A stretch of DNA of 43,462 bases from Kineococcus vitellinus (GTDB taxonomy: Bacteria > Actinomycetota > Actinomycetes > Actinomycetales > Kineococcaceae). Of this stretch, positions 1 to 43,462 are shown piece after piece; positions within the stretch are counted from its first letter, which is position 1, and every line of letters starts with the position of its first letter. The stretch lies in assembly GCF_009906315.1 (NCBI RefSeq), contig NZ_JAAALL010000003.1, positions 1 to 43,462 of the forward strand, read 5' to 3'. The notes under the pieces were generated by a model. That model was not told where the DNA came from. It searched no databases and was given only the letters and a program-made list of their open reading frames with translations. The position numbers and the translations under genes were made by a program.

Positions 1-1
1 G

Positions 2-1219
2 CGCGGGGCGCTGGCGGCCGCCGCCGCCGGACCGCTCGACGCGGGCAGCGCCGAGGTGCTGCTGCACGCGCGCGGGCAGGACCTGCGGCGGCTGTGCGCG
101 CTGGCGCGCCCGGTGCGCGACGCCGCGATGGAGCTGGCCGGCCGGGCCGGCACGGTCACCTACTCGCGCAAGGTGTTCGTCCCGGTGACCCGGCTGTGCC
201 GGGACCGCTGCCACTACTGCACCTTCGCCACCGTGCCGGGCCGGCTGCCGGTGCTGTACCTGTCCGAGGAGGACGTCCTGGCGATCGCGCGCGAGGGCGC
301 GGCGATGGGCTGCAAGGAGGCGCTGTTCACCCTCGGCGACGCCCCCGAGGACCGCTGGCCGGCGGCTCGCGCGTGGCTGGCGGCGCGGGGCTTCGAGTCC
401 ACCCTGGCCTACGTGCAGCACCTGGCGCGCCGGGTGCTCGACGAGACCGGGCTGCTGCCGCACCTGAACCCCGGCGTGATGACGCTGGAGGCCCTGCGGG
501 CGTCCCGGCCGCTGGCCCCCTCGATGGGCATGATGCTGGAGACGACCGCGAGCAGGCTGTGGAGCGAGCCGGGCGGGGTGCACTACGGCTCCCCCGACAA
601 GGACCCGGCGCTGCGGCTGCGGGTGCTGCGCGACGCCGGCCGCGCCCGCGTGCCGTTCACCAGCGGGATCCTCGTGGGCATCGGGGAGAGCCCCGCCGAG
701 CGGGTCGAGTCGATCCTGGCCCTCCGGGACGTCGCCGCGGAGTTCGACGGCGTCCAGGAGGTCATCGTGCAGAACTTCCGCGCCAAGGACGACACCGCGA
801 TGCGCGGCGCCGACGACCTGGAGCACGAGGAGTACCTGGCGACGATCGCCGTCTCGCGCCTGCTGCTGGGCGCGGGCGTCTCGCTGCAGGCGCCGCCGAA
901 CCTGTCCGACCCCGGCCAGCGCGAGCAGCTGCTGGCCGCCGGCGTCGACGACTGGGGCGGGGTCTCGCCGCTGACGCCGGACCACGTCAACCCCGAGCGG
1001 CCCTGGCCGCAGCTGGACGACCTGGCCGCCACGACGGCCGCGGCGGGCTTCCGCCTGGCCGAGCGCCTCACCGCCCACCCCCGCTTCGTGCTCGACGCGC
1101 TGAGCGGCAGCGAGCGCTGGATCGACGCCGGGCTGCACGCGGCCGTGGCCGCGCTGGCCGACCCCGCCACCGGGCTGGCGCTGGAGTCCGCCCGCCCGCT
1201 CGGGCGGGCCGCCGCGTGA
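2..1219 (+). CDS. cofG: CofG, 7,8-didemethyl-8-hydroxy-5-deazariboflavin synthase subunit 1 (5' end cut by window)
   Basis: Radical-SAM enzyme that, with CofH, builds the deazaflavin chromophore F0 of coenzyme F420 in the cytosol. The CX3CX2C iron-sulfur motif is seen as CRDRCHYC, after a conserved [16 protein letters not shown] stretch; the pattern [13 protein letters not shown] is also typical. The frame is open to the first bases of the window and the residues before the GTG at 56 (AEVLLHARG) continue the family's N-terminus, so the gene starts upstream and about 405 codons are visible. It ends without a CofH domain, so this is a separate CofG and not the fused FbiC of mycobacteria. Its stop overlaps the next start (GTGA). 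Confidence 0.93.
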
Positions 1220-1824
1220 GCGCGCAGCCGCCACCGCCCACCGACGCCGAGGTGCGGATGGCCCGCTTCGCCGCCGAGCAGCTGGCCCCCGACGCGCGCA
1301 CGGAGGTCCAGGAGCTCCTCAACCGCGACGAGACGCTCTCGCTGGACGTGATGACCTGCCCGCAGGCGCCGGCGGCGGGGTTCACCACCGCGACGACCCT
1401 GTCGCTGCACCGCTACCCGAACCTCGTGGGCGGCACCGACGTGCGCGTTGAGCTGGTCACCGTCCTGGAGGACGTCGAGGAGCGGCTGGTGACCGGGCTG
1501 CTCGTGGCCTCGGCGTTCGCGGCCGTCGGCGAGCCGTGGCCGCTGAGCCCCGGCACCGTCTTCCCGGGCATCGTCGCCGACCTGCTCGGCGGCAGCGCAC
1601 CGCACCTGCTGCTCACCGGGGCGGGCACCTTCCCGCGCCTGTCGCGCTACCACCTGGAGGCGGACAAGCTGCAGGGCGGCACGGACGTGCACTGGCTGCA
1701 CGCCGTGCCGGTCCACGAGGCGGAACGCCTCTTCCTGCGCGAGCACGGACTGGACGCGCTGGAGGACCGGTTCGTGGCCGCCGAGGTCGCCTTCACCGAC
1801 GTGCACCGGGCGAGCGTGCTCTGA
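1216..1824 (+). CDS. SUFU-domain (suppressor of fused-like) protein
   Basis: Protein of 202 residues resembling bacterial suppressor-of-fused domain proteins. The C-terminal pattern [20 protein letters not shown], followed by LDALEDRF, matches the conserved hxWLxxxPxxxxExxxxxxxGxxaL part of that family. Function in bacteria is not established; related proteins often act as immunity proteins or are orphans. The GTG start at 1216 overlaps the stop of cofG in a GTGA, so it is probably translationally coupled. No signal peptide or membrane segment is seen. It converges with the next gene, with 16 bases between stops. Confidence 0.72.
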
Positions 1825-1840
1825 GGCCGCTCCGGCCGGG

Positions 1841-2221
1841 TCAGCCGCCGAGCCCGCGCGGCGCCTTCGCCGCCCAGGCGTCCTCCAGCCGGGCGCGCAG
1901 GACGTCCTCCGGGACGACGTCCAGCTGGACCAGCAGCGCGGCGTACCCGTCGAAGTGCGGGATCGTGAACACCCCGGGCTCCCCGGCCGCGAGCACGGCC
2001 TCCTTCTCGCCGAGGTCGTCGACGGCGACGCCGAGCAACGGCCCCGACGGCGGCTCGCGCGGGGGTTCCTCCGCGGCGAAGCGCCGCAGGTCCGCTCCCG
2101 TGAACGGCCGCTCCCAGGCGAAGGCCCTGCCGCGCACCGACCAGGCCCGCCCGCCGCGCCGCACGGCCTCGGTGACCTCGGGCAGGGCGCCCGCCAGGCG
2201 TGCCACGTCGTCGAGGTCCAC
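1841..2221 (-). CDS. MmcQ/YjbR family protein
   Basis: Small cytosolic protein (126 residues) of the MmcQ/YjbR fold, annotated in databases as DNA-binding but without a firm role. Family signs are an N-terminal LAGALPEVTEA helix, the WSVRGRAFAWERP strand region and the closing VPEDVLRARLEDAWAAKAPR helix. GTG start at 2221. It lies 43 bases downstream of the alditol oxidase gene on the same strand and may be cotranscribed with it. Confidence 0.75.
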   Translation of the reverse strand: MDLDDVARLAGALPEVTEAVRRGGRAWSVRGRAFAWERPFTGADLRRFAAEEPPREPPSGPLLGVAVDDLGEKEAVLAAGEPGVFTIPHFDGYAALLVQLDVVPEDVLRARLEDAWAAKAPRGLGG

Positions 2222-2264
2222 GCCGCGACGCTACCCGCCGGCGCCGACCGGCACAGCCCCTCGC

Positions 2265-3545
2265 TCAGCCGGTGAGGCCCAGCCGGTCGGTGAACGCGTT
2301 GGCGAACACGCGCTGCGGGTCGTGGCGGGCCACGAGGGCCCGGAAGTCGTCCCAGCGCGGGTACAGCCGCGCCAGGCGGTCGGCGTCGGCGGTGGACAGC
2401 TTGCCCCAGTGCGGGCGGGCGGCGGCGCCGGCGAGCGCGGCCTCGATCTCGGCCAGCGCCGCGATGACCTCCAGCTGCTCCTGCTTGAAGGTGAAGTGGA
2501 AGGCGACGCTGTCGCGCCCGGAGGCGCCCGACAGCCACAGGTCGTCGGCGGCGACGGTGCGGATCTCGCACATGTGCAGCAGCGGCGCGATGGACGGCCC
2601 GAGCTCGCGCAGCGCGGCGGTGCTCGCGAGGGCGTGCTCGCGGGGCACCAGGTACTCCGCCTGCAGCTCCACGCCGTTGCTGGGGGCGTAGCTGGCGCGG
2701 AAGTGCGGCAGCCGCTCGTGCCAGGGGCCCGGCACGCCCAGCTGCTCGGTGGCGTTGCGCACGTCCACCTCCGGCAGCGGGTGCAGCGGCTCGCTCGCCC
2801 GGGTGGCGCCGAACAGCTCCTCGGGGGCGTCGGGGCGCTCGTCGGTGCGGGTCTTCAGCCACACCTGCCGGGTGTCGTCGCCGACCCAGTCGGTGTAGAC
2901 GCTGACGCTGTGCGCGGCGGAGGTGATCTCGTCGAAGTGCTCCAGCAGCGCCGCGAAGGACAACCCCGAGTAGACGTCCTGGCGCACCTGGTAGGTCGGC
3001 ACGACGTCCAGCTCCAGGTGGGTGACGATCCCGAGCAGGCCGAGGGCGACGACGCTGCCGGCGAACCCGTCCTCGCCGCGCTCGACGCGGCGGCGCTCGC
3101 CGTCGGCGCCGACGAGCTCCAGGGCCCGCACGGCGGCGGACAGGGTGCGCGTGCGGTCGCCGGAGCCGTGGGTGCCGGTGGCCACCCCGCCGGCGACGCT
3201 GATGTGCGGCAGCGAGGCCATCGCCTCCAGCGCCCAGCCGGCGCGGTGCAGGTGCTCGGCGAGCACGCCGTAGCTGGTGGCGGCGCTGACGCGGACGGTG
3301 CGGGCGCCGGCGTCCACCTCGACCTCGGTGGGCAGCCGCTGCAGGTCGACGAGGTCGCCCGGGGAGTCGGCCACGTCGTTGAAGCAGTGCCGGGTGCCCA
3401 GCGCGCGCAGCCGGGGGGTGGCGGCCACCAGGTGCTGCAGCTCCTCGACGGTGCCCGGCAGGTGCAGCGTCCCCGCGCTGTAGCGGTAGTTGCGCGCCCA
3501 GTTGGCGCCCGGTGCGGCGGTGGACGGCGTCGTCGAGGTGCTCAC
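2265..3545 (-). CDS. FAD-binding alditol oxidase (AldO/xylitol oxidase type)
   Basis: Flavoprotein oxidase of the VAO family with 426 residues, about the size of Streptomyces AldO, which oxidises xylitol and sorbitol at C1 with release of H2O2. Seen: the FAD loop RALGTRHCFNDVADSPGDLV with a His at about residue 53 in the position used for covalent flavin attachment, GGVATGTHGSG in the PCMH domain, and the C-terminal HWGK motif followed by LARLYPRWDDFRALVARHDP, which is diagnostic of this group. I chose the GTG at 3545 (MSTSTTPS...) because the open frame upstream of it runs through the groEL terminator and has no family similarity. The substrate is inferred from the family only. Confidence 0.85.
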   Translation of the reverse strand: MSTSTTPSTAAPGANWARNYRYSAGTLHLPGTVEELQHLVAATPRLRALGTRHCFNDVADSPGDLVDLQRLPTEVEVDAGARTVRVSAATSYGVLAEHLHRAGWALEAMASLPHISVAGGVATGTHGSGDRTRTLSAAVRALELVGADGERRRVERGEDGFAGSVVALGLLGIVTHLELDVVPTYQVRQDVYSGLSFAALLEHFDEITSAAHSVSVYTDWVGDDTRQVWLKTRTDERPDAPEELFGATRASEPLHPLPEVDVRNATEQLGVPGPWHERLPHFRASYAPSNGVELQAEYLVPREHALASTAALRELGPSIAPLLHMCEIRTVAADDLWLSGASGRDSVAFHFTFKQEQLEVIAALAEIEAALAGAAARPHWGKLSTADADRLARLYPRWDDFRALVARHDPQRVFANAFTDRLGLTG

Positions 3546-3563
3546 CGGCGCACCGTACACACG

Positions 3564-3603
3564 CCGCGAGGGCGGCCCCCCGATGGGAGGACCGCCCTCG
3601 CGG
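3564..3603 (-). terminator. Rho-independent-type hairpin after groEL
   Basis: Perfect 12-bp inverted repeat, CCGCGAGGGCGG (3564-3575) and CCGCCCTCGCGG (3592-3603), with a 16-base loop, placed between the groEL stop and the alditol oxidase start. There is no clear T-run, as is usual in high-GC actinobacteria. Confidence 0.7.
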
Positions 3604-3633
3604 GTGGTGCTGGGTGGTGCTGGGCTCAGCGGA

Positions 3634-5439
<1,806 letters not shown>

Positions 5440-5447
5440 CGCCAATG

Positions 5448-5474
5448 TTGGCACTCTCCCCTCCCGAGTGCAAA
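5448..5474. promoter_or_regulatory. CIRCE element (HrcA operator) of groEL
   Basis: TTGGCACTC, nine bases (TCCCCTCCC), GAGTGCAAA: 16 of the 18 arm positions match the CIRCE consensus and the spacing is exact. It lies about 190 bases upstream of the groEL start. CIRCE sites bind HrcA, which represses chaperonin genes until heat stress. Confidence 0.88.
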
Positions 5475-5619
5475 CCCCCCCTCGTCGCCGCGGCGGGGTG
5501 CCCGGACGGGCGGGCCGGTGCTCCACCCGGGTGGCACCGGGTGCCGTTGAACGCTCCACCAGTGCACTCTTGCAACGGACAGCGACCGATCCTGCACCCG
5601 ACGTCACGAGGAGCCCCAC

Positions 5620-6210
5620 GTGGAGACCCTGCCCCTGCGCATCCAGGCCCTGCGGACGCGGCGCACCGAGGAGCTGTCCGGCGACTACGTGCTCGACCCG
5701 ACCCACAGCCGCATCGGCTTCGTCACCCGGCACGCGATGGTCACCCGCGTGCGCGGGCAGTTCAACGACTTCACCGGCCGCGCGCACCTGGACTTCGCCG
5801 ACCCGGGCGCCTCCTGGGTGGAGCTGAGCATCGAGGTCGCCAGCATCGACACCCGCGACCCGGGCCGGGACGCGCACCTGCGCACCAACGACTTCTTCGA
5901 CGCCCCGCGGCACCCCCGCACCACGTTCTCCTCGCGCGGCGTGCAGCAGGTGGGCCCGCGCACCTACCGCGTCGACGGCGACCTCACCATCAAGGGCACG
6001 ACCCGCGCCGTGGCGGTGGACTTCGAGCACACGGGGGCGGCGAAGGACCCCTTCGGCACCACCCGCCTCGGCTTCGAGGGGGCGACGACGATCAAGCGCA
6101 CCGACTACGGGGTGGTGTGGAACGCGGCCCTGGAGACCGGGGGCGTGCTCGTCTCCGAGACGGTGCCGCTGGAGTTCGAGGTCTCGGCGACGCCGGCCCC
6201 GCGGGGCTGA
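5620..6210 (+). CDS. YceI-family protein
   Basis: Lipocalin-like YceI fold (196 residues), a family known to bind polyisoprenoids or amphiphiles. Seen in order: [82 protein letters not shown] and the [19 protein letters not shown] end, which are the canonical family blocks. There is no signal peptide, so it is probably cytosolic, as is common for the actinobacterial short form. GTG start at 5620 is preceded by GAGGAG. It converges with the cold-shock gene; both stop codons lie inside one hairpin. Confidence 0.9.
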
Positions 6211-6239
6211 GCCGCGGGGGCGGCGGCCGGCGGTCTCAG
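6207..6239. terminator. Bidirectional hairpin spanning both stop codons of yceI and the cold-shock gene
   Basis: CTGAGCCGC (6207-6215) pairs with GCGGTCTCAG (6230-6239) with one bulged T. The TGA of the plus-strand gene and the stop of the minus-strand gene (TCA on the plus strand) are both in the stem, as is usual for compact convergent pairs. Confidence 0.5.
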
Positions 6240-6439
6240 ACGGCGCGGACGCTCTCGGCCTGGGGGCCCTTCTGCCCCTGCCCGACCTCGAACTCGACCC
6301 GCTGGCCCTCCTCGAGGGAGCGGTAGCCGTCCGCGACGATCGCGGAGTAGTGGACGAACACGTCGGCGCCACCGTCGTCGACGGTGATGAAGCCGTAGCC
6401 CTTCTCGGAGTTGAACCACTTCACGGTGCCCTGGGCCAT
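6236..6439 (-). CDS. Cold-shock protein (CspA family)
   Basis: Single cold-shock domain of 67 residues, an OB-fold that binds single-stranded RNA/DNA and prevents secondary structure. RNP1 (KGYGFI) and RNP2 (VFVHY) are intact, and it begins [18 protein letters not shown] as in typical actinobacterial CspA. ATG start at 6439 with an AGGAGAG ribosome site. The 219 bases upstream hold no supported gene and presumably contain its promoter and a long 5' leader. Confidence 0.96.
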
Positions 6440-6658
6440 TGCTCTCTCCTGGTGCTGCAGCGAGCGGAAGACGCCCCCGGCCCTCGCCGGACGCGGGTCT
6501 CACGCTGCCCGCGGCGGTGAGGCCGTGGGCGACGCCCGACGTGCGCTCCCCGAGAGGACGTGCTCATCGAACTGATCGACCGCTGCTCAGGTTAGTGGGG
6601 CGAGGGGCCGGTGGGACAAGGTTCGACGATCTCCGTCTTCACGAACCGGTCACGGGGC

Positions 6659-6772
6659 TCACACCCCGCCGACGACGTCCAGCAACGGGCCGGCCACCCG
6701 GCGCACCGCGAGCACCAGCCCGGCGACCACCGCGCAGGCCAGCAGCAGCCAGGCCAGCACGACCAGCAGCAC
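6659..6772 (-). CDS. Possible small single-span membrane peptide
   Basis: A short open frame, about 37 residues from the GTG at 6772, that encodes one hydrophobic helix (VLLVVLAWLLLACAVVAGLV) followed by a basic VRRVAGPLLD end. Third codon positions are nearly all G or C. It sits just downstream of the DUF3263 gene on the same strand. In related actinobacteria a DUF3263 gene is often followed by a membrane protein with a LytR C-terminal domain; this peptide could be a remnant or a separate small gene. The start is uncertain, because the frame stays open upstream without another good start codon. Confidence 0.3.
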   Translation of the reverse strand: MLLVVLAWLLLACAVVAGLVLAVRRVAGPLLDVVGGV

Positions 6773-6843
6773 CCCCGCCGGGCCGCGGCGGGTGCGGTGG
6801 GCGCCGCGGCGGACGGCCAGCTGGCGCGGTGCGGCGCCGCGGC

Positions 6844-7155
6844 TCAGGGCTGCACGCCCAGGCGCCGCGCCGAGCGGGCGCGCTGGCGGCTGGAGCGCAT
6901 GCGGCGCAGCCGCTTGACGAGCATCGGGTCGTGGGCGAGCGCGGCCGGGGTGTCGATCAGGGCGTTGAGCAGCTGGTAGTAGCGCGTGGGCGAGAGGTCG
7001 AACAGCTCGCGGACCGCCTGCTCCTTGGCGCCGGCGTACTTCCACCACTGCCGCTCGAAGGCGAGGATCTCCGCGTCGCGGCGGCCCAGACCGCCGCTGC
7101 GCGCCTCCTGCTCGTGCTCCTGCCCCGTGCGCGCCGATGCCTGCGACCGCTCCAC
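6844..7155 (-). CDS. DUF3263 family protein
   Basis: Small cytosolic protein (103 residues) with the DUF3263 pattern RDAEILAFERQWWKYAGAKE, then IRELFDLSPTRYYQLLN-like sequence (here VRELFDLSPTRYYQLLN). It resembles a helix-turn-helix and is widespread in actinobacteria, but its function is unknown. I prefer the GTG at 7155 to the TTG at 7161, because GGAAGG then lies 8 bases from the start instead of 2. It diverges from ung. Confidence 0.8.
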   Translation of the reverse strand: MERSQASARTGQEHEQEARSGGLGRRDAEILAFERQWWKYAGAKEQAVRELFDLSPTRYYQLLNALIDTPAALAHDPMLVKRLRRMRSSRQRARSARRLGVQP

Positions 7156-7290
7156 GTCCAACCCCTTCCACCGCCCGCCGTGCTGGTGACCGCGGCGAGT
7201 CTAGGTACGGACGACACCGGTGTCATTCACCCCCGCGGGCGCGTCCGCGACCGCCGGGCCGCCTCCGCGCACCCCCGGTAGCGTCGCACC

Positions 7291-8007
7291 GTGCCCGACA
7301 CGAGCGCCTCCTCCGCGAGCTTCCCGGCCACCCCCGCCGACCCCGCCGGCCTCGGCCTGGACGAGCTCGACCCCGGCTGGGCGCGCGCGCTGGCGGGCGT
7401 GCGCCCGCAGCTGGAGCAGCTCTCGGCGCGGCTGGCGGCCGAGCCCGGGCCCTGGCTGCCCGCCCCCGGGCACGTGCTGCGCGCCTTCCGCCAGCCCTTC
7501 GAGCAGGTGCGCGTGCTGCTCCTGGGGCAGGACCCCTACCCCACGCCCGGCCACCCGATCGGGCTCAGCTTCGCCGTCGAGCCGCACGTGCGCCCGCTGC
7601 CGCGCAGCCTGGTCAACGTCTACAAGGAGCTGCGCGCCGACACCGGCGTCGAGCCGCCGGCGCACGGGGACCTGTCCGCCTGGAGCCGGGCGGGGGTGCT
7701 GCTGCTCAACCGGGTCCTCACCGTGCGCCCGGGGGCGCCCGGCTCGCACCGGCGCACCGGCTGGGAGGCCGTCACCGACGCAGCGGTGCGCGCGCTGGCC
7801 GCGCGCGGCGGCCCGCTGGTGGCGCTGCTGTGGGGCAAGGACGCGCAGACGGTGACCCCGCTGCTCGGCGACGTGCCCGTCGTGGCGGGCGTGCACCCCA
7901 GCCCGCTGTCGGCCTCGCGCGGCTTCTTCGGCTCCCGCCCCTTCAGCCGCGTCGACGAGCTGCTGCGCGCGGCCGGCGGCGAGGGGGTCGACTGGCGCCT
8001 GGGGTGA
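7291..8007 (+). CDS. ung: Uracil-DNA glycosylase, family 1
   Basis: Removes uracil from DNA to start base-excision repair (238 residues). The water-activating motif [16 protein letters not shown] with the catalytic Asp, the [17 protein letters not shown] uracil-recognition segment and the [18 protein letters not shown] minor-groove loop with catalytic His are all present. Pro after GQDPY replaces the His of the E. coli enzyme, but this form is normal in actinobacteria. GTG start at 7291. Confidence 0.96.
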
Positions 8008-8094
8008 GCCTGGGGTGAGCCGCGGCCGAGCCGGGGAGGTGGCCGGGGGAAGCCGGGGCCCGGCGGCGCGGGCGGGTGCGGCACGATGCCGCGC

Positions 8095-9180
8095 ATGACT
8101 GCGACGCTGCACAGCACCGCCTTCGGCCGCACCCGCCGCGGGGAGCCCGTCGAGCGCTGGGAGCTGCGGCTGCCCTCGGGGGCGAGCGCCGCGGTGCTCA
8201 CGCGCGGCGCGACGCTGCAGCAGGTCCGGGTGCCCGACGCCGGCGGCCGGCTGGGCGACGTCGTCGTCGGCCTGGGCGACGTGGCCGCCTACGAGGCCGC
8301 CGAGGGCTACCCCGGCGCCGTCGTGGGCCGCGTCGCCAACCGCATCGCCGGCGGGCGCTTCACCCTCGACGGCACCGAGCACGCGGTGCCGCGCAACGAC
8401 GGCCCCAACGCCCTGCACGGCGGCGCCGAGGGCTTCGACCAGCGCGTCTGGAGCGCCGAGGAGGTCGCCGGTCCCGACGGGCCCGCGCTGCGGCTGTCGC
8501 TGCTCAGCCCCGACGGCGACATGGGCTTCCCCGGCGAGCTGCGGGCCTCGGTGACCTACGCGCTCTCGGAGGCCGACGGCCGCGTCGCGCTGCGCCTGGA
8601 CTACCGGGCGGGCACGAGCGCGCCGACGCCGGTCAACCTCACCAACCACGCCTACCTCAACCTCGACGGCGGCGGCACCGTCGAGGACCACGTCGTGCAG
8701 CTGCGCGCCTCGCGCTACCTGCCGGTGGACGCCGACCTCGTGCCCACCGGCGAGCTGGCCCCGGTGGCGGGCACCCCGTTCGACTTCGGCACCCCCGTCC
8801 GCCTGGGCGAGCGGCTGCGCGAGGGCCACGAGCAGCTGCGGCTGGCCGGCGGCTACGACCACTGCCTCGTGCTCGACGAGCCCGGTGCGCTGCGCCGGGT
8901 GCTGACCGCGACGGCCCCGCGCACCGGGCGCCGGCTGGACGTGGAGACCGACCTGCCGGGGCTGCAGCTGTACTCCGGCAACTTCCTCGACGGCTCCTGG
9001 CGCACCCCCGAGGGCCGCCAGGTGCGCCAGGGCGACGCGGTCTGCCTGGAGACCCAGCTGCTGCCGGACGCGGTGAACCAGGCCGCGCGCTCGGCGGAGT
9101 TCGCCGCCCTCGGCTCCTCCGTGCTGCGCCCGGGCGAGGAGTTCGCCTCCACGACCGTGTTCACCTTCTCCCCCGCCTGA
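8095..9180 (+). CDS. galM: Aldose 1-epimerase (galactose mutarotase)
   Basis: Interconverts alpha and beta anomers of aldoses (361 residues, normal size). Seen: YPGAVVGRVANRIAGGRF, NALHGGAEGFDQRVW, LTNHAYLNLDG with the catalytic His, GGYDHCLVL, and the C-terminal ETQLLPDAVNQ whose Glu acts as base. ATG at 8095 is preferred to the in-frame ATG at 8086 because the protein then starts close to the family start. It is not next to other galactose genes, so its role is probably general sugar metabolism. It converges with the LysR gene. Confidence 0.92.
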   Translation: MTATLHSTAFGRTRRGEPVERWELRLPSGASAAVLTRGATLQQVRVPDAGGRLGDVVVGLGDVAAYEAAEGYPGAVVGRVANRIAGGRFTLDGTEHAVPRNDGPNALHGGAEGFDQRVWSAEEVAGPDGPALRLSLLSPDGDMGFPGELRASVTYALSEADGRVALRLDYRAGTSAPTPVNLTNHAYLNLDGGGTVEDHVVQLRASRYLPVDADLVPTGELAPVAGTPFDFGTPVRLGERLREGHEQLRLAGGYDHCLVLDEPGALRRVLTATAPRTGRRLDVETDLPGLQLYSGNFLDGSWRTPEGRQVRQGDAVCLETQLLPDAVNQAARSAEFAALGSSVLRPGEEFASTTVFTFSPA

Positions 9181-9222
9181 GGCGTCCCCGGGCGGAGCGC
9201 CCACCCTTGAGCGCCCCGGCCC

Positions 9223-9247
9223 GAGCGCCCCGGCCGGCGGGGCGCTC
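9223..9247. terminator. Hairpin between convergent galM and LysR genes
   Basis: Perfect 10-bp stem GAGCGCCCCG (9223-9232) / CGGGGCGCTC (9238-9247) with a 5-base loop. The right arm overlaps the stop of the minus-strand regulator gene. Confidence 0.65.
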
Positions 9248-10160
9248 AGAAGGCGGCGAGCAGGTCCGCGACGGCGGGCCGCTCGTCGTCGGCCAGGGCC
9301 AGCAGCAGCAGGCGCAGCGGTTCCAGGTCCACCAGGGGCACGAACGCCAGGTCGGCGGAGCGGTGGGCGGCCGCCACGGCCTCGGAGGTGATGGCCATCG
9401 CCCGCCCGGAGGCGACGACGGCCAGCATCTCCTCCACCGTCTGCGCCGGCGGGCCGACGACCACCGGCAGCGCACCGGAGGGGCGGGGCTGCACCAGCCA
9501 GGTCTCCCGGTCGCTGCCCGCGTCGAGGATCGGCTCCTCGTCGAGCTCGCCGATGCCGATGCCGGCGCGCCCGGCGAGCGGGTGGTGGGCGGCGAACACC
9601 GCCACCCGCGGCGCGTCGGCGACCTCGGCGACGCGCAGCCGCGGGTCGAGCTCCTCCCCGCGCGCGGCGTGGCGGAAGACGACGTCGACGGTGCCGTCGC
9701 CCAGGCTGGCCAGCTCGCGCCCCCACGGCACGTGCCGCAGCACGACGTCGAGGTCCGGGGAGTCCTGCGAGGCCTTCACCAGGCGGGTGGAGACCCACCG
9801 CGGGGTGGAGGTGCCGATCCCGACGGTCACCCGCTGGCGCCCGACCTCGGTGGCCAGCCGGCGCGCGCGCACCAGGGCCCGGTCCAGCTGCTCGACCACG
9901 CGGGCCGCGTCGGCGGCCAGCGACTGCCCCGCCGGGGTCAGCGCGGGCCCCTCGCGGGCCACCCCGCGCGCGTCGCGCACGACCAGGCGCCCGCCCACGA
10001 GCTGCTCCAGGCGCGCGATGGCCTGGCTCAGCGCGGGCTGGGAGACCTGCAGGGAGACGGCGGCCGCCGTGAAGCCGCGCTCGCGCGCGACGGCCAGCAG
10101 GTATCGCAGCGAGCGCACGTCCAGCTCGCCGCCGGCACGCGCCGCGGAACGCCCATCCAC
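9246..10160 (-). CDS. LysR-family transcriptional regulator
   Basis: Regulator of about 304 residues. The N-terminal winged helix is clear: VRSLRYLLAVARERGFTAAA followed by VSLQVSQPALSQAIARLEQ, then the linker LVVRDARGVAREGPALTPAG. The rest is a periplasmic-binding-like effector domain. GTG at 10160 gives an 18-residue leader; GTG at 10118 gives a start closer to typical LysR proteins, and I cannot decide between them. It is transcribed away from the deaminase-monooxygenase-permease operon with a perfect palindrome between them, so it very likely controls that operon and itself. The inducer is unknown. Confidence 0.92.
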   Translation of the reverse strand: MDGRSAARAGGELDVRSLRYLLAVARERGFTAAAVSLQVSQPALSQAIARLEQLVGGRLVVRDARGVAREGPALTPAGQSLAADAARVVEQLDRALVRARRLATEVGRQRVTVGIGTSTPRWVSTRLVKASQDSPDLDVVLRHVPWGRELASLGDGTVDVVFRHAARGEELDPRLRVAEVADAPRVAVFAAHHPLAGRAGIGIGELDEEPILDAGSDRETWLVQPRPSGALPVVVGPPAQTVEEMLAVVASGRAMAITSEAVAAAHRSADLAFVPLVDLEPLRLLLLALADDERPAVADLLAAF

Positions 10161-10170
10161 GTCCCGGATG

Positions 10171-10195
10171 GTCGCAGAACCCGTCCTTCTGCGAC
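10171..10195. promoter_or_regulatory. Palindromic operator candidate between LysR gene and catabolic operon
   Basis: GTCGCAGAA, seven bases, TTCTGCGAC: a perfect 9-bp inverted repeat in the short intergenic region. Position and symmetry fit a LysR binding site, although the canonical T-N11-A core is not exact. Confidence 0.68.
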
Positions 10196-10226
10196 ACGGG
10201 GGGCGATCTTCACTACGTTCCCAGGG

Positions 10227-11237
10227 GTGCGTCCACTGCTCGAGCTGCCCAAGGTGCACGTGCACGCGCACCTCGACGGTTCCTACCCGCGCGAGGCCGT
10301 GCTGGCCCTGGCCCGCCGCCGCGGCGTCGAGGTCGACCTGCCCGTGCGCGGCGGCCCGGCCTCCCGCGGCGAGGGCTGGGGCGACGTGTGGGAGTTCTTC
10401 GAGGCCTACGGGCGGGTGCCGGCGCTCGTGGGCTCCCTCGACGACCTCGCCGGGCTGTGCCGCGCGCTCGTCGAGCAGGAGGCCGCCGAGGGCGTCGTCT
10501 ACTTCGAGCCGGCGGTGGAGCCGCAGCTGTACGCCCCCCGGCTGGGCGGCCTGCGGGAGGTCACCCGCGTCGTGCTCGAGGCCCTGGGCGCCGCGGGCGG
10601 CGAGTTCGGCGTCGAGGTGGGGGCGCTGGTGACGGTCAACACCGACACCGACGAGCCGATCGCCGCCGAGCTGGCCGCGCTCGCCGCCGAGCACGCCGGG
10701 CGCGGGGTCACCGCGTTCGGCACCGCGGGCTTCGAGGAGCCCTCCGGCCTGCACCGCTTCGCCGCCGCGGCGGCCACGGCCCGCGCGGCGGGGCTGCCGG
10801 TCGTGGCGCACGCGGGCCAGACCGGCGGCTGGGAGTGCGTCGCCGAGGCGCTGGACGTGCTGGGGGCCACCCGCATCTCGCACGGGGTGCGCTCGGTGGA
10901 GGACGCCGGCCTCGTGCGGCGCCTGGCCGAGGAGGGCGTGCTCTGCGACGTCGCCCCCGTCTCCAACGTGGCGCTGGGCGTGGTGCCCGACCTCGCCGCG
11001 CACCCCGCGCCGCTGCTGCACGCCGCCGGCGTGGGCGTCACCCTCAACGCCGACGACCAGCTGTGGTTCGGGCGGGGGGTGAGCGCGCAGTACGCGATCG
11101 CCCGGGAGGTGTGGGGCCTGCCGGACACCGAGCTGGCCGCCCTGGCCGGGCACGGGCTGCGGGTGGCGGGCATGAGCCCGGCCACCCGGCAGCGGCTGGC
11201 GGCGGGGCTGGCGAGCTGGCTGGAGCGGCCGCGGTGA
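10227..11237 (+). CDS. Adenosine-deaminase-like amidohydrolase with Glu-to-Gln change in the HAGE motif
   Basis: Metal-dependent hydrolase of the adenosine deaminase family (336 residues). Metal ligands are conserved: H13 and H15 in HVHAHLDGS, H195, and the Asp pair D276-D277 in LNADDQLWFG; SHGVRSVED supplies H219. The catalytic Glu of the family's HAGE motif, the proton shuttle, is Gln here (HAGQTGG, residue 198). This makes normal adenosine deamination doubtful and suggests a different substrate or mechanism. GTG start at 10227. It overlaps the next gene by GTGA, so the two are translationally coupled. Family membership is well supported; the substrate is not. Confidence 0.85.
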   Translation: MRPLLELPKVHVHAHLDGSYPREAVLALARRRGVEVDLPVRGGPASRGEGWGDVWEFFEAYGRVPALVGSLDDLAGLCRALVEQEAAEGVVYFEPAVEPQLYAPRLGGLREVTRVVLEALGAAGGEFGVEVGALVTVNTDTDEPIAAELAALAAEHAGRGVTAFGTAGFEEPSGLHRFAAAAATARAAGLPVVAHAGQTGGWECVAEALDVLGATRISHGVRSVEDAGLVRRLAEEGVLCDVAPVSNVALGVVPDLAAHPAPLLHAAGVGVTLNADDQLWFGRGVSAQYAIAREVWGLPDTELAALAGHGLRVAGMSPATRQRLAAGLASWLERPR

Positions 11238-12628
11238 GCGCGGGGACGGACGCGGGGGCGCGGCGGCCGGTGCTGCTGAGCGCCTTCGAGATCAACGCGC
11301 CGAACCTCACCAGCCAGGGCCTGTGGGCGCACCCGCAGCAGCAGTCGGTGCGCTACACCGACCTCGCGCACTGGCTGCGGCTGGCCCGGCTGCTGGAGGA
11401 CGGGGGCTTCGACCTGCTCTTCCTGGCCGACTCCCCCGGCTACCCCGTCCTGGGCGGCGCCGTCCCCGACGTGGCGTTCGAGCAGGCCGTGGAGATGCCG
11501 ACCAACGACCCGCTGCTGCTGGTGCCGGCGATGGCGGCCGTCACCCGCCGGCTGGGGTTCGCGGTGACCGCCTCCACGACCTTCGAGGCGCCGTACCCCA
11601 ACGCCCGCCGGTTCGCGACGCTGGACCACCTCACCGGCGGGCGCATCGGCTGGAACGTGGTGACGACCTCCTCGCCGGTGGTCGCCGCGCTGCACGGCAC
11701 CCCGCCGCTGCCCGCGCACGACGAGCGCTACGCGGTCGCCGACGAGCACCTGCAGCTGAGCTACGCGCTGCTGGAGGGCGGCTGGGAGGACGGCGCGGTG
11801 CTGGCCGACAAGGCCGCCCGCCGCTACGCCGACCCCGCGCGCGTGCACGAGGTGCACCACGAGGGCCGGCGGTTCTCCAGCCACGGCTACTTCAAGGTCG
11901 AGCCCTCGCCGCAGCGCACGCCGGTGCTCTTCCAGGCCGGCGCCAGCGAGCGCGGCCGCGAGTTCGCCGCCACCCACGCCGAGGTGGTCTTCGTGCAGGG
12001 CCGCGACGCGGCGGGCCTGCGCGAGCAGGTGCGGGACCTGCACGCGCGGGCGGCCCGGCACGGGCGCGCACCCGGCTCGCTGCGGACGCTGGTGGGGCTG
12101 TCGGTGGTGCTGGGCCGCGACCGCGAGCACGCGCGGGCGCGGCTGGAGGAGTACCTGTCGTGGGTCGTCCCGGACGCCGCCCGCGCCTACTTCGCCTCGA
12201 TGACCGGCGTCGACCTGGCGGCGCTGGAGGCCGACGCCGCCTTCGACGCCGTGCGCACCGAGGGCGGGCGCACCCAGGTGGAGCGCTACCGCGGGCAGGC
12301 GGTGGCCACCGCGCGCGCGGACTTCCTGCGCCACGGCATGCGCGAGTTCATCCTGACCGGCACCGCCGAGCAGGTCGTCGACGAGATGGAGCAGCTGCTG
12401 GAGGAGACCGGCGTCGACGGGTTCAACTACACCCCCTTCGTCGTGCCCGGCTCCTACGAGGAGTTCTGCGAGCACGTCGTCCCGCAGCTGCGCCGGCGCG
12501 GCCTGCGCCCGCCCGCGGACGCGGCGGCGGCGGGTCGCACGCTGCGCGAGGTCCTGTTCGGGGAGGGTCGTGCGAAGCTGCCGGACGACCACCCCGCGGC
12601 CCGGCACCGCCGCGCGCGGGACCGCTGA
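11234..12628 (+). CDS. Flavin-dependent monooxygenase of the NtaA/SnaA/DszA group
   Basis: Bacterial luciferase-like (LLM) FMNH2-dependent oxygenase, 464 residues, the size of nitrilotriacetate and dibenzothiophene sulfone monooxygenases. Seen: LWAHPQQQSVRYTDLAHWLR, FDLLFLADSPGY, FAVTASTTFEAPYPNARRFA, LDHLTGGRIGWNVVTT, HEGRRFSSHGYFKVEPSPQR, PVLFQAGASERGREFAATHAE and GVDGFNYTPFVVPGSYEEF. Members use reduced flavin supplied by a partner reductase, which is not in this operon. Given the deaminase and the NCS1 permease beside it, oxidation of an N-heterocyclic compound is a reasonable inference. Confidence 0.88.
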   Translation: MSAGTDAGARRPVLLSAFEINAPNLTSQGLWAHPQQQSVRYTDLAHWLRLARLLEDGGFDLLFLADSPGYPVLGGAVPDVAFEQAVEMPTNDPLLLVPAMAAVTRRLGFAVTASTTFEAPYPNARRFATLDHLTGGRIGWNVVTTSSPVVAALHGTPPLPAHDERYAVADEHLQLSYALLEGGWEDGAVLADKAARRYADPARVHEVHHEGRRFSSHGYFKVEPSPQRTPVLFQAGASERGREFAATHAEVVFVQGRDAAGLREQVRDLHARAARHGRAPGSLRTLVGLSVVLGRDREHARARLEEYLSWVVPDAARAYFASMTGVDLAALEADAAFDAVRTEGGRTQVERYRGQAVATARADFLRHGMREFILTGTAEQVVDEMEQLLEETGVDGFNYTPFVVPGSYEEFCEHVVPQLRRRGLRPPADAAAAGRTLREVLFGEGRAKLPDDHPAARHRRARDR

Positions 12629-12660
12629 ACCCCGCACGGCCACGACAGCGAGGAGCCCCG

Positions 12661-14157
12661 ATGAGCCAGGTACCGCCCGCGCCGCAGACCCGCGTCGGCG
12701 GCGTCGACGTGGAGCTCAACGGCATCAACTCCGTCGCGGCCGAGGAGCGCCACGGCAGGCCGCGCGACCTGTTCTGGCCGTGGTTCGCCGCGAACGTCTC
12801 GGTGCTCGCCGTCAGCTACGGCTCGTTCGTCCTGGGGTTCGGCATCTCCTTCTGGCAGGCCACCGCCGTCTCGGTGGCCGGCGTCGTGCTGTCCTACCTG
12901 GTCGTCGGGCTCGTCGCCACCGCCGGCAAGCGGGGGTCCGCGCCGACGATGACGCTCTCGCGCGCGGCGTTCGGGGTGAACGGCAACCGGCTGCCCTCGC
13001 TGGTGTCGTGGCTGCTGACGCTGGGCTGGGAGACGTCGCTGGCCGCGGTCGCGGTCCTGGCGACCGCGACCGTCCTGGACCGCCTCGGCGCGGGCGGCGG
13101 GACGGGCACCAAGCTCGTCGCGCTCGTCGTCGTCGTGGCGCTCATCGTCCTGGGCGGCACGCTGGGCTTCAGGGTCATCATGCGCATGCAGCGCTGGATC
13201 ACCGTCGTCACCGCGGTCCTCACGGTGCTCTACATCGCCTTCGCCGCCGGCTCGATCGACCTGGCCGCGGTGCGCGCGGTGCCGGCCGGGGACGCGGCCG
13301 CGGTCGTGGGCGCCCTGGTGCTGGTGATGACGGGGTTCGGGCTGGGCTGGGCCAACGCGGCGGCCGACTACTCCCGCTACCTGCCGCGGGAGGCCTCCAG
13401 CCGCGGGGTCGTGCTCTGGACGACGCTGGGCTGCTCGCTGGGGCCGGGCGTCCTGCTCGTCTTCGGCGCGCTGATCGCGGGCTCCTCGCAGGACCTCAGC
13501 GGGCGGATCGCCGCCGACCCGGTGGGGGCGCTCACCGACATCCTGCCGACGTGGTTCCTCGTCCCGTTCGTCGTCGTCGCCGTCCTCGGCCTCGTCGGCG
13601 GCGCGGTCATGGACATCTACTCCTCGGGGCTGGCGCTGCTCAACGTCGGCCTGCGGGTGCCGCGCCCGGTGGCCGTCCTCGTCGACGGCGCCCTCATGGT
13701 CGCCGGCGCGGTCTACATCGCCTTCTTCTCCGCGGACTTCCTCACCCCCTTCCAGGGGTTCCTCATCACCCTGGGCGTGCCGATCGCGGCCTGGGCCGGG
13801 ATCTTCCTGGCCGACCTGTCGCTGCGCAGGGGCGACTACGCCGAGCAGGAGCTGCTCGACCCGCGCGGGCGCTACGGCTCGGTGCGGGCGCTGCCGGTCG
13901 CGGCCATGGTGGTGGCGACGGCGGTCGGCTGGGGCCTGGTGTCGAACTCCGGCGCCGACTGGCTGACCTGGCAGGGCTACCTGTTCGAGCCGCTGGGCCT
14001 GGCGAGCTGGGTCCCGCCGGCCGGCGGGGAGGCGGGCTACTGGGACGGCAACTGGGCCTACGCCGGCCTCGGCGTCGTCGTCGCCTTCGCCCTCGGCTTC
14101 CTCGCCGTCCTGCTGGGCGGGCGCGGGGCGGTCGCGCGGCAGGAGGGCCGCCGCTGA
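12661..14157 (+). CDS. NCS1-family nucleobase/cytosine-type permease
   Basis: Membrane transporter of 498 residues with about twelve hydrophobic helices and the NCS1 patterns FWPWFAANVSVLAVSYGSFV, TLSRAAFGVNGNRLPSLVSW, and GLGWANAAADYSRYLPREAS. The family imports purines, pyrimidines, allantoin, hydantoins or thiamine with H+ or Na+; the substrate cannot be read from sequence alone. ATG start at 12661 is preceded by GCGAGGAGCC. It lies 32 bases after the monooxygenase, and most likely forms the uptake step of that operon. It converges with osmC-like. Confidence 0.9.
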   Translation: MSQVPPAPQTRVGGVDVELNGINSVAAEERHGRPRDLFWPWFAANVSVLAVSYGSFVLGFGISFWQATAVSVAGVVLSYLVVGLVATAGKRGSAPTMTLSRAAFGVNGNRLPSLVSWLLTLGWETSLAAVAVLATATVLDRLGAGGGTGTKLVALVVVVALIVLGGTLGFRVIMRMQRWITVVTAVLTVLYIAFAAGSIDLAAVRAVPAGDAAAVVGALVLVMTGFGLGWANAAADYSRYLPREASSRGVVLWTTLGCSLGPGVLLVFGALIAGSSQDLSGRIAADPVGALTDILPTWFLVPFVVVAVLGLVGGAVMDIYSSGLALLNVGLRVPRPVAVLVDGALMVAGAVYIAFFSADFLTPFQGFLITLGVPIAAWAGIFLADLSLRRGDYAEQELLDPRGRYGSVRALPVAAMVVATAVGWGLVSNSGADWLTWQGYLFEPLGLASWVPPAGGEAGYWDGNWAYAGLGVVVAFALGFLAVLLGGRGAVARQEGRR

Positions 14158-14176
14158 CGCCCCGCGCCCGGGCGGC

Positions 14177-14680
14177 TCAGGCGCGCTGGACGGTGACCTT
14201 CGGCGGGGTCTGCAGCGTCTGGGCGATGACGCAGTAGCGCTCGGCCAGCGAGACCATCTTCGCCTCGGTCGCCTCGTCGGCGTCGGAGCTGAAGTCGAAG
14301 GTGATCGTGACGTCGGTGATGCCGATCGGCACCTCGCGCGCCACGCCGAGGGTGCCGCGGGCGTCCCAGTGGGCGTCCACCGCCACCGAGGCGTTGCGCA
14401 GCTCCACGCCCATGGCCGTGGCCACGCTGCGCAGCGTCACCCCGGCGCAGGCCGCGACGGCCTCGCAGAGCATGTCCGCCGAGCACGCCTCGGTGCCGTC
14501 GCCACCGGCGGCCGGGTGCAGCCCGGCGCGGGTGGTGCCGGCGAAGCCGTCGACGGAGACGCCGATCGACTGCCCGTCGAGCACCGCCACGGCGCGGGCC
14601 GGGACCAGCGCGCGCGCCGGGTCCTCGCGGTAGGCGTCCTTCAACGGCTTCTGCAGCGCCCTGAGCTCGGTCGAATCCAC
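14177..14680 (-). CDS. OsmC-family protein
   Basis: Peroxiredoxin-like OsmC/Ohr fold (167 residues). The two reactive cysteine regions are seen as SADMLCEAVAACAGVTLRSV and YCVIAQTLQTPPKVTV; the second Cys-containing helix and the closing beta strand are typical. OsmC proteins reduce organic hydroperoxides, though this long form with an N-terminal extension (LKDAYREDPARALVPARAVA) is of a less studied subgroup. GTG start at 14680. It is transcribed divergently from the DUF7711-like gene. Confidence 0.86.
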   Translation of the reverse strand: MDSTELRALQKPLKDAYREDPARALVPARAVAVLDGQSIGVSVDGFAGTTRAGLHPAAGGDGTEACSADMLCEAVAACAGVTLRSVATAMGVELRNASVAVDAHWDARGTLGVAREVPIGITDVTITFDFSSDADEATEAKMVSLAERYCVIAQTLQTPPKVTVQRA

Positions 14681-14737
14681 CGGGCGAGCTTAGGCCCCCG
14701 CGCGCCGCACCCCGCAACCTCCGCCAGACTCCCCGGC

Positions 14738-15352
14738 GTGAAGTGGACCACCGCCGTGCGCGTGCTGGAGGAGGTCGCGCAGCGCTGCGCGCACGTGGAC
14801 GCGCAGCCGGCCGCGATCGTGCCGCTGCGGGTGGTGGAGGCCTGGGTGCACGGCGCGCTGCTCGGCCCCCGCGCGCAGGAGGTGCCCGACGAGGGCGGGG
14901 TGGCCGTGGCCCTGGTGGCCGACGTGCCCCCCGCCGCGTGCGCGTGGCGCAGCCGGCCCCCCGGCGCCGGCCAGTGGCTGGCCGCCTCCGGGCTGGCGCG
15001 CCGGCCGGTGGAGCTCGTGCTGCGCCCGGCCGGGGCGCCCGTCTGGAACCACGCCGTGCGGCGGCCGGTGCGCTTCTGGTCGGCCGCGCAGGGCACCGAC
15101 GAGGCGGTGCTGGCGGCCGTGCGCGCCGGGGACGGCGAGCGGCTGCGCCCGCCCGCTCCCGCCCCGGCCGAGCTCGCCGCCCGGCTGGAGGCCGAGCTGG
15201 AGCTCGCGCTGGCGCAGCTGCGGCGCACCGGCGCCGACTACGCCGCCCACCGGTGGGAGCCGGGGTCGCCGCTGGCGCGCGCCGACGCCCTCTCGGAGGC
15301 CGCGCTGGGCTACCTGGAGCTGCTGGACGCGCGGGGTAGGTTGGCGCCGTGA
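14738..15352 (+). CDS. DUF7711-like hypothetical protein
   Basis: Cytosolic protein of 204 residues. The pattern VKWTTAVRVLEEVAQRC at the start, APVWNHAVRRPVRFWSAAQG in the middle and YAAHRWEPGSPLARADALSE near the end match a family of actinobacterial proteins of unknown function that I recall as DUF7711. There are no membrane segments and no catalytic motif I can name. GTG start at 14738. Its stop overlaps the start of the next gene (GTGA), so the two are coupled. Confidence 0.68.
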   Translation: MKWTTAVRVLEEVAQRCAHVDAQPAAIVPLRVVEAWVHGALLGPRAQEVPDEGGVAVALVADVPPAACAWRSRPPGAGQWLAASGLARRPVELVLRPAGAPVWNHAVRRPVRFWSAAQGTDEAVLAAVRAGDGERLRPPAPAPAELAARLEAELELALAQLRRTGADYAAHRWEPGSPLARADALSEAALGYLELLDARGRLAP

Positions 15353-15561
15353 GCGACGCCGACGGCCCCGAGCGCCTCCCCGAGCGGCTGGCGTACCGGC
15401 TGCTGACCGGCCCGGACGACCGATCCTTCTGCGAGAAGGTCTCCAGGGCCCTGGCCGAGGGCTACGTGCTGCACGGCAGCCCCGCGCTGACGAGCGTGGA
15501 CGGCGCCGTCGTGGCCGCCCAGGCCGTCGTGCTGCCCGCCGCCGCCGCGCGCGCGCTCTGA
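15349..15561 (+). CDS. DUF1737-domain small protein
   Basis: Seventy-residue protein with the DUF1737 signature YRLLTGPDDRSFCEKVSRAL followed by AEGYVLHGSPALT and VVAAQAVVLP. The domain is a short alpha/beta module of unknown function, often found alone. GTG start overlaps the previous stop. A further short gene follows 8 bases downstream. Confidence 0.82.
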   Translation: MSDADGPERLPERLAYRLLTGPDDRSFCEKVSRALAEGYVLHGSPALTSVDGAVVAAQAVVLPAAAARAL

Positions 15562-15569
15562 GCGGCGCG

Positions 15570-15965
15570 GTGGGCGCGGGCACCGTCGTCCTGCTGCCGC
15601 CGCAGCACGGCGTGGACGCCGAGGTCACGCTGCTCGCCGCCAGGCTGCGGGCGGCCGGTCACCGGGCCCTCGTCGTGGACACCGCCCCCGGCACCGGGCA
15701 GGTCGCGCGCCAGCGGCAGGCGCTGCGCGCGCTGGCCGCGCTGCCGGACGGCTTCCTGCTCGTCGGCCTCGGCGTCGGCGGGCAGGTCGCGCAGTCCGTC
15801 GCGCTGGAGCGCGCGGTCGCCGGTCTCGTGGGCGACGTGGTGGACCCCGCCGAGCTCGGCCTGCCGGCACCGCCGGAGCACGTGCCGGTGCAGCCCCTGC
15901 CGCCGGCCGGGCGCGAGCGGCGCACCGCGGCGGTGCTCGCGTTCTGCGCCGCGCACGCGGTTTGA
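15570..15965 (+). CDS. Hypothetical protein, possible degenerate alpha/beta-hydrolase fragment
   Basis: 131 residues from the GTG at 15570, with strong GC bias at third positions. Alternating strands and helices (TVVLLPPQHGVDAEVTLLAA, HRALVVDTAPGTG, GFLLVGLGVGGQVAQSVALE) recall the start of dienelactone-hydrolase-like folds, with GLGVGG where a nucleophile elbow would be but without the Ser or Cys. This reading is weak. It is in line with the two genes before it, and its TGA stop overlaps a TTGACA box for the methionine operon. Confidence 0.55.
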   Translation: MGAGTVVLLPPQHGVDAEVTLLAARLRAAGHRALVVDTAPGTGQVARQRQALRALAALPDGFLLVGLGVGGQVAQSVALERAVAGLVGDVVDPAELGLPAPPEHVPVQPLPPAGRERRTAAVLAFCAAHAV

Positions 15966-15991
15966 CAGGGTCGCGCCCGCTGCTTCAAGCT
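15962..15991 (+). promoter_or_regulatory. Promoter candidate for metQNI
   Basis: TTGACA (15962-15967), 18 bases, CAAGCT (15986-15991). This places transcription start just before the riboswitch at about 15998. The -35 box overlaps the stop codon of the preceding gene. The -10 box is only a fair match. Confidence 0.5.
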
Positions 15992-15996
15992 TCTCC

Positions 15997-16105
15997 CAGG
16001 TCATGAGTGACAGCGACAAGCCCTGGCTCGCTGTCCGGCAACCCTCCCCCGTGGCGGGGTGCCCCAGGTGACGACCCGGCCGGACGGATGGCGTCCGGCA
16101 AGTGC
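15997..16105 (+). ncRNA. SAM riboswitch, SAM-IV type
   Basis: Leader RNA ahead of the methionine importer. Conserved landmarks are AGGTCATGAGTGACAGCGA, then the closing arm TCGCTGT (16028-16034), CCGGCAACCCTCCCCC, GGGGTGCCCCAGGTGACGAC, with GACC (16073-16076) pairing back to GGTC. A downstream stem GCCGGAC (16079-16085) / GTCCGGC (16093-16099) is as expected for SAM-IV rather than SAM-I. Binding of S-adenosylmethionine should lower expression of metQNI. Confidence 0.85.
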
Positions 16106-16228
16106 GGACCACGAGGAGCTGACCGTGCACGGCGAGCGCTGAACCCCTCGTCCGTCGCGTCCAGCCACCGGTGACCGCCAGGCCACCCCGGCGCAGTCCG
16201 CTGCGCCGTCGAGCACCCGGAGAACGCC

Positions 16229-17185
16229 TTGTCCAGCCCCGCTCCCGCCCTGCCCGACAAGCCGAAGCGTCGCGGCCCCCTCATCGCGGCGGTCGCCGCC
16301 GCCGTCGTCGTGCTCATCGCCGTCGTGGCGATCGTGCTGGCCACCCGCGGCGACGACACCACGACCACCGCGGCCGCGGACGGCGGCAGCGGCGAGACCG
16401 TGAAGATCGGCGTCGCGGACAAGTCGCTGGACTACTGGAAGACCTACGTCGACCTGGCGCAGTCGCAGCTCGGCGTGACCGTCGAGCTGGTCAACTTCTC
16501 CGACTACAGCCTGCCGAACCCGGCGCTGGCCGAGGGCGAGGTCGACCTCAACCAGTTCCAGCACATCCAGTACCTGGCGAACTACAACGTCACCGCCGAC
16601 GACGACATCCAGCCCATCGGCGCGACCGCGATCTACCCGCTGCCGCTGTACTCCACGACCGTCGACGACCCGGCCGCGCTGCCGCAGGGCGCCAAGGTCG
16701 CCATCCCCAACGACGCCATCAACGAGGCCCGCGGCCTGCTGGTGCTGCAGTCCGCGGGCCTGCTGACGCTGGCCGGCGGCGGCAACGCCTTCTCCTCGGT
16801 CGAGGACGTCGAGAGCTCCAAGGTCGAGGTGACACCCATCGACGCCTCGCAGACCGCGAACGCGCTGCAGAGCGGGTCGGTGGCCGCGGCCATCGTCAAC
16901 GTGAACTACGCCACCAGCGCCGGCCTGCCCGAGGACGACGTCATCGCCCAGGACGACCCCTCGCAGGCCTCGGCCGCGCCGTACGTCAACATCTTCGCCG
17001 CCCGCAAGGAGGACGCGGGGAACGAGACGTACCTGGAGCTCGCGAAGCTGTTCCAGGACCCGGCCGTCCAGGAGGTCTTCACGCAGGCCTACCCGAACGC
17101 GGTCGTGGAGGCCCCGGACGCCGCGCAGCTGCAGGCGGACCTGGCCGAGGTCGAGGACGACGCCCGGGCGGCTGCGGGCGCGTGA
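16229..17185 (+). CDS. metQ: Methionine ABC importer substrate-binding protein MetQ
   Basis: NlpA/MetQ-family binding protein (318 residues) that delivers methionine to MetNI at the outer face of the membrane. Seen: VKIGVADKSLDYWKTYVDLA, GEVDLNQFQHIQYLANYN, LPQGAKVAIPNDAINEARGL, and AAIVNVNYATSAGL. Instead of a lipoprotein signal with a lipobox Cys, the N-terminus has one uncleaved-looking helix (residues about 15-42) after KPKRR, so it is probably membrane-anchored. TTG start at 16229 behind CGGAGAA. First gene of metQ-metN-metI, under a SAM riboswitch. Confidence 0.93.
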   Translation: MSSPAPALPDKPKRRGPLIAAVAAAVVVLIAVVAIVLATRGDDTTTTAAADGGSGETVKIGVADKSLDYWKTYVDLAQSQLGVTVELVNFSDYSLPNPALAEGEVDLNQFQHIQYLANYNVTADDDIQPIGATAIYPLPLYSTTVDDPAALPQGAKVAIPNDAINEARGLLVLQSAGLLTLAGGGNAFSSVEDVESSKVEVTPIDASQTANALQSGSVAAAIVNVNYATSAGLPEDDVIAQDDPSQASAAPYVNIFAARKEDAGNETYLELAKLFQDPAVQEVFTQAYPNAVVEAPDAAQLQADLAEVEDDARAAAGA

Positions 17186-18204
17186 GCACGCTCGTCTCGC
17201 TGGAGAACGTCTCCAAGCGCTACGACCGCCGCGACGGCACGTCCGTCGCGGCGGTCGACGACGTCAGCCTGGAGGTCCGCGAGGGCGAGGTGCTCGCCGT
17301 CATCGGCTACTCCGGTGCCGGCAAGTCGACGCTCGTGCGGCTGGTCAACGCCCTGGAGCGCCCGACGTCGGGGACCGTCCGCGTCGGCGGGCAGGACCTG
17401 ACGGCCCTGTCCGAGCGCGAGCTGCGCCAGGCGCGCTCCAGGATCGGCATGATCTTCCAGCAGTTCAACCTGTTCCGCTCGCGCACCGTCGCCGGCAACG
17501 TCGCCTACCCGCTGCGGGTGGCGGGCGTGGCCAAGGCGCAGCGCGAGGCGCGGACGGCGGAGCTGCTGGACTTCGTCGGCCTGCTCGACCGCGCGCACGC
17601 CCACCCCGAGCAGCTGTCCGGCGGGCAGAAGCAGCGCGTCGGCATCGCCCGCGCGCTGGCCACCAACCCCCCGCTGCTGCTGGCGGACGAGGCGACGAGC
17701 GCGCTGGACCCGGACACCACGGCCGAGGTGCTCTCGCTGCTGCGCCGGGTGAACACCGAGCTCGGCGTGACCATCGTCGTCATCACCCACGAGATGGACG
17801 CGGTGCGGCTGGTGGCCGACCGGGTCGCGGTCATGGAGGCCGGCCGGGTCGTCGAGGTCGGCGACGTCTACGACGTCTTCTCCGACCCGCAGACCCCTGC
17901 GGCGCAGCGCTTCGTGCGCAGCGCCACCCACGACCGCCCGTCGGCGGGCACGCTGGCGCGGTTGCGCACCCACCACCCCGGGCGGCTGGTGAGCGTGCGC
18001 ATCACCGACGAGCCGAAGATCCAGCAGCTGATCGACGCGGCGTTCCGGGACACCGGCACGAGCGCGGAACTCGTCTACGGCGGCGTGTCGGAGATCCGCG
18101 AGCGGCGGACCGGTTCGCTCACCTACGAGCTCGGCGGCACCGGGGTGGACGCGGCGCTGGCGGCGCTGCGCAGCGCCGGCGTGCACGCCGAGGAGGAGGT
18201 CTGA
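17182..18204 (+). CDS. metN: Methionine ABC importer ATP-binding protein MetN
   Basis: ABC ATPase of 340 residues. Walker A GYSGAGKST, Q-loop IFQQFNLF, signature LSGGQKQRVGIARAL, Walker B LLLADEATSALD and H-loop VITHEM are intact. The C-terminal NIL domain (from about residue 270, VSVRITDEPKIQQLIDAAF) binds methionine in this family and inhibits transport when the cell has enough. GTG start overlaps the metQ stop (GTGA). Confidence 0.96.
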   Translation: MSTLVSLENVSKRYDRRDGTSVAAVDDVSLEVREGEVLAVIGYSGAGKSTLVRLVNALERPTSGTVRVGGQDLTALSERELRQARSRIGMIFQQFNLFRSRTVAGNVAYPLRVAGVAKAQREARTAELLDFVGLLDRAHAHPEQLSGGQKQRVGIARALATNPPLLLADEATSALDPDTTAEVLSLLRRVNTELGVTIVVITHEMDAVRLVADRVAVMEAGRVVEVGDVYDVFSDPQTPAAQRFVRSATHDRPSAGTLARLRTHHPGRLVSVRITDEPKIQQLIDAAFRDTGTSAELVYGGVSEIRERRTGSLTYELGGTGVDAALAALRSAGVHAEEEV

Positions 18205-18205
18205 G

Positions 18206-18883
18206 ATGGGCGAGGACGGTTTCTTCGACGGGTTCCTCGGCACGACCGACGTCTTCCTGACGGCGATCTGGCAGACGCTGTTCATGGCGCTGGTCTCGAT
18301 CGTCGCGGCCGGCCTGATCGGCCTCGCGCTGGGGATCGCGCTGTACGCGACGCGGCCCGGCAACCTCTTCGGCAACCGCCTGGTGTTCGGGGTCCTGGGG
18401 TTCGTGGTGAACCTCGTGCGCCCGATCCCCTTCATCATCTTCCTGGCCGCGATCGGGCCCCTGCAGCGGGCCGTCGTCGGCTCGACGATCGGCACGAACG
18501 CGGTGACGTTCGCGATCTCGCTGGCGGCCGCGTTCGCCGTCTCGCGCATCGTCGAGCAGAGCCTGGTGGGCGTGGACCCCGGGGTGGTGGAGGCCGCCCG
18601 CGCGGTGGGCGCCTCGCGCACGGCGATCCTGTTCACGGTCGTGGTGCCCGAGGGCCTGGGCCCGCTGGTGCTGGGCTACACGTTCATCTTCGTGGGGATC
18701 GTCGACATGTCCGCCCAGGCCGGCCTCGTCGGCGGCGGCGGGCTGGGCGACTACGCCATCACCTACGGCTCCCAGCGCTACGACTGGGGCATCGTCTACG
18801 TCAGCGTGGCCGCGATCGTGGTGATCGTGCAGGTGGGCCAGCTCATCGGCAACCGCATCGCCCGCGGCGTCCTGCGCCGCTGA
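18206..18883 (+). CDS. metI: Methionine ABC importer permease MetI
   Basis: Inner-membrane permease of 225 residues with about five helices. The EAA-type loop that contacts MetN is seen as GVDPGVVEAARAVGASRTAI, after NLVRPIPFIIFLAAIGPLQR, both typical of MetI. It starts with ATG one base after the metN stop and ends the operon. Confidence 0.95.
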   Translation: MGEDGFFDGFLGTTDVFLTAIWQTLFMALVSIVAAGLIGLALGIALYATRPGNLFGNRLVFGVLGFVVNLVRPIPFIIFLAAIGPLQRAVVGSTIGTNAVTFAISLAAAFAVSRIVEQSLVGVDPGVVEAARAVGASRTAILFTVVVPEGLGPLVLGYTFIFVGIVDMSAQAGLVGGGGLGDYAITYGSQRYDWGIVYVSVAAIVVIVQVGQLIGNRIARGVLRR

Positions 18884-18900
18884 CCCCGCGAACCCGCCCC

Positions 18901-18956
18901 ACCCCTCAGGGCGTGATCTTCCACGGTGCACCGTGGAAGATCACGCCCTGAGGGGT
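18901..18956. terminator. 56-bp perfect palindrome, bidirectional terminator position
   Basis: All 56 bases form one perfect inverted repeat (28-base arms) centred on TGCA at 18927-18930, running out through CCACGG/CCGTGG, GATCTT/AAGATC and CCCTCAGG/CCTGAGGG. It lies between metI and the convergent lipid kinase gene, 17 bases past the metI stop. The strength suits a bidirectional terminator, but it is longer and more perfect than any other hairpin in the window. Confidence 0.8.
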
Positions 18957-18963
18957 TCCGGGC

Positions 18964-19863
18964 TCAGGGGCAGACGGCCTGCCAGACGTCGGCGTGCATC
19001 TCGAAGCGCTCGGCCGTCAGCGGGTCGCTGACCTCGCCGTCGGAGTTCAGCCGGAAGTCCCCCGACAGCGCCCGCACCTCGACGACCTTGCCGGTGGCGG
19101 TCGCCACGTCCTGGCGCGCCACGTGCACCCCGCGCCGCAGGCCGGCGGCGAAGCCGAGCCGGGCCAGCGGCCCGGTGGAGGTGGACACGACGACGTCGGC
19201 GACCCCGTCGTGCGGGTCGGCGCCGGGAACCAGCCGCGCGCCGCCGCCGATGGTGCCGCCGATGCCGATGCCCACCATGAGGACCGGGTCGTGACCGGAG
19301 GCGACGACCTCGCCGTCGACCTCGACGCGCAGGCGGAAGCCCTTGCCCGCGCTCAGCCCGGCCCACACCGCCCCCACCGGGTAGGCGCCGGCCTTGAGGG
19401 TGGGCTTGAGGCGCTGCGCCTTGGCGGTGGCCGAGGCGCCGATCCCGACGTGGACGGTGTTGACCGTGATGCGCTCGCGGCTGTCGACGAGCAGCTCCAG
19501 CCCGCGCGGGCGGCCGGTGGCGACGACGCGGGCCGCGGCCACGGGGTCCAGCGGCAGGCGCAGCGAGCGGGCGAGGTCGTTGCCGGTGCCCAGCGGCACG
19601 ATGCCCAGCGGCCCGACGTCGCGGGTGGCCCCGGCCGCCCACAGCAGCTGCAGCGCCGCGTGCAGGCTGCCGTCGCCGCCGAGCAGCACGACCCGGCGGC
19701 CGTCGGCACCCAGCAGCGCCTCGCGCAGGTCCTCCAGGCCGCGGGTGCGGCGCAGCTCCACGTCGCCGGTGCGGCCCAGCTCCCCCACGACGGCCGCGAC
19801 GGCCTCCGCGCGCGCCGAACCGGCGCCGGCGTTGACGACGGCCAGGTACTCGTTCTCGCTCAC
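18964..19863 (-). CDS. Diacylglycerol/lipid kinase family protein (DagK/YegS type)
   Basis: ATP-dependent lipid kinase of 299 residues. The nucleotide-binding motif GGDGSLHAALQLL and PLGTGNDLARSLRLP are diagnostic; the C-terminal beta sandwich ends with FRLNSDGEVSDPLTAERFEM. Substrates in the family include diacylglycerol, phosphatidylglycerol and undecaprenol-like lipids; the exact one is unknown. GTG start at 19863. It is followed on the other side by an amidohydrolase on the same strand with a 60-base gap, so the two might share a transcript. Confidence 0.9.
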   Translation of the reverse strand: MSENEYLAVVNAGAGSARAEAVAAVVGELGRTGDVELRRTRGLEDLREALLGADGRRVVLLGGDGSLHAALQLLWAAGATRDVGPLGIVPLGTGNDLARSLRLPLDPVAAARVVATGRPRGLELLVDSRERITVNTVHVGIGASATAKAQRLKPTLKAGAYPVGAVWAGLSAGKGFRLRVEVDGEVVASGHDPVLMVGIGIGGTIGGGARLVPGADPHDGVADVVVSTSTGPLARLGFAAGLRRGVHVARQDVATATGKVVEVRALSGDFRLNSDGEVSDPLTAERFEMHADVWQAVCP

Positions 19864-19923
19864 GGACCGCTCAACGCCCCGCCCGCCGCCCCGGTGCCGG
19901 ACCGGCGGGCACGCACACCCCCC

Positions 19924-21159
19924 TCACAGCCGCCGCCAGGTGCCGTCCTGCTCGGCGACCTCGCCGGCGCCGTCGGCCCAGCGGTAGACCGGGCGGCCGC
20001 CCAGCAGGACGCGCACGGCCCGGCTCATGAGCTCCAGCGGGTCGCCGGACCAGAGCACGAGGTCGCCGTCCAGGCCGGGGGCCAGCGAGCCGACGCGGTC
20101 GTCCAGGCCGAGGATGCGCGCCGGGTTCAGCGTCAGCGCGCGCAGCGCCTCGTCGCGGTCCAGGCCCTCCTTGACCGCCAGCGCCGCCGAGACGGGCAGC
20201 AGCTGCACGGGCACGACGGGGTGGTCGGTGGTGAGGGCGACCGGCACGCCGGCGGCGGCGAGCAGGCCCGGGACGGCCATCGAGCGGTGGCGCAGCTCGG
20301 GCTTGGAGCGGGAGGTGAGCAGCGGCCCCACGACGGCGGGCAGCCGGCGCTCGGCCAGCAGGTCCAGCACGCGGTGGCCCTCGGTGACGTGGTTGAGCAC
20401 GAGGCGGTAGCCGAACTCGTCGGCCAGGCGCACGGCGGTGGCGATGTCGTCGGCGCGGTGGGCGTGCTGGTGCCACAGCAGCTCGCCGGTCAGGACGCGG
20501 GCCAGGACCTCGGCGTCGCGCTCGGCGCCGGTCGGCGGGTCCAGCGGGTCGCCGGCGGCGCGGGCGCGCTCGCGCTGGGCGGCGAAGCGGGCGGCGGCGG
20601 CGAAGGCGTCGCGCAGCGCGGCGGCCACCCCCATGCGGGTCGACGGCCCGCTGGAGCCCTTGCGGGGGTTCTCCCCCAGCGCGCTCTTCACCCCCAGCGG
20701 GGCGCGCAGCAGCATCTGCTCGACGGTGGTGCCCCACGTCTTGAGCGCGGCGGTCTGGCCGCCGACGACGTTGGCGGAGCCGGGCAGGACGGCGACGGTC
20801 GTGACCCCGGCGGACAGCGCGTCGGCGAAGCCGCGGTCGGCGGGGTCGACCCCGTCCCAGGAGCGCAGCCGGGCACCGCGCGGCTCGCCCTTCTCGTTGA
20901 CGTCGGCGCCGTGCCAGCCCTCGCCCTCGGCGTGCACGCCGAGGTGGGTGTGCGGGTCGACGAAGCCGGGCAGCACCAGGCAGCCGGTGGCGTCGACGAC
21001 GGGCAGGTCGGCGGGGACGGCGACGTCACCGACGGCTTCGATCACCCCGTCGCGCACGACGACCGTCCCGGGCCGGCGCTCCCCGCGCCAGTCCGGGGTG
21101 AGGGTCAGGAGGGTGCCGCCGACGACGGCGGCGCTGCGGGCGGGCGGGGGTGCGGGCAC
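19924..21159 (-). CDS. Amidohydrolase family protein (imidazolonepropionase-like)
   Basis: TIM-barrel metal hydrolase of 411 residues. The first metal motif is DPHTHLGVHAEGEGWHG, with further ligands in RLVLNHVTEGHRVLDLLAER and VPVALTTDHPVVPVQLLPVS; DGVIEAVG and LVLWSGDPLELMSRA are typical beta-sandwich parts. The substrate is unknown. I take the GTG at 21159 (MPAPPPARSAAVV) because the upstream open frame runs into the divergent gene's promoter. Several prolidase-like and imidazolonase-like amidohydrolases share this pattern. Confidence 0.85.
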   Translation of the reverse strand: MPAPPPARSAAVVGGTLLTLTPDWRGERRPGTVVVRDGVIEAVGDVAVPADLPVVDATGCLVLPGFVDPHTHLGVHAEGEGWHGADVNEKGEPRGARLRSWDGVDPADRGFADALSAGVTTVAVLPGSANVVGGQTAALKTWGTTVEQMLLRAPLGVKSALGENPRKGSSGPSTRMGVAAALRDAFAAAARFAAQRERARAAGDPLDPPTGAERDAEVLARVLTGELLWHQHAHRADDIATAVRLADEFGYRLVLNHVTEGHRVLDLLAERRLPAVVGPLLTSRSKPELRHRSMAVPGLLAAAGVPVALTTDHPVVPVQLLPVSAALAVKEGLDRDEALRALTLNPARILGLDDRVGSLAPGLDGDLVLWSGDPLELMSRAVRVLLGGRPVYRWADGAGEVAEQDGTWRRL

Positions 21160-21264
21160 GCGGTCACTGTGGCAGCGCGGGCGCGCCCGGTCGCGCGCAC
21201 CGGTCCGCCCCCGGAGGGCCGGCTCCGCCGGGCGCAGCTGCCGTCGACCTGCGAGCATCGCGCG

Positions 21265-21978
21265 GTGGCCCACAGTTCACTCTCCCGTCACCTGTTCGTC
21301 ACCCGTCGGCCGCCGGCGCGCCCGCGGCCGCACGCCGTCGGGGTGCGGCCGTCCAGCCGGGCGCAGCGGGTCGCGGTGGCGGCCACCGCCGTGCTCAGCG
21401 CGCTGGTCGCGGTGGGCCTGACGCTGCTGGTGGCGCGCAACCCCGTCTACTTCGGGACCGCCGTGCGCGACGTGCTCGCGGTCGCCACGGCCGGCGACCC
21501 GCTCGTCTTCTACACCGGGTGGGTCACGCAGGTCGGCGTCTTCGGCTGGATCTGCGCAGCGGCCGCAGGGATCCTCGCCGGGAGCGTCGCGCGCAGCAGC
21601 GGGAGGCGGCGCGAGGGGAACCTGCTGGTCCTCGGCGGGCTGGTCTCCGCCGCGATGGGCGTCGACGACCTGATGATGTTCCACGACAGCGCGCTCCTGC
21701 GCCTGGGCGTGCCGGAGCAGGTCACGATGGGCGTCCTGGGGCTCGCCGCGCTGACGTGGGGGCTCAGCTACGCCCGGGACCTGCTGCGGGGGGCGCCCGC
21801 CGTGCTGCTGGTGCTCGCCGCGCTCTGGTTCGGCCACTCGCTGGTGGCCGACGAGGTCGGCGGCCTGCTCCTCCACGAGGAGGCCACGAAGGCGGCCGCC
21901 ATCTGCTGCTGGACCGCCTGGTTCTGGATGCGCTCGTGGGCGGCGCTCACCGCCGCTCCGGAGACGCGGGAGCCCTGA
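21265..21978 (+). CDS. Multi-spanning membrane protein of unknown function
   Basis: 237 residues with about six hydrophobic helices. Charged conserved-looking residues sit at helix ends: DDLMMFHD after helix 3 and GGLLLHEEATKAAAICCW leading into the last helix. This arrangement of acidic residues and histidines in a membrane protein suggests a metal or hydrolase site, but I cannot name the family. GTG start at 21265, divergent from the amidohydrolase with 105 bases between. It is followed by a strong bidirectional hairpin. Confidence 0.68.
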   Translation: MAHSSLSRHLFVTRRPPARPRPHAVGVRPSSRAQRVAVAATAVLSALVAVGLTLLVARNPVYFGTAVRDVLAVATAGDPLVFYTGWVTQVGVFGWICAAAAGILAGSVARSSGRRREGNLLVLGGLVSAAMGVDDLMMFHDSALLRLGVPEQVTMGVLGLAALTWGLSYARDLLRGAPAVLLVLAALWFGHSLVADEVGGLLLHEEATKAAAICCWTAWFWMRSWAALTAAPETREP

Positions 21979-21985
21979 ACGCGCA

Positions 21986-22019
21986 GCGCCGCCGCCCCGG
22001 GTGAGCGGGGCGGCGGCGC
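21986..22019. terminator. Bidirectional hairpin
   Basis: Perfect 13-bp stem GCGCCGCCGCCCC (21986-21998) / GGGGCGGCGGCGC (22007-22019), 8-base loop, between convergent genes. Confidence 0.7.
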
Positions 22020-22026
22020 CGCGAGG

Positions 22027-22380
22027 TCAGCGGTCGGTCTCCTCCACCGGCGCGGTGGCCTCCTCGAAGATCCGCACCGCGTTCGAGGGCTCCTCGTCGG
22101 CGACCTCACCGGCGGAGGCCGGGATCGGCTCGTGGTCGGAGACCGGTGCAGCGGCCGGCGCGGCGGGGGCCGACGCCGCCGGCGCGGGGGTCGGCGACGG
22201 TGCCGGCGCGGAGCTCGACGAGGGCGCCGGCGCGGGGGTCCACGGGGTCGGCGACGACGCCGGCGCGGCCTCACCGCCCCCCAGCCGGCCGCGCAGCGCC
22301 GCGAAGGCCGCCGCACCCGCCCCCAGGAGCACCGTCACCACGAGGACCTTGCCCCGGGCACCCGACTTCCGCTTTCCCAC
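22027..22380 (-). CDS. Small membrane-anchored protein with Pro/Ala/Ser-rich tail
   Basis: 117 residues: a basic start (MGKRKSGARG), one helix (VLVVTVLLGAGAAAFAAL), then a low-complexity region rich in Pro, Ala and Ser and an acidic end (VADEEPSNAVRIFEEATAPV). It is probably anchored with the tail outside. GTG at 22380 is chosen because GGAGGG lies 7 bases before it; an in-frame start at 22428 lacks this. Similar small actinobacterial proteins exist but have no known role. Confidence 0.62.
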   Translation of the reverse strand: MGKRKSGARGKVLVVTVLLGAGAAAFAALRGRLGGGEAAPASSPTPWTPAPAPSSSSAPAPSPTPAPAASAPAAPAAAPVSDHEPIPASAGEVADEEPSNAVRIFEEATAPVEETDR

Positions 22381-22530
22381 GGCACCACCCTCCACGACGG
22401 ACGCGCTGACCCGGTCGGGCGCGCGCACCGATGATGGCGGCTGCGCGGGCGGGCGACAACCGGAGCCGCGGCGGTGATCGCGGGCGGGTCACGATGCGGC
22501 CTGTCGCCTGCGCGCGGACCCGGCGGCGGA

Positions 22531-22555
22531 TAGCGTGACGACCTCGTCGACGAGG
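22531..22555 (+). promoter_or_regulatory. Possible promoter/operator of DUF485-actP
   Basis: TAGCGT (22531-22536) could be a -10 box; just after it lies the perfect 14-base palindrome CCTCGTCGACGAGG (22542-22555), whose right end runs into the GAGGAGG ribosome site. It may be an operator or a weak RNA hairpin limiting translation. Confidence 0.35.
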
Positions 22556-22564
22556 AGGTCACGA

Positions 22565-22927
22565 ATGCACACCCCCCGCGAGGACGCGTACGAGGAGGTC
22601 CGAGCCTCCCCCGAGTTCCAGGCGCTGCGGCGCCGGTTCCGGCGGTTCGTGCTGCCGGTCTCGGCCCTGTTCCTGGTCTGGTACGCCACCTACGTGCTGC
22701 TGGCCGACTACGCCCACGGGTTCATGAGCACCCGGGTCGGCGGTTCGAACATCACCGTCGGCCTGCTGTTCGGGCTCGGCCAGTTCGTCTCCACCTTCGC
22801 CATCACCACCGCCTACGTGCGCTGGGCCAACAAGCACTTCGACCCGGCCGCGGAGGAGCTGCGCGAGCGGATCGAGGGACCGCTCGCGAGCAGCGCCCCC
22901 GCGCGGAACCAGGAGGACCCGCGGTGA
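22565..22927 (+). CDS. DUF485 membrane protein (YjcH-like), partner of ActP
   Basis: Small inner-membrane protein of 120 residues with two helices (LPVSALFLVWYATYVLLADY and VGLLFGLGQFVSTFAITTAY), the DUF485 pattern. Genes of this kind lie immediately before acetate/solute symporter genes (yjcH-actP), as here: its stop overlaps the actP start by GTGA. ATG at 22565 follows GAGGAGG; the in-frame start at 22535 would lie inside the putative promoter. It may regulate or stabilise the symporter. Confidence 0.9.
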   Translation: MHTPREDAYEEVRASPEFQALRRRFRRFVLPVSALFLVWYATYVLLADYAHGFMSTRVGGSNITVGLLFGLGQFVSTFAITTAYVRWANKHFDPAAEELRERIEGPLASSAPARNQEDPR

Positions 22928-24576
22928 GGACCGCTGTGAGCGCCGCTGCGGCGCAGACGACGGACATCGGCGACCCCGTCGTCAACATCGCCATCTTCAC
23001 CGCCTTCGTGGTGGTGACCCTCGTCGTCGTGCTGCGGGCCAGCCGCAGCAACCGGACGGCGGCGGACTTCTACGCCGGTGGCCGCTCGTTCACGGGCCCG
23101 CAGAACGGCATCGCCATCGCCGGCGACTACCTGTCGGCCGCCAGCTTCCTCGGCATCGCCGGGGCGATCGCGATCTACGGCTACGACGGGTTCCTGTACT
23201 CCATCGGCTTCCTCGTCGCCTGGCTGGTGGCGCTGCTGCTGGTCGCCGAGCTGCTGCGCAACACCGGCCGCTTCACGATGGCCGACGTCCTCAGCTTCCG
23301 GCTGCGCGAGCGGCCGGTGCGCACGGCCGCGGCCATCTCGACGCTCGCGGTGTCCTTCTTCTACCTGCTGGCGCAGATGGCCGGCGCGGGCGGTCTGGTC
23401 GCGCTGCTGCTGGGCATCGACTCGCGCGCCGGGCAGAACGTCGTCATCGCCGTCGTGGGCGCCCTCATGGTGCTCTACGTCCTCGTCGGCGGCATGAAGG
23501 GGACGACGTGGGTGCAGATCATCAAGGCCTGCCTGCTCGTCGCCGGGGCGGCGGTCATGACGGCGTGGGTGCTCGCGCGCTACGGCTTCAACCTCTCCGA
23601 CCTGCTCGGCGGCGCGGTCAGCGCCCCCGGTTCCGCCGGTGAGGCGCTGCTGGGGCCGGGTGCGCAGTACGGCGCCACCGAGGTCTCCAAGCTGAACTTC
23701 CTGTCGCTGGCGCTGGCCCTGGTGCTCGGGACGGCGGGGCTGCCGCACGTCCTCATGCGCTTCTACACCGTGCCCAGTTCCAAGGAGGCCCGCCGCAGCG
23801 TCGTGTGGGCGATCTGGATCATCGGGATCTTCTACCTGTTCACCCTCGTCATCGGCTACGGCGCGGCCGCGATCGTCGGCCCGGACGCCATCAGGGCGGC
23901 TCCCGGCAAGGCGAACTCGGCGGCGCCGCTGCTGGCCTACGAGCTCGGCGGCACGATCCTGCTGGGGATCATCGCGGCCGTCGCCTTCGCGACGATCCTC
24001 GCCGTCGTCGCCGGGCTGGCCATCACCGCCAGCGCGTCCTTCGCCCACGACATCTACGCCAGCGTCATCAAGAAGGGCCAGGTGTCCGCCAACGCCGAGG
24101 TCCGGGTGGCCCGGCTGACGATCGTCGTCATCGGCGCGGTCGCCATCGTCGGCGGCATCTTCGCCAACGGCCAGAACGTCGCCTTCCTCGTGGCCCTGGC
24201 GTTCGCCGTCGCGGCCAGCGCGAACCTGCCGACGATCATCTACTCGCTGTTCTGGCAGCGCTTCACCACCCGCGGGGCGCTGTGGAGCACCTACGGCGGG
24301 CTGGTCTCCTGCCTGGTGCTCATCACCTTCTCCCCCGTCGTCTCCGGCAAGACGGACCCGGTGACCGGCGCCTCGCTGTCGATGATCACCGACACGGGCG
24401 TCGACTTCTCCTGGTTCCCGCTGGAGAACCCCGGGCTGGTCACGATCCCGCTGGCTTTCTTCCTGGGCTGGCTCGGTTCGGTGACCGGGCGTGAGCACGG
24501 CAACGAGAAGCGGGCCGCGGAGATGGAGGTCCGCAGCCTCACCGGCGCCGGGGCGGAGAAGGCCGTGCAGCACTGA
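22924..24576 (+). CDS. actP: Cation/acetate symporter ActP (sodium:solute symporter family)
   Basis: 550-residue transporter with about thirteen helices, the size of E. coli ActP, which takes up acetate and glycolate with a cation. Seen: FYAGGRSFTGPQNGIAIAGD, YLSAASFLGIAGAIAIYGYD, YVLVGGMKGTTWVQIIKACL, LGTAGLPHVLMRFYTVPSSK and the ITASASFAHDIYASV segment. GTG start coupled to the DUF485 gene. It ends in a strong hairpin at 24606. Confidence 0.92.
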   Translation: MRTAVSAAAAQTTDIGDPVVNIAIFTAFVVVTLVVVLRASRSNRTAADFYAGGRSFTGPQNGIAIAGDYLSAASFLGIAGAIAIYGYDGFLYSIGFLVAWLVALLLVAELLRNTGRFTMADVLSFRLRERPVRTAAAISTLAVSFFYLLAQMAGAGGLVALLLGIDSRAGQNVVIAVVGALMVLYVLVGGMKGTTWVQIIKACLLVAGAAVMTAWVLARYGFNLSDLLGGAVSAPGSAGEALLGPGAQYGATEVSKLNFLSLALALVLGTAGLPHVLMRFYTVPSSKEARRSVVWAIWIIGIFYLFTLVIGYGAAAIVGPDAIRAAPGKANSAAPLLAYELGGTILLGIIAAVAFATILAVVAGLAITASASFAHDIYASVIKKGQVSANAEVRVARLTIVVIGAVAIVGGIFANGQNVAFLVALAFAVAASANLPTIIYSLFWQRFTTRGALWSTYGGLVSCLVLITFSPVVSGKTDPVTGASLSMITDTGVDFSWFPLENPGLVTIPLAFFLGWLGSVTGREHGNEKRAAEMEVRSLTGAGAEKAVQH

Positions 24577-24605
24577 GCAGGCACCGCTGACCCGCGGACC
24601 CACGC

Positions 24606-24645
24606 GGCAGGGCCCCGCACCGCTCCGGCGGTGCGGGGCCCTGCC
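24606..24645 (+). terminator. Terminator hairpin after actP
   Basis: Perfect 17-bp stem from GGCAGGGCCCCGCACCG (24606-24622) and CGGTGCGGGGCCCTGCC (24629-24645), with a 6-base loop, 29 bases after the actP stop. Confidence 0.82.
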
Positions 24646-24649
24646 ACGT

Positions 24650-24789
24650 GCATCAACTACGCAGCGTGATGCCTCGAAGGAACCACACCGCACACGGGTG
24701 ATTGGGCGCGGGCGCGCTGAAGGACGGGGCCGGGTCGACCCGATGGGTTCACCAACGCCGTGCACCCATCGCCACCCGGAGGACCCCCC
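24650..24789 (+). promoter_or_regulatory. Structured leader of secreted family paralogue 1
   Basis: Two inverted repeats: GCATCA / TGATGC (24650-24655 and 24667-24672) enclosing ACTACGCAGCG, and CGATGGGT / ACCCATCG (24741-24748 and 24764-24771) ending 8 bases before the start of the ribosome site. Between them are ACGGGTGA (24694) and CTGAAGGA (24717). ACTACGCA and ACGGGTGA recur at nearly the same spacing upstream of paralogue 3. It could be a promoter with operators or a cis-acting RNA; I do not recognise a known riboswitch. Confidence 0.4.
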
Positions 24790-26343
24790 ATGCTCCGCCG
24801 CCGCCTGTCCGCCACCCTCGCCGCCACCGCCTCCGCCCTCGTCGCCCTGACCGCGGGTGCCTCCGCCCAGGCCATCGCCGCACCGGCCGCCGCCGTTACA
24901 GCCGCGAGCGCCGACTCGGTGATCTCGCGGACCATGCCCGCCGGTGGCGTCTTCAGCGCGGGGACCGCGTGGAAGCTGGACGTCAGCAAGGCCCCCAAGC
25001 ACGCCAACTCCGCCGGCATGGTCAAGAACGTGGCCGACCAGACCGCCGCCCAGTACGGCGGGGTCGCGGCCTTCAACGCCTACCAGTACAGCACCAGCGT
25101 CTACACCGTCTCGGCCAGCACGCCGAAGGTGGACGTGAAGTGGAACAACTGCCAGGGGAAGACCTGGACCCCGGCGGGCCTGCTCGGCCCGGGTGGGCAG
25201 TTCACCCAGGTGCCGATCCCCGCCGACGCCGTGCCCGCGACGGGCACCGACAGCCAGCTGACCATCTACTCCCCCGCCACCGACCAGCTGTGGGAGTTCT
25301 GGGTCGCCAAGAAGGCGAACGGCGTCTGGAGCGCCTGCTGGGGCGGGCGCATCGACGGCGTCTCCTACAGCCAGGGCTACTTCCACGACGGGTTCGGCGC
25401 CAGCGCCAGCGGCCTGGCCCTGGCCGGCGGCACCATCGGCATCAAGGACGTGCAGTCCGGTGTCATCGACCACGCCCTCGCCCTGCACCTGCAGGCACCC
25501 GGGACGTGGAAGGAGTTCAGCTACCCCGCCCAGCGCAGCGACGGCTACGACACCTCCGCCAACCGCGTCCCCGAGGGCACGCGGCTGCGCCTGGACCCGA
25601 GCATCGACGTGGACGCGCTGAAGATGCACCCCATCGCGAAGATGGTCGCCAAGGCCGCGCAGAAGTACGGCTTCATCGTCACCGACAAGGCCGGCTGCAC
25701 CGCCGTCGTCGCCGAGAGCCCCGCCGCCGCGATCGCCGCCACCGGCGTCGACCCGTGGAAGGCGCTGCTGGGCAGCACCCCCAGCTACTCGGTGATGAAG
25801 GGCTTCCCCTGGGGCAAGCTCCAGGCGCTGCCCAGGGACCACGGCAAGCCGGTCCCCGGTTCCACCGCCGGCGGCGAGGTGGTGACCGTGCCGACCACGC
25901 CGGTCGGCCCGATCGCGAAGTTCGCCTCGGACACGCAGTACCGCGTGCTGCGCAACGGCTGGGGCCCGGCCGAGAAGGACCGCAGCAACGGTGAGCTGGC
26001 CGCCGGCGACGGCAAGGCGCTGAAGATCGCCGGCACCACGTACGCCAAGGGCTTCGGCGTGCACGCGGCCTCGGAGGTCGTCGTCCCCGTCAACGGGGCG
26101 CGCACGTTCTCCGCGAAGGTCGGCATCGACGCCGAGGTCGGCGCCAAGGGCGCCGTGCAGTTCCAGGTGTGGGCCGGCGGCACCAAGCTGGCCGACAGCG
26201 GGCTCGTGCGCGGCGGCGAGGTGGCCAGGACCATCGTCGCCCCCGTCAGCGGCAGGACCGAGATCCGCCTCGTGGTCACCGACGGCGGCAACGGCACCGC
26301 CGGTGACCACGCCGACTGGGCGGACGCCGGCTTCTCCTCCTGA
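24790..26343 (+). CDS. Secreted protein of an unassigned family with C-terminal NPCBM-like domain (paralogue 1)
   Basis: 517 residues. A signal peptide (MLRRRLSATLAATASALVAL, cut near ASAQA) is followed by a core of about 330 residues I cannot assign, then a linker and an NPCBM-like carbohydrate-binding domain from about residue 376 (NGWGPAEKDRSNG, YAKGFGVHAASEV, DHADWADAGF). The core has WNNCQGKTWTPAGL, LTIYSPATDQLWEFW, ACWGGRID, GFGASASGLALAGGTIGI, IDHALALHL, PAQRSDGYD, PEGTRLRLDPSIDVD and KAAQKYGFIVTDKAGC. Three Cys suggest a disulfide outside the cell. ATG at 24790 follows CGGAGGA. Three more copies are in the window. A glycan-binding or glycan-processing role is inferred from the NPCBM domain and neighbours. 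Confidence 0.85.
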   Translation: MLRRRLSATLAATASALVALTAGASAQAIAAPAAAVTAASADSVISRTMPAGGVFSAGTAWKLDVSKAPKHANSAGMVKNVADQTAAQYGGVAAFNAYQYSTSVYTVSASTPKVDVKWNNCQGKTWTPAGLLGPGGQFTQVPIPADAVPATGTDSQLTIYSPATDQLWEFWVAKKANGVWSACWGGRIDGVSYSQGYFHDGFGASASGLALAGGTIGIKDVQSGVIDHALALHLQAPGTWKEFSYPAQRSDGYDTSANRVPEGTRLRLDPSIDVDALKMHPIAKMVAKAAQKYGFIVTDKAGCTAVVAESPAAAIAATGVDPWKALLGSTPSYSVMKGFPWGKLQALPRDHGKPVPGSTAGGEVVTVPTTPVGPIAKFASDTQYRVLRNGWGPAEKDRSNGELAAGDGKALKIAGTTYAKGFGVHAASEVVVPVNGARTFSAKVGIDAEVGAKGAVQFQVWAGGTKLADSGLVRGGEVARTIVAPVSGRTEIRLVVTDGGNGTAGDHADWADAGFSS

Positions 26344-26358
26344 CCCCGGGACCCCGCG

Positions 26359-26406
26359 GGCGGGCCGCCCGGCCCCGGACGTCAGTCCGGGACCGGGCGG
26401 CCCGCC
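26359..26406. terminator. Bidirectional hairpin between paralogue 1 and the GT2 gene
   Basis: 22-base arms at 26359-26380 and 26385-26406 with a single mismatch and a 4-base loop (GTCA). The loop and right arm include the stop and last codons of the minus-strand glycosyltransferase gene. Confidence 0.72.
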
Positions 26407-29114
26407 TCCTGCGCGCTGCGCCGCGAGCGCCACCACGCCGACGGCCCCTCCAGCAGACCGCGGACCTCGGTGGCCAGCACGTCGGCCGGGTAGTCGTCGC
26501 GACCGCGGGCCACCTGCACCGCGCGGCGCGCCAGGTGCCGCGGCACCCCGACCGCGACCCGGCCCAGGCCGCGGACGTCGCCGTGGCGGGCCGCGACCTG
26601 CAGGTGGTAGGCGACGTGGCCGCTGGAGTAGGCCCGCACCTGCCGGCGCAGCCCCGGCCGGTCCGCGCGGTGGTGGTGGCGCACGACCGCGGTGGGCTGG
26701 TAGACGATCGTCCAGCCCGAGCGCAGCACCCGGTAGAAGTACTCGGTGTCCTCGCCCACCCCGGAGGGCCGGCCCGGCCCGAGGGTCTCGTCGAAGGGGC
26801 CGAGACCGGCGAGCACGTCGCGGCGCACCGCCGCGTTGGCCGTGGCGCCGATCTGCCAGGTGGGCGCCGGGCCGCGCGAGCCCACCAGCCAGGAGCGGTC
26901 GTAGGTCCGCCGGTGCGGGCCCCGGCCGAGACCGCCGTAGTCCTCGAACACCTGCGGGTCGAGCAGGTCGAGGTTGGCGGGGACGACGTTGCCGGTCACC
27001 GCGCCGACGGCGGGGTCGGCGAAGGGGGCCAGCAGCTCCTCCAGCCAGCCGGCGGTGGTCTCGACGTCGTCGTCGACGAGGACGACGACGTCGCCGCGCA
27101 GGTGCGCCAGGCCCGCGTTGCGCGCCGGGGACAGCCCCGGCCAGGGCTCGTGGACGACCTGGACCCCCGGCAGCCCCGCCGCCACCGCCCGGGTCGCCGA
27201 CGGGTCGGGCGAGTTGTCCACGACGACAACCTGCAGCGGGCGCGCGGTGCTCGCCAGCAGCGCCTGCAGGCTGCGCCGCAGCTCCCGGGGCCGGTCGCGG
27301 GTGGCCATGAGCACGCTCACGGGCACCTCGGCGGGCAGCCGCTCGGGCGCCGCGGCCAGCGCGGTCCGCAGCGCCGCCGCCAGCGGGCGCGCTCCCCCGC
27401 CGCCGGCGGCGGCCAGGTCGTGCCAGGAGGTGCCGGGGCGCAGCAGCGCCGGCCCCAGCCGGTCGACGAGCTCGCGGGCCAGCCGGGCGGTGCCGACGCG
27501 GGAGCCGTCGGCGGCGACGGCGAACGCCGCCTGCGGCGCGCCGGCCCGCTCGACGAGCACCCGCAGCCGGCGCTGCCCCGGCGAGGGCGGGCCGTCCGGC
27601 AGCCGCGCGGCCGCCGGCCCGCCCTCCAGCAGGTCCACCCGCACGACCGGGTCGGCCCGGCGCGGGCGGCGGCGCTCCGCGGGGCGGTGCACCAGCGCGG
27701 GCGCCGGCGGTTCGCCGGGGTGGCGGGCGGCCTCGGCGGCGGCCTGCCGCCGGGCGGCGCGGTAGTAGCGGCCCAGCACGGCGTCCACCGCGCCGCGGGT
27801 GTCGGCGCGGGTGAGCTCGGGCGGGTACAGCTGCGGCCACACGAGGCTGCGGAGGTGGGCGCGCGCGTGCTGGCGCACGAACCAGCGGGCGGCGAAGGCC
27901 CCCAGCTCGGCGGCCTGCACGCCGCCGTAGTTGCCCGACGCCCCCGCGAAGATGCTGTAGGCGCCCGTGCCGTTGCCCCGCAGCTGGCGGGCGAGCTGGT
28001 CCATCCCGGTGCGGTGGCGGTGCAGCACCACGGCCGCGGGCTCGTAGACGACGAGCCCGCCGGCGGCCAACACGCGGAAGTACACCTCCAGGTCGCCGCC
28101 GCCACCGGTGGGCGTGCCCACGTCGAGGGCGGTGTCGAAGCCGCCGAGGGCCAGGGCCCGCTCGCGCCGCAGCGCCGTGCTGGCCCCGGTGCCCGCGCCG
28201 CCGGTGCCGGGGTGGCGGCGGGCGGCCACCTCCCCGCTGTCGACCGCCGCGGAGAACCACCGCCGCCGGTAGCCGCGGCCGAAGCCGCCCACGGCCTCGA
28301 AGAGGACCTGCGCGGGCGTGCTGAACTCCGCCGGGGCGACGAGGCCGGTGACGACGACGGCGTCGGGCTCCTCGGCGAACGTGCGGGCCAGCTCGGCCGC
28401 CCAGCGCGGGTGCACGAGGACGTCGTCGTCGGCGAAGGCCACGACCTCCGCGCGGGCCTCCAGCAGCGCGCGGTTGCGGGCCCAGTCCAGCCCGGCGCGC
28501 GGTTCGCGCACGTACCGGGCGCCGAACTCCTCGGCGACCAGCCGCGTCCGCTCGTCGCGGGAGGCGTTGTCGACGACGAGGACCTCGGCCACCGGCCCCT
28601 GCAGCCGGGCGATCGAGGCCAGGCAGCGGCGCAGGTCCTCGGGGCGGTCGCGGGTGCAGACGGCCACCGTCAGCGTCGGCGGGTCGGCCGGGGGCGCGGG
28701 GTGCGGCACGTGCTCCAGGCCCTCCGCCAGCGCCGCCCGCAGCCCGCCGGGCACGAGCAGGGCGTCCAGCAGCAGGTGCTCCAGGACCTGCTGCTCCAGC
28801 TCGCGGGCCGCGCGGGCGGGCAGGGCGCCGAGCACCACGTCCGGCGGGCCCGGGACGGTGAGGTCGCCGACCGGCACGCCGTGCAGCCACACCAGGGCGT
28901 GCACCCCCTCGGCCTCGTGCTCGGGAGGCGTCAGCGGGGCGCGCAGGACGGCCGTGGCGGTGTCGAGGTCCACGTCGGCCACGGCCAGGGCGCGGTAGCG
29001 GCGGCGGGTGCCGGGCGGGCGGTAGCGGTCCAGGCCCTGCGGGCGGCGGACCGCGGCGACGCCCTGCTGCAGCGCGGTGCGCGCCAGGCGGGCGGCGCGG
29101 GGGGTGGGGCTCAC
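26382..29114 (-). CDS. Glycosyltransferase with two GT2 domains
   Basis: Cytosolic glycosyltransferase of 910 residues with two separate GT-A family-2 domains. Domain 1 begins near residue 146 (LTVAVCTRDRPEDLRRCLAS, then FADDD as DXD motif and GGDLEVYFRVLAAG). Domain 2 begins near residue 598 (VSVLMATRDRPRELRRSLQA, then VLVDDDVE and GVGEDTEYFYRVLRSG). Both have the nucleotide-sugar and metal motifs, so both may be active, making a chain with alternating sugars. There are no membrane spans. GTG at 29114 is chosen; the open frame upstream overlaps the acyltransferase gene and is not real. It follows the acyltransferase by 23 bases on the same strand. Confidence 0.87.
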   Translation of the reverse strand: MSPTPRAARLARTALQQGVAAVRRPQGLDRYRPPGTRRRYRALAVADVDLDTATAVLRAPLTPPEHEAEGVHALVWLHGVPVGDLTVPGPPDVVLGALPARAARELEQQVLEHLLLDALLVPGGLRAALAEGLEHVPHPAPPADPPTLTVAVCTRDRPEDLRRCLASIARLQGPVAEVLVVDNASRDERTRLVAEEFGARYVREPRAGLDWARNRALLEARAEVVAFADDDVLVHPRWAAELARTFAEEPDAVVVTGLVAPAEFSTPAQVLFEAVGGFGRGYRRRWFSAAVDSGEVAARRHPGTGGAGTGASTALRRERALALGGFDTALDVGTPTGGGGDLEVYFRVLAAGGLVVYEPAAVVLHRHRTGMDQLARQLRGNGTGAYSIFAGASGNYGGVQAAELGAFAARWFVRQHARAHLRSLVWPQLYPPELTRADTRGAVDAVLGRYYRAARRQAAAEAARHPGEPPAPALVHRPAERRRPRRADPVVRVDLLEGGPAAARLPDGPPSPGQRRLRVLVERAGAPQAAFAVAADGSRVGTARLARELVDRLGPALLRPGTSWHDLAAAGGGGARPLAAALRTALAAAPERLPAEVPVSVLMATRDRPRELRRSLQALLASTARPLQVVVVDNSPDPSATRAVAAGLPGVQVVHEPWPGLSPARNAGLAHLRGDVVVLVDDDVETTAGWLEELLAPFADPAVGAVTGNVVPANLDLLDPQVFEDYGGLGRGPHRRTYDRSWLVGSRGPAPTWQIGATANAAVRRDVLAGLGPFDETLGPGRPSGVGEDTEYFYRVLRSGWTIVYQPTAVVRHHHRADRPGLRRQVRAYSSGHVAYHLQVAARHGDVRGLGRVAVGVPRHLARRAVQVARGRDDYPADVLATEVRGLLEGPSAWWRSRRSAQEAGRPVPD

Positions 29115-29137
29115 GCCTCGATGGTGGCGGACGCCGC

Positions 29138-30226
29138 TCAGGTCGCCGGTGAGGTCGCCGGGCGCGGCGCGCCCGGCCTCGCGCGGCGGGGCCAGCGCCC
29201 GCCCAGCACGAGCGCGCGCCCCCACGCCGAGCGGCGGGCCACCAGCTCGACGAGGACGCCGACGGCGATGCCCGCCAGCAGCCCGGCGAGCACGTTGAGC
29301 GTCACCGACGACAAGCCCAGGCGCTCCAGGACGATCCGGGCGGCGGAGGTCCCGAAGACGTGGCAGGTGTAGATCGAGAACGAGAACCCGCCGACCACGG
29401 CCAGGGGGCGCCAGGTGCGGCGCACCAGCAGCAGGCTCAGGCAGGCGGTCACGCCGAGCAGCGCGGCCACGGCGTCGTGGCGCTCGGGCAGGCGGGCCAC
29501 GACGCCCTGCAGGCCGAGCTGGGACCACAGCGCCAGCAGCAGGGCCGCGAGGACGACCGCGCCGCGGGCGGCGCGGGGGGCCGCCCGCCACTCGAAGCGC
29601 CGGGCCGCCAGGCCGGAGAGGAAGAACGGCAGCAGGAACAGGGCGTCGCGCAGCGCCAGGACGTTCGTCGGGGTGGGCACGAGCTCGTCGGCCACGACCG
29701 CGAGGGCGATCAGCGGCACGACCGCGGACCCGCGCTCCAGCAGGCGGAAGCGGTCGGCCAGGCCGACGAGCAGGAAGACCCAGAAGACCGCCTCGAGGAA
29801 CCAGAAGTGGGCGACCGGGAAGACGTGCCACAGGTACCAGGGGGTCTGCTCGCCGCCGTTGGCCACGCCGCCGGCCGAGGCGCGCACGAGGGCGAACGCC
29901 GTGCCGACGACGAGCATCGGCACGAGCAGGCGGCGGACCTTGCCCTGCGCGAAGCGCGGCCAGCGCTCGCGCAGCGGCCGCAGCGCGTACACGTAGCCGG
30001 ACAGGAAGCTGAACAGCGGCATCCGCAGGTAGACCAGGGAGTCGACCAGGTACGACCAGGGGTTGCCCCGGTCCAGGCGCAGCCCGTCACCGGGTCCACC
30101 GCCGCGCACGTGGTAGAGCACCACGAGCAGGCAGGCCAGGCCGCGCAGGGTGTCGATGGAGGAGTCGCGTCCCGGTGGGGACGCGAGGCGCCGCGCGAAC
30201 CCGCGCACCTGCCCGTCGGCTGCCAC
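29138..30226 (-). CDS. Acyltransferase-3 family membrane protein
   Basis: Integral membrane acyltransferase (362 residues, about ten helices) of the OafA/YrhL type that O-acylates surface glycans. Seen: RDSSIDTLRGLACLLVVLYH with the His that is conserved in the family, LVYLRMPLFSFLSGYVYALR, FWFLEAVFWVF, and GFSFSIYTCHVF. GTG at 30226 is chosen because GGGGAGG lies just before it. It is downstream of rsmI by 107 bases and upstream of the GT2 gene, so they probably act on the same glycan. Confidence 0.88.
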   Translation of the reverse strand: MAADGQVRGFARRLASPPGRDSSIDTLRGLACLLVVLYHVRGGGPGDGLRLDRGNPWSYLVDSLVYLRMPLFSFLSGYVYALRPLRERWPRFAQGKVRRLLVPMLVVGTAFALVRASAGGVANGGEQTPWYLWHVFPVAHFWFLEAVFWVFLLVGLADRFRLLERGSAVVPLIALAVVADELVPTPTNVLALRDALFLLPFFLSGLAARRFEWRAAPRAARGAVVLAALLLALWSQLGLQGVVARLPERHDAVAALLGVTACLSLLLVRRTWRPLAVVGGFSFSIYTCHVFGTSAARIVLERLGLSSVTLNVLAGLLAGIAVGVLVELVARRSAWGRALVLGGRWPRRARPGAPRPATSPAT

Positions 30227-30242
30227 GGACGCCTCCCCGTCG

Positions 30243-30264
30243 GTTCGTTCTCGAACTCCGTTCG
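30243..30264. promoter_or_regulatory. Overlapping inverted repeats upstream of the acyltransferase gene
   Basis: GTTCG-TTCT-CGAAC (30243-30256) overlaps CGAAC-TCC-GTTCG (30252-30264), 17 bases upstream of the start. This is a possible operator. It is not a LexA box, since the half-site order and spacing do not fit. Confidence 0.38.
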
Positions 30265-30333
30265 GGCGCCCTCGCCGCTCCGCGTGGACCGTACACGAGG
30301 ACCACGAGGGGTGACCAGGACGGTGCGGTGCGC

Positions 30334-31188
30334 TCAACCGCGGCTGGCGAGGACGGCGTCGTAGAGCAGCTTGCGGCTGACCCCGCCGCGCTGGGCGACC
30401 TCGCCGGCGACCGTCTTCAGCCGGCCGCCGGCGGCCACCTGCTCGTGGACCTCGGCGACCAGCCGGCCCAGGTCAGCGGCCGGCGCGGGCGGGGCGCCGC
30501 CGACGACGATGCACACCTCCCCCCGCACCTCGCCCTGCTCCGCCCAGGCGACCAGCTCGGCCAGCGGACCCCGCACGACCTCCTCGTAGGTCTTGGTCAG
30601 CTCCCGGCACACGGCCGCGGGGCGCTCGGCCCCCAGGGCGTCGCGCATCGCCGCCAGCGTCGCGGCCGTGCGGTGCGGGGACTCGAAGAAGACCGTCGTG
30701 CGCGGCTCGGCGGCCAGCGCCGCGAAGGAGCGGGCGCGCTCGCCGGGCTTGCGCGGCGGGAAGCCCTCGAAGGCGAAGCGGTCGGTGGGCAGCCCGGACA
30801 GCGCCAGCGCGCTGAGCACCGCCGAGGGGCCGGGCAGCACGGTGACGCGCAGCCCCTCGGCCACGCAGGCGCGCACCAGCCGGTAGCCCGGGTCCGACAC
30901 CGACGGCATGCCGGCGTCGGAGACGAGCACGACCGTGCGCCCGGCCGCGACCGCTTCGACGACCTCGGCGGCGCGCGCCTCCTCGTTGTGCTCGTAGCAG
31001 CTGACGACCCGGCCGCGGGGAGTGACGCCCAGGGCCTGGCACAGCCGGTGCAGGCGGCGGGTGTCCTCGGCCGCCACGAGGTCGGCGCTGCCGAGCGCCT
31101 CGACGAGCCGGGTGGAGGCGTCACCGGGGTTGCCGATGGGGGTCGCGGCGATGAGCAGGACGCCGGACGCGTCCTCCGAGGCGGTCAC
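30334..31188 (-). CDS. rsmI: 16S rRNA (cytidine-1402-2'-O)-methyltransferase RsmI
   Basis: SAM-dependent methyltransferase of 284 residues that modifies the decoding centre of 16S rRNA. Seen: LLIAATPIGNPGDAS (usually GNLGD), LVAAEDTRRLHRLC, VVSCYEHNE, VLVSDAGMPSVSDPGYRLVR, VTVLPGPSAVLSALALSG, FAFEGFPPRKPGERA and FESPHRTAATL. GTG start at 31188. In mycobacteria rsmI lies back to back with pmt; here the same divergent orientation is kept but about 7.8 kb of glycan genes lie between. Confidence 0.95.
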   Translation of the reverse strand: MTASEDASGVLLIAATPIGNPGDASTRLVEALGSADLVAAEDTRRLHRLCQALGVTPRGRVVSCYEHNEEARAAEVVEAVAAGRTVVLVSDAGMPSVSDPGYRLVRACVAEGLRVTVLPGPSAVLSALALSGLPTDRFAFEGFPPRKPGERARSFAALAAEPRTTVFFESPHRTAATLAAMRDALGAERPAAVCRELTKTYEEVVRGPLAELVAWAEQGEVRGEVCIVVGGAPPAPAADLGRLVAEVHEQVAAGGRLKTVAGEVAQRGGVSRKLLYDAVLASRG

Positions 31189-31282
31189 GGGCTCCGATGA
31201 TGCCTCAGCGGCGCGGCCGCGGCCGCCCGGGCCGGGTGCGGTCGGCGGCGACGGGGCCCGCCCCGGGGGCAGACACGCCGCG

Positions 31283-31295
31283 TAACACGCTGTTA
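31283..31295. promoter_or_regulatory. Operator-like palindrome TAACA-CGC-TGTTA
   Basis: A 13-base AT-rich palindrome in a very GC-rich setting, 11 bases ahead of the GTG start of the asparagine-synthase-like gene and between it and divergent rsmI. It may be a repressor site or include the -10 box (GTTAAC follows at 31292-31297). Confidence 0.4.
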
Positions 31296-31306
31296 ACGTC
31301 CGGCGC

Positions 31307-32764
31307 GTGGAGCTCTACGACCAGTTCGTGCTCTCGCGGGGTTCGCGCCCGCACCCCTCCGGCTGGGCGGAGCGGAGCAGCGGCCCGTGGGTCCTGGCCA
31401 CCAGCCCGACGCTGCCGGTGACCCCGCTGCGGAGCGGGGACGGCGGGCTCGCGGGCTGGCTGCTGGGCTGGGTCGTCGCTCCGGGCGGCGAGCTGCTGCA
31501 CGAGCGCGCGGAGCTGGCGCTGGAGGCCGTCGAGGATCCCGGCGGGGACGTCGAGGAGCGGCTGTACCGCTTCTCCGGCCGCTGGGCGTGCGTGCTGCTC
31601 GGGGACCGGCCCCGCGTCCACCTCGACCCCGCCGGCTCGCTGGCCGCCGTCTACTCCGAGCAGGAGCAGGCGCTGGCCTCCACCACGACCGCGCTCTCCT
31701 TCGGCGACGCCGCGCGCGAGGACCGCTACGCGCAGCGCGTGCTCGGTCCCGGCCAGTACCACCCCGCCGGGATCACCAGCGACCCCAAGGCGCGGCGCCT
31801 GCTGCCGAACCACCGCCTGGACCTCGGCACCTGGGAGGCGGTGCGGCACTGGCCGCCGGGACCGGTGCAGCGCGTGGACGCGGCCGACGCGGCGGGGCTG
31901 CAGGAGTGCCAGGAGGTGATCGCCGCGGGCCTGCGCGAGCACGTGGAGGCCCTGGCCGCCCGCCACCGGCTCGTGCTGCCGCTGACCGCCGGCCGCGACA
32001 GCCGGATGCTCATGGCCGCGGCCCGCCGGGTGCTGGACCGCTGCACCTTCGCCGTCTTCGCCTACGAGGACGAGCGCCGCGCCGACGTGGCCTACGCCCG
32101 CGAGGTGGCCCGCCGCTTCGGCCTGCGCCTGCAGGTGCTGCCGCTGCGGGAGGTCGACGAGGCGGCCGCCCGCTCCTACCTCGAGCGCGTCGGCTACGAC
32201 GCCAACGAGGGCAAGGCCGGCGACTTCGACCTGGCGGCCCGCGCCCTGCCGCTGGACCACGCCTGGCTGACCGGCTTCGCCGGCGAGGTCGGCCGCGGGG
32301 CGTACTGGAAGGCGTCGGTGATCCCCCCGGAGCCGACCGCCGAGGAGCTGCTGCAGCTGATCCGCCTGCCGCACGAGCCGGCGCACATCGAGGCGCTGGC
32401 GGCCTGGCGGGCGGCGGCACCGCACCAGGACGTGCTCGAGCTGCTGGACCTGGCCTACCTGGAGCTGCGCGTGGGCTGCTGGGCCAGCCCCCAGCTCTAC
32501 GGGGCGGCGCCGTTCGCGCTCAGCACGATGCCGGTCGCCCAGCGCTCCGTCTTCACCGCGATGCTGCGGCTGCCGCCGGCCCTGCGCGTGCAGCAGCGCC
32601 CCCACCCCCCGGCGATCCGGCTCAACTGGCCGGAGCTGGCGGACCTGCCCTACGAGCGGGCACCGGGACCGCGCGGCTGGCCGGACGCCCTGCGCACCGG
32701 CGTCGCGTCCACGCGCGAGCGCCTGGCGCTGGGCACCCGCGCCGCGCGCCTGCTGCGCCGCTGA
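31307..32764 (+). CDS. Asparagine-synthase-like (PP-loop ATPase) protein in glycan cluster
   Basis: 485 residues. The N-terminal half resembles the glutaminase-like half of asparagine synthetases (VLLGDRPRVHLDPAGSLAAV, HRLDLGTWEAVRHWPPG) but lacks the Cys-1 nucleophile. The C-terminal half has a PP-loop near residue 226, LPLTAGRDSRMLMAAA in place of SGGxDS, followed by FAYEDERRADVAYAREVARR and FGLRLQVLP. ATP-dependent amide formation with free ammonia, or a non-synthase role, is possible. In surface-glycan clusters such proteins can amidate sugar acids; that is only an inference here. GTG at 31307. Confidence 0.72.
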   Translation: MELYDQFVLSRGSRPHPSGWAERSSGPWVLATSPTLPVTPLRSGDGGLAGWLLGWVVAPGGELLHERAELALEAVEDPGGDVEERLYRFSGRWACVLLGDRPRVHLDPAGSLAAVYSEQEQALASTTTALSFGDAAREDRYAQRVLGPGQYHPAGITSDPKARRLLPNHRLDLGTWEAVRHWPPGPVQRVDAADAAGLQECQEVIAAGLREHVEALAARHRLVLPLTAGRDSRMLMAAARRVLDRCTFAVFAYEDERRADVAYAREVARRFGLRLQVLPLREVDEAAARSYLERVGYDANEGKAGDFDLAARALPLDHAWLTGFAGEVGRGAYWKASVIPPEPTAEELLQLIRLPHEPAHIEALAAWRAAAPHQDVLELLDLAYLELRVGCWASPQLYGAAPFALSTMPVAQRSVFTAMLRLPPALRVQQRPHPPAIRLNWPELADLPYERAPGPRGWPDALRTGVASTRERLALGTRAARLLRR

Positions 32765-32769
32765 CCCTC

Positions 32770-32795
32770 CCCGGCGCGCACGGTGGCGCGCCGGG
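32770..32795. terminator. Bidirectional hairpin
   Basis: Perfect 10-bp stem CCCGGCGCGC / GCGCGCCGGG (32770-32779 and 32786-32795), loop ACGGTG, between two converging genes. Confidence 0.7.
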
Positions 32796-32796
32796 A

Positions 32797-33912
32797 TCAG
32801 CTCCCCGAGGAGCGGGACCCCGACGGGCCGGACCCCGACGGGCTGGGCTTCGGGGCGGGCTTGCCCCAGTCCTCGGGCAGGACCTCCAGGCGGTCCCAGG
32901 GGAACCCCTCCAGCACCTGGTACGGCGGCACCCCGTCCATCTCGCGCTCCCAGAAGCCCGGGTCGTCGGCCACCGGCTGCCCGATCTGGCCGCCGACGTT
33001 CACCGCGCCGGCCTGGTCGGTGACGATGAACCCGTACTCCTGCGCCGCCTCGGCGATCATCGAGGCGAGCGGGGTCAGCTCCAGCTCGTCGACGTCGACG
33101 TCCGCCGGCAGGCGCAGCCGGACGCCTTCCGGCAGCGCGTGCTCGTCGTCGTTGTTCCCGTCGCTGCGCTGCGCCGGCCAGCTCACCCGGTCCCACTTCG
33201 CCGGCCACATGACCGCCAGGCCGAGCGCGTGGTCGATGCGCCCGCGGCGGACGTCGTCGACCCACACCGTGCCCGCGGACATCGCCAGCCCGCTGCCGCT
33301 GGCCCCGAACCCGTTGCGGAAGTATCCGCGGCTCTTCGACGCGTCGTCGATGCGGCCGCCCCAGCAGGCGCTCCAGCCGTCGTCGTCGCGCTCCACGCGC
33401 CAGAACTCCCAGAGCCGGTCCGTGGCGGGTGAGTAGATCGTCAGCTGCCCGTCGCTGCCCGGGGACGGGCGGGCGTCGTCGGGGATCGGGACGTCGGTGA
33501 ACTGGCCTCCCTCGCCGAGCAGGCCGTCCGGGGTCCAGTCCTTGTCCTGGCAGTTGGTCCACGCCACGTCGACGGTCGGCTGGTCGGCGTCCACGGTGTA
33601 CCAGCTGGCGGTGAACTGGTCGACGTTGAAGGAGGCGACACCCCCCCAGTGCTCGCTGACCTGCTCCACCAGTCCGTCGACCATCGCGGCCGAGTCCTCG
33701 TGCACCGGGGCCTCGCGCACGCTGGTGCGCCAGACGCTGCGCGGCCCGAACGGGTAGTCGGCGGCGACCCGGGCGGGACCGGGCTGCGGATCGGGTTCCT
33801 CGGTGGTGAGCCGATGCACCGCGAGGGCGAGCAGGAGCAGCAGGACGACCGCCGCAGCGACCAGCGCGGCGAGCCTGCGGCGGCTCCTGCGGGGGGCGGT
33901 GGGCGAGGTCAC
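32797..33912 (-). CDS. Membrane-anchored member of the unassigned secreted family (paralogue 2)
   Basis: 371 residues. A basic N-terminus (RRSRRRLAAL) and one helix (VAAAVVLLLLLALAVHRL) with no clear cleavage site suggest an N-terminal anchor with the core outside. The core matches the other copies: AWTNCQDKDWTPDGLLGEGG, LTIYSPATDRLWEFW, ACWGGRIDD, GFGASGSGLAM, RIDHALGLAV, PAQRSDG, EGVRLRLPADVDVDELELTP and AAQEYGFIVTDQAG. It is the most divergent copy: the third Cys (DKAGC) is replaced and there is no NPCBM domain; the tail is rich in Ser, Gly and Pro. GTG start at 33912 behind GAGGAGG. Divergent from paralogue 3. Confidence 0.82.
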   Translation of the reverse strand: MTSPTAPRRSRRRLAALVAAAVVLLLLLALAVHRLTTEEPDPQPGPARVAADYPFGPRSVWRTSVREAPVHEDSAAMVDGLVEQVSEHWGGVASFNVDQFTASWYTVDADQPTVDVAWTNCQDKDWTPDGLLGEGGQFTDVPIPDDARPSPGSDGQLTIYSPATDRLWEFWRVERDDDGWSACWGGRIDDASKSRGYFRNGFGASGSGLAMSAGTVWVDDVRRGRIDHALGLAVMWPAKWDRVSWPAQRSDGNNDDEHALPEGVRLRLPADVDVDELELTPLASMIAEAAQEYGFIVTDQAGAVNVGGQIGQPVADDPGFWEREMDGVPPYQVLEGFPWDRLEVLPEDWGKPAPKPSPSGSGPSGSRSSGS

Positions 33913-34223
33913 GGTCCTCCTCGAGTGCGACCGGTGTCACCGGTCGTGGCGGCGGTGGGCCGGGGGCGCCCCGAACGGCGCAACCCCGCGCCAGTAGACC
34001 ACGGACGGTGAGGCTCACCGGACGGGCAACCGGGTGACAGCCGACCGGGCCGAGAGCCCGACGGTGACTACGCACCGTGGCACCTGGTGCGGCGCGCAAC
34101 TTCCGTACGGGTGAGCGCGGCGGAGGATCTGCCGGTGCGGCTTGAGCCGGTGCCGCCGGCACCGATCTCTGGAGTGCGAGCCGACGCCCCGCTCGGCACG
34201 CACCCGACGCACGAGGAGCTCCG
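33913..34223. other. Divergent regulatory region between paralogues 2 and 3
   Basis: 311 bases without a supported gene. It holds the hairpin ACGGTG-ACTACG-CACCGT (34061-34078) directly followed by GGCACC/TGGTGC, and then ACGGGTGA at 34107-34114. ACTACGCA and ACGGGTGA lie 40 bases apart here and 38 bases apart in the leader of paralogue 1. The two genes are probably controlled from this region together. Confidence 0.5.
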
Positions 34224-35327
34224 ATGTCCCGCACGTCCCGCCGCCTGGCCGCGGCGTTCGCCGCCACGGCCGTCCTGGCCGGCGGCGTCGTCTCGACCGG
34301 CGCGGCCGCGCAAGCCGCCGACGTGCACGTGTCCCCGGGCCGCCGCAGCGTCTCGGCCACGGCCGGGCAGAACCTGATGGCCGACTTCCGGGGTCCCGCG
34401 GGGACCCCGTTCAGCGCGGTCAGCGTGTGGAAGCAGGACGTCAGCGGCGCTCCGCTGCACGCCTCCTCGGCCGCGATGGTGAGCAACGTCGCCGACCAGG
34501 CCGCGAAGTACTACGGCGGCATCGCGGCCTTCAACGCCTACCGCTACAACACGAGCGTCTACACCGTCTCGGCGAGCACGCCGAAGGTGGACGTCCGCTG
34601 GGACAACTGCCAGAAGAAGACCTACACCCCCGGCGGGCTCACCGGTCCGGGCGGGCAGTTCACCCAGGTCCCGGTCCCCGACGACGCCGTGCCCTCCCCC
34701 GGCACCGACGGCGAGCTGACGATCTACTCCCCCGGCACGGACCAGCTGTGGGAGTTCTGGCAGGCGAAGAAGGTGGGTGGCACCTGGCAGGCGTGCTGGG
34801 GCGGTCGCATCGACCGCGTGTCGAGCGACCCGGGGTACTTCTCCGGCGGTTTCGGCGCCAGCGCCAGCGGTCTGGCCATCGTGGGCGGCACGATCGGCAT
34901 CAAGGAGGCCCAGGCCGGTCGCATCGACCACGCCCTCGCGCTGGCGATCCCGGCGCCGGGCAACTGGAACGAGTTCAGCTGGCCGGCCCAGCGCAGCGAC
35001 GGCTACGACAAGTCCGCCGGCCGGGTCCCCGAGGGCACTCGCCTGCGCCTGGACCCCTCGATCGACGTGGACAGCCTCAAGCTGACGCCCATCGCGACGA
35101 TGGTCGCCAAGGCCGCGCAGAAGTACGGCTTCATCGTCACCGACAAGGCCGGGTGCGTCGCGGTGACGGCGGAGAGCCCGGCCGCCACGATCGCCGCCAC
35201 CGGCGTCGACCCGTGGAAGGCGCTCATGCAGGGCAAGCCGGACTACCGGATCATGGAGGGCTTCCCCTGGGGGAAGCTGCAGGCGCTGCCGAAGGACTGG
35301 GGCAAGCCGTCCTCGCCGAAGCGCTGA
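34224..35327 (+). CDS. Secreted member of the unassigned family, core only (paralogue 3)
   Basis: 367 residues. Signal peptide MSRTSRRLAAAFAATAVLAG cut near AAAQAAD, then the family core to the end with no carbohydrate-binding domain. Conserved blocks are VWKQDVSGAPLHASSAAMVS, WDNCQKKTYTPGG, LTIYSPGTDQLWEFW, ACWGGRID, GGFGASASGLAIVGGTIGIK, RIDHALALAIPAP, WPAQRSDGYDKS, PEGTRLRLDPSIDVDSLKLT, KAAQKYGFIVTDKAGC and GFPWGKLQALPKDWGKP. This copy defines the minimal unit and shows that the core ends near GKLQALPKDWGKP. ATG at 34224 with GAGGAG. Divergent partner of paralogue 2. Confidence 0.85.
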   Translation: MSRTSRRLAAAFAATAVLAGGVVSTGAAAQAADVHVSPGRRSVSATAGQNLMADFRGPAGTPFSAVSVWKQDVSGAPLHASSAAMVSNVADQAAKYYGGIAAFNAYRYNTSVYTVSASTPKVDVRWDNCQKKTYTPGGLTGPGGQFTQVPVPDDAVPSPGTDGELTIYSPGTDQLWEFWQAKKVGGTWQACWGGRIDRVSSDPGYFSGGFGASASGLAIVGGTIGIKEAQAGRIDHALALAIPAPGNWNEFSWPAQRSDGYDKSAGRVPEGTRLRLDPSIDVDSLKLTPIATMVAKAAQKYGFIVTDKAGCVAVTAESPAATIAATGVDPWKALMQGKPDYRIMEGFPWGKLQALPKDWGKPSSPKR

Positions 35328-35378
35328 CGGGTCGCGGGAGCCGTCCTGACGGTCGGTGACTCCACTGCGGACGCGCGG

Positions 35379-35413
35379 TAACCTCCCGCTCGACGGTGAC
35401 ATCGAGCGGGAGG
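35379..35413 (+). promoter_or_regulatory. Perfect hairpin covering the ribosome site of the acetyltransferase gene
   Basis: CCTCCCGCTCGA (35382-35393) pairs fully with TCGAGCGGGAGG (35402-35413); the right arm contains GGGAGG, the ribosome site of the GTG start at 35420. TAACCT at 35379-35384 could be a -10 box (with GTGACT 17 bases before), in which case the palindrome would be an operator instead of an RNA hairpin. Confidence 0.5.
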
Positions 35414-35419
35414 ACACCC

Positions 35420-35947
35420 GTGAGCAGATCGTGGTGGCGCGAGTGGCTGGACCTGACCCGCAGCGACCTGCCGCTGAACCGCCCCTCCCGCGAGTCCATC
35501 GCGACGATGGCGATCTGGCGCTTCGGGCAGGTCCTGCACGACCGCCCGGGTGCGGTCGCGTTCGCGCTGCGCCGCGTCCACGGGGTCGTCGACCAGCTGT
35601 GGGTGCGCAACACCATCGGTGCCGAACTGCCCCGCAGCGTCGTCGTCGGTCCCGCGATGAAGCTGCCGCACGCCGGACGCGGGGTCATCGTGCACCCGGA
35701 GGCGCGCATCGGCGCCAACGTGACGCTGCACCACCGGGTGACGATCGGCGTGCGCAACAACGCCCGTCCCCCGCACATCGCCGACGGCGTCTACCTGGGC
35801 GCCGGGTCGGCCGTGCTGGGGCCCGTCGACCTGGGGCCGGGCTGCAAGATCGGTGCGAACGCCGTCGTCGTCAAGGACGTGGCGGCCGGCGCGACCGTCG
35901 TCTCGCCGCCGGCCCGCGTGCTGGAACGTCCTCCCGCGCAGACCTGA
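35420..35947 (+). CDS. Hexapeptide-repeat acetyltransferase (serine-acetyltransferase-like)
   Basis: 175 residues. The C-terminal half is a left-handed beta-helix of hexapeptide repeats: GRGVIVHPEARIGANVTLHH, RVTIGVRN, PHIADGVYLGAGSAVLGPVD, LGPGCKIGANAVVVKDVAAG. The order resembles CysE-type acetyltransferases, but the N-terminus (WWREWLDLTRSDLPLNRPSR) is that of the polysaccharide-cluster subtype. O-acetylation of a glycan is therefore more likely than cysteine synthesis. GTG start at 35420 behind GGGAGGA. It converges with the flippase gene with 10 bases between. Confidence 0.82.
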   Translation: MSRSWWREWLDLTRSDLPLNRPSRESIATMAIWRFGQVLHDRPGAVAFALRRVHGVVDQLWVRNTIGAELPRSVVVGPAMKLPHAGRGVIVHPEARIGANVTLHHRVTIGVRNNARPPHIADGVYLGAGSAVLGPVDLGPGCKIGANAVVVKDVAAGATVVSPPARVLERPPAQT

Positions 35948-35961
35948 GGTCCGCGCCTCAG
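35944..35961. terminator. Small hairpin containing both stop codons
   Basis: CTGAGG-TCCGCG-CCTCAG; the TGA of the acetyltransferase and the stop of the flippase gene lie in opposite arms. The stem is only 6 bp, so it is a weak terminator. Confidence 0.4.
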
Positions 35962-37508
35962 CCGCGGCGGCGCCGGGCGAGCCGCAGCGTCTCCAGCAGC
36001 CGGGGGCGCTGCAGCAGCAGCGAGCCGGCGCCGTAGAGGAGCACGCCGAGCGCCACCTGGACCAGGACCGTCCCGCTCGACGCCGGGTCCCAGCCGAGCA
36101 CGCGCGGCAGGTACCAGACCAGGACGCCCATCACCGCGGCGGTCAGCAGGGTCGGCGCGGCACCGCGCAGGGTCTGGGTGACGCGCAGGCCGACGACGCG
36201 GCCGGAGACGTGCAGGGCGACCGGCGCCATCACCCAGGACTTCACCAGGACCCCCCAGGCGACGCCGACGATCCCCCAACGCAGGCCGACGGCCATGGCG
36301 ACCACGCCCACGACGGAGCCGACGATCCCCATGACGAACATGGTGGTCGTGCGCCCCTGCGACTGGTACAGCCAGCCCACGCTCGTGCTGACGCACTGCG
36401 GGACGCCCGCGATGCACAGCACCTGCAGGACCGGCACCACCGCGGTCCACTGCTCGCCCCACAGCAGGGGCACGAGGCCCTCCGCGGTGGCGGCCAGGCC
36501 GACGAGCACCGGGATGGTGACGAAGTTGATGGTCCCCAGCGAGCGCAGGTACATCGAGCGCACCCGCGGGTGGTCGTCGCGCACGGCGGCCAGGGCGGGG
36601 AACATCACCCGCCCCAGCGTCCCGGTGATCTGCGTGACCGGCAGCAGCATGAGGTTGTACCCGCGCCCGTAGAGGCCGAGCGGGGCGGCCCCGAGGAAGC
36701 GCCCGATGAGCAGGTTGTCCGCGTTCCGGCCCCAGTAGTTCACGACGTTGAAGCCGAGCATGCCGCCGGAGAAGCGCCACAGCTCCCGCAGGCTCCTGCG
36801 GTCGACGAAGTGGCGGGGCCGCCAGCGGACCACGCAGAACAGCACGACGGAGGTGAGCGCGGTCGACACCAGCGGCCCGGAGACCAGCGCGAAGGTCCCC
36901 GCGCCCAGCAGGGCCGCGACCACGGTGGTGACGTGCCCCACCAGGGCCGACGACAGGTCGACGGCCGCGATCGTGCGGAAGCGCAGCTGCCGCTGCAGGA
37001 TCGAGTAGTGCACCACGCCGAGGGACAGCGTGAACGCCAGCGCGACGAACGGCATGAGGCTCGTCATCCGGGGGGCGTCGAAGAACTCGGCGATCAACGG
37101 TGAGATCGCCCACATGAGGCCGGCGTAGAGGACACCGCTCACGGCGTTGATCCAGAAGACCGTCGACAGGTCGCGCTCGCTGGGCGAGCGCTGGTGCACC
37201 AGGGCGGCCCCGAGCCCCATCTCGAAGAACAGCGTGGCGAAGCCCGTGACGACGTAGATGCTGGCCAGCAGGCCGAAGTCCGCCGGTGCCAGCAGCCGGG
37301 CCAGCACCAGACCGGCCAGGAACTGCAGGCCCTGGGTGCCGAGCTTGCTCATCCCCGCCCACTTGGCGCCGGAGACGACCGCGCCCTTCATGGAGCCGGA
37401 GGTGTCCACCGTCGCGGCCGCCGCGGCCGCCGCAGTGCGCTCGTCGGCGGCGGCGGCCTGCTCGCCCGCCGCCTGCTCGCCCGCCGCGGGCTCCACGCCG
37501 TGCGTCAC
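35958..37508 (-). CDS. Polysaccharide flippase, Wzx/TuaB type
   Basis: 516-residue membrane protein with about twelve to fourteen helices that would move lipid-linked sugar units across the membrane. Family pattern at the start of the core: KGAVVSGAKWAGMSKLGTQG, LQFLAGLVLARLLAPADFGL, then GLGAALVHQ and NVVNYWGRNADNLLIGRFLG. A low-complexity Ala/Glu-rich stretch of about 40 residues precedes it. GTG at 37508 overlaps the stop of the pyruvyl transferase gene (GTGA), so the two are coupled and probably act on the same glycan. Confidence 0.9.
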   Translation of the reverse strand: MTHGVEPAAGEQAAGEQAAAADERTAAAAAAATVDTSGSMKGAVVSGAKWAGMSKLGTQGLQFLAGLVLARLLAPADFGLLASIYVVTGFATLFFEMGLGAALVHQRSPSERDLSTVFWINAVSGVLYAGLMWAISPLIAEFFDAPRMTSLMPFVALAFTLSLGVVHYSILQRQLRFRTIAAVDLSSALVGHVTTVVAALLGAGTFALVSGPLVSTALTSVVLFCVVRWRPRHFVDRRSLRELWRFSGGMLGFNVVNYWGRNADNLLIGRFLGAAPLGLYGRGYNLMLLPVTQITGTLGRVMFPALAAVRDDHPRVRSMYLRSLGTINFVTIPVLVGLAATAEGLVPLLWGEQWTAVVPVLQVLCIAGVPQCVSTSVGWLYQSQGRTTTMFVMGIVGSVVGVVAMAVGLRWGIVGVAWGVLVKSWVMAPVALHVSGRVVGLRVTQTLRGAAPTLLTAAVMGVLVWYLPRVLGWDPASSGTVLVQVALGVLLYGAGSLLLQRPRLLETLRLARRRRG

Positions 37509-38779
37509 GCGGGCCTCCGCTGCAGGACGCCCGCCACGAGGGCGCCGACCTCCTCGGCACCCGCCGCCATCGCCGGCACCGCGGCGGCCACCTGCTCGCG
37601 CACGCGCGGGGCCTCGTCGAGCAGGGCGAGGACGCGCTCGCTCAGCACCTGCGGCGTGACGTCGTCGATGTCGACGGTCCACTCCGGCAGGCCCAGCTGC
37701 CCCCACACCTCGCTCGTCTTGTACTCGTAGGCGATCGTCAGCGTGGGGACCCCGGTGCACACGGCGCTGATGGCGCCGTGCAGGCGGGTGGACAGCATGG
37801 CGTCGAAGGTGCCCAGCAGGTCGATGAGCTCCTCGGGGTGGTGCGCGGCGCGGTCGACGACGACGTGCTCGCGGACGTCGTCGGGCAGACCCTCGGCCAC
37901 CCGCAGGGCGAACTCGGAGTCGTCGCGCACGTACTCCGGCCGCCCCTGGCAGGTCGAGACGAAGGTCACCTCGGCGCCGCGCTCGCGCACCGCGCTGGTC
38001 ACCGCCGCGCGCAGGGCCTCGGCGTAGTCGGCCATGCCGCGCTCGCGGTCCTTGTCGCGGAAGAAGGCCCAGTCCCGCACGCTGACGGCCAGCCGCGGCG
38101 GCCCGGCGCCCTCGGCGCGCTCGGCGGCCAGGAGCTCCGGGCGGGCCAGGGCGAAGACGACGTCGGGGACGACGCGGCAGCGGGCGGGGTCGGCGCCGAT
38201 CTCGACGACGTGCTGCAGCGAGCGCTCGTCGCGCAGCAGCACCAGGTCGGCCGTCTCCAGCACGGGCCGCAGGGCCTGCCGGTTCTCCGGCTTGCGGAAG
38301 GGACCGGCCGACTGCGGGAGGAAGACGAGCGGCTTGCGCAGCCGGCGCGCCACGTCGAGGTCGAAGACCTTGTCGGTCAAGTTGTAGTTGTCCGTGAGCG
38401 TCGTGCCCCCGGTGTAGGCGATGACGTCCGCCCGGGCCATCTCCCGAAAGGCGGGCGCCGCGGCCGCCGGCACTAGGAGCGCGGCCGGCGCGCCCACCCC
38501 GCGGCCGAGCAGCGAGGCCGCCGCCTTGACCCGTGCGCAGCGCACCCGGTGGAGCAGGGCGCGCACCCTCGTCGGCAGCCGGCCGCCCGGCGCCAGCGAG
38601 GGCAGCAGGAAGGGCGCGAACGGGACGTCCGGCAGGTACGTCGCCGCCGGCCCGGGGTGGGTGTCGGACACCGAGACGCGGGCACCGGGCCACTGCCGCT
38701 GCAGCACTCGGCGCTGTGCGACCAGGATGGCCGCGTCGCCGCCGTTGAGCGAGACGAGGCCGAGGATGTGCACGTGCAT
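37505..38779 (-). CDS. Polysaccharide pyruvyl transferase family protein
   Basis: 424 residues of the CsaB/WcaK type that attaches pyruvate ketals to glycans. Seen: MHVHILGLVSLNGGDAAILV, ADVIAYTGGTTLTDNYNLTD, KPLVFLPQSAGPFRKPENR, VLLRDERSLQHVVEIGA, RVVPDVVFAL and the C-terminal STRLHGAISAVCTGVPTLTI with the typical RLH. Pyruvylated wall polymers are known ligands of SLH domains; whether that applies here is unknown. ATG at 38779. First gene of the pair with the flippase; divergent from pmt. Confidence 0.88.
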   Translation of the reverse strand: MHVHILGLVSLNGGDAAILVAQRRVLQRQWPGARVSVSDTHPGPAATYLPDVPFAPFLLPSLAPGGRLPTRVRALLHRVRCARVKAAASLLGRGVGAPAALLVPAAAAPAFREMARADVIAYTGGTTLTDNYNLTDKVFDLDVARRLRKPLVFLPQSAGPFRKPENRQALRPVLETADLVLLRDERSLQHVVEIGADPARCRVVPDVVFALARPELLAAERAEGAGPPRLAVSVRDWAFFRDKDRERGMADYAEALRAAVTSAVRERGAEVTFVSTCQGRPEYVRDDSEFALRVAEGLPDDVREHVVVDRAAHHPEELIDLLGTFDAMLSTRLHGAISAVCTGVPTLTIAYEYKTSEVWGQLGLPEWTVDIDDVTPQVLSERVLALLDEAPRVREQVAAAVPAMAAGAEEVGALVAGVLQRRPA

Positions 38780-38968
38780 CCGAGGTGACTGCCTTCCGTC
38801 CGTGCTGACTCCGCCACCCGGTGGGCGGCGGACCGACCTGATGGACCGGACGGACGGCATTGTCACCCCTGGTCGGCGCAGCCATGCAACCGCACGTGCA
38901 CGCTCGGTGGCAAACAGCGAGGCCGCTGCCGGCCGTGCACCGACCGGGCGCCAGGAGCCGCACCTACG

Positions 38969-40600
38969 ATGCCGAGGGTGAGCACCACCCTGCGCGCCCC
39001 GTCCCCGCCGGCCGAGGACCTGCGCGAGCGGCTGCTGGGCGGGCCCTCGGAGATCGACGGGGAGTCCTGGCGGCGCGGCTGGCTCCCGCTGCTGCTCGTC
39101 ACCGCGATCGGCGGCTTCCTGCGCTTCTTCCAGCTCGGCCGCCCCCACCAGCTCGTCTTCGACGAGACGTACTACGTCAAGCAGGCGTGGTCGCTGCTGC
39201 AGCACGGCGTCGAGCTGCGCAACGACCCCGCGCTGGGCAGCACCCCGGACGCCCTGTTCACCGCCGGCACCCCCGACGTCTTCGACACCGCCGGCGACTT
39301 CGTCGTCCACCCGCCCGTGGGCAAGTGGATGATCGCCGTCGGCCAGTGGATCTTCGGGGTCGACTCCTCCTTCGGCTGGCGCTTCTCCGCCGCCGTCGTG
39401 GGGACCCTGTCGATCCTGCTCATCGGCCGCGTCGCGCGCCGCATGTTCCGCTCGACGCTGCTGGGGGTCACCGCCGCCGTCCTGCTCTCGGTCGACGGCC
39501 AGCACTTCGTGGAGAGCCGCACGAGCCTGCTCGACGTCTTCCTCATGTTCTGGGTGCTGGTGGCCTTCGCCTGCCTGCTGGTCGACCGCGACCGGGCGCG
39601 CGAGCGGCTGGCCCGGGCGGTGGCCTCCGGCCCGGTGGACGGGCTCGGCCCCCGGCTGGGCTTCCGCGGCTGGCGGCTGGCGGCCGGGGTCAGCCTCGGC
39701 CTGGCGTGCGGGGTGAAGTGGTCGGGCCTGTACGTGGTGGCCGTCTTCGGGCTGCTGACGGTGCTGTGGGACGCCGGCGCCCGGCGCGCGGCCGGCGTGC
39801 GGGCCTGGCTGCCCGCCGCGGCCTGGCGCGACGGCCTGCCCGCCTTCGTCGCGCTCGTGCCGACCGCCGTGGTCGTCTACGTCGGCACCTGGGCGGGCTG
39901 GTTCGCCTCCGACGCCGGCTGGGACCGCTCCTGGGGCGCCGAGCACCCCGCCGACGGCGCCGGCCGCCTCGTGCCGGACGCGCTGCGCAGCCTGTGGCAC
40001 TACCACCAGCAGGCGTACGCCTTCCACGTCGGCCTCGACAGCCCCCACCCCTACTCGGCCAACCCGTGGTCCTGGCTCGTGCAGGGCCGCCCGACGTCCT
40101 TCTTCTACGAGTCGAAGGCGCAGGGCCAGGAGGGCTGCGACGTCGCCGACTGCGCGAAGGCGATCACCTCGCTGGGCACCCCGGTGCTGTGGTGGGCGGC
40201 CGCGCTGGCGCTGCTGGTCGTCCTGGTCCGCTGGGCGCTCGTGCGCGACTGGCGGGCCGGCGCCGTGCTGGCCGGGTACGCGGCGACCTACCTGCCCTGG
40301 TTCCAGTACCAGCACCGCACGATCTTCACCTTCTACGCCGTCGTGCTCGCCCCCTTCGTCGTGCTGGCCCTCGTGCACGTGCTGGGGCTCGTGCTGGGCC
40401 CGGACCCGCGCTCGGTAGCCCTGCGCGGCGGGGTCCGCCTCGAGGCCACCGTGCGGCGCCGGCGCCGGGGGGCCCTGGTCGCCGGCGCGGTCGTCGTGGC
40501 GTGCGTGGCCTGCTTCGCCTTCTTCTGGCCGGTCTACACGGCACAGGTGATCCCGTACGAGAGCTGGCAGCGCCGGATGTGGCTGCCCAGCTGGGTCTAG
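38969..40600 (+). CDS. Protein O-mannosyltransferase (Pmt, GT39)
   Basis: 543-residue polytopic membrane enzyme that uses polyprenyl-phosphate mannose to mannosylate secreted proteins at Ser/Thr. The catalytic Asp-Glu is in QLVFDETYYVKQAWSLLQHG; HPPVGKWMIAVGQWIFGVDS, DGQHFVESRTSLLDVFLMFW and WLVQGRPTSFFYESKAQGQE are typical of the Rv1002c group. ATG at 38969; a GTG at 38978 is possible. Its substrates could include the Ser/Thr/Pro-rich tails of secreted proteins nearby, but this is an inference. Confidence 0.92.
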   Translation: MPRVSTTLRAPSPPAEDLRERLLGGPSEIDGESWRRGWLPLLLVTAIGGFLRFFQLGRPHQLVFDETYYVKQAWSLLQHGVELRNDPALGSTPDALFTAGTPDVFDTAGDFVVHPPVGKWMIAVGQWIFGVDSSFGWRFSAAVVGTLSILLIGRVARRMFRSTLLGVTAAVLLSVDGQHFVESRTSLLDVFLMFWVLVAFACLLVDRDRARERLARAVASGPVDGLGPRLGFRGWRLAAGVSLGLACGVKWSGLYVVAVFGLLTVLWDAGARRAAGVRAWLPAAAWRDGLPAFVALVPTAVVVYVGTWAGWFASDAGWDRSWGAEHPADGAGRLVPDALRSLWHYHQQAYAFHVGLDSPHPYSANPWSWLVQGRPTSFFYESKAQGQEGCDVADCAKAITSLGTPVLWWAAALALLVVLVRWALVRDWRAGAVLAGYAATYLPWFQYQHRTIFTFYAVVLAPFVVLALVHVLGLVLGPDPRSVALRGGVRLEATVRRRRRGALVAGAVVVACVACFAFFWPVYTAQVIPYESWQRRMWLPSWV

Positions 40601-40660
40601 GCCCGGCCCGCCGGCGGCGGTCGTGGCTGCCGCCACGCCCGGCGTGCCAGGATCACCGGC

Positions 40661-41524
40661 ATGCGGGTGACCTACCTGGTGCTGGCCCACCACAAGCCGC
40701 AGCAGCTGGCGTCCCTGCTGCACCTGCTGCTGGCCGAGGGGGACCGGGCGGTCGTCCACGTCGACGCGAACGTCGACGACGCCCCCTTCCGCCGCGCCAC
40801 CGCGGACCTCGGCCCCTCGGCCGTCCTCACCACCGCCCGGCACCGGGTGCGCTGGGGCGGGTTCGGGATGGTCGCCGCCACGCTGAGCGCGCTGCGGCAG
40901 GCCGTGCGCTCCGTCCCGGCGGACCACTACGTGCTCCTCAGCGGTGTCGACCTGCCGATCAAGCCGATCGCGGCCCTGCACCGCGAACTGGCCGCCGGTC
41001 AGGTGCGGATGAACTGCTGGCCGATGCCGGACGAGCGGCGCGGCAAGCCGATGTCGCGCCTGGAGCGCTGGTACGTCGCACCCCGGCACCGGGGCAGCAG
41101 GGTCGCGGCCCGGCTGAACCGGCTGCTGGAGCGGCTGCCGCGGCGCGACGTCGCCGCGGCCCTGGGCCCGGCCCGCCCGCACGCGGGCTCGCAGTGGTGG
41201 TCGATGCCGCACGGGTGCGCCGAGCAGGTGCTCGACTTCGTCGACGCCTCCCCCCGGTTCGTGCGCTTCTTCCACCACGTCCGGGTGCCCGACGAGGTCT
41301 TCTTCCAGACGGTCGTGAAGGCCCTGCCGACGGACTGGGACGTGCGCCCCGGCCTGACGTACACGCGCTGGACCTCGTCGGACCGGCTCAGCCCGGACAC
41401 GCTCACGACGGCCGACGTCGCAGCGCTGGCGCGGGCGGACGCGTTCTTCGCCCGCAAGTTCGACCTCGACGCCGACCCGCAGGTGCTCGAGGAGGTCCGC
41501 ACCCGCCTGCTCGCCCCCGGCTGA
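40661..41524 (+). CDS. GT14-type (core-2/I-branching-like) glycosyltransferase
   Basis: 287 residues. Family-14 marks: YLVLAHHKPQQLASLLHLLL, AVVHVDANVDD, RHRVRWGGFGMVAATLSALR, HYVLLSGVDLPIKPI and GSQWWSMPHGCAEQVLDFVD, followed by a VPDEVFFQTVV motif with the likely catalytic acid. Members add beta-linked N-acetylglucosamine or xylose; the acceptor here is unknown. No signal or membrane span, so it is cytosolic. ATG at 40661, 60 bases after pmt. Confidence 0.88.
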   Translation: MRVTYLVLAHHKPQQLASLLHLLLAEGDRAVVHVDANVDDAPFRRATADLGPSAVLTTARHRVRWGGFGMVAATLSALRQAVRSVPADHYVLLSGVDLPIKPIAALHRELAAGQVRMNCWPMPDERRGKPMSRLERWYVAPRHRGSRVAARLNRLLERLPRRDVAAALGPARPHAGSQWWSMPHGCAEQVLDFVDASPRFVRFFHHVRVPDEVFFQTVVKALPTDWDVRPGLTYTRWTSSDRLSPDTLTTADVAALARADAFFARKFDLDADPQVLEEVRTRLLAPG

Positions 41525-41895
41525 GGCCGGCGGCCGGGGCTGCGAGAGCCCGCGCGCGCCCGATCGGGACGCGGTGTGAAACACCTCCACCCCGGCCGGC
41601 GATGTCGTCGCAGGAACCTTCCGCGGGACCCGGGAACAGGTGCAGATCACCCAGCGCGAGGGGTCTGCGGCAGGAGTCCGGGCGTTCGGGCGCACGGTCA
41701 CGCTGGGCGACGACTACGGCTCACCCGAAGGAGTGGGGGCCTGGGACGGCCGTCCCCCCGGTCCCGGGGGACGGCGCGTGACATCGGCTGCGCCAAACCC
41801 CGCAGCCGGGTGAACCCGCGGCGCGGAGTTGAAGGCGGGGTGGTGGCGGGCCCGATGGGTCGGGTGTCGAAGAGAACTCGTCACCTGGAGCCCTC
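41525..41895 (+). other. Long leader of paralogue 4
   Basis: 371 bases without a supported gene. Seen: small hairpins GGGCT-GCGAG-AGCCC (41537-41551) and GGTGT-GAA-ACACC (41573-41585), a strong GC hairpin region at about 41748-41775, CGGGT-GA-ACCCG (41807-41818), TTGAAGG (41829-41835) and CCGATGGGT (41852-41860). CGGGTGA, TTGAAGG-like and CCGATGGGT recur in the same order in the leader of paralogue 1. Its purpose is not known. Confidence 0.45.
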
Positions 41896-43462
41896 GTGAT
41901 CCGCAAGCGCCTCACCGCCGCCCTCCTCATCACCACCGCCTGCGCCGTGCCCGTCACGGGCACCGGAACCGCCGCAGCAGTGACCGCTTCGTCCGCCACG
42001 AGCAGCACCGTCGCGCCGTCGGCGGTGGAGATCGGGATGCCCGCCGGTGGCGTTTTCACCAGCGGGACGGCGTGGAAGCTCGACGTGAGCTCTGCTCCGC
42101 TGCACGCCAACAGTGCCGGAATGGTGAGCAACGTCGCCCAGCAGACCGCCGCCCAGTACGACGGGGTCGCGGCCTTCAACGCCTACCAGTACAGCACCAG
42201 CTTCTACACCGTCCCGGCGGACCAGCCCCGCGTCGACGTGCAGTGGAACAACTGCCAGGGCAAGGCGTCCACGCCGCCCGGCCTGCTCGGCGAGGGCGGG
42301 CAGTTCACCCAGGTGCCGATCCCCGCCGACGCCGTGCCCGCCAAGGGCACCGACAGCCAGCTGACCATCTACTCCCCCGCCACCGACCAGCTGTGGGAGT
42401 TCTGGGTCACCAAGAAGGTCGACGGCGCCTGGAGCGCCTGCTGGGGCGGGCGCATCGACGAGGTCTCCAAGAGCCACGGGTACTTCGCCGGGAGCTTCGG
42501 CGCCAGCGCCAGCGGCCTGGCCCTGGCCGGCGGCACCATCGGCATCGAGGACGTGCAGTCCGGTGTCATCGACCACGCCCTCGCCCTGCACCTGCAGGCA
42601 CCCGGGCGTGCCGACGAGTTCAGCTACCCCGCCCAGCGCAGCGACGGGTTCGACACCTCGGAGAACAGGGTTCCGGAAGGAACCCGCCTGCGCCTGGACC
42701 CGAGCATCGACGTGGACGCCCTGAAGATGCACCCCATCGCGAAGATGGTCGCCAAGGCCGCGCAGAAGTACGGCTTCATCGTCACCGACAAGGCCGGCTG
42801 CACCGCCGTCGTCGCCGAGAGCCCCGCCGCCGCGATCGCCACCACCGGCGTCGACCCGTGGAAGGCGCTCATGGGCAGCACCCCCAGCTACTCGATCATG
42901 AAGGGCTTCCCGTGGGCCTCCCTGCAGGCGCTGCCCAAGGACCACGGCAAGCCCGAGGTCCTCGACGGCAGCGCGGGCGGGGTCTGGACCGACCACGACC
43001 CCGACGACATGGACGTCACCTACGTCTCCGACGCCGAGTTCCGCACCGTGCGCAACGGCTGGGGCCCGGTCGAGCGCGACCGCAGCAACGGCGACATCGC
43101 GGCCGGCGACGGCCGCCAGCTGAAGGTCGGCGCCATCACCTACGCCAAGGGCCTGGGCGTGCACGCCGGCTCCGAGGTCGTCGTCCCCACCCGCGGCGCG
43201 AAGACCTTCACCGCGAAGGTCGGCGTCGACAACGAGGTGGGCACCAGCGGCTCGGTCGTCTTCCAGGTCTGGAACGGCACCACCAAGCTCGCCGACAGCG
43301 GCGTGCTGCGCGGTGGGCAGGCCGCGAAGGCCCTCAGCGTCGACGTCTCCGGCGCCACCGAGATCCGCCTCGTCGTCACCGACGCCGGCAACGGCAAGAC
43401 CGGCGACCACGGCGACTGGGCCGACGCCCGGCTCCTCACGCCGACCCGCGGCGGTTCTACCC
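41896..43462 (+). CDS. Secreted member of the unassigned family with NPCBM-like domain (paralogue 4, 3' end cut by window)
   Basis: 522 codons are visible with no stop before the window ends. Signal peptide (MIRKRLTAALLITTACAVPV), family core (WNNCQGKASTPPGLLGEGG, LTIYSPATDQLWEFW, ACWGGRID, FGASASGLALAGGTIGI, PAQRSDGFD, PEGTRLRLDPSIDVD, KAAQKYGFIVTDKAGC), then an NPCBM-like domain from about residue 375 (VRNGWGPVERDRSNG, YAKGLGVHAGSEV, GDHGDWADARL). The frame goes on beyond the domain end (LLTPTRGGST), so this copy has an added C-terminal part compared with paralogue 1. GTG at 41896. It is very close to paralogue 1 at nucleotide level in the core but less so at both ends. Confidence 0.85.
   Translation, partial: MIRKRLTAALLITTACAVPVTGTGTAAAVTASSATSSTVAPSAVEIGMPAGGVFTSGTAWKLDVSSAPLHANSAGMVSNVAQQTAAQYDGVAAFNAYQYSTSFYTVPADQPRVDVQWNNCQGKASTPPGLLGEGGQFTQVPIPADAVPAKGTDSQLTIYSPATDQLWEFWVTKKVDGAWSACWGGRIDEVSKSHGYFAGSFGASASGLALAGGTIGIEDVQSGVIDHALALHLQAPGRADEFSYPAQRSDGFDTSENRVPEGTRLRLDPSIDVDALKMHPIAKMVAKAAQKYGFIVTDKAGCTAVVAESPAAAIATTGVDPWKALMGSTPSYSIMKGFPWASLQALPKDHGKPEVLDGSAGGVWTDHDPDDMDVTYVSDAEFRTVRNGWGPVERDRSNGDIAAGDGRQLKVGAITYAKGLGVHAGSEVVVPTRGAKTFTAKVGVDNEVGTSGSVVFQVWNGTTKLADSGVLRGGQAAKALSVDVSGATEIRLVVTDAGNGKTGDHGDWADARLLTPTRGGST

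Follow-up and report, generated by a model that had tools for sequence, protein, structure and literature searches.

Four paralogous genes in the window, the whole 43,462-nucleotide stretch of DNA from the soil bacterium Kineococcus vitellinus analysed here, which is one entire contig of the genome, encode exported or membrane-anchored proteins with a common core that is also found on phage tails. This core is probably a carbohydrate-active enzyme family without a curated name, which would cleave or edit the bacterium's own surface polysaccharide, phage tails doing likewise from the outside. A widespread family that has neither a curated name nor an experimental structure and lies amid glycan genes and on virus tails most likely cuts or trims sugar coats, and its occurrence in phages is the decisive lead on function. 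We infer that the core is an enzyme and that it acts on the product of its own gene cluster.

Four paralogues with a common core

A search of the genome (4,855,962 bases, 698 contigs) identified four copies of the family, all inside the window and all where the first-pass annotation had placed them. Sequence comparison gives a homologous core of 301-303 residues, shorter than the roughly 330 first estimated. With paralogue 3, our reference for residue numbering and for the structure model, as the query, the other three are 71% (E 8e-160), 67% (E 6e-149) and 54% (E 2.5e-110) identical, and E values of 2.5e-110 or better indicate a kinship far beyond chance. Paralogue 1 (24790..26343, plus strand) has a signal peptide-like N-terminus, the core (24943-25851) and a C-terminal NPCBM domain (25921-26334). 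Paralogue 2 (32797..33912, minus strand) has an N-terminal hydrophobic segment followed by the core (32857-33759), and paralogue 3 (34224..35327, plus strand) a signal peptide-like N-terminus and the core (34401-35309). Paralogue 4 (41896..43462, plus strand) comprises the core (42046-42954) and an NPCBM domain (43018-43434). The gene coordinates of the annotation stand, with two amendments: the 32797-33912 gene is on the minus strand, its plus frame being interrupted by a stop codon, and the fourth gene runs past the contig end, where it is truncated.

The NPCBM domains (Pfam PF08305; E 6e-42 and 1e-45 in paralogues 1 and 4, with 143 and 155 bits vs a gathering score of 23.9) had gone unnamed. 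One of the conserved blocks quoted earlier varies, with SFGAS in paralogue 4 in place of GFGAS. Cys129 and Cys191 (paralogue 3 numbering) are common to all four paralogues, and Cys311 is shared by three of them. The claim that all four proteins are exported or anchored agrees with our reading and the hydropathy analysis: by eye, the N-termini of paralogues 1, 3 and 4 show a short basic region, a stretch of moderate hydrophobicity and sites of the A-x-A type, and that of paralogue 2 is strongly hydrophobic (17-residue mean of 3.19 at residue 16, at most 0.98 elsewhere), which fits a membrane anchor.

Gene neighbourhood of the paralogues in the window

The Pfam scan bears out the glycan-related neighbours reported for this region. 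On the minus strand, it identified a protein with two GT2 glycosyltransferase domains (26382..29114; PF00535, two stretches), a membrane acyltransferase (29138..30208; Acyl_transf_3), a polysaccharide flippase (35958..37508; Polysacc_synt_3) and a polysaccharide pyruvyl transferase (37505..38779). The plus strand encodes an asparagine-synthase-like protein (31307..32764; PF00733, a weak match under the cut-off, E 0.014), a hexapeptide acyltransferase (35420..35947), a protein O-mannosyltransferase, PMT (38978..40600), and a Branch family glycosyltransferase (40661..41524; PF02485), which we take to be GT14-type. None of the ten neighbouring genes scanned matches a virion family, and one is without any Pfam match.

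Link to polysaccharide loci across genomes

Of 396 genomes from the phylum, 57 have a match to the family, K. vitellinus among them. An EPS-type cluster surrounds the family gene in all five Kineococcus loci (the window, K. siccus, K. rubinsiae, G397 and G399) and clearly in three of four proteobacterial species. All five have a homologue of the flippase as well as a divergent pair (anchored/secreted), which is adjoined by the hexapeptide acyltransferase in four of them, and a PMT gene accompanies the cluster of the window and those of G397 and G399. In Mitsuaria sp. 7, a single EPS cluster contains two copies, together with a flippase, a pyruvyl transferase, acyltransferases, WecB/TagA, EpsF and an O-antigen ligase, and the copies of Rhizobium rhododendri and Indioceanicola sit, from a reading of their neighbours by eye, amid glycosyltransferases and Wzy-like genes. 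A flippase lies within 15 kb of the family gene in 11 of the 56 other genomes, vs 1.41 expected. Proximity to WecG, in contrast, gave a negative result that speaks against the link: 31 of the 56 genomes match WecG, and in just one does it lie within 15 kb.

Neighbours were also compared in 25 family regions, one per genome with few-contig genomes preferred, and 25 control regions from the same genomes. Two family regions, L142 and L144, and one control, L167, have a G+C of 57-61% and yielded no genes with the codon-model gene caller, which left 23 family regions. The scan covered every one of their 144 called neighbour proteins, among them 7 GT4, 4 GT2, 4 Wzy_C and 2 sugar transferases. On the control side 142 of 166 proteins were scanned, the remainder being the opening protein in each of 18 regions, the whole set of four from L169 and the final two from L174; no GT or Wzy is among the 25 families listed for these 142 proteins, and the list includes GDP-mannose dehydratase and epimerase models, with two proteins each.

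The link to glycan loci is supported for the window's branch, in Kineococcus and Proteobacteria, and the annotated reading of the proteins as effectors of a glycan system is partly supported. For this branch, neither of the outcomes named as refuting that reading was seen: the core matched no characterised domain unrelated to glycans, and its homologues do show a link to polysaccharide loci. It does not extend to the whole family: the TSADAAGLP branch is without the link, with a flippase within 15 kb in 0 of the 13 genomes represented by a fetched locus of that branch (two of the 13 are without any flippase match). The copies of Kitasatospora, Streptomyces sp. 3211 and a Tsukamurella plasmid also lie outside glycan clusters.

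Family status and phage copies

The core has no match over cut-off in Pfam or NCBIfam, GH and PL models included, in the four window proteins and 10 diverse relatives, and none in Pfam in 20 further family proteins. The family is likewise unnamed in the titles and abstract openings of literature on NPCBM, Kineococcus EPS, Gordonia phage proteins, depolymerases and EPS glycoside hydrolases, and our searches retrieved no characterised relative of the core. The earlier statement that it belongs to no named family is right for curated collections, but not quite true, because residues 14-328 of paralogue 3 match the PHROG 17388 (minor tail protein) profile (positions 148-441 of 702, E 1.1e-17).

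The domain is present in 69 Gordonia phage records, and 15 of the 20 matches listed are to minor tail proteins. The predicted structure of a minor tail protein from Gordonia phage Guillaume superposes on the paralogue 3 model with a TM to query of 0.69. In phage BlueNGold the tail protein combines the family domain and a polysaccharide deacetylase domain in one chain. In viral environmental contigs the family gene stands beside a GH26-like protein (L069), for which no relative was found in the phage collection, and beside pectate-lyase-like proteins (L081, PF12708, over the cut-off; L085, below it). On the tree, phage and cell copies are intermixed, with at least five label changes forced. The labels of the tree rows are author-assigned, that of L007 by reading its neighbours; for L023 and L024, "EPS-linked" refers to a different copy within their genome. 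L069 and L085, both phage copies, are placed next to the window's clade, at a fork that is not strongly supported.

Conserved residues and predicted structure

In the alignment, Asp162 and Asp307 are kept in 61 of 61 domains, as are G271 and G302, while His236 is kept in 59 and Glu/Asp228 in 60, and some of these domains are just 17-18% identical to paralogue 3. Judged from this conservation, Asp162, Glu/Asp228, His236 and Asp307 could form a candidate active or metal site. The AlphaFold model of paralogue 3 obtained with a 29-sequence alignment is confident (pLDDT 94), superseding a poor one made with 10 close sequences (pLDDT 62), and mixes several helices with short strands. Together with the invariant Asp/His set, this model makes the folded catalytic or sugar-binding domain of the annotation plausible.

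Comparison with the PDB by Foldseek and VIA yielded no convincing match to any fold: no Foldseek match has an E value of 0.001 or better, and the best VIA Z is 2.6, in rows that cover mainly residues 51-144. By sequence, no PDB relative was found either (best E 0.22, or 0.73 for profiles against PDB sequences). The rows for poxin were set aside as too weak (Foldseek probability 0.04-0.08, TM to query 0.12-0.13, VIA Z 2.1).

Proposed function and alternatives

In the proposed mechanism, the exported or anchored copies would work on the surface polysaccharide of their own cell once it has been exported with the help of the flippase; by cleavage or editing they would determine how long its chains are, or how the coat is released or remodelled. 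The copies would differ in their address, two carrying the sugar-binding-type NPCBM, one being free and one membrane-anchored. The phage-tail domains would cut the host polysaccharide from outside during adsorption. More tentatively, though still as a serious possibility, the family may represent a new class of enzymes that cleave or edit polysaccharide, with a candidate non-PDB fold and an Asp-Glu/Asp-His-Asp site, repeatedly swapped between EPS loci and phage tails, with which producers trim and phages breach the coat.

An unlikely, but still appreciable, alternative is a lectin-like binding role for the core, which would hold EPS at the cell surface as a matrix protein and serve as the receptor-binding part in phages, the Asp, His and Glu residues holding a metal or ligand. 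Minor tail proteins often bind receptors, the core is without a match to any GH or PL model, and invariant acidic residues plus a histidine could equally bind metal in a lectin. The core is also paired with the binding domains NPCBM, CBM60, CWB2 and CBM_4_9; however, the fusion of separate binding modules to it suggests that catalysis resides in the core. The deacetylase domain in the BlueNGold tail protein also speaks against a lectin, and the retention of D162, D307, G271, G302 and H236 even at 17-18% identity is more usual for catalysis.

It is rather improbable that the core acts enzymatically on a different surface polymer or on glycan attachment, for instance ligating or releasing at peptidoglycan, arabinogalactan or O-mannosylated protein, and not on the EPS repeat. 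Such a role would suit the PMT genes of the three clusters named above and the CWB2 (cell wall binding) domains in two members of the TSADAAGLP branch. It would also suit the divergence of the flippases across Kineococcus: they share 32-53% identity with that of the window, against 57-86% for the best family matches, so a varying glycan, if there is one, is not obviously followed by the enzymes. Yet Mitsuaria and Rhizobium, as Proteobacteria, have a different envelope and still carry their copies in EPS-type clusters. Highly improbable is a history as former phage tail genes whose position among glycan genes is incidental: phage and cell copies do mix on the tree, including the two near the window's clade, but the flippase co-occurrence is above chance, the four window proteins start with export or anchor segments and not with tail modules, 5 of 11 Kineococcus genomes retain 3-5 copies, and Mitsuaria has much the same gene set.

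If the enzymatic reading is correct, the core would found a carbohydrate-active family overlooked by Pfam and NCBIfam despite its spread in the phylum, and one shared domain would join EPS biosynthesis and phage attack. The small cores, confident model and four candidate residues would be ready test material, and such enzymes could be useful against biofilms and for explaining phage host range in Gordonia and its relatives.

Comparison with known systems

The family resembles the glycanases of EPS loci, such as PelA of Pseudomonas aeruginosa, in being an exported protein (by reading and hydropathy) of a flippase-type EPS cluster. PslG, BcsZ and AlgL are further glycoside hydrolases of EPS biosynthetic loci. 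For PelA, PMC9894940 describes hydrolase activity that leads to a secreted low-mass polymer. In contrast to these glycanases, the family core has no Pfam GH or PL match and no PDB relative by sequence. With the parallel beta-helix tailspike depolymerases (DepoCatalog, PMC13385381) it shares a presumed polysaccharide-degrading role on phage tails, and the pectate-lyase-like neighbours in L081 and, below the cut-off, L085 are a further likeness; its predicted model looks like a mixed fold, and it has no sequence match to them. PHROG 17388 is akin to the family by the profile match and the Guillaume structure, but its phage proteins have other modules around the domain, and the window proteins have export signals, NPCBM domains and an EPS-type locus. 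Among the window proteins and their relatives, the accessory domains are NPCBM, CBM60, PA14, CBM_4_9, Laminin_G_3 and CWB2; NPCBM, which is distinct from the core in paralogues 1 and 4, occurs twice in one K. rubinsiae paralogue.

A protein family interleaved with glycan genes

Sequence comparison identified a core of 301–303 residues common to four genes of the window, numbered by position as paralogues 1 (24790-26343, plus strand), 2 (32797-33912, minus strand), 3 (34224-35327, plus strand) and 4 (41896-43462, plus strand), the last truncated by the contig end. Paralogue 2 adjoins paralogue 3 and is divergent from it. Hydropathy analysis revealed a strong hydrophobic segment at the N-terminus of paralogue 2, with no second one, and, together with reading of the sequences, weaker hydrophobic N-terminal stretches with A-x-A sites in paralogues 1, 3 and 4. 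Paralogues 1 and 4 also carry a C-terminal NPCBM domain, as detected with Pfam. A search of the own genome returned four copies, all on the window contig, with E values from 5.8e-248 (self) to 2.5e-110. Between them, Pfam identifies a two-domain GT2, an acyltransferase, a hexapeptide transferase, a flippase, a pyruvyl transferase, a PMT and a Branch glycosyltransferase. These results confirm two claims of the first-pass annotation, namely four paralogues with a shared core and their placement among flippase, pyruvyl transferase, acyltransferase and glycosyltransferase genes. The same stretch includes a housekeeping gene, for an RsmI-like methylase. An asparagine-synthase-like protein (31307-32764, weak match) lies amid the glycan genes, and is possibly an amidotransferase for the glycan; asnB adjoins a glycosyltransferase in a Bradyrhizobium family locus too.

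The cores of the four window proteins and of 10 diverse relatives gave no match above cut-off in Pfam and NCBIfam, nor did those of 20 further proteins match Pfam; the top NCBIfam row, over residues 4-131 of paralogue 2, reached 20.8 bits (cut-off 100). PDB sequence searches returned nothing below E 0.2. The initial view that the family has no name thus holds for Pfam and NCBIfam, but not for the phage collection PHROG, where the minor tail protein group PHROG 17388 matches paralogue 3 with an E value of 1.1e-17.

Distribution and genomic neighbourhood

In 57 of 396 genomes in the phylum, counting the own genome, there is a match to a profile built from the four cores. Six of the 11 Kineococcus genomes match; the matches in one are confined to 40-residue fragments, so full-length matches are present in five, with 3-5 per genome. 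In four of the five, all copies share a contig and fall inside some 20 kb; in G403 the copies are split over two contigs. One of the five copies in genome G397 (G397:C9:112673-113575, in stretch L114), located between ActP/DUF485 genes and an RsmI gene, has an in-frame TGA and is likely a pseudogene. We compared five Kineococcus loci (the window, K. siccus, K. rubinsiae, G397 and G399), leaving out G402, which is apparently K. rubinsiae again. The divergent pair of paralogue-2-like and paralogue-3-like genes and a flippase homologue (32-53% identical to that of the window) occur in all five, and a hexapeptide gene in four. The family genes of K. siccus and K. rubinsiae belong to longer clusters of apparent Wzx/Wzy type, judged from gene names assigned by reading. 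The family proteins (best matches 57-86%) are more alike than the flippases beside them (32-53%), as if the glycan genes were swapped while the putative enzymes stay.

Across the phylum, 11 of 56 genomes, own genome excluded, have a flippase (PF13440) no more than 15 kb from a family gene, against 1.41 expected, and none of 200,000 simulations reached 11; the simulation used uniform positions and ignored contig ends, and short contigs can only conceal real neighbours. WecG is as close in only one of the 56. The 144 neighbours of 23 family loci include matches to GT4 (7), GT2 (4), Wzy_C (4) and bacterial sugar transferase (2), along with molybdenum cofactor, methyltransferase and sigma factor models (2-3 each). 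In 142 control proteins from the same genomes, the 25 commonest families include no GT or Wzy; GDP-mannose dehydratase and epimerase models match two control proteins each.

Proteobacteria have the family too, on plasmids of Mitsuaria, Rhizobium, Indioceanicola and Bradyrhizobium. In Mitsuaria sp. 7 a single cluster contains two copies, separated by about 13 kb, together with EpsF, tyrosine autokinase, exosortase B, O-antigen ligase, acyltransferases, GT4, GT2, WecB/TagA, pyruvyl transferase, flippase and rfbABCD. By reading of records that have no gene table there, the Rhizobium rhododendri copy lies amid GT, Wzy-like and WecG-like genes, and the Indioceanicola copy amid GT, sugar-transferase-like, Wzy-like and Wzz-like genes. 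The Bradyrhizobium barranii copy, beside a GT, an asparagine synthase, a sialidase family protein and a type I secretion system, is in a glycan-flavoured locus with no clear EPS cluster. Heparin lyase I and exo-beta-D-glucosaminidase are encoded near the family gene of a Streptomyces strain, ADI95-16. Counting against the glycan link, the plasmid copies of Kitasatospora, Tsukamurella and Streptomyces sp. 3211 lie outside glycan loci.

A flippase link is absent from a second, common branch, TSADAAGLP (L020, L021, L025-L027, L030-L037): none of the 13 genomes whose examined locus belongs to it has a flippase within 15 kb, and two of the 13 lack any flippase match. The 11 flippase-linked genomes fall among the other 43, mostly without branch assignment. 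Two TSADAAGLP members (L027, L034) carry the cell wall binding domain CWB2, and the role of this branch may differ. Stretch L007 (CAJCIY010000097.1), labelled Candidatus Melainabacteria, has a G+C content of 73% and a family core 59% identical to that of the window; the label is perhaps a binning error.

Phage and viral copies

Among phage records 69 match paralogue 3, every one from a Gordonia phage, and some are GenBank/RefSeq pairs; among the 20 matches listed, 15 are named minor tail protein and five hypothetical protein. In four Gordonia phages examined, the domain lies within proteins of 671-985 residues, and in gp89 of BlueNGold it is accompanied by a polysaccharide deacetylase domain (E 1.4e-5, 25.5 bits; cut-off 23.1). 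Shortly downstream of this deacetylase/family-domain minor tail gene are glycosyltransferase and N-acetylglucosaminyltransferase genes (L041, 7865-9798).

IMG/VR scans returned further viral contigs with the domain. In L069 the core, 47% identical to paralogue 3, is preceded by an fn3 domain and adjoins a GH26-like protein (PF02156, just above cut-off); other neighbours look beta-helix and GH5-like on reading, which Pfam does not support. Pectate-lyase-like proteins neighbour the domain in L081 (above cut-off) and downstream in L085 (below cut-off), where similarity confirms a terminase just upstream. Environmental viral contigs L067/L068 encode three tandem family-like proteins (291-5522). 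In a phylogeny of 61 domains, copies from phages are intermixed with those from cells, with at least five changes of phage label forced by strongly supported branches; support is weak at the base and at the fork adjoining the window's clade.

Conserved residues, proposed function and predicted fold

Some viral members are just 17-18% identical to paralogue 3. Numbered as in paralogue 3, D162, G271, G302 and D307 occur in all 61 domains, H236 and P254 are each conserved in 59, and position 228 is E in 50 and D in 10 more. The location in sugar clusters, the export, the sugar-binding partner domains, the use in phage tails and the invariant acid/His set point to the core as a candidate carbohydrate-active enzyme, which may be a hydrolase, a lyase or a transferase, though it may instead be a lectin. 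The EPS-locus hydrolase PelA of P. aeruginosa produces secreted low-mass Pel (PMC9894940), and by analogy a PelA-like role would be the simplest for the putative enzyme. The phage depolymerases described to date are typically homotrimers built round a parallel beta-helix (PMC13385381), so the family would be a different solution.

An AlphaFold2 model of paralogue 3 from 29 sequences has a pLDDT of 94.2 and a pTM of 0.92. Foldseek against the PDB returned nothing at E 0.001 or better (top E 0.6) and the top Z from VIA was 2.6, so the model would fit, without proving it, a fold not yet solved experimentally. Five BFVD entries matched the model at E 0.001 or better. One is unnamed, one is a minor tail protein of a Gordonia phage, and three come from uncultured Caudovirales phages, among them a protein named parallel beta-helix repeat.
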